Positions 1 to 42,067 of a DNA stretch of 42,067 nucleotides are shown here, one piece after another. Numbering within the stretch: the stretch's first letter is position 1; each line of letters opens with the position of its first letter. The notes beneath the pieces are model-generated. The model was not told where the DNA came from. It did not search any database and worked only from the letters and a program-made list of their open reading frames with translations. This DNA is from a bacterium. GTDB lineage: Bacteria > Latescibacterota > Latescibacteria > Latescibacterales > Latescibacteraceae. A program made the translations under genes and the position numbers. Location: assembly GCA_021372535.1 (NCBI GenBank), contig JAJFUH010000222.1, positions 1-42,067 of the forward strand. Direction: 5' to 3'.

Positions 1-12
1 GTGGAGGTTACA

Positions 13-2319
13 TTGCGGAGATGTATTAAATATTGTATAACGCCTGTGATTGCTGCAGTGATTCTGCTTGTGGCTTTTGCGAGTGTTTCCACCGCAGCGG
101 TGGATGCGGTGGTTGAAAAGTCATGGAATACATGGCCAAGCACCATCTATTATTTAGCTCTTTTACAGGGACCTGACAGTCCCTATGATGATGTTACCGT
201 TTATATTACCGCTGTTGATGAGTACACCCTCTATATCAACGGCAAAGAGATCGGTTCCGACAACGACTGGTCAACAGTCGAATCCTATCAGGTCAATATT
301 TCTGGTCCTAATGTGATTGTCGGTGTGGCGGTCAAGAATAACGGTCTTGGTAACGGTAACGGTCTGCTGGTTGATATCAAAGCCAATTCAGACTGGCTGG
401 GAACAACCACCATGAAACGCCGCAGTCATATTGTAAATGAACAGCGGCTCCTTTATGGTTGTGCATGGTATTATTATGCAGGAGATGTGGTTGCTAAAAT
501 CGGTGATAAATGGTATGATCCCAAAGTCGACTTCTTCCAGGAAATAACCAAGTATGGTTTTAAATATGCGATGCTTGGCACGATGGGGGATCTCAAATAC
601 AATCCCGACAATCACATCGAAATTGTGACGGGCTATCCGCAGAATATCGATATCGGAACAGCGGATAATTTTAAAATAGTTGAAGATGGTGCAGCATCCA
701 TCATCAGCCGTGCTGAAGCAGTTGATCGCGGTATTGCTACCGACGGGCTGACAAAAGTCGGCGGTATCCGGCTCAGACGAGTGGAAGGTGAAAACCTCGC
801 ACTGGGGAAACCTGCCCAGGAAGAGAAACTGTCCGATGGTGATCTGGCGAATGGATACGCTTTCAATCAGGATCCGGTTAATATTACAAAATACGTTGAT
901 CTTGAAGTCATCCGTCGTGTGAATAAAATGGTTTTGTACACCGGTGGAACGAACCCCGATACTTGGAACAGAGATTCGGTTCGCGGATATTCGGTAGAAA
1001 TCTCTCTTGATGAGTTCAGGTACGAAGAAGTCGGTGTTCTTCATGAAATCGGTATCAGTAACGCCGATGAGGGCGGATATGACTGGTATGCGATTAAATT
1101 CCCTGAAGAATGGGCTCGCTACCTGCGCTTCAAGATTACCGAGCCGAGAATTTTCTACCCCAACATCGGTGAAATGATGGTATACGGTGTAGGGTATGTT
1201 TACAGCGGTGTATACGAATCCGATTGGTTTACCTTCGACAATCCCTCGAGCCTGAAGAACTATGATATGATTACATGGTTCGGAAAAACTCCCGAGGGAA
1301 CGAAAATAGTCCTGCAGACCAAGACGAAATTTGAGCTGCCGGACGGTACTCCGGTCGAGAGTGACTGGAGTCCGGAGCATACAACCTCACCATTCAAATT
1401 TGACTCCCCTGAACCGGCCTACGCATTCAAGTATCGTGTATCGCTCTCCACACAGGATATCGATGTTACTCCTGAGTTTCAGGAAATTATGGTAACATAT
1501 TCCGATACAAATCAGCCGGTATCACGGGCACAGGCATATGTACTGCCGAATTCAGTTCCGATGGGTGAGATGACCGATTTTGAATATACCATTCAGTACA
1601 ATCTCAACCCGGGACAGAATATCAAAACGGTTGCGATCTTTGTACCCGGAGAATCGTTTGTTGATTCTGTGTACAGTTCGGATGCAGATGCGCTCGTATC
1701 GATAGATGAAACATTGACCAAATCAACTCCTGATACTCTGTATGTTACCTTTGCGACGCCGGTTACCAATAAAGTAGCCGATGCAGCAGGTACTATGGAT
1801 GAACTGAAGATCTACTTCAAGACCGAACTCCTCACCAACATTCACGAATTCAATTCGTACGTTTTTAACGAATTCAACAATGACGGTGCGGGTGGTGTTA
1901 AGGTATGGCAGCGGGCCGATAAATCGTGGACGGTTTCCACATCCACCATACTCGACAGTGTTTTAGGCAAGGTTGCTGCGGTACCGAAAGTGTTTACTCC
2001 AGATCCTAAAGATAATATCAACGATTTCACCGTCATCGAGTTCGAGCTCGCAAAGGTTGAATCTGATGTTAAAATCAAGATTTTCGATACAAAAGGCAGG
2101 CTCGTAACAACGAAGGATTGTGGAGTTTTAATGGCCAAGAAGTATTATCTTGATGAAAAGCTCAATAATGCTGCACTTGCAGAAAAACTGCCCGGTTACT
2201 GGGATGGCACCGATGATGACGGTGATCTTGTACCTCCCGGCGTTTACCTGTACCAGGTGGTTGTTGATACCGATTCAGGAGAGAAGATCAAGGGCGGTAC
2301 TGTAGTTGTAGCGTATTAA
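13..2319 (+). CDS. Secreted discoidin-like protein with FlgD/T9SS-like C-terminal Ig domain
   Basis: A 768-residue exported protein. The reading frame is open from base 1 (GTG), but GGAGG at 3-7 lies five bases before a TTG at 13, and a good signal peptide (basic start, hydrophobic core, ending near STAAVDA) follows, so I chose TTG 13. An N-terminal beta domain contains YTLYINGKEIG around residues 72-82, resembling carbohydrate-binding modules. A region starting near residue 260 (NLALGKP) looks like an F5/8 type C (discoidin) domain. The last ~110 residues (from PKVFTPDP, about residue 657) carry the WDGTDDDGDLVPPGVYLYQV signature of FlgD-like/T9SS C-terminal Ig domains. Inference: a surface or secreted protein, possibly sorted through the C-terminal domain, with the PorV-like gene directly downstream supporting this. 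There is no catalytic motif I recognise. Confidence 0.75.
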   Translation: MRRCIKYCITPVIAAVILLVAFASVSTAAVDAVVEKSWNTWPSTIYYLALLQGPDSPYDDVTVYITAVDEYTLYINGKEIGSDNDWSTVESYQVNISGPNVIVGVAVKNNGLGNGNGLLVDIKANSDWLGTTTMKRRSHIVNEQRLLYGCAWYYYAGDVVAKIGDKWYDPKVDFFQEITKYGFKYAMLGTMGDLKYNPDNHIEIVTGYPQNIDIGTADNFKIVEDGAASIISRAEAVDRGIATDGLTKVGGIRLRRVEGENLALGKPAQEEKLSDGDLANGYAFNQDPVNITKYVDLEVIRRVNKMVLYTGGTNPDTWNRDSVRGYSVEISLDEFRYEEVGVLHEIGISNADEGGYDWYAIKFPEEWARYLRFKITEPRIFYPNIGEMMVYGVGYVYSGVYESDWFTFDNPSSLKNYDMITWFGKTPEGTKIVLQTKTKFELPDGTPVESDWSPEHTTSPFKFDSPEPAYAFKYRVSLSTQDIDVTPEFQEIMVTYSDTNQPVSRAQAYVLPNSVPMGEMTDFEYTIQYNLNPGQNIKTVAIFVPGESFVDSVYSSDADALVSIDETLTKSTPDTLYVTFATPVTNKVADAAGTMDELKIYFKTELLTNIHEFNSYVFNEFNNDGAGGVKVWQRADKSWTVSTSTILDSVLGKVAAVPKVFTPDPKDNINDFTVIEFELAKVESDVKIKIFDTKGRLVTTKDCGVLMAKKYYLDEKLNNAALAEKLPGYWDGTDDDGDLVPPGVYLYQVVVDTDSGEKIKGGTVVVAY

Positions 2320-2388
2320 TGTGCGTATATTCGTAGGAGTAATGAGTAACACATGATCGCAACTGTACAACGGACGGGTAAATAGGAT

Positions 2389-3339
2389 ATGGCGAGTACA
2401 AACTGGAATGTTGTAAGAAGACGAGGTCTCGGTCGAAAGCTGAAATGCATTTTGGCTGTATGCGCTGTGGGTGTGTTTCTTTCCACCACGCTAGCTTTTG
2501 GAGCATTTTTTGATACAGCCGGCCAGAGTGCGCGACCCATGGGAATGGGAGAAGTATTTTTGGCTTCCACCGGAGACGCGAACAGTTTCTGGTATAATCC
2601 TGCCGGTCTTGCACATAATCCGGGCAGGATGGTTGGTCTATCATATGGGGTTATCAATCCATCGATTGCTTCTGACCTGATGACTTATAATCTTAATGTT
2701 GTGTTTGGCGGCTTTGGGGTCGGAATTTCCGGTCTTGGTGCCGATGGGGCATCGGAAATGGTTATCAATGGTGCCTATGGAAAATCTTTCGGCGAGAAAT
2801 TTGCTCTTGGCGGCAACGTCAGGATGCTGAGATGGGCTGTTGAGGGTCAGGATGATCTGTATCATGGCGGCAAGGATGACGATCTTTCCAAAGTTTCGTT
2901 CTCGCTTGATCTCAATGCGACATATGGCATTGGTGAATTATTCGGTATCGGTCAGTTTTCCACGGGTGTCTATGTGAAAAACGCCATTATGCCGAATATT
3001 TCCGAATCAGGCGATGACGGAGGTAAACTGCCCATAGAAGCCGGGATCGGTCTTATGGTCCAGAAAGATATTTATACTGTTGAAGGTGATGTGGCGGTGT
3101 GTGACGGCAATACGTTTTTCCGGTTGGGAACCGAATCCGGAATTACCGGATCGGATCTGAAACTCAGAGCCGGATTTATTTATGGCAGCGATTTTGAAGA
3201 TGATACCGAGCAGACTGATATTGATCTGGGGCTCGGCTACAATTTCAAATCGGTTATCTTCGATTATGCCTATAATTTGCCGTTGGCGTTCAAGGAAACA
3301 GGAGGCAGGCACTTTATATCTTTCGGAATTTCTTTCTAA
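2389..3339 (+). CDS. PorV/PorQ-like outer-membrane beta-barrel protein
   Basis: 316 residues. A signal peptide (hydrophobic core CILAVCAVGVFLSTTLAFG) is followed at once by the motif region FFDTAGQSARPMGMGE and NSFWYNPAGLAH, which is the hallmark start of PorV/PorQ (UPF0164/FadL-like) proteins: a glycine-rich GMG segment and an NPAGL segment. The rest alternates short beta strands and ends in an aromatic strand (HFISFGISF), as expected for an outer-membrane barrel recognised by the Bam machinery. PorV shuttles type IX secretion substrates in Bacteroidota; PorQ-like paralogs are common across the FCB group without a full T9SS. It lies 69 bp after a gene with a T9SS-like C-terminal domain. The ATG lacks a strong ribosome-binding site. 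The family call is fairly sure; the secretion role is inference. Confidence 0.8.
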   Translation: MASTNWNVVRRRGLGRKLKCILAVCAVGVFLSTTLAFGAFFDTAGQSARPMGMGEVFLASTGDANSFWYNPAGLAHNPGRMVGLSYGVINPSIASDLMTYNLNVVFGGFGVGISGLGADGASEMVINGAYGKSFGEKFALGGNVRMLRWAVEGQDDLYHGGKDDDLSKVSFSLDLNATYGIGELFGIGQFSTGVYVKNAIMPNISESGDDGGKLPIEAGIGLMVQKDIYTVEGDVAVCDGNTFFRLGTESGITGSDLKLRAGFIYGSDFEDDTEQTDIDLGLGYNFKSVIFDYAYNLPLAFKETGGRHFISFGISF

Positions 3340-3368
3340 TAAGGTCATCAATGGGATAGACGGTACCT

Positions 3369-6125
3369 ATGAAAAGACGATACGAAAATAAAAGTAGGGT
3401 AGTCCGCGCTGTCATATTTTCTGTAACGATGATGGCTCTGGCCGTATCATCGTACAGTCAGGATTTCATCTCACGGGAATATAGACCGCGCTGGTACCAA
3501 CCGTATGAAAATTTCGGCCAGTATGATTTGAGGAAATATCCCGACTATTATCAGGAGCCATCGACAGGCAGACAGTACCTGTCGCCTGTTACCTATGATC
3601 AGTTTGGTAATTTCCTCTTGCCTGGTGGCGATATTTACTATATGAAATGGGATCAATCGAGGATTGGAGCCTCTGCAACGACAGATGCAAGTTCTACCCA
3701 GTATTACAACAGTGTTTTCAACAACCTGATGATTGCATCTGATGAGTTCTCCAACTGGCAGACGAAATTCCTGATTGGTTCTACATTACGGGCTTATTTT
3801 ACACCATCAACGATGAAAATAACCCGTTTTAATGGTATTCGTTGGGATGCATCATCACGAAAAAACAATGTAACCCTGGTCGCATCACCGGGAACAAACC
3901 CGATTTACGGTGTTCACTGGCAGAGTATTCTTGGTGATATCCTCAAGATTGGCGGATCATACGTTTCGAAACAACGCGGAACGATTTCTGATTCCCATCA
4001 GGATATCGATACTGCCATCAGAACAGGCCCCCGGTATGTTTATGTGATCGTGAGTGATGATTCTCCCGAGGACGCTGATAACGGTCCACGTGTCTATGGG
4101 ATAAAAGTAAGATCAAACAATGAGGATATCACCAAGAATGTTCCTCAGAGAGCGTTCAGAATCCCCGATCTCCTTAACAGCAAACGTTATTATAACAAGG
4201 ACTTCCAGAAACAGTTCGTTTTTCCGCGGAGTTCGAGTCTTCCGTTTGTTCCTCAGAAAGTTGAGGCTGTGGCATATAATCAGCAATCGTGGGTTCTGGA
4301 TATGCTTAATGATAATACCCTGAATGACATGTTTTCCAAGACAGACGCCATTAACTATTTTGGCTATGTGAATCTTCCTGTTGCCGGTTCTGACGATCCT
4401 CAGAGCAGGCAGTTTGCCGCAGATACATCAAAAGGATTTCTTGAGGCATCGGGAACTGATATTGTTATCTACGAGTTTCTGGTTCCCTACGCGGCTCGAG
4501 ACCTCGAATTCGAGGTTCTTGCTGCAAACGATTACTGCATCGATATTGTTTCAACGATGTACAGGATCACTCAGGAAGGTGAAGCAGACTGGGCAGACAA
4601 GCCTTTCACTCCAGCATGGAACGGAAAATGGAGCATTTATTATGATAAAAAGCACTGTGTGAATGCTCCGGGTAATGTTAAGGATCTTTCCAATATGGAG
4701 TGGGTTTCGGTTCGTTATGACCGTATAACCGGTATGAGTGTCTATGGCCTGAACATGGAGTTGAACTGGCGTGGTTTGTTTGTCCGCGCTGAATTCAATC
4801 AGTATAATGAATACAGGTCGTATCCGCTCCCCGATAAATGGCCGGGAGCTTCCAGTAATGAATTGCATTCACAGGCATGGTTTGTGAATGCTGAAAAGAC
4901 ATTCGGAAAATGGAGTCTGGGTGGTGAAGTATTCAACTACCCCCGTCAATACATGCAATACAGCTCATGGTCGACGGTTGATGATAACGATGACGATGAT
5001 CAGTATGTCGGCGGTTCTGAGTATCCGGGTCTCGATGTGGATTTTGACAGGACTGTCGATACAACATGGCGCGGAGAACCGTACATTCTCTATTATTTTG
5101 ATTCCATTTCTTTCGGTGATGATTTCAATCATAACGGCATCATCGATGAGCGTGAGAATGACGACCAGGACGACCTTCCCTATGAACGTGATTCCAGGGG
5201 TCAGCATTATTTCGTTAAAATATCACCCCGTGAATTGACCAAAATATCTCTGGGTCATTACGATATCAAACAGGAATACTTCAAGGGACGTAATTTGACT
5301 GATTATGTAAAATTAGAGCATATTCAGTCGTTGAGTTCGATCGGTGAGTTCGGTGTATTCCACCGTATGGAACGTGTCCAGGATGATTACAAGTCGAATC
5401 AGTATTATACACAATATACCTATGATAACAGGGGCGCTTCGGGCTACTTTAACAACCTGGCGTTTAAAAATGCATGGTACAATTCATCCATGTTGCATAC
5501 ACGCCTGACATTTATACCCAGCTTCAATATTATCAATGATGCAAAGTATGATGTAATCAATCGTGTCGATACCGATTTTTACGGTACTGTGGACCAGCAG
5601 CGCAGAAGGGCTCCTCAGGATATCATCGATGCATCATTTATTCATAAGGCTGATTATACATTACGTATTGCCGATGCCCGTATTCTGCCCGAAATGTACT
5701 GGCGCGGTTTCCGTCTTATGAAAGAAAGAAGAATTAAAGAATTTAAATTACAGCCAATGATTAAATTTGTTCATTCTTATTTTACGAAAGATCTGCAATA
5801 TAATTATTATGGTGGCCGCAGCTGGACAGTATATCCAATTCTGAGATTTGATTACCAGGTTGCTCCTAATACCTTGTTGCGTTGCGGATTCCAGGGATTT
5901 CCTGGTTTTCCTGAAATGAGAAGAAATACTGGTGATAGACTTCATGATTCCAACAGCAGAAGGATGATAATCGCTTTTGAAAACAGAAGCCTTTATCAGG
6001 GATTTAATCTGTTGGTTATGCTCGGTGTTCGGAGAGAAAAAGAAGAATGGGTTGAAAGTTTTGGACGAAAACAACCCGGTACAACAGAGTATTTCATCTC
6101 CATCAGGTCTGAGGCTTCAAGATAA
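3369..6125 (+). CDS. Large outer-membrane-like protein with Ca-binding-type loop, tandem paralog A
   Basis: 918 residues with a signal peptide (AVIFSVTMMALAVSSYSQ). No family is recognised. It is rich in Tyr, Asp, Asn and Arg and in alternating beta strands, and its last third looks like a barrel, with a conserved GFQGFPGFPEM near residues 839-849. Around residues 538-605 sit acidic loops (DDNDDDDQ and DDFNHNGIIDERENDDQDD), the second resembling a DxNxDG/dockerin-type calcium site. It aligns along its length with the next gene: YDQFGNFLLPGGDIYYMKW against YDNFGNYIMDGVRIFEW, and FNGIRWD against LNGVRWD. The stop codon overlaps the next frame as TAATG. Inference: an outer-membrane or cell-surface component of the envelope cluster; the molecular function is unknown. 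Confidence 0.7.
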   Translation: MKRRYENKSRVVRAVIFSVTMMALAVSSYSQDFISREYRPRWYQPYENFGQYDLRKYPDYYQEPSTGRQYLSPVTYDQFGNFLLPGGDIYYMKWDQSRIGASATTDASSTQYYNSVFNNLMIASDEFSNWQTKFLIGSTLRAYFTPSTMKITRFNGIRWDASSRKNNVTLVASPGTNPIYGVHWQSILGDILKIGGSYVSKQRGTISDSHQDIDTAIRTGPRYVYVIVSDDSPEDADNGPRVYGIKVRSNNEDITKNVPQRAFRIPDLLNSKRYYNKDFQKQFVFPRSSSLPFVPQKVEAVAYNQQSWVLDMLNDNTLNDMFSKTDAINYFGYVNLPVAGSDDPQSRQFAADTSKGFLEASGTDIVIYEFLVPYAARDLEFEVLAANDYCIDIVSTMYRITQEGEADWADKPFTPAWNGKWSIYYDKKHCVNAPGNVKDLSNMEWVSVRYDRITGMSVYGLNMELNWRGLFVRAEFNQYNEYRSYPLPDKWPGASSNELHSQAWFVNAEKTFGKWSLGGEVFNYPRQYMQYSSWSTVDDNDDDDQYVGGSEYPGLDVDFDRTVDTTWRGEPYILYYFDSISFGDDFNHNGIIDERENDDQDDLPYERDSRGQHYFVKISPRELTKISLGHYDIKQEYFKGRNLTDYVKLEHIQSLSSIGEFGVFHRMERVQDDYKSNQYYTQYTYDNRGASGYFNNLAFKNAWYNSSMLHTRLTFIPSFNIINDAKYDVINRVDTDFYGTVDQQRRRAPQDIIDASFIHKADYTLRIADARILPEMYWRGFRLMKERRIKEFKLQPMIKFVHSYFTKDLQYNYYGGRSWTVYPILRFDYQVAPNTLLRCGFQGFPGFPEMRRNTGDRLHDSNSRRMIIAFENRSLYQGFNLLVMLGVRREKEEWVESFGRKQPGTTEYFISIRSEASR

Positions 6126-6151
6126 TGTTTACTCTTAATCAGGAAAAGAGA

Positions 6152-9100
6152 ATGGATATAGGGAAAAGACTGAACCGGTGGATGCTCCTGCTGTCATGCG
6201 TACTATTGTTCGGTTCTGTTGAAAGCGCTGTCGGTCAGTTGCTTTTTAAACCGGAGATGGAGCGGGAGTTTTACGGTCGAGAGGGGTATCACAGGTACGG
6301 CCGATCGATTGTAAACAGGTCTGCAAACCCGAAGTATGACAACTTCGGGAACTATATCATGGATGGCGTGCGGATTTTTGAGTGGAATGAGGAAAAGATC
6401 AATTCGAAGCACGTTGAAAGAAACGAGAAATTCAGTAAAATGTATAAAACGAACCCTATTGATGAGGGTGAGTATTTCAGGCAGTACCTGAATAATCTCG
6501 TTGTCGTCCATGAAACAACAAAGACATTTTCGACACGTTTCATTGTCGGTAATGAAGTCCGTGCTAAGTTTTCACCGTTAACACTTGATATGGCGGCTCT
6601 GAATGGTGTACGGTGGGATATGAATTTTTACGAAAACAATCTCACGTTTGTCAGTTCAAGAGCTGACATGCCGCTCTGGTTCTCAAGAGACTTTGTGAAT
6701 GACGAGGACCGTTTCCGTCAGGTACCGGTATATCTTACCGGTGGCCATTATGAAAGAAAGTTTGGAATCTTTAATGTTGCGGCTAATTATGTCAACCAAT
6801 ACAAAACTGACAGTACCCAGCCGCGTCATTTTTCCAACAAGACGATTGCTTCTGATTTGCGGGATTCAATTACAGGCCAGATTTCTTATGATCCCGAAGA
6901 TGTGTTGATGCTCGTGGTTAAACTTGAGGATGGCAGCCGTTTTGACGGTAACGGGCCACGAATTTATTCATTGACACCCGTTGTTGACGGAGTTGAACGT
7001 CCAGAACTGCTTATGGGTATTACCAAAGGAAACTGGCGGGAAGATTTTACTGATGTACGGCGCCTTTTTAACAATCCGGCAGTGGATTTTTATGAAAACC
7101 GATATATGCTTGAGCCGCGGCGTGTACCTCAGTTTGTGGTTTTTGATCAGCATGACCCGAAAAATCTGCCCGAAAATGTTGTATACCGTCGAATGACGAC
7201 AAACGATCCCCTGATTAAAAACTACGGAGAGCTGACGGATGACGGGAAAAGATATCTCAATTGCGACAACGAGGATTACCTTCTTTTCTGGTTCCAGATT
7301 CCTAAGAAAACTGTCGTAGATGATGCGGGTACAACATCGGAAGTTCCGGTCGATGACGTTGAATTCAGATCCGTTGTTGGAAATGATTATAAATTCAGTA
7401 TATCCGAAATATATCAGGACCAGAATCAGCCGAAGCTGGGTAAAAAAGGCGCGACCTATTATTACACAGCGTTAGAGGCTGAAGGTAATGTTCAGGACAT
7501 GTCTAACCTGAAAGAAGTCCGGTTCAGATATGGACAGCAGACTGCCGATATACTCATGGGTTTGAGGGTTGATGCTCATGTGAAGGGATTTGATCTGGTT
7601 GCCGAATTTAACAAGAATTTTAATTTCCGCCAGTATCCGAGCCCTGATGCGAGTAAATATCGTAAAGATGCCGAAGCCTATTATATAAATGTAAAAAAGG
7701 AGTTCGGTAAATTTTCAGTCGGTACTGAATATTTCATGATCTCACCCAATTATACCACTACATTCGAGAACATGGATCCGGCATACTACTATATGAACAC
7801 CCTGCCGTTCTCATCATGGCAGAATGAGTTTGATGCTGATGTCGGTTTACGTGGTGGTAGTCCATCGCCTAATATATCTGCGAGTGCCGGAGAGTACATG
7901 AACAATACGATGGTTCTCGAGACGGTGGATGATAATGATGATAAAGATCGTTTCCCTGATTTTCACATGTTTTCAGATGTTCGTGACAAGGATGGAATTT
8001 ATCCGGGACTTGATAAAAATGGTGACAGCAGGCCTGATACCAATGAGAATGAGAATCTTATCCCGGATTATATGGAACCATTTTTCCTCTACAATGTCGA
8101 TCCTGATGAATATGAGTATGGCGATGATTTTAACCAGAACGGTGTGATCGATTCACGTGAAGATGATGACAGACCTGATTATCCTTATAATAAAGATACG
8201 AAGGGATATCATTTATTCACATCGTACGGTGCCGATCTCGGTTGGAAATATTCAATAGGATATATTAATTATGAGCAGATAGCAGGTGGAGGATCAACTG
8301 ACGTTCGGTATGGTAAAGTTGAATACAATAAATTTATACCGTTTTTTGCTAATATCAGCCTGGCAACCCAGTTAAAGAAAGCTGAAGACACGATTCAGGA
8401 TAATGTTTTCAGGCAGACACGTCAGCTGGCGGCTGCTACGCTGAGAGATTCTTTGACATTTGTTGACAATATATTTTATTCTCGTGAAGGTATTCAGCAT
8501 GAAAAGTTCTATGATCCGCTTGATTACAAAGACAGTTATGTAAGTACGTCATTTTTCGAGACCAAACTTTTCAGAATACCAAATTTAACATTAAACTTCA
8601 AATTTAAATATGATTTGAATCACCAGAATAAAACATCGATTCAGGATAAGAATGATATAATTGATCGTACTCAGGTTATAAAGGCGGAATATAAATACTA
8701 TTTGAAGGATCTTTTGCTTCAGCCCCAGGTTAAATTCCTGTCGCGTAAAACAACAAATTCAAGTAGATATGTTCTGCCCTATCATGAGGAGTATTTCTAT
8801 CCGATTATCAGGGTGGAGTATCCTCTGACGATCAACACGACCTTAAAAGCTGGCGCTCAAGGATTCCCCGGGCTTAACAGCACTGTCAGGAATCTTGTGA
8901 ATAATCAGCTTGATTATGATACGCGCGATTATCTTTTGATGGTTACCAACAAATCACTCTATAATGGGTATGATTTCAGTTTGAATTTCGGATATCAGCT
9001 CAGTTGGCAAAAACTAAAAGGCGAAATGCGTGCCCCATTCAGTACAACAAATAAAATTATTTTTATCAGGCTTGTTGTAGGTATGGAGCCTGTATCATGA
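6152..9100 (+). CDS. Large outer-membrane-like protein with Ca-binding-type loops, tandem paralog B
   Basis: 982 residues from ATG 6152, which has AGGAAAAGAG just upstream; an in-frame ATG at 6125 overlapping the previous stop would add nine residues. The signal peptide is MLLLSCVLLFGSVESAVGQ. It is a paralog of the preceding gene, with shared N-terminal FGNY, NGVRWD and C-terminal AGAQGFPG segments. The acidic central section is longer here: DNDDKDRFPD, GLDKNGDSRPDTNEN and DDFNQNGVIDSREDDDRPD form two or three DxNxD-type calcium loops (roughly residues 600-680 of this start). Many aromatic, alternating strands suggest an outer-membrane barrel with long extracellular or plug segments, ending in FIRLVVGMEPVS. 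The family is not recognised; a role beside the downstream TPR and ExbBD genes is inferred from co-orientation and spacing only. Confidence 0.7.
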   Translation: MDIGKRLNRWMLLLSCVLLFGSVESAVGQLLFKPEMEREFYGREGYHRYGRSIVNRSANPKYDNFGNYIMDGVRIFEWNEEKINSKHVERNEKFSKMYKTNPIDEGEYFRQYLNNLVVVHETTKTFSTRFIVGNEVRAKFSPLTLDMAALNGVRWDMNFYENNLTFVSSRADMPLWFSRDFVNDEDRFRQVPVYLTGGHYERKFGIFNVAANYVNQYKTDSTQPRHFSNKTIASDLRDSITGQISYDPEDVLMLVVKLEDGSRFDGNGPRIYSLTPVVDGVERPELLMGITKGNWREDFTDVRRLFNNPAVDFYENRYMLEPRRVPQFVVFDQHDPKNLPENVVYRRMTTNDPLIKNYGELTDDGKRYLNCDNEDYLLFWFQIPKKTVVDDAGTTSEVPVDDVEFRSVVGNDYKFSISEIYQDQNQPKLGKKGATYYYTALEAEGNVQDMSNLKEVRFRYGQQTADILMGLRVDAHVKGFDLVAEFNKNFNFRQYPSPDASKYRKDAEAYYINVKKEFGKFSVGTEYFMISPNYTTTFENMDPAYYYMNTLPFSSWQNEFDADVGLRGGSPSPNISASAGEYMNNTMVLETVDDNDDKDRFPDFHMFSDVRDKDGIYPGLDKNGDSRPDTNENENLIPDYMEPFFLYNVDPDEYEYGDDFNQNGVIDSREDDDRPDYPYNKDTKGYHLFTSYGADLGWKYSIGYINYEQIAGGGSTDVRYGKVEYNKFIPFFANISLATQLKKAEDTIQDNVFRQTRQLAAATLRDSLTFVDNIFYSREGIQHEKFYDPLDYKDSYVSTSFFETKLFRIPNLTLNFKFKYDLNHQNKTSIQDKNDIIDRTQVIKAEYKYYLKDLLLQPQVKFLSRKTTNSSRYVLPYHEEYFYPIIRVEYPLTINTTLKAGAQGFPGLNSTVRNLVNNQLDYDTRDYLLMVTNKSLYNGYDFSLNFGYQLSWQKLKGEMRAPFSTTNKIIFIRLVVGMEPVS

Positions 9101-9151
9101 CCAAGCGAGATAAACCACTTCAAATTTTGTTCGAAAGGTTGTGATGAGGTA

Positions 9152-12100
9152 ATGAATATTGGTTATGCGTTTTTAGTGGTAATGGTAGGTATGGCATATT
9201 TTGTCTCCGGTGTTCCGACACCGGATGAAATGATAGCTGATTTTGATGCCGCTCAGAAGTTTTATACATCAGGCGCATATGATCAGGCTATCGAAAAGTA
9301 TGGCCAGATTAACGAAGTTGAAAGTCGCTTTCTTGATGAAGATAAGGTAATCGTCGAGTATGGCACGATGAGAATACCTATCAAAGATGCTACCCTGTAT
9401 CAATCGGGAAATTCGTATTATAAAATGATTGAGCAGGAAAATCAGAAAGCCCGTGAAACAAAGGATGATGCTGAGAAAGAAAAAGCGAAGAAACTGTCTC
9501 TCGAATATGCGGTGAGTGCAACCGATTTTTTTGATAAAACTCAGGACCGCACGAAAAATATTGAGTTACAGTCTCTTGCGCAGAACCGTATCATTTCGAC
9601 CTGGTATCTTATTCCTGATTATGACCGTGTTATTGAAGAAGGGAAAACTCTCATAGAAAGGTATCCTAAAAGTCCTGATGTACTGGATGCAATGTATAAC
9701 ATCGGATGGGCTTATTATGATAAAAAGCAGTATATGGAGAGTATTCAGACGTTTGAGGAGCTTATAGCTCAGTTCCCGACCGGTCCGAAATCTGACAGGG
9801 CAATGTATCAGATCGGTGAATCATTCTTTGATCAATCGAAATTTTCAGAGGCTATTCCGTTTTATCAGCGTCTTGTCGAGAAACAGCGTATTAATGAATT
9901 GACTGAACAGGAAATCCAGAAAATTCAGCGTGAAAAGCTCGCAGGCCTGACTGATGAAACGGCGCTTGACCTTGCGGCGAAAGCTCAGCTCAAGGTAGGC
10001 GCGTGTTTTGCGAATATCGGTGATTACGACGGTGCAGCTACGGCGTATAAACGTGTTGCCGTGTTGTTCCGGTTTGACCAGAACCTTATTTCTGAAGCAT
10101 ACAAGCGTCTTGCCGATATGTATATGGAAAAAGGTGATTTTGAAGCCTCGATTCAAGCATACCGTGACGCAATAGATGAGGTTCCGAACAAGATATTTTC
10201 AGCGAAAATGCAGGTTCTTATTTGTCAGAGATATTTCGAACACAATCATTTTGCTGAAGCTGTCAGAGAGTATAACAATTACATAAGCGCATACAGCGAT
10301 GTTGCTTTTCGTGCAGGCTTCGATCTTGATGAGGCTTTCTATAATCTGGCACGTTCATATTATGAGCTTGGTAATGAAATGTTGAAAGCTAATGAACAGC
10401 AGGCCGGCCTCGACAATATCGAGCAGGCTATTACAACTCATGAGCGTGTTCTGAAAGAGTTTCCTGATACTACATTGAAGATGAGAGTATATTTCCATCT
10501 GGCCTTGGCGTATCAGCGGAATGGAAGCCAGGAATATCTCCCGAAGGCAATCGATAATTACAAGAAACTTCTTACCGAATTTCCGGATTCTCCATACAAG
10601 ATTGCCTGTTATTTTCAGACAGCACGGGCGTATCAGGGTCTGAAGAAATACGATGAGGCGATTGCACAGTATCAGCAGATTATTAATGAATTCCCGGATG
10701 ATCCCCAGGTTGAAAATTCCTGGTTTGAAATGGCTCTCGCTTTCAGGAGTCAGGGGAAGGATGTTGATGCTGTTCAACCTCTGCTTAAGGTCACCCGTAA
10801 TAACAAGAGTCTCTTTACGAGTGCCCGTCTTCTGGTTGCTCAGACCTTGAGCAAGGAAAGCAAATGGCAGGAAGTGGTTGATATTGTGACATATGCAGTC
10901 GAAGATACGAGTATGATTGAAAGTACGTATCGTTTGTCACAGTTATATATCATGCGCGGGACTGCCAATAAATCTCTCGGTAATTTTGATCAGTCAATTG
11001 AAGATTATACAAAGGCATATGATCTTAATCAGCCGGAGACTCAGGAGATGGCGTCGGTGTATCGCGCCGGTGTATATATCGAACAGAATCAGTTTGCCAG
11101 GGCAGAGAAAGATCTGAAAGAACTGATGAACAGCTCGAATGAGCAGATCAGGCGTGATGCTCAGATTCGTCTTGCTATCATCAGTGTGCGTCAGAACAAG
11201 AGTGCACAGGCAATTGAAACGTATCTGGGTCTATATAATTCAACAACCGATCCCATTGAAAAACTCGGTTTTTTAAGAAACCTCGTTCAGTTGAGTGCGC
11301 AAGCCGAGGATTGGAATGGTATTGAAAAATATGCCCACATGATGCTTGATTCTGATATCGCTGAAGGGAAAAAACCGGAGAATGCGGATTTCTTCTATAA
11401 GGAAGAGGCTTATTATTTCCTTGCGACCACCGCTGAAACCCGAGAAGATTACCATAAGGCAATCGATTATCTTTTAACGGGTTATCAGAAATTCCCGAGT
11501 TCATATTTTTCAAGCGATATGCTTTTAAAAATCGGTGTTATATATCTTACAAAGCTGAATACAGAACCTGATGCGCTTGATCTGGCAGGTGAGTATTTTG
11601 AAAAGTATATAAAGGCGTTCCCCAATACGACGAATACCGAGATGGCACATTATTATCTCGGATTCTGTTATTATAACGGACGGCGATTTGATATGGCATA
11701 TTCTACATTCAAATCGTTTACGCAGAAATATCCGAACTCAGAGTTTACACCTGAAGCATACTACTACTATTCGGACAGCAGTTACAATCTGGGTAATCTG
11801 GAAGATTGTATTCAGGGCTTCGATATGGTAATCAACAGGTATCCAAATCATCCTCGTTCTGTTGAAGCACTGTATACAAAAGCCTGGGCTTTGCTGGACC
11901 TCGGGAGGGAAGAAGAGGCCATGAAGTCATTACGGCTGCTTATCGATAAATATCCCGAAAGCCAGTATGCCCCGAGTTCTTTGTTCAGTATTGCTGACTT
12001 CTATTATAATCAGCAAAATTATCCGGAAGCACTGAGTACATATCAGCAGGTTTTGGATAAATATCCAAACAGCGAGGTTGCGGTAAAGGTTCCAGAAACA

Positions 12101-12430
12101 ATTAAGGATTTAAAGGAAACAATCGCATATATCGAGTATGAGAAAGGATGGAACCTGTTTACGCAAGCTCGAGAACTCAATGATATGAATCTCTATCGTC
12201 AGGCAGCAGAAATATTCAACAATGTTGTGACTCAATATCCGTATACTGAAAGTGAAATCGGCGCCTATTCAAACATGGGTATTTGTTACGAAGCCATCGG
12301 CGAATGGCAGAAGGCGGCTGATGCATATGATCAGGTTATGAAAAGATATGAAGAAGGTGCGGCGGTAGGTCAGGAAGCATACACTTTTGCAAGAATGCAT
12401 AAAGATTATATCGTTGCAAACAGATTTTAA
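9152..12430 (+). CDS. Giant periplasmic TPR-repeat protein (YbgF/BamD-like repeats)
   Basis: 1092 residues: a short signal sequence (AFLVVMVGMAYFVSGVP) followed by tetratricopeptide-type repeats over most of the length. The repeats show the usual pattern of Gly/Ala at position 8, Tyr at 11, Ala at 20 and Pro at the end, for example YNIGWAYYDKKQYMESIQ, AYQGLKKYDEAIAQYQQII and FSIADFYYNQQNYPEALST, usually followed by FP or YP-type ends as in YbgF/CpoB and BamD. TPR arrays of this kind scaffold envelope complexes. No lipobox is visible, so a periplasmic or membrane-tethered location is likely. It sits between the barrel-like genes and the ExbB/ExbD motor genes, consistent with a periplasmic bridge. 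It is far longer than CpoB (about 260 residues); TPR proteins of this size occur in gliding and secretion machines. Confidence 0.85.
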   Translation: MNIGYAFLVVMVGMAYFVSGVPTPDEMIADFDAAQKFYTSGAYDQAIEKYGQINEVESRFLDEDKVIVEYGTMRIPIKDATLYQSGNSYYKMIEQENQKARETKDDAEKEKAKKLSLEYAVSATDFFDKTQDRTKNIELQSLAQNRIISTWYLIPDYDRVIEEGKTLIERYPKSPDVLDAMYNIGWAYYDKKQYMESIQTFEELIAQFPTGPKSDRAMYQIGESFFDQSKFSEAIPFYQRLVEKQRINELTEQEIQKIQREKLAGLTDETALDLAAKAQLKVGACFANIGDYDGAATAYKRVAVLFRFDQNLISEAYKRLADMYMEKGDFEASIQAYRDAIDEVPNKIFSAKMQVLICQRYFEHNHFAEAVREYNNYISAYSDVAFRAGFDLDEAFYNLARSYYELGNEMLKANEQQAGLDNIEQAITTHERVLKEFPDTTLKMRVYFHLALAYQRNGSQEYLPKAIDNYKKLLTEFPDSPYKIACYFQTARAYQGLKKYDEAIAQYQQIINEFPDDPQVENSWFEMALAFRSQGKDVDAVQPLLKVTRNNKSLFTSARLLVAQTLSKESKWQEVVDIVTYAVEDTSMIESTYRLSQLYIMRGTANKSLGNFDQSIEDYTKAYDLNQPETQEMASVYRAGVYIEQNQFARAEKDLKELMNSSNEQIRRDAQIRLAIISVRQNKSAQAIETYLGLYNSTTDPIEKLGFLRNLVQLSAQAEDWNGIEKYAHMMLDSDIAEGKKPENADFFYKEEAYYFLATTAETREDYHKAIDYLLTGYQKFPSSYFSSDMLLKIGVIYLTKLNTEPDALDLAGEYFEKYIKAFPNTTNTEMAHYYLGFCYYNGRRFDMAYSTFKSFTQKYPNSEFTPEAYYYYSDSSYNLGNLEDCIQGFDMVINRYPNHPRSVEALYTKAWALLDLGREEEAMKSLRLLIDKYPESQYAPSSLFSIADFYYNQQNYPEALSTYQQVLDKYPNSEVAVKVPETIKDLKETIAYIEYEKGWNLFTQARELNDMNLYRQAAEIFNNVVTQYPYTESEIGAYSNMGICYEAIGEWQKAADAYDQVMKRYEEGAAVGQEAYTFARMHKDYIVANRF

Positions 12431-12449
12431 CATAATCAAGAGGGAGGCA

Positions 12450-13028
12450 ATGTTGAATATGGGGAAGGCTGTCTTAATAGCAGGGCTCTCTTTTCTTATT
12501 GTTTTCAGTTCTGTAGGATTAACATTCGCGCAGGATGAAGAGAGCTTTGTACGAGTGTCAGTGATTTCAAAACGGGATGCCATTGTGCTTTCGGCGCTGT
12601 TTCCCGGGTTGGGACAAATGACCACAGGGCAAAAGGTTAAGGGTGTTTCATTTTTCCTTGCCGAAGCTGCTTCGCTTGTATTGTTTGTTAATGCTCATGA
12701 AAATTACAGTACAAAAAAAACCACTTATGATAAAGACCTTAAAGACTTCGAGGCGATTGCGACTGTCGGAAGAGGCAGTTATATGACAGCGGAAAAGCAG
12801 TTTAAAGATTTAAAGGATCAGAGCAAAGACCTCGATGATCTCCATTCAATCAGAAATACCGCAATAATCGTTGCGGCGGGAGTTTATGCATATAATCTTG
12901 TTGATGCGATATTTTTTGCCCCTTCATCAAGTGAAAGCCGTAAGGCCGAGGGTACAAAAAACAGGATTGAAGTTACTTCGTCCATGGTTGACAGGACACC
13001 TGGTATAATGCTGACAAAAAGATTTTAG
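12450..13028 (+). CDS. DUF5683-type membrane protein
   Basis: 192 residues from ATG 12450, chosen because AGGGAGG sits immediately upstream and a signal peptide (VLIAGLSFLIVFSSVGLTFAQ) begins there; an earlier in-frame ATG at 12387 lies inside the TPR gene. The segment AIVLSALFPGLGQMTTGQ matches the start of DUF5683 proteins, in which a PGLGQ motif precedes short membrane helices. Further hydrophobic segments follow at FFLAEAASLVLFVNA and TAIIVAAGVYAYNLVDAIFF, separated by a charged, helix-forming stretch. The biochemical role of this family is unknown; in FCB genomes it often sits near cell-envelope genes. The gene follows the TPR stop by 19 bp, so it is probably co-transcribed. Confidence 0.7.
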   Translation: MLNMGKAVLIAGLSFLIVFSSVGLTFAQDEESFVRVSVISKRDAIVLSALFPGLGQMTTGQKVKGVSFFLAEAASLVLFVNAHENYSTKKTTYDKDLKDFEAIATVGRGSYMTAEKQFKDLKDQSKDLDDLHSIRNTAIIVAAGVYAYNLVDAIFFAPSSSESRKAEGTKNRIEVTSSMVDRTPGIMLTKRF

Positions 13029-13046
13029 TGGAAGGAGAATATTCCT

Positions 13047-13508
13047 GTGAAAAAGATATTCATCTTCATGGCTCCAGTTTTATTACTGGCAATCATGTAT
13101 GGATGTAGTAAAGATCATTCATCGCCGACGTTCAGCTTATATGATAGTACATCTTCACCTGTCAATGTTTTAGCAACTTATGATAAGGGAGGTGACCTTA
13201 TAAAAGTAAGTTGGTCAATGGAGAACACTGAAGATGTGGCAAATTATCTCGTAGCCTGGTCGGATTCCAATGTTTTTGATTATGGTAAAACGTACGACCA
13301 GTTCGTAAAATTGCCTGAAGATGTTAGTTTAAAGACAGAGATCAGCCTGGACACGAACGATGTGTTGAAAAAGATGGAATATTATAAAGCGGCTGATATT
13401 GATTCGTTTATTGTCTATTTTACCGTTTCCGCAGTATATAACAACAAAGATTTTAATTATTTTATTGGTCCAAGAGCTGAAGTCGACAGTGTTCTTATTT
13501 TGCGGTAA
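13047..13508 (+). CDS. Small lipoprotein with Fn3-like fold
   Basis: 153 residues from a GTG at 13047 with GAAGGAG upstream. The N-terminus is a lipoprotein signal: two lysines, a hydrophobic core and a Cys at residue 20 in AIMYGCSKD. The mature part reads like a single fibronectin type III or related beta-sandwich domain (SPVNVLATYDKGGDLIKVSW, then YLVAWSDSN and FIVYFTVSAVYN). Function unknown. It lies 18 bp after the DUF5683 gene and 59 bp before exbB, so it is placed to be a lipid-anchored accessory of the motor cluster. Confidence 0.7.
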   Translation: MKKIFIFMAPVLLLAIMYGCSKDHSSPTFSLYDSTSSPVNVLATYDKGGDLIKVSWSMENTEDVANYLVAWSDSNVFDYGKTYDQFVKLPEDVSLKTEISLDTNDVLKKMEYYKAADIDSFIVYFTVSAVYNNKDFNYFIGPRAEVDSVLILR

Positions 13509-13567
13509 TGTAAAGAGTAAATAATAGAAGAATAACAAAAAAAGTTGCTGAAAGGAGAAGGTACGAG

Positions 13568-14290
13568 ATGGTAGAGATGTTTAAAGCCGGTGGGCCAATG
13601 ATGTATCCCTTATTGCTCTCGGCACTAATCGGTGTAGCTGTTATTTTTGAAAGATTCGTGGTTCTGCATCGTATGCCATCCGCTAAAGCGGCAGAAAAAC
13701 AGCTGACAGATGTTGAGCAGGCAATTAATGAAAGCGGTCTTGAAGGTGCTGCAAAAAAGATATCAAAGGGTAAAGGGGTTCTCAATTACATTTTCGCCCG
13801 TTTACTCAAACGTTATGATACCCTGGTGATGGAAAAGAAAGAGTTGGCACTCCGTAGAAAAGAAGTTGGCGGTGGAGCCGAAGCGACTGATGGTGTTACT
13901 AAGTTTCTCGTGGCTCAATCAGAGCTTACCGAATTCAGGGATGAGTTACTTCTGACGATTGATGATGCGTCGAGAAGTTATGTGACACGGTTTCTGGCGG
14001 TGCTCAATACCGTAAGTAATATTTCACCTCTCCTTGGACTTCTCGGAACGATTACCGGTATGATCAAGGCTTTCGAATCGATTGCAGCTTCAGGAACAGG
14101 CGATCCGAAAGTCGTTGCTGCTGGTATTTCTGAAGCGCTCCTTACCACTGCTGCAGGTCTGTTTATCGCAATTCCGGCGGTTGTTTTTTACCGTTATCTT
14201 GGAGCTAAGGCAGATGCTTCGCGTAACAGCGTTGAAGTATATGCAATGTCGTTTTCAAATACATTGCTTGCATTACTGGAGCGCCAGTAA
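13568..14290 (+). CDS. ExbB/TolQ/MotA-family proton channel subunit
   Basis: 240 residues; ATG preceded by AAAGGAGAAGG. Three membrane helices are visible: residues about 11-30 (MYPLLLSALIGVAVIFERFV), a second around 137-158 with NTVSNISPLLGLLGTITGMI, and a third around 185-205 with EALLTTAAGLFIAIPAVV. The second and third match the conserved ExbB/TolQ/MotA core, including the LLGLLGT and EAL-TTAAGL segments. With ExbD this family forms an inner-membrane channel that turns proton motive force into mechanical work on periplasmic partners. A cytoplasmic insertion of about 80 charged residues lies between helices one and two. Two exbD genes follow at once. Known for the family: energising TonB, Tol-Pal or gliding motors; which one applies here is not shown by this gene. 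Confidence 0.93.
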   Translation: MVEMFKAGGPMMYPLLLSALIGVAVIFERFVVLHRMPSAKAAEKQLTDVEQAINESGLEGAAKKISKGKGVLNYIFARLLKRYDTLVMEKKELALRRKEVGGGAEATDGVTKFLVAQSELTEFRDELLLTIDDASRSYVTRFLAVLNTVSNISPLLGLLGTITGMIKAFESIAASGTGDPKVVAAGISEALLTTAAGLFIAIPAVVFYRYLGAKADASRNSVEVYAMSFSNTLLALLERQ

Positions 14291-14315
14291 TTTACCGAGT
14301 GGAGTGTGATAATCT

Positions 14316-14741
14316 ATGAAAAAGAAGAGAGAACGGACTGGTCTGATCGGTGAGGGAGAAATAGATTTAACACCGCTCATTGACTGTGTATTCCTTCTGC
14401 TGATATTTTTTATGCTCACCACTGTGTTCATTCAGGTGAAGGGTCTTGCCGTTGATTTACCTGGCGCGGCTGATCAACAGGAAGAGCAGCAACAGAAAAA
14501 GGATGTAAACATCCATGTTTCTGCGGCAGGAGAATTTACCGTTAGCGGAGAAAAAGTCCCTGCATCAGGTTTGGCCAGTGCTATTAAAGGAGCAATGGAT
14601 ATAAACAATAACAGAAATGTTATAATCCAGGGCGATCCTGAATCAAAGCACAAAGATATCGTGTATGTTATGGACATGGCATACAGTGTCGGCGCTGAGG
14701 GTATGGCATTTGCAATCGAACAGGATTCTGGCCAACAATAA
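14316..14741 (+). CDS. ExbD/TolR-family protein (first copy)
   Basis: 141 residues. A short basic cytoplasmic N-terminus leads into the hallmark helix IDLTPLIDCVFLLLIFFML with the proton-pathway Asp at residue 23. A periplasmic domain follows (VNIHVSAAGEFTVSGEKV, then VIIQGDPESKHKDIVYVMD) of the ExbD/TolR fold. A Gln/Glu-rich linker (QQEEQQQKK) separates helix and domain. It pairs with the ExbB-like protein 25 bp upstream and with a second, diverged ExbD 32 bp downstream. Confidence 0.93.
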   Translation: MKKKRERTGLIGEGEIDLTPLIDCVFLLLIFFMLTTVFIQVKGLAVDLPGAADQQEEQQQKKDVNIHVSAAGEFTVSGEKVPASGLASAIKGAMDINNNRNVIIQGDPESKHKDIVYVMDMAYSVGAEGMAFAIEQDSGQQ

Positions 14742-14773
14742 CAACGCTCCGAAAAGAAAAGGGTGAGGTTTAA

Positions 14774-15205
14774 ATGTCAGTCATACGAAAAAGAGGGTCA
14801 GTTCTTGAATCCGATGCAATCAATTTAACACCCTTGATTGATGCGGTTTTTCTTTTGCTGATTTTCTTTATGGTTACAACGGTATTCAAGAACCCTGCTC
14901 AGTTAAAACTCACACTGCCAGATGCATCATATCCGTCAAAACTCGATAAAAAACAGCTTGTTGCCGAAATGGATTCCGAAGGCAATATCGCTATCAATGG
15001 TGTTAATGTCACTTTTGATTCTTTTGAAGCGTATTTAGCTCAGGAAAAACATAAGTCAGGTAATAACACCTTATTGATCCGCGCTGATATCAACACGCGG
15101 CACGGTGATGTTCTGAAACTTATGAAAATGGCGCGAGCTCAGCAGATTGAAACAATTGCTATGGCAGTTAATGATTTAAATGATCAGGAAGAAACGAAGA
15201 AGTAA
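14774..15205 (+). CDS. ExbD/TolR-family protein (second copy)
   Basis: 143 residues, preceded by GGGTGAGG. The helix INLTPLIDAVFLLLIFFMV keeps the essential Asp at residue 23, and a periplasmic domain follows (AEMDSEGNIAINGVNV, then LLIRADINTRHGDVLKLMK). It is similar in layout to the preceding ExbD but clearly diverged outside the helix, so the channel may be a heteromer. One ExbB with two ExbD subunits is also seen in the AglR-AglQ-AglS gliding motor and in several FCB TonB-like systems. Its 3' end overlaps an upstream extension of the next frame, but not the start chosen there. Confidence 0.93.
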   Translation: MSVIRKRGSVLESDAINLTPLIDAVFLLLIFFMVTTVFKNPAQLKLTLPDASYPSKLDKKQLVAEMDSEGNIAINGVNVTFDSFEAYLAQEKHKSGNNTLLIRADINTRHGDVLKLMKMARAQQIETIAMAVNDLNDQEETKK

Positions 15206-15248
15206 ATATTTAAATTTTTTTGCAATTGATAAGTTTAGGAGATCATTC

Positions 15249-16499
15249 ATGGCGGAAAAGTATCAATCATCAAGATTTAAAGGTCCGTCAGATGCTATCG
15301 ATCTGGAAAGACTGGAGAAAGAAACTCAGAAGCTTTTTTTTCTTGGCCTTCTTGTTGCAATCTCTCTCCATGCTGCTGTCGGTTCATACTTCATGTTTAA
15401 AAAGACTGAAGTGAAGGTTGTCAGACCTGCGACAATGGAACTAGTGATCAGACGTCCGAGGATGACGAAAGCATTTGAGTTCAAGAAAAAAAGAGTTAAA
15501 ACTCGAACCATGGAACGCAAAAAAGTTGTTGAGAGGAAACCGACCGCTGATATTCAGACAAAATCGATATCAACCGTCGATCTCATGGGTAATGTAGCGT
15601 CGTTTGAATATTCTAACGAGATGAAGACTGACTTGGATTCCGAGGTTTTCATTCCTGAAGGTATCGATATTGAAATGACATCGACCCGTGAACCGGAAAA
15701 ACAGATATCGATGAAAGAAGAAATGATCTCCCTCGAGGACCTGGATACTGGCCAGTATAAGGCTATGGTTATTCAGGATCCCAACAACAAACAGAGCATC
15801 AAAGGTTTCGTGTATATTTCCACCGCATGGGGTGCACAATTAAAACCGCCTGACAAGTTGAAACGAGCGGTTATCAATCTTGTTGAAGCAGTGAACCGCT
15901 ATACGAACATCAATGCGAAGGTTGATAGTCATTTATATCTCGATTCACGTAAGATTTTCGACACCCCGTTTGTTTACGTCGTTTCAGACAAAGCTTATGA
16001 ATTAACTGAAATCGAACGTAAAAATTTTGGTAGTTATTTACGGAAAGGTGGATTTGCAGTCGTTGATAACGGGACTCCGGAATACGAGTTCGGGCAGGCG
16101 GAAGCTTCACTTCGGCAGATGATGAAAGATTCGTTGGGCGCCGATGCACAGTTTCTCCCGATTCCGAATGAACATCCGCTGTATCATTGTTTCTTTGATT
16201 TTAATGACGGCCCTCCACAGGGATCAGAGATAGAGATGGTGCAGACTACTACAACCGGGGCACAAGGTGAAACAGCCCGAAATTCATCGATGGCGAAAGC
16301 GGTTCACTATCTTGAGGGAATATGGCTTGATGAACGGCTTGTGGCAATTTATTCTGACAAGGGATATGCAAAGAAATGGAAAGAATTGTCAAATAATGAA
16401 CCACAGCTCAAGATAGGTGTGAATTTTGTGGTATTCGCTTTAACACAGGCTGGTGGAATAGCACAGCAGAAAATGGATTTCTTCTCCGCTGTTCAATAG
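15249..16499 (+). CDS. TonB-like N-terminus fused to DUF4159 domain
   Basis: 416 residues from ATG 15249, chosen because AGGAG at 15237-15241 precedes it; an in-frame ATG at 15180 would overlap exbD. A cytoplasmic start is followed by one membrane helix (about residues 29-50) containing LHAAVG, where the His resembles the conserved TonB/TolA helix His. A basic linker (RTMERKKVVERKP) then resembles TonB linkers. The remaining half (about residues 175-410) matches DUF4159, with FVYVVSDKAYELTEIE, LRKGGFAVVDNG and LEGIWLDERLVAIYS. DUF4159 is usually a stand-alone exported domain, related to class I glutamine amidotransferase-like folds but without clear catalysis. A TonB-type transducer whose periplasmic end is DUF4159 rather than a TonB domain would be unusual. 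It sits directly after exbB-exbD-exbD. Confidence 0.75.
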   Translation: MAEKYQSSRFKGPSDAIDLERLEKETQKLFFLGLLVAISLHAAVGSYFMFKKTEVKVVRPATMELVIRRPRMTKAFEFKKKRVKTRTMERKKVVERKPTADIQTKSISTVDLMGNVASFEYSNEMKTDLDSEVFIPEGIDIEMTSTREPEKQISMKEEMISLEDLDTGQYKAMVIQDPNNKQSIKGFVYISTAWGAQLKPPDKLKRAVINLVEAVNRYTNINAKVDSHLYLDSRKIFDTPFVYVVSDKAYELTEIERKNFGSYLRKGGFAVVDNGTPEYEFGQAEASLRQMMKDSLGADAQFLPIPNEHPLYHCFFDFNDGPPQGSEIEMVQTTTTGAQGETARNSSMAKAVHYLEGIWLDERLVAIYSDKGYAKKWKELSNNEPQLKIGVNFVVFALTQAGGIAQQKMDFFSAVQ

Positions 16500-16532
16500 A
16501 ATTGTAAACTGTTAATGTGAGGTGGAAAGAAA

Positions 16533-17729
16533 ATGACAATAGCCGTAAAACGAAAAATTATTGTATCGTTGATACTGGCGTTGCCGTTTCTTCTGGCAGT
16601 GAGTTGTTTTTTATACCCTCCAGAAATACGCTACAGCTCGTATCTTGTACCCAATATGGAAAGCAATGATCCGGCGTACTCCATTGAAAAGGATACAGGT
16701 GGTGTTGTTTATGACCTCGGCGGTTCCAGTATTGTCGTTAAGTATATGACGGATGCGGAACTGAATGAGTTGTTCCCCGAAGAATCAGCTCATGGTTTAT
16801 ATTCCACAAATCCGTATTCGTATGGAAACTGGATCGATCCGGATCTCGGGTATACTCCGAACCGTTTCACGGTATTCGGCGTTACCATTGTTAACAGAAC
16901 GTTTGCAAAAATGAGACTCGATCCTGTTGAAGCCGTTCTTATTACCGATTTGGGTGAAACGTTCCATTCCTATACGGTAAGTATTGCTGCCGCCCGGTAT
17001 GGAAATAGTTTCGAGAACTATTTTAAGTCGATTCTCGGACAGTCGGGAAATGAGTTCTACCGTTATGAGATGCGCCTCGGTATGGTTCGCGGTAAAAATT
17101 ATGGTTTGGACGAAATCATATTCCGTGGAGACAGCTATACCGGACTCATCGCATTTGATCCGTTACGTCCCGAAGTTAAAAAATGCAGACTTGATCTCCA
17201 TGATGTCGTCTACCGTTTCGACGCGTTTAACAGGCCTGCCGATGTTGTCGATGTTTCGTTCAACCTTGACAGGAAAGTTGACAAAGTCGTTGTAACACGT
17301 GAAATGAAGCAGAAAGAGCTTGAGCGTGAAAAAGTACGTATCAGAATGACAGGTCCTCAGCAGCTCGTCGGGAACCGTGTCAATGACAGTTCCAGGAACG
17401 CTCGAGCAATTGATAAAGCCCTTGAGGATAACGTCTCTCCGATGGAAACCTGTTTTCTTACACGGTACAGACGAGGTGAAGTCAATCCTGGTCAGATGAT
17501 GTTATCGTTCACTATAGACCCAAGCGGCAGGGTAACATCGCAGAATGTTCTTGAAGTAACGGGTATCAACAGTGAGAATTTCATGAATTGTATTCTCGAT
17601 GTTATTAAAACATTGAAATTTGATACGATTCAGGATATGCCGAATGAGGGTACTAACATTGTAAAGGGACCTGCCAAACCAGTCAATGTAACTTACCCGC
17701 TTACATTCTCGGTGTATGTTGAAGAATAA
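16533..17729 (+). CDS. Lipoprotein with AgmX/PglI-type TonB-like C-terminal domain
   Basis: 398 residues. The N-terminus has a lipoprotein signal (LILALPFLLAVSC, Cys near residue 25). A central beta-rich region of unknown family (residues about 60-260) follows, then a charged helix (REMKQKELEREKVRIR). The last ~100 residues match the AgmX/PglI C-terminal domain: an N-terminal Cys (METCFLTRYRRGE), the core LSFTIDPSGRVTSQNVLE, a second Cys (FMNCILDVIKTLKF) and a terminal strand. That domain is related to TonB C-termini and occurs in gliding and gene-cluster transducers. Being on a lipoprotein rather than on a helix-anchored protein, it may be the outer-membrane partner of the preceding TonB-like/DUF4159 protein. 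It is the last gene before the terminator at 17770. Confidence 0.72.
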   Translation: MTIAVKRKIIVSLILALPFLLAVSCFLYPPEIRYSSYLVPNMESNDPAYSIEKDTGGVVYDLGGSSIVVKYMTDAELNELFPEESAHGLYSTNPYSYGNWIDPDLGYTPNRFTVFGVTIVNRTFAKMRLDPVEAVLITDLGETFHSYTVSIAAARYGNSFENYFKSILGQSGNEFYRYEMRLGMVRGKNYGLDEIIFRGDSYTGLIAFDPLRPEVKKCRLDLHDVVYRFDAFNRPADVVDVSFNLDRKVDKVVVTREMKQKELEREKVRIRMTGPQQLVGNRVNDSSRNARAIDKALEDNVSPMETCFLTRYRRGEVNPGQMMLSFTIDPSGRVTSQNVLEVTGINSENFMNCILDVIKTLKFDTIQDMPNEGTNIVKGPAKPVNVTYPLTFSVYVEE

Positions 17730-17763
17730 ATAGTCCGTATACATCGAAAAACAACGTCTGTTG

Positions 17764-17797
17764 AAAAAAGAGGGCATTTCCATATGCCCTCTTTTTT
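17764..17797 (+). terminator. Rho-independent terminator of the envelope cluster
   Basis: GAGGGCAT (17770-17777), a six-base loop, ATGCCCTC (17784-17791), then six T. The A-run on the left mirrors the T-run, so it could act in both directions. It closes the 1-17.7 kb plus-strand cluster. Confidence 0.9.
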
Positions 17798-17862
17798 ATC
17801 GGGCGGAAGATAATGACTTCGATAAAAATCGATGTGAAAATCAGATTTGGTCTAAAATATTA

Positions 17863-17891
17863 TTGCCTTTGAAATAATAATTAAGTATATT
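17863..17891 (+). promoter_or_regulatory. Sigma-70-type promoter for ffh
   Basis: TTGCCT (17863-17868), a 17-base spacer and TATATT (17886-17891), 52 bp before the ffh start in an AT-rich gap. It follows the cluster terminator, so ffh starts its own transcript. Confidence 0.6.
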
Positions 17892-17943
17892 AAAAGACTG
17901 TGTTATTATTAACGGATACAGGTTTTGTTTCACAGGGATTTAA

Positions 17944-19269
17944 ATGTTCAACGACCTTACAGAGAAGCTTGAGTCGATTTTCAGGTCTCTTCGGGGACAG
18001 GGAAAGCTCACTGAAAAGAACATCGGGGATGCTCTTCGTGATATTCGTCGGGCGTTGCTCGAAGCGGATGTAAATTTCAAGGTCGCCAAGCATTTCATTC
18101 AGATCGTCGAATCAAAAGCCATGGGGAGAGAGGTTCTCGAAAGCATCACCCCGGGACAGATGGTCGTTAAAATTGTTCATGATGAGCTTGTTACACTTCT
18201 TGGAGGACAGGCGGTTCATCTGACAATAAAAGGTCCCCGTGAAATTATCATGGTCTGTGGTCTTCAGGGTTCCGGAAAAACCACAACCGTGGCGAAACTG
18301 TCGAATTATTTCCGCAGTCATGGACGTAAACCGCTTGTTGCAAGTGTTGACGTTCACAGACCCGCCGCTATTGATCAGTTGCGCGTTCTTGCAAGGAATA
18401 ATTCGATAATGTTCTTTGAAAATGACAGTACCGATCCTGTCGCGATTACATCCGGCGCAGTGGATGCATTGAATACATCCGGCGCTGATCTGTTGATTTT
18501 GGACACCGCCGGCCGTCTCCATGTTGATAACGAGATGATGGAAGAGCTTTCCGGTGTACGGAATGTATTAAATCCGCAGCATACGTTATTTGTTGCCGAT
18601 GGAATGACAGGACAGGATGCGGTGAATGCCGTGGAAGGTTTCATCCGTTATATAGAGTTTGACGGAGTGATTCTTACCAAGCTGGACAGCGATGCACGCG
18701 GCGGCGCCGCACTTTCGATCCGTCATGTCACCGGGAAACCGATTCTTTTTGTTGGAACAGGCGAACGGATTGATGCATTCGAGGTATTTTACCCGGAGCG
18801 GTATGCATCACGAATTCTCGGGATGGGAGACATTGTCTCGCTTGTGGAAAAGGCGCAGACGTTCGTTGATGAGAAAAAGGCACTCGAGATTCAGGAGAAA
18901 ATACGGACAAGCGGTTTGACGCTCGATGATTTTCTCGACCAGTTGAAACAGATTCAGAAGATGGGCCCGATAGACCAGCTGCTGGGGATGATACCCGGTA
19001 TCGGGAAGATGATGAAAGGAATAGATTTACAGGGGAATGAACTCAAACGCGTAGAAGCTATCATACTGTCCATGACAAGCGAAGAACGGAAAAGGCCCCA
19101 TATCATAGACGGTTCGAGAAGGAGGCGGATAGCGCTTGGTTCGGGAACATCTCTCCAGGATGTTAACAATCTTCTCAAGCAATTTACTTCGATGCAGAAA
19201 ATGATGAAAAAGATGCCTCACATGGGTGGGAGAATGAAATCCCCACATGGTTTACGTATGCCGTTTTAA
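17944..19269 (+). CDS. ffh: Signal recognition particle protein Ffh (SRP54)
   Basis: 441 residues, typical Ffh length. An N domain with the ALLEADVNFKV segment leads into the GTPase: G1 GLQGSGKTT at residues 106-114, G3 DTAGR at 187-191 and G4 TKLD at 245-248, followed by DARGG and the GTGE segment. The C-terminal M domain is methionine-rich (IGKMMKGIDL and MQKMMKKMPHMGG), as needed to bind 4.5S RNA and signal peptides. Ffh delivers nascent inner-membrane proteins to FtsY and the Sec translocon. It is preceded by its own promoter-like sequence and followed by 179 bp before rpsP, a common ffh-rpsP arrangement. Confidence 0.98.
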   Translation: MFNDLTEKLESIFRSLRGQGKLTEKNIGDALRDIRRALLEADVNFKVAKHFIQIVESKAMGREVLESITPGQMVVKIVHDELVTLLGGQAVHLTIKGPREIIMVCGLQGSGKTTTVAKLSNYFRSHGRKPLVASVDVHRPAAIDQLRVLARNNSIMFFENDSTDPVAITSGAVDALNTSGADLLILDTAGRLHVDNEMMEELSGVRNVLNPQHTLFVADGMTGQDAVNAVEGFIRYIEFDGVILTKLDSDARGGAALSIRHVTGKPILFVGTGERIDAFEVFYPERYASRILGMGDIVSLVEKAQTFVDEKKALEIQEKIRTSGLTLDDFLDQLKQIQKMGPIDQLLGMIPGIGKMMKGIDLQGNELKRVEAIILSMTSEERKRPHIIDGSRRRRIALGSGTSLQDVNNLLKQFTSMQKMMKKMPHMGGRMKSPHGLRMPF

Positions 19270-19299
19270 CACGATCTCTGCAGAAGAATAAAAAAATGA

Positions 19300-19340
19300 A
19301 CGCGAATTTACGCGAATCGGACGAATTTACACAGATTTGT
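19300..19340. repeat. Short degenerate intergenic repeat (ACGCGAATT-type)
   Basis: In the ffh-rpsP gap, near-repeated units follow each other at 10-11 bp: ACGCGAATTT (19300), ACGCGAATCGG (19310), ACGAATTTAC (19321) and ACAGATTTG (19331). I do not know a defined family; similar CGAATTTACGCGAAT-like tracts occur between genes in other environmental bacteria from memory only. Confidence 0.5.
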
Positions 19341-19355
19341 TTTTTATAAAATATT

Positions 19356-19385
19356 TTGATGTGAAAATATTGAAGATAGTATAAA
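19356..19385 (+). promoter_or_regulatory. Possible promoter for rpsP operon
   Basis: TTGATG (19356-19361), an 18-base spacer and TATAAA (19380-19385), 64 bp before the rpsP start. The elements are imperfect and the region is AT-rich, so this is tentative. Confidence 0.4.
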
Positions 19386-19448
19386 TAATCAGGATTACTG
19401 AAGTCTTGTACTGCGTTACCACACATAATAATCGGAGGAGGTTTTAAT

Positions 19449-19799
19449 TTGCCAGTCAGGTTACGGATGAGAAGAATGGGATCACGGAAACGTCCCTTTT
19501 ACCGACTTGTGGCAGCAGATTCACGTTACCAGAGGGATGGCAGGTTTCTTGAGATTCTCGGCTACTATGATCCTATGGAAGAACCGTTTAAATTTAAAGT
19601 TGACCGGGAAAAGGTTGTCGGATGGCTTAACAAGGGTGCAACGATGTCCGAAACGGCAGAAGGCCTCTTGCGCAGAGAAGGAATTGTACAGGCCTTTAAC
19701 ATGAGTAAGGCAGGTTCAAAAGCGGATATCAAATCAGATGCGGGAAAGAAAGAAGAAGCCATCGGCGCCGGAGAATCAAAGGGCAGTTCGGAAGCCTGA
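19449..19799 (+). CDS. rpsP: 30S ribosomal protein bS16
   Basis: 116 residues from a TTG start, set by the strong GGAGGAGG just upstream and by the conserved PVRLRMRRMGSRKRPFYRLV opening. The core (about 80 residues, including RDGRFLEILGYYDP and GWLNKGA) is standard bS16. A low-complexity Lys/Ser/Gly/Glu-rich tail of about 30 residues (from MSKAGSKAD) extends beyond the usual length. bS16 helps fold the 5' domain of 16S rRNA. The tail region overlaps the longest rimM frame. Confidence 0.97.
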   Translation: MPVRLRMRRMGSRKRPFYRLVAADSRYQRDGRFLEILGYYDPMEEPFKFKVDREKVVGWLNKGATMSETAEGLLRREGIVQAFNMSKAGSKADIKSDAGKKEEAIGAGESKGSSEA

Positions 19800-20343
19800 A
19801 ACAGGTTTCACATCCTCGGACAGGCTCGTGGCTGTCGGCCGCATTATAAAACCCCGGGGATTGAAGGGTGAACTGAACGTGATGTCCCTTTCCGATTTTT
19901 CCGGGCGTTTCGGAAATATGCGGACTGTATATATCGAGTTCAGGGATGGTGTAGTTGCCGCTTATGAAGTAGAGTATACGAAAATATCCGGTACGGCGGT
20001 TATCGTAAAACTGAAAGAAATAAATGACCGTACTGCTGCAGAAACCTTCAAGGGAGCCTTCATTTGCATCACACGGGATGATGTGGCTCCATTATCGGAC
20101 GACAGCTTCTATATATTCGATCTTGAAGGAATGGATGTATATGATGCAGCTGGGGGGAAAATCGGTACGGTGATTCGTATTGAGCGGTATCCGGCTCAGG
20201 ATATCATCGTTGTCGGCATGAAGGATTGTGATGTAATGGTACCTGCTGTCAAGGAATATGTGCTCGATGTCGATGTGAGCGGAAAACGAATGACAGTTCG
20301 TATTCCTGAAGGATTACCGTTATATCCGAAAGGAAAAGTATGA
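19738..20343 (+). CDS. rimM: Ribosome maturation factor RimM
   Basis: 201 residues from ATG 19738; a GTG at 19828 would give a 171-residue protein starting at AVGRIIKPRGLKGEL, the usual RimM opening, and avoid a 62-base overlap with rpsP. Neither start has a clear ribosome-binding site, so the start is uncertain. The N-terminal RimM domain (GRIIKPRGLKGEL) is followed by the C-terminal PRC-barrel (YIFDLEGMDVYDAAGGKIG and VMVPAVKEYVLDVDVSGKRM). RimM binds the 30S head near uS19 and helps late assembly. The order rpsP-rimM-trmD-rplS is conserved in bacteria; the small KH-domain gene (khpA) often found between rpsP and rimM is absent here. Confidence 0.95.
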   Translation: MRERKKKPSAPENQRAVRKPETGFTSSDRLVAVGRIIKPRGLKGELNVMSLSDFSGRFGNMRTVYIEFRDGVVAAYEVEYTKISGTAVIVKLKEINDRTAAETFKGAFICITRDDVAPLSDDSFYIFDLEGMDVYDAAGGKIGTVIRIERYPAQDIIVVGMKDCDVMVPAVKEYVLDVDVSGKRMTVRIPEGLPLYPKGKV

Positions 20344-20344
20344 A

Positions 20345-21049
20345 ATGCGTGGACTGTCGGTTCATGTATTGACAATTTTCCCCGGAATGGTGGAATCCTT
20401 CGTCCAGTATGGCATCATCAGGCGGGCGATTGAAAAAAATCTGTTCAGAATACATGTTGTAAATGTCAGGGATTCAGCCCTTGACCGTCACCTCACCGTC
20501 GATGATACGCCTTATGGCGGCGGCGCAGGGATGGTAATGAAACCCGATGTTCTTGCCGCAAGCCTGAAATCGACCGAACCTTTTTCCGAAGGCAGGCGAC
20601 CGCCGGTCATATTCCTTACTCCCCAGGGGAGATGTTTTGATCAGTCCTGGGCGAATGAACTGAGCATGCTCGATGAGATTATTCTTGTCTGCGGTCGCTA
20701 CAGAGCAGTCGATGAACGGTTCAGGGAGCTGTATGTAACCGATGAGCTGAGTGTGGGCGATTATGTTTTATCGGGCGGTGACGCCGCGGCGATGGTTGTG
20801 ATAGACACTGTCGTGCGCCTCATTCCGGGGGTTCTGAACGATTTTGAAAGCGGGATTGAAGATTCGTTCCAGAATGGTTTGCTCGATTGCCCGTGGTATA
20901 CGCGGCCGGAAATATTCGAGGGGATCAGAGTACCCGAAGTGCTTATGAGCGGGAATCATGCCCAGATAAAAAAATGGCGAAATGAACAATCACTGAATCG
21001 AACCAGATTACGTCGTCCCGACTTGTTGAAGAGTCGAAAGCAATCATAA
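20345..21049 (+). CDS. trmD: tRNA (guanine37-N1)-methyltransferase TrmD
   Basis: 234 residues, starting one base after the rimM stop. It makes m1G37 in tRNA anticodon loops from S-adenosylmethionine, preventing +1 frameshifting. The SPOUT knot motifs are present: YGGGAGMVMKPDV, VGDYVLSGGD and IDTVVRLIPGV, and the catalytic Asp region GLLDCPWYTRPEIFEG. The segment that is usually CGRYEGxDER reads CGRYRAVDER, with Arg at residue 120 in place of Glu. From memory, Bacteroidota TrmD has Lys here (CGHYKG), so this may be lineage-typical rather than a defect. The C-terminal QSLNRTRLRRPDLL is normal. Confidence 0.96.
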   Translation: MRGLSVHVLTIFPGMVESFVQYGIIRRAIEKNLFRIHVVNVRDSALDRHLTVDDTPYGGGAGMVMKPDVLAASLKSTEPFSEGRRPPVIFLTPQGRCFDQSWANELSMLDEIILVCGRYRAVDERFRELYVTDELSVGDYVLSGGDAAAMVVIDTVVRLIPGVLNDFESGIEDSFQNGLLDCPWYTRPEIFEGIRVPEVLMSGNHAQIKKWRNEQSLNRTRLRRPDLLKSRKQS

Positions 21050-21080
21050 ATACAATTTTTTACTATAAGCGAGGAGTACC

Positions 21081-21425
21081 ATGAAACAGATTGAAGACGC
21101 GGTGAAAAATCAGGTAAGAACTGATCTTCCCGATTTCGGTACCGGTGACAATATCGATGTCCATGTTCGTGTTGTGGAAGGAGATAAAGAAAGGATTCAG
21201 GTTTTTTCCGGTACTGTTATTCAACGTCGCGGAGCCGGTGTATCCGAGACGTTTACTATCAGGAAGATTTCTGCCGGTGTCGGTGTCGAAAGGATTTTTC
21301 CTATCAACTCACCGATGATTGCATCAATAAAAAAGAACCACTCGACAAAGATTCGAAGATCGAAATTATTTTATCTGAGAAAGCTCCATGGGAAAGCTGC
21401 GCGCCTCAAGAGAGAATATAACTGA
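21081..21425 (+). CDS. rplS: 50S ribosomal protein bL19
   Basis: 114 residues with GAGGAG upstream. The family's core is clear: [41 protein letters not shown] and [13 protein letters not shown], ending in [19 protein letters not shown]. bL19 sits at the 30S-50S interface. It closes the rpsP-rimM-trmD-rplS group; no clear hairpin terminator follows in the 190 bp before rnfC. Confidence 0.97.
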
Positions 21426-21519
21426 CAGCCTCTTCCAGTTGGTGTTTTCTTTCGATTGCGCAGGAACAATAAATTCTGCACCATTACACGGTAAAAAGAT
21501 ACGGAATATCTGAAAATAC

Positions 21520-21548
21520 TTGACTATACTATAATGGTTAAATATTTT
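21520..21548 (+). promoter_or_regulatory. Promoter for the rnf operon
   Basis: TTGACT (21520-21525), a 17-base spacer and TATTTT (21543-21548). A perfect TATAAT at 21530-21535 lies inside the spacer and could serve as an alternative -10 with a poor -35. Either would place the transcript start 50-70 bp before rnfC. Confidence 0.5.
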
Positions 21549-21615
21549 TAACACTTTACGAATAGCTCTCTACAGCTCTTCTGCATCGTCCTGTACTTTG
21601 ATATCAGGAGAATGA

Positions 21616-22986
21616 ATGGCAGGGACATTCAAGGGTGGAGTTCATCCCGATGACTCCAAATCACTCAGCAGTTCGTGCTCTATAAAAACAGCGCCTGTAC
21701 CCCCGACAGTTGTTCTGCCGGTGCGACAGCACCTCGGTGCTCCGGCGAAAGTGATCGTGGAAAAAGGTCAGGCTGTAAAAAAAGGCCAGATCGTTGCTGA
21801 AGCGGGCGGATTTGTGTCGGCTCCCGTTCATGCCAGTATTTCCGGAACGATAGCAGCAATTGAACCGCGGCTTTCCCCGGCGGGTTCAAAAATAATGAGC
21901 GTGGTCATCGAAGGTGATGGCAGCGATGAGTGGGCCGATGGTCTCGATACAAACCGTGATGTCTCTTCCATGTCGCCGGATGAAATGCGCAGTGCTATCC
22001 GTTCCGCCGGTATAGTCGGACTCGGGGGCGCCGCATTCCCTACGCACGTCAAATTATCCCCGCCAAAAGAAAAACCTGTCGATACGCTCATTCTCAACGG
22101 TGTCGAATGTGAGCCTTATGCCACATGTGACCACCGGCTCATGATCGAGAATCCTGCTGATATTGTCGGGGGTCTTAAAATCCTCATGGCTGTGCTTGGC
22201 TGTTCGGGAGCGTATATCGGAATCGAGCAGAATAAACCGGATGCCATCAGGATAATGCGTGATGCGGTAAAAGACCTCAAGGGAGTCAAGGTTATAGGGC
22301 TCAGGGTAAAATATCCGCAGGGGGGCGAAAAGCAGCTAATTAACGCTGTAACAGGTCGCAAGGTTCCTGCAGGAGGTCTGCCGATGGATGTGGGGTGCGT
22401 CGTACAGAATGTTGGAACAGCAGTTGCGGTATATGAAGCGGTTGCATGTGGACGGCCGCTCATACAGCGGGTAGTGACCGTAACAGGGCGCGGGGTCATA
22501 GAGCCGGTGAATGTCCTTGCAAGGCTGGGAGACACATTCGCCCGCCTGATAGAGCAGGCCGGTGGATATACCGAAAAAGCCGCTAAACTCATCATGGGTG
22601 GACCGATGATGGGGATTGCCCAGTATACCGACGATGTACCTGTTGTCAAGGGTACTTCCTGTATTCTGGTTATGGAAGACTCCGAAGCGGACTTGGGAGA
22701 AGAAAAACCGTGTATTTCGTGCGGTATGTGCGTCGATGTGTGCCCCATGAAGCTTGTTCCAACGGCGCTCGCCACATTTGTTGAGTTCGAGCAGTGGGAA
22801 AATGTCAGAGCGTATCACGCGCTTGATTGTATTGAATGCGGCTGCTGTACATATATATGCCCGACTAAACGGCGTCTCGTTGAGAATATAAAATTCGGCA
22901 AAGCTAAGCTTACTGAAATCCGGGCAAAAGAACAGGCGGAACAGAAAGCCCGTGAACAACAGAACGCAGCGGTGAAATCTTCATGA
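21616..22986 (+). CDS. rnfC: Rnf complex subunit RnfC
   Basis: 456 residues. RnfC is the peripheral NADH:FMN-binding subunit of the Rnf ferredoxin:NAD+ oxidoreductase. The opening FKGGVHP, the biotinyl-like barrel (VIVEKGQAVKKGQIVAEAGG), the NADH/FMN-binding domain (GIVGLGGAAFPTHVKL and LILNGVECEPY) and the SLBB region are standard. Two [4Fe-4S] motifs follow near the C-terminus: CISCGMCVDVCP and CIECGCCTYICP. A C-terminal Glu/Ala/Gln-rich tail ends the protein. First gene of rnfCDGEAB, the order found in Acetobacterium and other anaerobes; a promoter-like sequence precedes it. Confidence 0.98.
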   Translation: MAGTFKGGVHPDDSKSLSSSCSIKTAPVPPTVVLPVRQHLGAPAKVIVEKGQAVKKGQIVAEAGGFVSAPVHASISGTIAAIEPRLSPAGSKIMSVVIEGDGSDEWADGLDTNRDVSSMSPDEMRSAIRSAGIVGLGGAAFPTHVKLSPPKEKPVDTLILNGVECEPYATCDHRLMIENPADIVGGLKILMAVLGCSGAYIGIEQNKPDAIRIMRDAVKDLKGVKVIGLRVKYPQGGEKQLINAVTGRKVPAGGLPMDVGCVVQNVGTAVAVYEAVACGRPLIQRVVTVTGRGVIEPVNVLARLGDTFARLIEQAGGYTEKAAKLIMGGPMMGIAQYTDDVPVVKGTSCILVMEDSEADLGEEKPCISCGMCVDVCPMKLVPTALATFVEFEQWENVRAYHALDCIECGCCTYICPTKRRLVENIKFGKAKLTEIRAKEQAEQKAREQQNAAVKSS

Positions 22987-23017
22987 GTATTTTTTTCCCC
23001 GTGGGAGTACTGAATAG

Positions 23018-24055
23018 ATGACCCGATTGTTTACCGTAAGCGGTTCCCCTCATCTCAGGGACAGGACCACCATCCCGATAATCATGTTTTCGGTGATTCT
23101 GTCGCTGCTGCCTGCGCTGGCCGGTAGTATTTACTTTTTCGGATTCCGGGCGCTCGTGATTACCGTGATTTCAGTGATCAGCTGCGTCGCGGCGGAGTGG
23201 ATAATCGGGAAACTTACCGGAAAACAGCTCACCATCCGTGATGGCAGCGCAATCGTTACGGGAATACTTCTGGCTTTCAATCTCGCCGCCGGTGTACCGT
23301 GGTGGATTCCCGTAATCGGTGGTGTTTTTGCTATTGGTGTTGGCAAGATGACTTTCGGCGGGCTCGGTTACAACCCACTTAATCCCGCTCTTCTCGCCCG
23401 TGTTTTTCTCCTCCTGAGCTGGCCGGTCGAAATGACAACGACATGGACCGCCCCGCGGGGTATGGCTGTCCCCGATGCTGTTTCGGTTGCTACACCCCTC
23501 GGAATCCTGAAAGAAACAATGAAGGTGCTGAAGAACAGCGATATGTTTTCGAACAATATCGATACGATTGTCAATGCCGGTGAAAAAATGGCGGATATCC
23601 AGGGTTCTCTGATGGACCTTTTTATCGGCCGCGTACCCGGATGCCTGGGTGAAACCTCCGCGATGCTTCTGCTTGTCGGCGCCGCATTTCTTCTCTACAA
23701 ACGGTATATCGGGTGGAGAATTCCGTTTTCTTTCATCGGGTCGGTTGCCCTGCTGAGCTGGATATTCGGCGGCTACGAGGGATTTTTTACCGGGCCATGG
23801 CTGTTCCACATTCTCTCGGGCGGTGTTTTCCTCGGGGCGTTTTTTATGGCGACCGATATGGTAACAAGCCCGGTTACCCCGATGGGACGGCTTATTTTCG
23901 GAACCGGGTGCGGTGCGATAACGGTAATCATCCGGCTTATCGGCGGCTATCCGGAGGGCGTCAGTTTTTCCATCCTCCTCATGAATCTTACCGTGCCGCT
24001 CATAGACCGTTATACGCAGCCGAAAGTGTTCGGGGAGGTGAAGGCTCGTGCGTGA
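23018..24055 (+). CDS. rnfD: Rnf complex subunit RnfD
   Basis: 345 residues, hydrophobic, with eight or more predicted helices, matching RnfD/NqrB. The covalent FMN site is visible as DAVSVATPLG with the acceptor Thr at residue 159. Other family segments are GGLGYNPLNPALLARVF and FFMATDMVTSPVTPMGR. RnfD carries electrons through the membrane toward RnfG and takes part in ion pumping. It overlaps rnfG by 8 bp, so the two are translationally coupled. Its flavin would be attached by the ApbE encoded at 30077. Confidence 0.97.
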   Translation: MTRLFTVSGSPHLRDRTTIPIIMFSVILSLLPALAGSIYFFGFRALVITVISVISCVAAEWIIGKLTGKQLTIRDGSAIVTGILLAFNLAAGVPWWIPVIGGVFAIGVGKMTFGGLGYNPLNPALLARVFLLLSWPVEMTTTWTAPRGMAVPDAVSVATPLGILKETMKVLKNSDMFSNNIDTIVNAGEKMADIQGSLMDLFIGRVPGCLGETSAMLLLVGAAFLLYKRYIGWRIPFSFIGSVALLSWIFGGYEGFFTGPWLFHILSGGVFLGAFFMATDMVTSPVTPMGRLIFGTGCGAITVIIRLIGGYPEGVSFSILLMNLTVPLIDRYTQPKVFGEVKARA

Positions 24056-24623
24056 TCTCATGAAATTCGGTATAATCCTCATGGTTTATTCTCTCGTGGC
24101 CGGTGGCGCACTGGCGTATGTCAGTATCAAGACAGCCCCGCTCATCACCGAAAACAGGCTTGCCGAAGAACGGAATGCTCTGGCGGAAGTACTGCCCGAT
24201 ATGGCGGGAGGATACGAGGAAAAGAACAAGGACGGTGATTTTCCGTACTGGGTCGCTTACCGTGATGCGGGGAAACAGGAAATTGGCGGATATATTTTCA
24301 AAGCTCAGGGAACGGGATATTCATCGGTCATATCATCTATGGTCGGCGTCGACACGAACGGAAAAATTGTGGGTGTAAAAGTACTGTCTCAGCAGGAAAC
24401 ACCCGGTCTCGGCGCTAAGGTGATTGAAATCAGGCACGGCGATTCCGATCCATGGTTTCCCCGTCAGTTCAAGGGTAAAACCGTTCAGGATGATCTCAAG
24501 GTTGTTAAGGACGGCGGTACGATCGATGCCATCACCGGCGCGACCATTTCTTCACGTACAGTGACAAATTCCATTAATGCCGGATTAAAAAAACTCATGG
24601 GACTCGTCGGAGGCGCATCATGA
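24048..24623 (+). CDS. rnfG: Rnf complex subunit RnfG
   Basis: 191 residues from GTG 24048. One N-terminal helix (GIILMVYSLVAGGALAYV) anchors a periplasmic FMN-binding domain with the flavinylation motif DAITGATISS, acceptor Thr at residue 166. The segment GVKVLSQQETPGLGAKV is typical of RnfG/NqrC. The 3' end overlaps rnfE as ATGA. RnfG takes electrons from RnfD on the outer face of the membrane. Confidence 0.97.
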   Translation: MRDLMKFGIILMVYSLVAGGALAYVSIKTAPLITENRLAEERNALAEVLPDMAGGYEEKNKDGDFPYWVAYRDAGKQEIGGYIFKAQGTGYSSVISSMVGVDTNGKIVGVKVLSQQETPGLGAKVIEIRHGDSDPWFPRQFKGKTVQDDLKVVKDGGTIDAITGATISSRTVTNSINAGLKKLMGLVGGAS

Positions 24624-25219
24624 ACATAATCGGCGAATTTACGAAAGGCCTCTATAAGGAAAATCCGGTATTCAGGCTTGTTCTCGGAATGTGCCCGACT
24701 CTTGCGGTGTCAACCTCGGTGGAAAACGGCATCGGAATGGGTGTTGCAGCCACGATGGTGCTCGTGAGCTCCAACCTCTTCATTTCGCTTGTCCGGAACA
24801 TGGTGCCAAAGAAGATTCGAATCCCTATATTCATTGTTATTGTCGCCACCTTTGTTTCGATTGTGGAAATGCTCATGCAGGCATACGCCCCGGCGCTCCA
24901 CAAATCACTCGGAATTTTTGTTCCGCTCATCGTGGTGAACTGTATCATTCTCGGCCGTGCTGAAGCTTTTGCATCCAAAAACAATGTTTTCTATTCAGTT
25001 ATCGATGGTCTCGGTATGGGTATAGGGTTTACCCTGAGCCTTATACTGATATCCACGATACGGGAATTTCTGGGGAATGGATCGTTTTATGGATTCCCCG
25101 TATTACCGGCTTCTTATAAACCGGTGCTTGTCATGATTCTGCCGCCGGGAGCCTTTTTGACACTCGGGTATGTGGTAGGCTTTTTCAACTGGCTTGACCA
25201 GCGTAAAAAACGTGACTAG
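24620..25219 (+). CDS. rnfE: Rnf complex subunit RnfE
   Basis: 199 residues, six predicted helices. The FTKGLYKENPVFRLVLGMCP opening and GMGVAATMVLVSSNLFISL are standard for RnfE/NqrD. A Cys in LGMCP and another in VVNCIILGRAEAFA belong to the pair that, with RnfA, holds the membrane-embedded iron-sulfur centre. Start overlaps rnfG by four bases. Confidence 0.97.
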   Translation: MNIIGEFTKGLYKENPVFRLVLGMCPTLAVSTSVENGIGMGVAATMVLVSSNLFISLVRNMVPKKIRIPIFIVIVATFVSIVEMLMQAYAPALHKSLGIFVPLIVVNCIILGRAEAFASKNNVFYSVIDGLGMGIGFTLSLILISTIREFLGNGSFYGFPVLPASYKPVLVMILPPGAFLTLGYVVGFFNWLDQRKKRD

Positions 25220-25228
25220 GAGTTTGAG

Positions 25229-25837
25229 GTGGATATCGGACATTTCTTTATATTGATCATTGCTTCGATTTTTATCAATAACTTCGTTCTCCTCAAATTT
25301 CTCGGCATCTGTCCGTATATAGGCGTGTCCAAGAAACTCGATTCGGCTATCGGTATGGGTATGGCCGTTACCTTTGTCATGGCTGTTGCCTCTGCCGCGA
25401 CATGGGTCATATATGCCTATTTTCTCGATCCCCAAACGAATATTATCGGAGGAACCGATCTCACTTTTCTGCGAACGATAGCATTTATCATCATCATTGC
25501 CGCTCTCGTGCAATTTGTCGAGATGGTCATCCAGAAGACATCGCCGCTTCTTTATAACGCGCTCGGGATTTATCTGCCCCTGATCACGACCAATTGCGCC
25601 GTGCTTGGTGTTGCGGTTTTGAATATAGATGAAAAATTCACATTCCTCGACAGCCTTGTGCGGGGATTCGGTTCGGGTGTCGGATTTACACTTGCGCTCG
25701 TGCTTATGGCCGGACTTCGTGAAAGACTCGAGTTTGCACAGATTCCAAAACCGCTGAGGGGCATTCCCATTGCGTTCCTCATGGCGAGTATCATGTCGCT
25801 TGCGTTTATGGGATTCAGCGGTTTGTCCCTTAAGTAG
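25229..25837 (+). CDS. rnfA: Rnf complex subunit RnfA
   Basis: 202 residues from GTG 25229, six predicted helices. RnfA/NqrE signatures are NNFVLLKFLGICPYIGVSK, GMGMAVTFVMAVASAATW and ITTNCAVLGVAV; the Cys in GICP and TNC pair with those in RnfE around the intramembrane [2Fe-2S] centre. It ends 17 bp before rnfB. Confidence 0.97.
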   Translation: MDIGHFFILIIASIFINNFVLLKFLGICPYIGVSKKLDSAIGMGMAVTFVMAVASAATWVIYAYFLDPQTNIIGGTDLTFLRTIAFIIIIAALVQFVEMVIQKTSPLLYNALGIYLPLITTNCAVLGVAVLNIDEKFTFLDSLVRGFGSGVGFTLALVLMAGLRERLEFAQIPKPLRGIPIAFLMASIMSLAFMGFSGLSLK

Positions 25838-25854
25838 GAGTTGTCTGAGACGCT

Positions 25855-26871
25855 ATGAATCCGGTATTATCATATACACTTATTACTCTCGGTGGAGTCG
25901 GTTTTGTTTTAGGCGCCGCGCTTGCGTTTGCATCAAAACGGTTTGCCGTTGAAATCAATCCTCTTGTCGAGAAGATTCAGGAAACACTCCCCGGCGCTAA
26001 CTGCGGCGGCTGCGGATATGCCGGCTGTGCCGCATATGCGGAGGCGATTGTTCTCAAAGGTGCGCAGGCAACTCTGTGCGCTCCCGGCGGACAGGCTGTT
26101 GCCCAGAAAATCGCGGAAATGCTCGGGCTCGAGAAAACCGTAACCCTTCGGCGTGTCGCGTACCTTCATTGCGCAGGCTCCAGAGACAAGGCGAAGGACA
26201 AGTATGTGTATGACGGGATCAGGGATTGCCGAAAAGCAGTCGCGCTCGGAGGCGGTCCAAAAGCATGTGAGTACGGATGCCTCGGATATGGCTCATGTGT
26301 GACTGTGTGTAAATTTGGTGCACTCACCATGGGTGAGGATGGCCTTCCGAAAGTTGACAGGCTGAAATGTACCGCGTGCGGCGCATGCGTGCGTGAATGT
26401 CCCAAACACCTGTTCGATCTCCTTCCCGATACAACGATGATCTACCTTGCGTGTTCGTCCCATGAAAAGGGAAAAGCGGTCAAGGATGTATGTTCAGTAG
26501 GATGTATCGGATGCGGTATCTGCGTAAAGGTCAGCGCAAGTGATGCCATCGAGCTGAAGGATAACCTGCCGTCGATCGACTATGGAAGCTCGATCAATCT
26601 TATTCTCGCACAGTATAAATGTCCAACGAAATCCTATATTGACCAGGCAATCAAGCGTCCCCATATGTCGATCGATTCCAAATGCAAAGGACACGGTAAA
26701 TGCGCCGGGATATGCCCTGTCAAGGGATGTATTTCGGGTGAGCCGGGTCAACCGTATAAAATCGATCCCCTGAAATGCATCGGATGCGGCCTCTGCCTGC
26801 CGGTATGTCCCGAAAAAGCGATAAGGGTTGTCGGCGCTATGGGTTATGTGGGAATGGATATGTACAATTAA
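25855..26871 (+). CDS. rnfB: Rnf complex subunit RnfB, polyferredoxin form
   Basis: 338 residues. One N-terminal helix is followed by the Fe-S domain CGGCGYAGCAAYAEAI with a fourth Cys in TLCAPGG. Then come the RnfB ferredoxin segments CEYGCLGYGSCVTVC and CTACGACVRECP, a CSVGCIGCGICVKVSAS segment, and a C-terminal pair CKGHGKCAGICPVKGC and CIGCGLCLPVCP. RnfB accepts electrons from reduced ferredoxin. In the third of these motifs the expected last Cys is Ser at residue 227 (AGC at 26533-26535), so one cluster may be missing or altered. The two extra C-terminal motifs make it longer than short proteobacterial RnfB (about 190 residues). The last gene of the six. Confidence 0.97.
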   Translation: MNPVLSYTLITLGGVGFVLGAALAFASKRFAVEINPLVEKIQETLPGANCGGCGYAGCAAYAEAIVLKGAQATLCAPGGQAVAQKIAEMLGLEKTVTLRRVAYLHCAGSRDKAKDKYVYDGIRDCRKAVALGGGPKACEYGCLGYGSCVTVCKFGALTMGEDGLPKVDRLKCTACGACVRECPKHLFDLLPDTTMIYLACSSHEKGKAVKDVCSVGCIGCGICVKVSASDAIELKDNLPSIDYGSSINLILAQYKCPTKSYIDQAIKRPHMSIDSKCKGHGKCAGICPVKGCISGEPGQPYKIDPLKCIGCGLCLPVCPEKAIRVVGAMGYVGMDMYN

Positions 26872-26927
26872 ATTGTTTTTTTGCCTCCGGAATGCTTCTG
26901 AGGACATTTTCCCAAGATCGTACCGCC

Positions 26928-28154
26928 ATGAATGAATATGATCCTTACAATGATTATACCGGTTATGAACCGGGAACTGGTTATAGCGCCACGTCCGGAA
27001 AAAAAGAAACCTCCGTTCCCGCGGAAGAAGACAAGAACGGACACCCCGGTGCTCTGGCGGTTTTTGATACGCGGCGTTTTTTTGAGATAAACTTCCCCGA
27101 ACCGGACACGACGCCCTCATCATCATATCAGTCCGCCGGAAAAACGGTTACGCTTGCCGCTGTAGCCACAGACAGCAGGAGAGTGTCGATACACCCGCTC
27201 GGGTATATTGAAAAACCGCCCGGGGTCACCGATTCGTACTGGACATCTCTCGATACCGATCATCTCCTGTCTTCCCGGGCAGTCATTGACAGTCAGACGG
27301 CTGATAATGCTCTTCTTGTAACAACTTATCCGGGAACCGCTCACCTGGAAACAAGCCCGCAGAAGACGGTACCGGTCAGTTCCGGGAGTTCAGGCGGATC
27401 GGGAGGTTTAAATGGTGAAAAACCCAAGGAAGAAGAACCCGATCCCACAGAGATGCCGTTTCTCGATCATCTCGAAGAGTTTCGATGGGCACTCCTCAAA
27501 TCGATATTTGCAGTGACAATCGGGATGATTCTCGGCTGGTTTTTATCCGATATGTTCATTTCCACAATCACTCATCTCGCCGAGCAGGCGGAACTTCCGC
27601 TCATATATACGGGGATCATGGAGCCGATCATGATACGGCTGCAGACGGCTTTTTTTATGGGTCTTGTCATGGCGCTGCCGTTTGTGCTGTATTTTATCTG
27701 GTCGTTCGTATCGCCAGGCCTGTACAAGCGGGAAAAGAAATGGATTCTTCCCCTGGTCTATATCGCAACCCTCAGTTTTTTAATCGGGGCGTCGCTGGCA
27801 TATTTCATCATTATTCCGTTTTTTCTCAAGTTTGTAAAAACGTTCAAAATTGAAAAAGTTCTGTTTATGCTTACCATCGGCGACTTTATCAGTAAAATGC
27901 TCAGATTTACGATTATGTTCGGTGTCATTTTCGAGATGCCGCTGATTACCTTCATTCTGGCTAAAATTGGCATTATTAAATATACATGGATGACAAAGTA
28001 TCGTAAATATGCCATAGTTATAATATTTGTTGTTGCTGCAATCTTTACGCCTCCCGATCCCGCGAGCCAGATAATCATGGCGATCCCGCTCTTGTTTCTG
28101 TATGAAATAAGCGTTCTTGTTGCACGAATAGCGGGGAAGAAAACACTTCTATAA
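26928..28154 (+). CDS. tatC: Sec-independent translocase TatC with long N-terminal extension
   Basis: 408 residues from ATG 26928 (an ATG at 26892 is possible; neither has a clear ribosome-binding site). The TatC core begins near residue 176 with MPFLDHLEEFRWALLKSI, six helices, FVSPGLYKREK and IFTPPDPASQIIMAIPL, all standard. TatC recognises twin-arginine signals and exports folded, often cofactor-loaded proteins. The first ~175 residues are acidic, Ser/Thr/Gly/Pro-rich and unlike any TatC I know; they would lie in the cytoplasm. The in-frame ATG at 27453 would give a normal 233-residue TatC but has no good ribosome-binding site. No tatA or tatB is in the window. It follows rnfB by 56 bp. 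Confidence 0.93.
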   Translation: MNEYDPYNDYTGYEPGTGYSATSGKKETSVPAEEDKNGHPGALAVFDTRRFFEINFPEPDTTPSSSYQSAGKTVTLAAVATDSRRVSIHPLGYIEKPPGVTDSYWTSLDTDHLLSSRAVIDSQTADNALLVTTYPGTAHLETSPQKTVPVSSGSSGGSGGLNGEKPKEEEPDPTEMPFLDHLEEFRWALLKSIFAVTIGMILGWFLSDMFISTITHLAEQAELPLIYTGIMEPIMIRLQTAFFMGLVMALPFVLYFIWSFVSPGLYKREKKWILPLVYIATLSFLIGASLAYFIIIPFFLKFVKTFKIEKVLFMLTIGDFISKMLRFTIMFGVIFEMPLITFILAKIGIIKYTWMTKYRKYAIVIIFVVAAIFTPPDPASQIIMAIPLLFLYEISVLVARIAGKKTLL

Positions 28155-28315
28155 TGATTGAGTATCAGGAATTAACCGGTTGTATGAATGTAACAGCAGT
28201 GTTGCTGATGTCGATGGCATTGTTTTATACAGTTCTTTTTATCATGGACGAAATTGGAATATATCCGGGGAATGTAAAATATGGACAATCAGACAAACAG
28301 GCGTATTATTGTTAA
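28154..28315 (+). CDS. Possible small membrane protein ORF
   Basis: A 53-residue frame whose ATG overlaps the tatC stop as TAATG. It contains one hydrophobic stretch (AVLLMSMALFYTVLFIM, about residues 15-31) after a short polar start, then a polar tail. The frame ends 20 bp before the preferred flavodoxin start. Translational coupling with tatC is plausible, but there is no homology I recognise and the frame may be chance. Confidence 0.3.
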   Translation: MIEYQELTGCMNVTAVLLMSMALFYTVLFIMDEIGIYPGNVKYGQSDKQAYYC

Positions 28316-28334
28316 AACGCCTGTAAGGACAGGA

Positions 28335-28820
28335 ATGAACGTGCTGGTAGTGTACACAACGCAAGGTGGCAACACGAAGCGTGTGGCAGAAGATATCGCG
28401 GCACTCCTGGGTGCGGATATCGAGCGGGTGGTTGACAGGAAAAAGCGGTCCGGATTTTTCAACTTCCTCATCTCGGGACGTGACGCTATCAGAAAAAATC
28501 TTACCGACATCGAGCCTTCCATGAAAGACCCCACAATTTACGATATGGTTATTCTGGGCTCGCCCTTATGGGGTTTCGGCAGCATGACACCGGCAATCCG
28601 TACCTATCTGACACAATACGAGGGCAGGATAAAACGGAACGCAATTTTCTGCACGAACTGGTTTTCAAAACAGGAGAAGTTTTTTGCCTCTTTCGCTGAA
28701 TTGACAGGCAGCAGACCGATTGCGACGCTCGGGTTGATGGCGAAGGAACTCAATCGCGCAAACTTTGCTTTATACGAGGAAAAAGTCAGAGAATTTGTTG
28801 AGCAGCTGTGTGAAAAATAG
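28335..28820 (+). CDS. Flavodoxin-family protein
   Basis: 161 residues from ATG 28335, chosen for AAGGA at 28325-28329; an in-frame ATG at 28281 would add 18 residues. The N-terminal FMN phosphate loop is VVYTTQGGNTKRVAEDIA, with TQGGNT in the place of the usual T/SxTGNT, then a strand-loop ILGSPLWGFGSMTPAIRTYL typical of flavodoxin/NAD(P)H oxidoreductase-like folds. Flavodoxins carry one or two electrons. Placed after rnfCDGEAB-tatC, it could be an alternative redox partner of the Rnf complex; that is inference. Confidence 0.85.
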   Translation: MNVLVVYTTQGGNTKRVAEDIAALLGADIERVVDRKKRSGFFNFLISGRDAIRKNLTDIEPSMKDPTIYDMVILGSPLWGFGSMTPAIRTYLTQYEGRIKRNAIFCTNWFSKQEKFFASFAELTGSRPIATLGLMAKELNRANFALYEEKVREFVEQLCEK

Positions 28821-28970
28821 TGTATTATTCCATTAATAAATTGGTAACATGGATTTCCTGTATTCAGTATTGTGTTCGTAATACCGAATGACTGGATCGG
28901 ACTGTTACAACCTATTGATATCTCCGGTAAATCCCCTCGTTTGAAATAAGCCTCTCAACGTGCATAATCC

Positions 28971-28999
28971 TTGACATAAATGTTCATATTTCATATATT
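28971..28999 (+). promoter_or_regulatory. Consensus sigma-70 promoter for the polyprenyl synthase operon
   Basis: A perfect TTGACA (28971-28976), a 17-base spacer and TATATT (28994-28999). The start codon at 29118 leaves a leader of about 110 bases in which I see no clear structured element. The 297-bp gap 28821-29117 holds nothing else I can name. Confidence 0.8.
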
Positions 29000-29117
29000 T
29001 CTAAACTTATCTAAAAGTTTCAAATTGTGTGCTGTGTTTGTAAAACAAGGTATTGCCGAACCATTTTATTGGTTATATAAGCTTATAATATCCAAACTTT
29101 TAGCAATAGATATAATA

Positions 29118-30062
29118 ATGAGTGTCGGTAACGGTATTTTATCGGAAATTATTCCCGAACTGTATTCGGGAATGAGAAGCGAGTTCTTTTCCTCCGATCC
29201 TGATGTTGATGTAATACTGGAACAGGTATTCTCAATCCACGGAAAAGGGACCAGACCCGCTTTGATGGCACATGCAGCATCTCTTGCCGGCGGGTCAAGG
29301 GAATCTCTGTACAGGGCTGCGATGGTTATTGAGGCTATACATGTCGCTTCCCTGCACCACGATGATGTCCTTGACGGTTCCGGGTTGAGACGCGGCATGG
29401 AAACGCTCAATGCACGATATTCCGACAAAGTATCAGTATTGTCGGGGGATTATATTTTTATCCGGGCTCTTATGATGTCTCATGAGATCGATGCTCCCGG
29501 AGCGGTATCTGTTGTTATCAATTCAGTCGAACGCATGATCCGCGGTGAAATAAGGGATTCTCTTGCAAGCGGCATAATTGATGAGGAAACCTACCTGTCA
29601 ATCGTTGGCGATAAGACAGCATCACTGTTTGCAGCTTCGGGTGAGCTCGGAGTCATGCTGTCGGGTGCATCGGGCATTGAACGTGTATGGGGACGCGAAC
29701 TCGGCGAGTGTGTCGGAACAGCGTTTCAGATTGTCGATGATACCCTTGATTATATGGGCGATGTCGATGTCATGGGTAAACCGGGACTTATGGATGTCAT
29801 GGCCGGTCGAATGACTCTGCCGCTTATTTATACGCTGAGAGATTTTAAACAGGAAAAAATCAAAAAATTGCTTTTCGGCAGCGAAAAAACCGTCAAAGAG
29901 CTTTTATCGCTTGTCCGGAGCAACGGCGGTATCGAGTATGCGGTACAGCGTGCCCGTGATTATGCTGACAAGGCGCGTGATATTTCACTGCGGTTTGAAA
30001 ACAGGAAAGCCCAGGATGAGCTGAGTGATTTCCTCGCTGCTCTTATTGATCGTCGTTTCTGA
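29118..30062 (+). CDS. Polyprenyl diphosphate synthase
   Basis: 314 residues from ATG 29118; the frame is open further up, but that part covers the promoter. It condenses isopentenyl diphosphate onto an allylic diphosphate to make long all-trans chains (quinone side chains or similar). The first Asp-rich motif is DDVLD at residues 82-86 with GLRRG after it, and the second is DDTLD at 207-211, followed by GKPGLMDVMAGRMTLPLIY. Length and motifs fit the octaprenyl/heptaprenyl class (IspB/HepT); chain length cannot be read off. The window also encodes IspD and IspF on the other strand. First gene of an operon with apbE. Confidence 0.95.
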   Translation: MSVGNGILSEIIPELYSGMRSEFFSSDPDVDVILEQVFSIHGKGTRPALMAHAASLAGGSRESLYRAAMVIEAIHVASLHHDDVLDGSGLRRGMETLNARYSDKVSVLSGDYIFIRALMMSHEIDAPGAVSVVINSVERMIRGEIRDSLASGIIDEETYLSIVGDKTASLFAASGELGVMLSGASGIERVWGRELGECVGTAFQIVDDTLDYMGDVDVMGKPGLMDVMAGRMTLPLIYTLRDFKQEKIKKLLFGSEKTVKELLSLVRSNGGIEYAVQRARDYADKARDISLRFENRKAQDELSDFLAALIDRRF

Positions 30063-30076
30063 AATGGTTCCGTAGT

Positions 30077-31123
30077 ATGATAAACTGGTTTATGCATATA
30101 GTGTCTTTTAAAAATATGAAGTCAGGAGTGACATGCTTTCTGTTTGTTTTTTTAGTGTTTATGGGGATTGTGAGCGGGGGATGGTTCTGGTCAACACCCC
30201 GGCTTGTCGAGGCGACTCAGTTCCTCATGGACACGAGTGTCACGATCAAGATATTTTATTCCGACAAGACGAAAGGTGAAAGTCTTCTAAAAAAAGCATT
30301 TGACGAGGGCGTCCGTATCGAACACATTATGGAACCGCTCAAGGGAAGCGGCGAGCTCTGGAAAATAAACGCTTCGAAGGACGTTTCGGAATGGACGGTC
30401 GGTGATGATTTATGGCGGGTTCTGGAGCGGTCCCGGTATTTTTACGAGTTATCCGGAGGCGCGTTTGACCCGACCATTGCCCAGGTCAAATGGCTGTGGG
30501 ATTTTGAAGGCGACGGACATATTCCTGACATGCGGGATATACAGGAAAAACTCAGGTCGGTGGGATTTTCCCATGTTGAATTAAACGATCATCATATAAG
30601 GTTCGGGAATCCCGAAACCAGGCTCGATCTTGGAGGGGTTGCAAAAGGTTATGCAGTCGACAGAATGGTTGCCGTTCTGAAGGAAAACGGTGTTAAATCC
30701 GGTCTTGTCAATGCTGGCGGCGATATCTATTACTTCGGTAAGAAACCCGGCAATGCCGACTGGGTCATCGGTGTCAGACATCCGAGGTTGAGCAGAACAA
30801 TTATGATCGATACCATGCCGTTTCCCACGGTTGCCACGTCGGGTGATTATGAGCGATTCTTTATCAAGGACGGAGTTCGTTACCATCATATTCTTGACCC
30901 ATCGAACGGTTACCCCGCACGGGGGTGTATTTCTGTCACGGTTTGGGCGGAGAATGCAATGGATGCGGATATTCTTTCAACTACAATTTTTGTTCTGGGA
31001 CCTGAGAAAGGTCTTGCATTTGCCGAAAGTCTCGGTAATGTTGAAACGCTCATATTTTTTGAAAAAAACGGTAAAGTTGAAGCAGTGATGTCATCCGGTG
31101 TCAAAGATAAGGTGAATCTGTGA
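30077..31123 (+). CDS. apbE: FAD:protein FMN transferase ApbE
   Basis: 348 residues with an N-terminal helix (FLFVFLVFMGIVSGGWFW) that anchors or exports it. ApbE transfers FMN from FAD to a Thr in exported proteins, chiefly RnfD, RnfG, NqrB and NqrC. Family motifs are present: MDTSVTIKIF, FDPTIAQVKWLW, RLDLGGVAKGYAVDRM, GLVNAGGDIYYFG, HHILDPSNGYPARG, and the Mg-site segment MDADILSTTIFVLG. It is encoded 3.2 kb after rnfB, so it very likely flavinylates RnfD (Thr159) and RnfG (Thr166). Its stop overlaps the next start as GTGA. Confidence 0.97.
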   Translation: MINWFMHIVSFKNMKSGVTCFLFVFLVFMGIVSGGWFWSTPRLVEATQFLMDTSVTIKIFYSDKTKGESLLKKAFDEGVRIEHIMEPLKGSGELWKINASKDVSEWTVGDDLWRVLERSRYFYELSGGAFDPTIAQVKWLWDFEGDGHIPDMRDIQEKLRSVGFSHVELNDHHIRFGNPETRLDLGGVAKGYAVDRMVAVLKENGVKSGLVNAGGDIYYFGKKPGNADWVIGVRHPRLSRTIMIDTMPFPTVATSGDYERFFIKDGVRYHHILDPSNGYPARGCISVTVWAENAMDADILSTTIFVLGPEKGLAFAESLGNVETLIFFEKNGKVEAVMSSGVKDKVNL

Positions 31124-32217
31124 GAATCGCCAAGCGTCTTGAGATTTTTTTCAAGAACATCATAAGAAAAGTCTTTGCGCTGTTTATCAACACAAATCCT
31201 GTAAAACCGGAAGAGTTCAACCGTGAAACGATCAGCCGGATTCTGCTGGTCAGACAGGATTCAAGACTCGGTAATCTTGTTCTTATGACTCCGCTTATCA
31301 GCGGTTTGAAAGCTGCATTTCCGGATGCAGGAATAGATGTTTTAATATCGGAGGGCTTTGAGGAAGTTCTTGAAAACAATCCATGCGTAGATCGGATTAT
31401 CCTGTTTGAAAAAAAAAGATCCCGTATTAATCCTTTGAATTATATTAAGTTGATAAGGCGACTGAAACAAATGAGATATGATTGTGCTGTCGATGTTTCC
31501 GATGGGCATCATTTTTCCCTGAATAACGTGCTTTTGACATGTTTCAGCGGGGCGCGGTACAGGCTCGGATATGACAGAAAAGATGCGGAGTCGTTTTTAA
31601 ATATCCTTTTACCGCCTCCCCCGGAAGGGACTCATATGGCGGATGCGATGCTTGGGATCGTAAAGGGCATTGCGCCCGGGATTCCCGAATACTCGATGGC
31701 ATATTATATTACCGATATGGATCGCACCTTTGCGGAAGAATGGCTGATAGAACATGAAATTACCGAGTTTGATTCTTTTTTTATAATTCATCCCGGCGGC
31801 AGAGGCAGAAAGAAATGGGGCGCCCGTAATTTTGCAGGTCTTATTGACACGCTCGTATCGCAGACGGGGGCAAGGATTGTCGTTATCGGGGGACCTGGCG
31901 ATAAAAAGACAATTGTTTCAATCAGGGAGTTATCGCAGACTTCATTGGATGTACTCGAAAATGTGACCGTAGGTCAGATGGCCGCAGTTATCGAGCACTG
32001 TGATCTGTTTATAAGCGGCGATACGGGGCCGATGCATGTATCGGTGGCGCTCAATCGCCCTACCATTGGAATATTTATTGCCAGTGATTTCAGGGTTTAT
32101 GGACCCCGTGGCCGTTATGGCAGAATTGTCATTGGAGGGGAACAGGGAATCCCGTCCATCGATGATGTTCTTTTGGCGATCCAGGATCTGTTCGGTGATC
32201 CGGCGCAAACATGTTGA
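31120..32217 (+). CDS. Glycosyltransferase family 9 (heptosyltransferase-like)
   Basis: 365 residues from GTG 31120. GT9 enzymes (WaaC, WaaF, WaaQ type) transfer sugars such as ADP-heptose onto lipopolysaccharide core. Visible features are the N-terminal LLVRQDSRLGNLVLMTPL strand-loop, the C-terminal nucleotide-binding segment FIIHPGGRGRKKW and the acceptor-side GDTGPMHVSVAL. The donor and acceptor cannot be told from sequence. A short inverted repeat spans its stop codon (32209-32223). Confidence 0.93.
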   Translation: MRIAKRLEIFFKNIIRKVFALFINTNPVKPEEFNRETISRILLVRQDSRLGNLVLMTPLISGLKAAFPDAGIDVLISEGFEEVLENNPCVDRIILFEKKRSRINPLNYIKLIRRLKQMRYDCAVDVSDGHHFSLNNVLLTCFSGARYRLGYDRKDAESFLNILLPPPPEGTHMADAMLGIVKGIAPGIPEYSMAYYITDMDRTFAEEWLIEHEITEFDSFFIIHPGGRGRKKWGARNFAGLIDTLVSQTGARIVVIGGPGDKKTIVSIRELSQTSLDVLENVTVGQMAAVIEHCDLFISGDTGPMHVSVALNRPTIGIFIASDFRVYGPRGRYGRIVIGGEQGIPSIDDVLLAIQDLFGDPAQTC

Positions 32218-32250
32218 ACATGTCATACCAGAGGATTTACCAGAGGATTT
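32209..32250. repeat. Perfect inverted repeat and 12-bp tandem repeat between GT9 and pdxJ
   Basis: ACATGTT-G-AACATGT (32209-32223) is a perfect 7-bp inverted repeat around one base and includes the GT9 stop. It is followed by two perfect copies of ACCAGAGGATTT (32227-32238 and 32239-32250). The loop is too short and the T-run absent for a terminator; a protein-binding site is possible. Confidence 0.55.
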
Positions 32251-32288
32251 GAATGAACTCGTGGTGAAATCCGGAGGTGAGATACGGT

Positions 32289-33002
32289 ATGCATTTAAGC
32301 GTCAATATTGATTATGTGGCTGTTATACGTGAGTCAAGGAAAACGAATGAGCCTGATCCTGTTTTTGCGGCAGGAATTGTTGAACTGGCCGGTGCGCACG
32401 GCATTACGGCACATCTCAGGGAAGACCGCCGTCACATCTCCGATCGTGATATCCGTATCCTGAGGAAGGTTGTCAATCTTCCGTTTAACCTTGAAATGGC
32501 AGCCACCGAGGAGATGCTCTCTATCGCAGTTGAAATCGTTCCGGATCAGGTTACATTCGTGCCGGAAAAGAGGCAGGAAATCACCACTGAAGGAGGGCTG
32601 GATGTTGTCGGAAACAGGGAAAAACTGACACGGATGGTTAAACACCTGAAAACACACGGAATCGTCACGAGCATGTTTATCGATCCCGATCCGAAGCAGA
32701 TCGATATGTCAAAGACAGTCGGCTCTGATTGTGTGGAGTTGCATACGGGGGAATATGCTCTTGCAAAAAATCCTGAAGAAACGGAAAAACACCTTGCGGC
32801 TCTGAGAGAGGGAGCCGTTCGGGCCGAACGGCAGGGACTTGAGGTTCATGCTGGTCATGGGCTTACCTATAAGAATATCTTAAAGGTTACTAAAATTCAT
32901 GAAATCAAAGGTTATTATATAGGTCATTCAATCATGGCGCGAGCCATATATGTTGGTTTGGACAGAGCTGTGCGTGATATGCTGGCACTGCTTCATAATT
33001 AG
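32289..33002 (+). CDS. pdxJ: Pyridoxine 5'-phosphate synthase PdxJ
   Basis: 237 residues from ATG 32289, set by GGAGGTGAG at 32272-32280. It condenses 1-deoxyxylulose 5-phosphate with 3-amino-1-hydroxyacetone phosphate to give pyridoxine 5'-phosphate. Family segments are LSVNIDYVAVIRESR, AHGITAHLREDRRHISD, FNLEMAATEEML, VTFVPEKRQEITTEGGLDV, VELHTGEYA and GLEVHAGHGLTYKN, all standard for the TIM barrel. One of the two substrates is also the entry compound of the MEP isoprenoid pathway, whose ispD and ispF are nearby. Confidence 0.97.
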   Translation: MHLSVNIDYVAVIRESRKTNEPDPVFAAGIVELAGAHGITAHLREDRRHISDRDIRILRKVVNLPFNLEMAATEEMLSIAVEIVPDQVTFVPEKRQEITTEGGLDVVGNREKLTRMVKHLKTHGIVTSMFIDPDPKQIDMSKTVGSDCVELHTGEYALAKNPEETEKHLAALREGAVRAERQGLEVHAGHGLTYKNILKVTKIHEIKGYYIGHSIMARAIYVGLDRAVRDMLALLHN

Positions 33003-33021
33003 AAAAGAGGGCTGAGACAAC

Positions 33022-35616
33022 ATGGTTCAAAGAAGCGTGAAATTGAGATCAAGCCGCAAGGAGAAATATTCAATCGGCTGGAAAGTGGCTATAATAGCCG
33101 CACTTGTTCTGTTCTCCGTCTGGGAGATTGTTCCCACAGTACGTTACTTTTCCTCCAAGAGTACATGGAGCACAATGGATCCCGGGATACTGGAGAAGCT
33201 GAAAAACAAGGCGTTAAATCTCGGGCTCGACCTCCAGGGAGGGATTCATCTTGTTATGGAGGTCGATACTGCCGGTCTGGCAGAGAAAGACATTCCTGAT
33301 GCGGTCGATAAGGTCATGACAGTTATCACCAACCGTGTCGACCAGTTCGGTCTGACCGAGCCCGTCGTTCAGAAGCAGGGGGAAAAGCGAATAATTATCG
33401 AGCTTCCCGGTATGAGTGATGTGGAACGTGCCAAAAATCTCATCGGGAAAACGGCCCGGCTCGAATTCAAGCTCCTCAAGTCAGACGAAGATATCAAATT
33501 CATCACTGACAAGCTGGACCTCTACCTTTCCGGAGCACACGATTCGACGGCTGTTGCGGACACTACCAAAACGGGTCTGTTCGAAGAGGGAAAACAGCCC
33601 GGGACAGAAACCAAAAAATTCACCAGTCTGTTTAAATATCAGCAGATTGGCGGTATTCCAAGTTTTAATATCCTTGTTGATATGGATAATGTTCCGCGGG
33701 TGGAAGCGTACCTGAAAGATCCTGAAGTTCAGAAAATACTTGAGAAAAACGGGGTAATGCTGTTATGGGGACCCGAGAATGAACGCCAGGATGACATGCG
33801 TGCTCTTTATGTGGTTAATGCGGCTAATGAGATGACCGGCGAAATGGTCGCGGATGCCCGTGTTGTCATGGGTGGCGGTCTTCAGGCAGGTCAACCTCAA
33901 ATTCAGATGGAATCGACGAGCGAAGGCGCCGGGGAATGGGCGCGGATTACCGGTAATAATGTCGGCAAGCGGATAGGGATTGTCCTCGACAATACCCTGT
34001 TTTCCTCTCCTGTCGTCCGTGAAAAAATCTACGGCGGCACCTCATCGATATCGGGCAGTTTTACCAACGAAGAAGCCCGTGACCTTGCGATTGTTCTTCG
34101 TGCCGGTTCTCTCCCCGCTTCCGTAAATGTCATCGAGGACAGGACTGTCGGGCCATCACTGGGAGCTGATTCGATCCGTCAGAGCCGCATCGCGCTTCTT
34201 ATCGGATTCGGTTCTGTAGTTGTTTTTATGATAGTGTACTACTATTTTGCGGGTGTAGTTGCGGTTTTCGCATTGATCCTCAACATGTTGTTCATTATCG
34301 CTTATCTGGCGTATTTCAGGGCGACTCTTACACTACCCGGTATTGCAGGCATCATCCTGACTATCGGTATGGCGGTTGATGCAAATGTACTTGTGTATGA
34401 GCGCATCCGCGAGGAACTGCGGCTCGGAAATACCGCGCGGGTTGCGATTAATAACGGTTTTCTCCGCGCCCGCTGGACGATTCTCGATTCGAATATCACC
34501 ACATTTCTTACCGGTATTATCCTCTATAATTTCGGCACCGGTCCGATCAAGGGATTTGCACTGACGCTCATGGTCGGTATCGTTGCTTCCGTGTTTACCT
34601 GTCTGTTTATTACAAAAGTTATATATGATATTCTTTCCCACAAGTTTAACTTTTCCGGAAAAACATTTGGTGTTTTCGCTTTGTTCAGTAAACCCAGCTT
34701 CCCGTTTGTGTCCTTCCGGAAAAAAGCATATATAGTGTCGGGTGTTGTTATACTGGCCGGAATTATTTCGCTTTTTGCCCATGGCGGGCCCCAATACTCC
34801 ATTGATTTTCTCGGCGGTTCGCTGCTTGAGCTCCATTTCGACAAACCGGTTACTGTTGCCGCAATCCGTGATGCTCTCGGGACCGTTGATGTAAAAGGCA
34901 CCGATCTTTCAACAAGCGAGATCAAATTTCTTGGCGATCAGAAAGAAGATGTGCTTATACGGATTGTTAAAGTAGGCGATATGCATGAAACATCTGAAAA
35001 GGTCAAGGAATCGCTCCGTACCTCTTTAAAAGACAGTCTCCCCTCGAACATGCAGGACTGGATTCTCCGCGAGGAGATGGTCGGACCGAGCATAGGCTCA
35101 GAGTTGAAAGGACAGGCATTATGGGCGATTTTCTTCTCACTCATCATGCTCGTCATATATATGTCCATCAGGTTTGAGTTCAAGTACTCGATCGGCGCCA
35201 TACTTTCTCTTATTCATGATGTGCTCGTTACGATCGGGCTGTTCTCTCTTCTGGGGAAGGAGATTTCACTCACCATCGTTGCGGCTATCCTGACTATCAT
35301 CGGATACTCGCTCAACGATACCATTGTGGTTTATGACAGAATCAGGGAGAAATTGCGCAAGGGTGTTCAGGAGGGTTATTTTGCCACAATTGACAATGCG
35401 ATCAACGAAACCCTGTCCCGTACTGTTATCACAGCATTTACAACACTGCTGACCGTTTTGGCACTTTTCATGTTCGGCGGTGCGGTGATCCATGATTTTT
35501 CGTTCGCGATGCTTGTCGGTATCGTAACGGGTACCTATTCGTCAATTTATGTGGCGGCTCCGCTTCTCTGCGAGTGGTACCTCCATGTGACACAGAAGAA
35601 AAAAGCTGTAAAGTAA
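33022..35616 (+). CDS. secDF: Fused protein translocase subunit SecDF
   Basis: 864 residues. The first half is SecD: one N-terminal helix, GLDLQGGIHLVMEVD near residue 70, a periplasmic domain (NRVDQFGLTEPVVQKQG), then a five-helix RND-type bundle with IAGIILTIGMAVDANVLVYE. The second half is SecF: IDFLGGSLLELHF and a second bundle with LTIIGYSLNDTIVVYDRIRE. SecDF uses proton or sodium motive force to pull exported proteins through SecYEG. Fusion into one chain is known in Bacillus and many FCB genomes. Start supported by a GAGGGC-like site; the gene ends 21 bp before a hairpin terminator. Confidence 0.98.
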   Translation: MVQRSVKLRSSRKEKYSIGWKVAIIAALVLFSVWEIVPTVRYFSSKSTWSTMDPGILEKLKNKALNLGLDLQGGIHLVMEVDTAGLAEKDIPDAVDKVMTVITNRVDQFGLTEPVVQKQGEKRIIIELPGMSDVERAKNLIGKTARLEFKLLKSDEDIKFITDKLDLYLSGAHDSTAVADTTKTGLFEEGKQPGTETKKFTSLFKYQQIGGIPSFNILVDMDNVPRVEAYLKDPEVQKILEKNGVMLLWGPENERQDDMRALYVVNAANEMTGEMVADARVVMGGGLQAGQPQIQMESTSEGAGEWARITGNNVGKRIGIVLDNTLFSSPVVREKIYGGTSSISGSFTNEEARDLAIVLRAGSLPASVNVIEDRTVGPSLGADSIRQSRIALLIGFGSVVVFMIVYYYFAGVVAVFALILNMLFIIAYLAYFRATLTLPGIAGIILTIGMAVDANVLVYERIREELRLGNTARVAINNGFLRARWTILDSNITTFLTGIILYNFGTGPIKGFALTLMVGIVASVFTCLFITKVIYDILSHKFNFSGKTFGVFALFSKPSFPFVSFRKKAYIVSGVVILAGIISLFAHGGPQYSIDFLGGSLLELHFDKPVTVAAIRDALGTVDVKGTDLSTSEIKFLGDQKEDVLIRIVKVGDMHETSEKVKESLRTSLKDSLPSNMQDWILREEMVGPSIGSELKGQALWAIFFSLIMLVIYMSIRFEFKYSIGAILSLIHDVLVTIGLFSLLGKEISLTIVAAILTIIGYSLNDTIVVYDRIREKLRKGVQEGYFATIDNAINETLSRTVITAFTTLLTVLALFMFGGAVIHDFSFAMLVGIVTGTYSSIYVAAPLLCEWYLHVTQKKKAVK

Positions 35617-35637
35617 TCAGCATGTTCCATGAAATTC

Positions 35638-35669
35638 AAAGGGACGGTTTTTTACGCCGTCCCTTTTTT
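35638..35669 (+). terminator. Rho-independent terminator of secDF operon
   Basis: AAAGGGACGG (35638-35647), loop, CCGTCCC (35657-35663), then six T (35664-35669). Lies just after secDF. Confidence 0.9.
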
Positions 35670-35682
35670 ATTCGGTATTCCC

Positions 35683-35719
35683 GGAAAAGAAAAAGGCGAC
35701 ACCTCCAGATGCCGCCCTT
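35683..35719 (-). terminator. Rho-independent terminator of the minus-strand cysS operon
   Basis: Read on the minus strand: GGCGGCA (35716-35710), loop, TGTCGCC (35701-35695) with one G-U pair, then TTTTTCTTTTCC. It stands between the convergent secDF and cysS genes. Confidence 0.8.
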
Positions 35720-35765
35720 TCTTTGCTTTACTGCGATTATTCCGGAGAATCTGTCGGATAATCGA

Positions 35766-37253
35766 TCAGCTCCATTTCCACGAAGTACCCCCGGCGTAAT
35801 CATCGAGAACGATACCGATATCCCTGAGCCGGTCTCTGATGATGTCCGCCTGCTTCCAGTTTTTCTGCTTACGGGCTTCGCTGCGGGTTTCAATGATGGA
35901 GTTCATGATATCATCGATACTACGGTTATCGAAGTAGTCCTTTTGTATTCCGGGGCGTATCTCGACCGCCAGACCGATAAGCTCATCAACTTTAGAATCC
36001 GCATTGACACCGGCTTCGGAGAAGGTAATCCCGAATACTGAGGTACCGAGGGTATCGAACACTTCCTTTGCCGCTTTCATATAAGCCGGAACTGTAGTGT
36101 CAGCTTCATCGACCGAATTGACGCCTTTTGCTATATCGAACAGGTATCCCATCGCACGCGCCGTATTGAAGTCATCATCCATCGCATCCTCGAATCCGGC
36201 CCTGAGCAGGGTGATTTCTTCGGGAGATTCTTTTTTTTCCGCTGCACCGCCGCTGTATTTATCCAGAATATAGTTCATCCTGCGATATGCATTCCTCAAC
36301 CGTTCCAGCGCCGCCTGAGCTTCCATGATACGTTCTTCCGAAAAATCGATCGGAGAACGGTAATGTTTGAGCAGGAAAAACACCCTGATAGCCATGGGAT
36401 CGTATTTTACGAGTATATCCTTCACCGTGAGGAAATTGCCGAGCGATTTCGACATCTTCTCGCCTTCTATATCGAGAAAGCCGTTATGAATCCAGTATTT
36501 GGCGAACGGTTTCCCTGTGGCCCCTTCTGACTGTGCAATTTCATTTTCGTGATGAGGGAAGATGAGGTCCTGCCCTCCCCCATGAATATCGAGCGTACCG
36601 TCACCATACCGCATGGACATGACCGAGCATTCGATATGCCAGCCGGGGCGTCCCGGTCCCCATGGACTGTCCCATGAAGGCTCATCGGGTTTTGCCGCCT
36701 TCCAGAGAGCGAAATCGAGGGGATTTCGTTTCCGCTCGTCCACATCGACGCGGGCTCCGGCCTGCATCTGTTCGATGTCACGGCCCGACAGTTTACCGTA
36801 ACCGGGAAAAGACGAGATATCATAATAAACGTCCTTATCGACCACATATGCATGACCGTTGTCGATAAGAAGTCGGATAAGATGAATCATACCGTCGATG
36901 TTATCGGTCGCGCGCGGGTGGACAGTCGCCGGTCTTACGCCGAGTTTTTCTGCGCCCTCGAAAAAAGCGTCCGTATAGGTGCGGGCTATCGCCTTGAAAT
37001 TGACACCTTCCTTTGCAGCCCGGTTGATGATTTTATCATCGACATCGGTGATGTTGACGATATAATTTACTTCATACCCACGGTATTCCAGATACCGCCT
37101 GAAAACATCGAACATGATGAGCGGGCGCGCATTTCCGATGTGGAAATAATCATATACGGTCGGACCGCAGGCATAAAAATTGACCCTTCTGCCGTGTATC
37201 GGGATAAAATCCTCTTTTTTCCGGTTGAGCGTATTGAATATTTTAAGCGCCAT
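35766..37253 (-). CDS. cysS: Cysteinyl-tRNA synthetase
   Basis: 495 residues from ATG 37253; a longer open frame upstream lies within ddl. It charges tRNA-Cys. The class I signature HIGNARP is at residues 38-44, the zinc ligand Cys29 in FYACGPTVYDY, WHIECSVMS and HHENEIAQSE hold the other zinc ligands, and KMSKSLGN is the second class I motif. A DALR anticodon-side domain and C-terminal tail (WKQADIIRDRLRDIGI) follow. Its start overlaps the ddl end by 11 bases. Last gene of the minus-strand operon. Confidence 0.98.
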   Translation of the reverse strand: MALKIFNTLNRKKEDFIPIHGRRVNFYACGPTVYDYFHIGNARPLIMFDVFRRYLEYRGYEVNYIVNITDVDDKIINRAAKEGVNFKAIARTYTDAFFEGAEKLGVRPATVHPRATDNIDGMIHLIRLLIDNGHAYVVDKDVYYDISSFPGYGKLSGRDIEQMQAGARVDVDERKRNPLDFALWKAAKPDEPSWDSPWGPGRPGWHIECSVMSMRYGDGTLDIHGGGQDLIFPHHENEIAQSEGATGKPFAKYWIHNGFLDIEGEKMSKSLGNFLTVKDILVKYDPMAIRVFFLLKHYRSPIDFSEERIMEAQAALERLRNAYRRMNYILDKYSGGAAEKKESPEEITLLRAGFEDAMDDDFNTARAMGYLFDIAKGVNSVDEADTTVPAYMKAAKEVFDTLGTSVFGITFSEAGVNADSKVDELIGLAVEIRPGIQKDYFDNRSIDDIMNSIIETRSEARKQKNWKQADIIRDRLRDIGIVLDDYAGGTSWKWS

Positions 37254-38190
37254 CTGCGGCTTTCCCTTTCCGTTGGTAAGCCTGTTCAGTAATTCTGGTG
37301 ACAAGGCCGGGGAAGTCGATTCCCGCTTTTGCCGCCGATTTGGGAACAAGGCTTGTGTTTGTCATTCCGGGAAGCGTGTTTGCCTCGAAACAGAGAGGCC
37401 GGCCATCAGCGTCGAGACGGAAATCGATCCGGGCAATATCACGGAGCCCAAGGACAGCGAACACTTTCAATGCGTATCCGGTGATTTCCTCTGCAAGGTT
37501 GGCAGGTATGGGAGCCGGAACAAAATACTCGCTCATTCCGGATGTGTATTTGCATGTGTAATCGTATATCTCGTGCGATGGCCGTATTTCGATCACCGGC
37601 AGCGCTGTTTCACCGAGAATGGGAACCGAAAGCTCCTTACCCGAAATATACTGCTCGACCATGACTTTTTCCGTGTAAGGCGATGCCGTGGCGATAGCCT
37701 CTTCGAGACGGGACGGGTCACGAACCACGACAACGCCGATTGTCGAGCCCTGATCAGCAGGTTTGACAACACAGGGATAACCGATATCCGCTAAAACGCG
37801 AGAGGGCGTGATGGTTTCCGGACTTCCCGCAATCCATGGAGCTGTCGGAATATCGTGATACCTGAAGATGGCTTTTGATAAATCCTTATCCATGGCGACA
37901 GCGCTCGCAGTTATTCCTGAGCCGGTATACGGTATTCCTGCGGCTTCGAGGAGACCCTGAATGCCCCCGTTTTCCCCGAGACCGCCGTGAAGCGCAAGAA
38001 ATACGACATCGATTCTCTTTCGTACTATTTCATCGATGGCGGGTAGCAGGGTGTTTTTACCTTCCCATGCCACATCATAGGCCGTTACCGTGTGTCCCGC
38101 CTGCTGCAAGGCAGCGTATATCGAATCCCCGCTCATGAGGGAAACCTCTCGTTCTCTGGACGAGCCCCCTTTAAAGACAGCAATATTCAT
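37243..38190 (-). CDS. ddl: D-alanine--D-alanine ligase
   Basis: 315 residues. It joins two D-alanines with ATP for peptidoglycan precursors. Motifs: FKGGSSREREVSLMSG, LHGGLGENGGIQGLLE, CVVKPADQGSTIGVVVV and the Mg-ATP site CFEANTLPGMTNTSLVPKSA. Its start codon shares one base with the ispF stop. In the same operon as ispD and ispF, which make precursors of the lipid carrier used at the next steps. Confidence 0.97.
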   Translation of the reverse strand: MNIAVFKGGSSREREVSLMSGDSIYAALQQAGHTVTAYDVAWEGKNTLLPAIDEIVRKRIDVVFLALHGGLGENGGIQGLLEAAGIPYTGSGITASAVAMDKDLSKAIFRYHDIPTAPWIAGSPETITPSRVLADIGYPCVVKPADQGSTIGVVVVRDPSRLEEAIATASPYTEKVMVEQYISGKELSVPILGETALPVIEIRPSHEIYDYTCKYTSGMSEYFVPAPIPANLAEEITGYALKVFAVLGLRDIARIDFRLDADGRPLCFEANTLPGMTNTSLVPKSAAKAGIDFPGLVTRITEQAYQRKGKAADGA

Positions 38191-38669
38191 TATGAAATAT
38201 CCTCTACGATACAGACAGCATGGGCTTCAATACCCTCTTTACGGCCGGTGAAACCCATTTCTTCGGTTGTTGTGGCTTTTACCGAAACCTGGTTTTCCGT
38301 GATGCCGAGGGCGACAGCGATATTATGGATCATTTCTTTCTTGTATGGCGACAGTTTTGGTTCCTGGGCGACGATTGTCGAATCGATAGAAATGATTTCG
38401 GCATTATGTTCATAAATCAAGCCGGCAATCCGGTGCAGAATCTCTGTTGAGCGTATATTTTTCAGCGATGGATCGGTATCGGGAAAATTCTCGCCAAGAT
38501 CGCCGAGGCCCATTGCGCCGAGCAGCGCATGACCGATTGCATGGGAAAGCACATCGGCGTCCGAATGTCCCAGCAGGCCCGTATGCCAGGGGATATGCAC
38601 TCCGCCCAGGATCAGCTCCCTTCCTTCGACCAGCCGGTGGGCGTCATATCCATGACCGATTCTCAGCAT
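38190..38669 (-). CDS. ispF: 2-C-methyl-D-erythritol 2,4-cyclodiphosphate synthase IspF
   Basis: 159 residues, the usual size. The zinc ligands Asp9, His11 (GYDAHRL) and His43 (DADVLSHAIGHALLGA) are present, as are GDLGENFPDTD and KATTTEEMGFTGRKEGI. It is the fifth step of the MEP isoprenoid pathway. Its start overlaps the ispD end by seven bases. Confidence 0.98.
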   Translation of the reverse strand: MLRIGHGYDAHRLVEGRELILGGVHIPWHTGLLGHSDADVLSHAIGHALLGAMGLGDLGENFPDTDPSLKNIRSTEILHRIAGLIYEHNAEIISIDSTIVAQEPKLSPYKKEMIHNIAVALGITENQVSVKATTTEEMGFTGRKEGIEAHAVCIVEDIS

Positions 38670-39367
38670 GATATTCCCCCGTTTTCAAACAGTTTCAGCA
38701 TGGCTTCCGCTATGACAAGATCAGCCGGAGTCGTTATTTTAATATTCATGTCGTTTCCTTCGATAATATAAACCGGAATTCCCATACGCTCCGCAAGCAT
38801 GCAATCGTCGGTTCCGATAAAACCGTCCTCGCCGGCCTGGGCGTGCGCTTCTGTAATAAGTTCTTTCCTGAATGCCTGAGGTGTCTGGGTAATCCTGAGC
38901 GTCGATCGGTCGGGCGTTTTTACAACCATGCCGTCTTGCACTACTTTCACCGTTTCTTTCAGAGGTCTCATGACAGAAACCGCTCCGTACGATTCTGCGC
39001 CGTGAATGCAGGCCGAGATGAGGTCCTCGGTGATAAACGGCCTCACCGCATCGTGAATCACCACGATGTCGGTATCCTCATCGAGCGCCTGTATGCCGTT
39101 TAAAACGGAATCCTGACGTTCCGGGCCTCCTTGCACGACCATTACCGGTTTGTTAACCGGTAAAGTTGTTCCGATGAATCCTCTAATATGCTCAAAAATG
39201 CTCTTTTCTGCAACTATAACAATGCAGTTTATTTCCGGGCTGTTGATAAAAGGCCGGAGCGTTCGTTCCAGAATTGGTATCCCGCCAAGGTTGAGGAGCT
39301 GCTTGGGAGTATCCGATCCCATGCGTGTTCCGCGCCCACCGGCGACAATGACCGCACCGGTTTTCAT
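38663..39367 (-). CDS. ispD: 2-C-methyl-D-erythritol 4-phosphate cytidylyltransferase IspD
   Basis: 234 residues. The CTP-binding loop GGRGTRMGSDTPKQLL, VQGGPERQDSVLNG and VVIHDAVRPFI are standard. It activates MEP with CTP, the third step of the MEP pathway, two steps before IspF, which is encoded next. Four-base overlap with queA. Confidence 0.97.
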   Translation of the reverse strand: MKTGAVIVAGGRGTRMGSDTPKQLLNLGGIPILERTLRPFINSPEINCIVIVAEKSIFEHIRGFIGTTLPVNKPVMVVQGGPERQDSVLNGIQALDEDTDIVVIHDAVRPFITEDLISACIHGAESYGAVSVMRPLKETVKVVQDGMVVKTPDRSTLRITQTPQAFRKELITEAHAQAGEDGFIGTDDCMLAERMGIPVYIIEGNDMNIKITTPADLVIAEAMLKLFENGGISC

Positions 39368-40404
39368 GCTTTCCCTCCGAAAATCAGCATCGCATCTCCG
39401 TATGAATAAAAACGGTATTGTTTACTTACGGCCTCCCGGTAGGCGTTTAAAATACGGTTTCTTCCGGTAAAAGCACTCACCAGAACCAGGAGGCTCGATC
39501 GGGGCAGATGAAAGTTCGTTATCAGTGCATCAACCGACCTGAAACGGTAAGGAGGCTTGATAAAAAGATCGGTCCATCCCTCGTATGACTCCGGCGCCCC
39601 GGATGAAGATGCCGTTTCAAGCGCTCGTGCGGTTGTTGTGCCCACGACAACAACGCGGCCTTTTCCGGAGCGGCAGCTCCTGATTTTATCGACCGTGGTT
39701 TCCGTAACGATACAGTACTCGCTATGGAGCCGGTCGCTGCGTGCCTCATCTTCGGTCAAGGGTTTGAATGTTCCGATACCGACATGAAGCGTCACAGCGG
39801 CTCTTTCGACACCCATCGAAGCCAGTTTATCGAGGAGAATCCCTGAAAAATGCAGACCAGCCGTGGGAGCAGCCACTGCGCCGCGTTCTTTCGCGTATAC
39901 GGTCTGGTACCGTTCACGATCGAAATCCTCCGGCTCACGTTTAATATAAGGAGGCAGAGGAGTTTTTCCGAGTTTTTCCAGTGCCTCGTCGATATCCATA
40001 TCCGATGAAAGCTCTGTCCGTACCCGGCCATCCGCACCTTTTTCAACGATTACGGCCCGAAGAGCTCCGTTACCAAAATCTATGACCGTACCCTCCTTGA
40101 GTCGTTTCGCAGGGCGGGAAAGAGCATCCCATGTACCGTCTCCGTACGGACGGAGCAGGAATATTTCTATCTCCGCGCCGGTGTTTTCTTTGGTGCCGAC
40201 CAGACGGGCGGGAAAAACACGGGTATCGTTGACAACGAGAAGATCGCCTTTTCGCAGAAACTCCGGGAGGTTGGTGAATGTGGTGTGCAGGACGGGATGA
40301 TTTCCCTCCGGCAGAACCATGAGCCGTGATTGGTCCCGGACTTCCGGCGGTTTCTGGGCAATCAGTTCCACAGGGAGATTATAGTCGTATTCAGCAAGGT
40401 TCAA
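39364..40404 (-). CDS. queA: S-adenosylmethionine:tRNA ribosyltransferase-isomerase QueA
   Basis: 346 residues. It moves the ribosyl part of S-adenosylmethionine onto 7-aminomethyl-7-deazaguanine in tRNA to form epoxyqueuosine. Family motifs: YDYNLPVELIAQKPP, GDLLVVNDTRVFPARL, VAAPTAGLHFS, LHVGIGTFKPL and LITNFHLPRSSLLVLVSAF. No other queuosine genes are in the window. Starts six bases after the DUF2905 gene. Confidence 0.98.
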   Translation of the reverse strand: MNLAEYDYNLPVELIAQKPPEVRDQSRLMVLPEGNHPVLHTTFTNLPEFLRKGDLLVVNDTRVFPARLVGTKENTGAEIEIFLLRPYGDGTWDALSRPAKRLKEGTVIDFGNGALRAVIVEKGADGRVRTELSSDMDIDEALEKLGKTPLPPYIKREPEDFDRERYQTVYAKERGAVAAPTAGLHFSGILLDKLASMGVERAAVTLHVGIGTFKPLTEDEARSDRLHSEYCIVTETTVDKIRSCRSGKGRVVVVGTTTARALETASSSGAPESYEGWTDLFIKPPYRFRSVDALITNFHLPRSSLLVLVSAFTGRNRILNAYREAVSKQYRFYSYGDAMLIFGGKA

Positions 40405-40410
40405 GGAAAG

Positions 40411-40635
40411 CTATCGCCTGAAAAGGATGTTGATGATGATGGTTAAAATGAGACTGATGATCAGACCGGTAACGACAGGGAAATGAAAACTCCAGTTTTT
40501 ACCGTAAATATTGATATCTCCCGGAAGTCGCCCGATTATGGGAATCTTATCGATGAACAGCACGACAAGTCCGGCAAAAACAAGCACAAGACCGGCAATA
40601 ACGAGTAAAATGCCCATTGAATACCGACCGTCCAC
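40411..40635 (-). CDS. DUF2905 family small membrane protein
   Basis: 74 residues from GTG 40635, chosen because AGGGAGA sits six bases upstream of it on the minus strand; ATG 40617 and ATG 40659 are less well placed. Two helices (ILLVIAGLVLVFAGLVVLFI and PVVTGLIISLILTIIINILF) flank the DUF2905 signature IPIIGRLPGDINIYGKNW. Function unknown; the family commonly sits beside queA or ruvB in bacteria. First gene of the minus-strand operon. Confidence 0.92.
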   Translation of the reverse strand: MDGRYSMGILLVIAGLVLVFAGLVVLFIDKIPIIGRLPGDINIYGKNWSFHFPVVTGLIISLILTIIINILFRR

Positions 40636-40677
40636 GTATCGTCTCCCTGAAAAAAACATCGGAAATAAGACTATTGA

Positions 40678-40706
40678 AATTTACTGAAAATAACCTGATA
40701 TGTCAA
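40678..40706 (-). promoter_or_regulatory. Sigma-70 promoter of the minus-strand operon
   Basis: On the minus strand: a perfect TTGACA (40706-40701), a 17-base spacer and TAAATT (40683-40678). This gives a leader of about 35 bases before the GTG at 40635 and drives DUF2905-queA-ispD-ispF-ddl-cysS. Confidence 0.75.
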
Positions 40707-40804
40707 GAGAGCCTCGTGGAGTGAATTACTATCCCCCCATATTTTTAAGTGGTTTCAAGCCATCCCTGTATCCGTCGAGCTACTCAGGTTATGTGCGATT
40801 ATAA

Positions 40805-42067
40805 TTATTGCTGCGCCTTTATTCGAAGCGCAATATCCTCGGAGTATTCCGGTGATCGCATTACTGTCTCTCCTCCTGTATGCCGCAGCTTCTCTTTTCC
40901 GACTATTTTTCCGGTTTTGGTATCCACCCATTCGATGGCATACGTTCCCACCGGGAGGTCCAGTGTAAGATCAGCCTGTTTGCCCCCATTGATGTAGATC
41001 GCATACTGTTTACCCGGTTCAACCAATGCCCGGACGGATGCTTCCTCCGGGACTCTCCCTTTAATGACATCATTCTCTGGGGCCATGCGAATGAAATTAT
41101 AACTGTTGATAAAGTCCTTGAGGATACTGAGTTGGTTACGCAATTCAGGGCTGCCGCCGCCGGGTGACTTGTAATCCAGGAACGATCCGTCGGCATGTCT
41201 GGGTGTAAAGGAATAGTCCAGATTATTATACAAGCCCCCACCGGCAATGATGAATTCCCAGCCCTCTGTACGGTAGGTTACATCCGCTTTCCCCCGGAAC
41301 CCGGTTTCGTTTTCTCCGATAACCCTGTTCAGACCGTAGTTCATTTCAACAACGTCCGGGGGAACACAGTAGTGAAAATTGAAAATGGAAACATTTGGGT
41401 CAGGATTCATGACCTTCGCCCGGCCATTGGCGATGTTCATTGATATCAGGTGTTTGTATGGGAATTCTTTTTCTGTTTCCACAATCAAGTCCACGATATG
41501 GTGTTGCCATTCCAAAGATACTCCACCAAAGTAGGGTTCATTGCACACTTCATAATAGAGATTGTCGAAGCCGCGCAACTCCTGCACAATCTTCCGGGTA
41601 ACCGCCTCATGGACGGCAACAAGGTCCTTGTGTTTCAGCGTGTAGACCTCAGTGCCGGGACAGTCTCCAATCCCGTTGATGTTGTTGGCGGCGTTCATTG
41701 GATTCGCCTTCCAGAGGGTATCGTCGTAGTTAGGGCAAAAGAGGTTCAGTTCGACCACTATGCCCCGCTTTGAAGCCTGGGTCAGGAAGTCTTTCAGGCG
41801 TTTGAAATAGCCGTCATCCCATTTTGTGAGGTCGAACTTGTTACCACCATCGAAGTAACCGGGTGTGGTACTGCGTGCCCATGGACAGAGGTAACGGTTG
41901 GGGAGGGGGGCGAGAGTATTATCCGTGATTTCAAAGGATGCAGTGGTTTCACGGTAAGTACCTGTCCATGTTCTCGTGAGATTGAGGCCGTGGGTTTTCA
42001 GTTCGTCCAGGTAGTTGATATAATCGAAATCCAGATTGAGCACCGCGCCGTAGTGTTCGCCGGAGGT
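40805..42067 (-). CDS. Glycoside hydrolase-like (clan GH-A type) protein, 5' end outside window
   Basis: 420 residues visible; the frame stays open to the window edge, where TSGEHYGAVLNLDFDY is read, so the start is missing. A TIM-barrel of clan GH-A type is suggested by LYYEVCNEPYFGG (acid/base Glu after Asn, about residue 167) and VIGENETGF (likely nucleophile Glu, about residue 248). The last ~100 residues (VRALVEPGKQYAIYINGG, LPVGTYAIEWVDTKTGKI) match the collagen-binding-like domain that ends DUF4038/GH140-type proteins. Inference: a polysaccharide-degrading enzyme, secreted if a signal peptide lies upstream. Substrate cannot be told. It has its own unit: a 145-bp gap with the opposing operon promoter region separates it from DUF2905. 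Confidence 0.8.
   Translation of the reverse strand, partial: TSGEHYGAVLNLDFDYINYLDELKTHGLNLTRTWTGTYRETTASFEITDNTLAPLPNRYLCPWARSTTPGYFDGGNKFDLTKWDDGYFKRLKDFLTQASKRGIVVELNLFCPNYDDTLWKANPMNAANNINGIGDCPGTEVYTLKHKDLVAVHEAVTRKIVQELRGFDNLYYEVCNEPYFGGVSLEWQHHIVDLIVETEKEFPYKHLISMNIANGRAKVMNPDPNVSIFNFHYCVPPDVVEMNYGLNRVIGENETGFRGKADVTYRTEGWEFIIAGGGLYNNLDYSFTPRHADGSFLDYKSPGGGSPELRNQLSILKDFINSYNFIRMAPENDVIKGRVPEEASVRALVEPGKQYAIYINGGKQADLTLDLPVGTYAIEWVDTKTGKIVGKEKLRHTGGETVMRSPEYSEDIALRIKAQQ

Follow-up and report, generated by a model that had tools for sequence, protein, structure and literature searches.

A conserved Latescibacterota gene cluster joining an ExbBD-type motor, giant plugless barrels and type IX-like surface proteins

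Introduction

Few machines driven by the proton-motive force (PMF) are known to act on the outer membrane, namely Ton, Tol, Agl-Glt and T9SS/Gld. SusCD systems combine an outer-membrane barrel with a surface-exposed binding partner and occur as many paralogous pairs with few motors. More recently, clusters of unknown function have been described around a vWA force transducer, comprising a TPR protein, a tolQ-like gene, two tolR-like genes and a transducer of TonB topology (Williams-Jones et al. 2025; PMC12204202). In type IX secretion (T9SS), the genes of type-B substrates often adjoin dedicated PorP/SprF carriers, which anchor the substrates (PMC9143113, PMC12618676).

Here we analyse a gene cluster from a member of the Latescibacterota, a phylum in whose literature gliding is mentioned. 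The window, by which we mean the whole stretch of 42,067 nucleotides (contig JAJFUH010000222.1, our contig C222), belongs to a 5.35 Mb genome that is 95.9% complete.

Results

Twelve plus-strand genes, designated A to L from ORF calls, span positions 1-17729 of the window and end at an intrinsic terminator (17763-17800, plus strand). The first-pass annotation had described this terminator as strong, and folding with shuffling of the region 17725-17830 agrees (-30.9 kcal/mol, z -5.06, 0/200 shuffles). The hairpin is not among the sites listed by a simple consensus scan for terminators, and ffh lies downstream of it at 17944. Gene A opens at base 1 of the contig and may in truth start slightly upstream. 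The starts of F and K were revised to ~12450 and to ~15249, the start that relatives share. With these two starts amended, the parts list of the first-pass annotation was borne out by Pfam and NCBIfam searches, by lipobox cysteines and by an AlphaFold2 (AF2) barrel prediction, as detailed below.

Gene A (1-2319) encodes a secreted surface protein of 772 aa with a signal peptide, a CBM32/F5-8C-like domain at residues 274-381 and a C-terminal sorting domain (CTD) of the CHU_C/FlgD T9SS type; Pfam returned PF13585 (1.2e-7) and PF13860 over cutoff and PF00754 just under cutoff (7.4e-6). A CTD of this kind is a mark of T9SS substrates. The AF2 model of A (pLDDT 84) retrieved only multidomain beta-sandwich and CBM32 matches with Foldseek, the CBM32 matches reaching a TMt of ~0.7 over ~135 columns; CBM32 domains are found in adhesins too. 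Gene B (2389-3339) encodes a PorV/PorP-like outer-membrane barrel of 316 aa that matches NF033709 PorV_fam at 1e-17, below that model's cutoff, and its counterpart in KSB1 matches PF11751 PorP_SprF over cutoff (8e-9). With a CHU_C-type CTD on A and a PorP/PorV-like gene adjacent, A and B look, from sequence, like a T9SS type-B cargo with its carrier, and B is a candidate carrier or anchor of A.

The SprA translocon is present in the window's genome (G000:C18, over cutoff), and a profile search identified SprA_N in 60/64 Latescibacterota genomes and GldL, the one Gld protein searched for, over cutoff in 0/64. Outside the phylum, the six genomes that carry the cluster or the barrel likewise all matched SprA (five over cutoff, the sixth weakly) and gave no match to GldL, a model that, as a positive control, detected its target in three other Bacteroidota genomes. 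These results raise the question of how the T9SS works where SprA is present and GldL is not detectable.

The two giant barrels, C (3369-6125, 918 aa) and D (6125-9100, 991 aa), are paralogous and have no family match in Pfam or NCBIfam. AF2 predicts D, the best-conserved barrel of the locus, as a single large beta-barrel (pLDDT 76, pTM 0.78). Its best Foldseek matches among solved structures were MtrB (3e-10) and the Deinococcus SlpA barrel (8e-10), but because TM-scores were low (TMq at most 0.24) the resemblance reflects shared barrel character and gives no fold assignment. Pfam found no plug domain (PF07715) in C or D, and plug domains are present elsewhere in the same genome. The identity of a TonB-dependent receptor was rejected for both barrels, with no plug, no match to a receptor family and no convincing fold match, in keeping with the first-pass statement that such a receptor is absent. 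An alignment revealed a conserved DxDxDG/NxNxxPD region at ~596-690 of D, which looks calcium-binding.

Matches to the barrel family, counted as HSP groups and not as curated genes, number 14 in this genome; among relatives the count reaches 40. A barrel or run of barrels follows an A- or B-type gene in 121/134 cases, a count confined to barrel genes with enough upstream sequence, and C in relatives is preceded by A or by A-B. The barrel-A module is also found in numerous further copies that lack motor genes. Among 85 ORFs neighbouring barrel-A pairs, considered without a background set, there was no clear excess of CAZymes, and parvulin isomerases were commonest. Distances for A and D correlated at 0.69 overall and at 0.24, 0.44 and -0.13 inside single genomes; because the single-genome values disagree, pairwise co-evolution of A and D is not established. 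We conclude that the barrels form a plugless family that has no name as yet and whose genes usually follow an A-type gene.

Downstream of the barrels, E (9152-12430) encodes a periplasmic TPR protein of 1092 aa (TPR_6, 9e-68), whose gene adjoins D in KSB1 and Kryptonia as well as in three more members of Kryptonia's phylum. F (12450-13028) is a DUF5683 protein (PF18935, 7e-10, over cutoff) and G (13047-13508) a small lipoprotein of 153 aa with no family match. The signal sequences of G and L both end in a lipobox-like motif, with Cys20 and Cys25, respectively. H (13568-14290) is an ExbB/TolQ-type proton channel subunit (PF01618 MotA_ExbB, 9e-29) that keeps the conserved threonines in alignment and is as near to TolQ as to ExbB among PDB structures. 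It is followed by two ExbD/TolR-type subunits, I (14316-14741) and J (14774-15205), which match PF02472 ExbD at 1e-26 and 7e-28, respectively, and in both of which the TPLID proton-site aspartate is invariant.

K (15249-16499) encodes a TonB-topology force transducer with a transmembrane helix, a charged linker and a DUF4159 domain (PF13709, 9e-26; solved relative PDB 4i66, 3e-17), a domain for which no paper was found in the literature searched. The helix of the window's copy holds a histidine; the TonB/TolA-type motif S-x3-H occurs in five K relatives, from KSB1 and some Latescibacterota, while several K proteins of family f10 have no helix histidine. L (16533-17729) encodes a lipoprotein with an N-terminal domain and an optional TonB/AgmX-like C-terminal domain (NF033768, 2e-11, over cutoff; AgmX/PglI type). 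The N-terminal lipoprotein domain is the conserved part; the C-terminal domain is absent in KSB1 and replaced by DUF4159 in Kryptonia, a swap suggesting that DUF4159 and TonB/AgmX-like heads may do similar work.

The first-pass annotation had suggested checking whether the twelve genes stay together across relatives. The same general order was found in Latescibacterota families f1, f3 and f10, including one genome (G008) with an A-B-D-E-F-G-H-I-J-K-L run that lacks C alone. Family f10 typically lacks B and has a third barrel, and its K sometimes lies ahead of H-I-J. A contig scan located the barrel with A, B, D, E, the motor genes, K and L adjacent, somewhat rearranged, in KSB1 and Kryptonia. 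Three further barrel genomes were identified among 296 genomes searched in Kryptonia's phylum, one with a near-complete cluster, while A, B, D, E and L are present but rearranged in the other two. The distribution is patchy, since the barrel was present in just 1/82 genomes of the KSB1 genome's phylum, and the cluster is absent from many Latescibacterota. Because the order recurs across distant lineages, the surface genes and the motor genes belong together; the stretches at 1-9 kb and 9-17.7 kb are not conserved only apart, even though barrel-A pairs also occur alone.

Copy numbers differ between parts. This genome has 16 matches to K, and counts of barrel and K matches (again HSP groups) are correlated over 64 genomes (rho 0.86) and within f10 (0.51). 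The H-type ExbB is present as one copy in this genome and in each f1 genome, and as 1-4 copies in those f10 genomes that have it. It was found in 26/39 barrel-bearing versus 0/25 barrel-free Latescibacterota genomes (Fisher 2.6e-8, uncorrected for shared ancestry). With many barrel and transducer paralogs per motor, many-substrate transport fits better than a single motility engine; Ton systems likewise have many barrels and transducers per motor.

Discussion

The twelve genes probably encode a single machine that is powered by the PMF and acts on the outer membrane. In the mechanism that we propose, H with the two ExbDs I and J would form a TolQ/ExbB-type proton motor, on which K would dock via its TonB-like helix; with a DUF4159 head in place of the TonB head, K would transmit force through the periplasm. 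The TPR protein E would serve as a periplasmic adaptor and the lipoprotein L as an outer-membrane receiver, so that force would be applied to the giant plugless barrels C and D. Each barrel would be paired on the surface with an A-type sugar-binding-like protein that the type IX translocon exports and the PorV/PorP-like B keeps in place. The data establish the gene content, the linkage across phyla, the proton-site residues, the copy-number pattern and, by prediction, the barrel fold; the contacts between parts, the site at which force acts and the direction and substrate of transport are what we infer here. The most likely function would be to drive large substrates, captured by A, through the barrels in an energised manner, a SusCD/Ton-like logic built from unrelated parts.

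We give this transport reading a probability of roughly 0.4. It is favoured by the conserved cluster, the A- or B-type genes ahead of barrels, the co-occurrence of H with barrels, the barrel-K correlation, S-x3-H in five K proteins and the CBM32-like fold on A. Against it stand barrels without a plug domain or real similarity to TonB-dependent receptors, extra barrel-A pairs with no clear excess of carbohydrate enzymes beside them, the helix histidine missing from several f10 K proteins, the inconsistent A-D co-evolution and the occurrence of CBM32 in adhesins.

Because CAZymes are not clearly enriched and the single-genome A-D tests disagree, two other functions keep real weight. One is gliding, in which an adhesin A held by B, as SprB is by SprF, would be dragged together with the barrels by the H-K motor via E and L, producing surface movement as in Agl-Glt and Gld machines. 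The resemblance of A and B to type-B cargo and PorP/SprF carriers (PMC9143113, PMC12618676) is compatible with this, as are one ExbB, two ExbDs and an AgmX/PglI-type domain that recall aglRQS and gltG/gltJ (PMC3169522), but 14-40 barrel matches with a parallel expansion of K are unexpected for a motility engine, an FHA domain was not found in K or L, and the flagellar stator-type genes MotB and FliL are present in the same genome; we therefore regard gliding as rather unlikely. The other is T9SS-linked secretion or surface assembly, with the motor powering export or deposition of A-type proteins and replacing PorL/PorM where GldL is missing. The prevalence of SprA without GldL, inside the phylum and in the six genomes outside it, and the adjacency of A-type genes to barrels speak for such a role, which we judge unlikely: in families f6-f9, 24/24 genomes have SprA with no match to the barrel family and no H-type ExbB, so SprA in those families does not depend on the motor and the idea of a general T9SS energiser is weakened.

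Two readings with less weight concern the motor genes and the unity of the locus. Force on the giant barrels and lipoproteins could hold the outer membrane in place, as a form of Tol-Pal-style tethering, and an ExbB as near to TolQ as to ExbB together with a TPR protein and lipoproteins is reminiscent of Tol-Pal; this is improbable given a complete Tol-Pal operon elsewhere, no peptidoglycan-binding OmpA domain found in the cluster and the patchy presence of the cluster in the phylum. Identity with Tol-Pal itself was rejected: TolB and Pal are absent from the cluster by Pfam, as the first-pass annotation had said, and a separate TolQ-TolR-TolA/TonB-like-TolB-Pal-CpoB operon sits at G000:C149. 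Finally, the surface-protein and barrel genes might simply form an operon unrelated to a neighbouring motor operon, as barrel-A pairs standing alone at many places would allow, but both halves share a locus in several distant lineages and we consider mere adjacency very improbable.

Taking energised transport as the preferred reading, a broader and more doubtful proposal is that it represents a new class in the FCB group, possibly one in which a TonB-like DUF4159 transducer, acting via a relay of TPR protein and lipoprotein, gates or pumps giant plugless barrels, each barrel having its own T9SS-exported binding protein and dozens of such pairs occurring in Latescibacterota, as SusCD pairs do in Bacteroides. 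If true, an ExbBD motor with a new transducer head, unnamed giant barrels and T9SS-type surface proteins would extend the short list of PMF-driven outer-membrane machines, point to a function for at least one type of orphan motor cluster and explain much of the outer membrane in a phylum known largely from metagenomes. The first-pass annotation overlooked the T9SS link of A and B, the barrel family behind A-type genes and the parallel expansion of K and the barrels.

That annotation had also presented the locus as a candidate undescribed machine. No description of this combination of parts was found in the literature searched, whose coverage is incomplete, but the motor half resembles the already proposed vWA clusters, so only the whole combination appears to be undescribed. 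With Tol-Pal the window shares a TolQ/TolR-type motor, a TPR protein and a lipoprotein, whereas TolB and Pal lie outside its cluster. With Agl-Glt it shares one ExbB and two ExbDs (aglRQS), a TPR protein, outer-membrane barrels and an AgmX/PglI-type domain; however, GltA, GltB and GltH measure 209-275 aa (PMC3169522) as opposed to 918-991 aa for the window's barrels, and Agl-Glt has the FHA-TonB protein GltG, whereas the window's transducer is of DUF4159 type and FHA was not found in any of its twelve proteins. The pairing of a barrel with a surface binding partner, in many paralogous pairs with few motors, is SusCD-like, but here the barrel is plugless and without a match to TonB-dependent receptors, the partner is of T9SS type instead of a SusD lipoprotein, and the transducer head is DUF4159. 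A CHU_C-type CTD beside a PorP/PorV-like protein follows the T9SS type-B arrangement, to which the window adds giant barrels and an ExbBD/TonB-like motor, with GldL undetected. Closest in its motor half are the vWA clusters, which have in common with the window a TPR protein, tolQ, two tolR genes and a TonB-topology transducer with a globular non-TonB head; the window's head is DUF4159 by Pfam, with no vWA hit, and the vWA clusters are described without giant barrels, T9SS-type cargo or a PorV/PorP-like protein, all three of which are present in the window (PMC12204202).

Genomic context of the cluster

Gene A, which encodes the secreted CBM32-like protein, begins at contig base 1 both in the window and in a related genome (G007:C209), suggesting that a repeat lies just upstream and breaks the assembly there. 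Downstream of the cluster, the annotated genes at 21616-35616 in the window (RnfC, an Fe-S protein, TatC, a polyprenyl synthetase, PdxJ and SecDF) are unrelated housekeeping context. On another contig of the same genome (G000:C49, locus L166), MotB and FliL, both of the flagellar stator type, are neighbours of a MotA/ExbB-family match; this species probably bears flagella.

Related genes at other loci

Extra barrel-A pairs, which lack motor genes, are repeatedly adjoined by rotamase (parvulin-type PPIase) genes (L128:15485-17179, L141:13455-15113, L151:5119-6747 and L146:15383-17089), possibly dedicated chaperones of the giant barrels. Four DUF4159 genes lie in tandem at G000:C76:3-6561 (L158), where they adjoin PIG-L deacetylase and glycosyltransferase genes and share 50-91% identity with K, the window's TonB-like DUF4159 protein. 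In Kryptonia, an L-type lipoprotein domain is fused to a DUF4159 domain (L124:19429-20931), which replaces the TonB/AgmX-like end of the L-type protein.

T9SS translocon and motor

A phylum-wide search identified the T9SS translocon SprA in 60 of 64 Latescibacterota genomes (for example, G000:C18:5097-6509), and the GldL/PorL motor exceeded the cutoff in none of the same 64. The Latescibacterota T9SS either lacks its known motor, GldL/PorL, or carries a diverged version of it.
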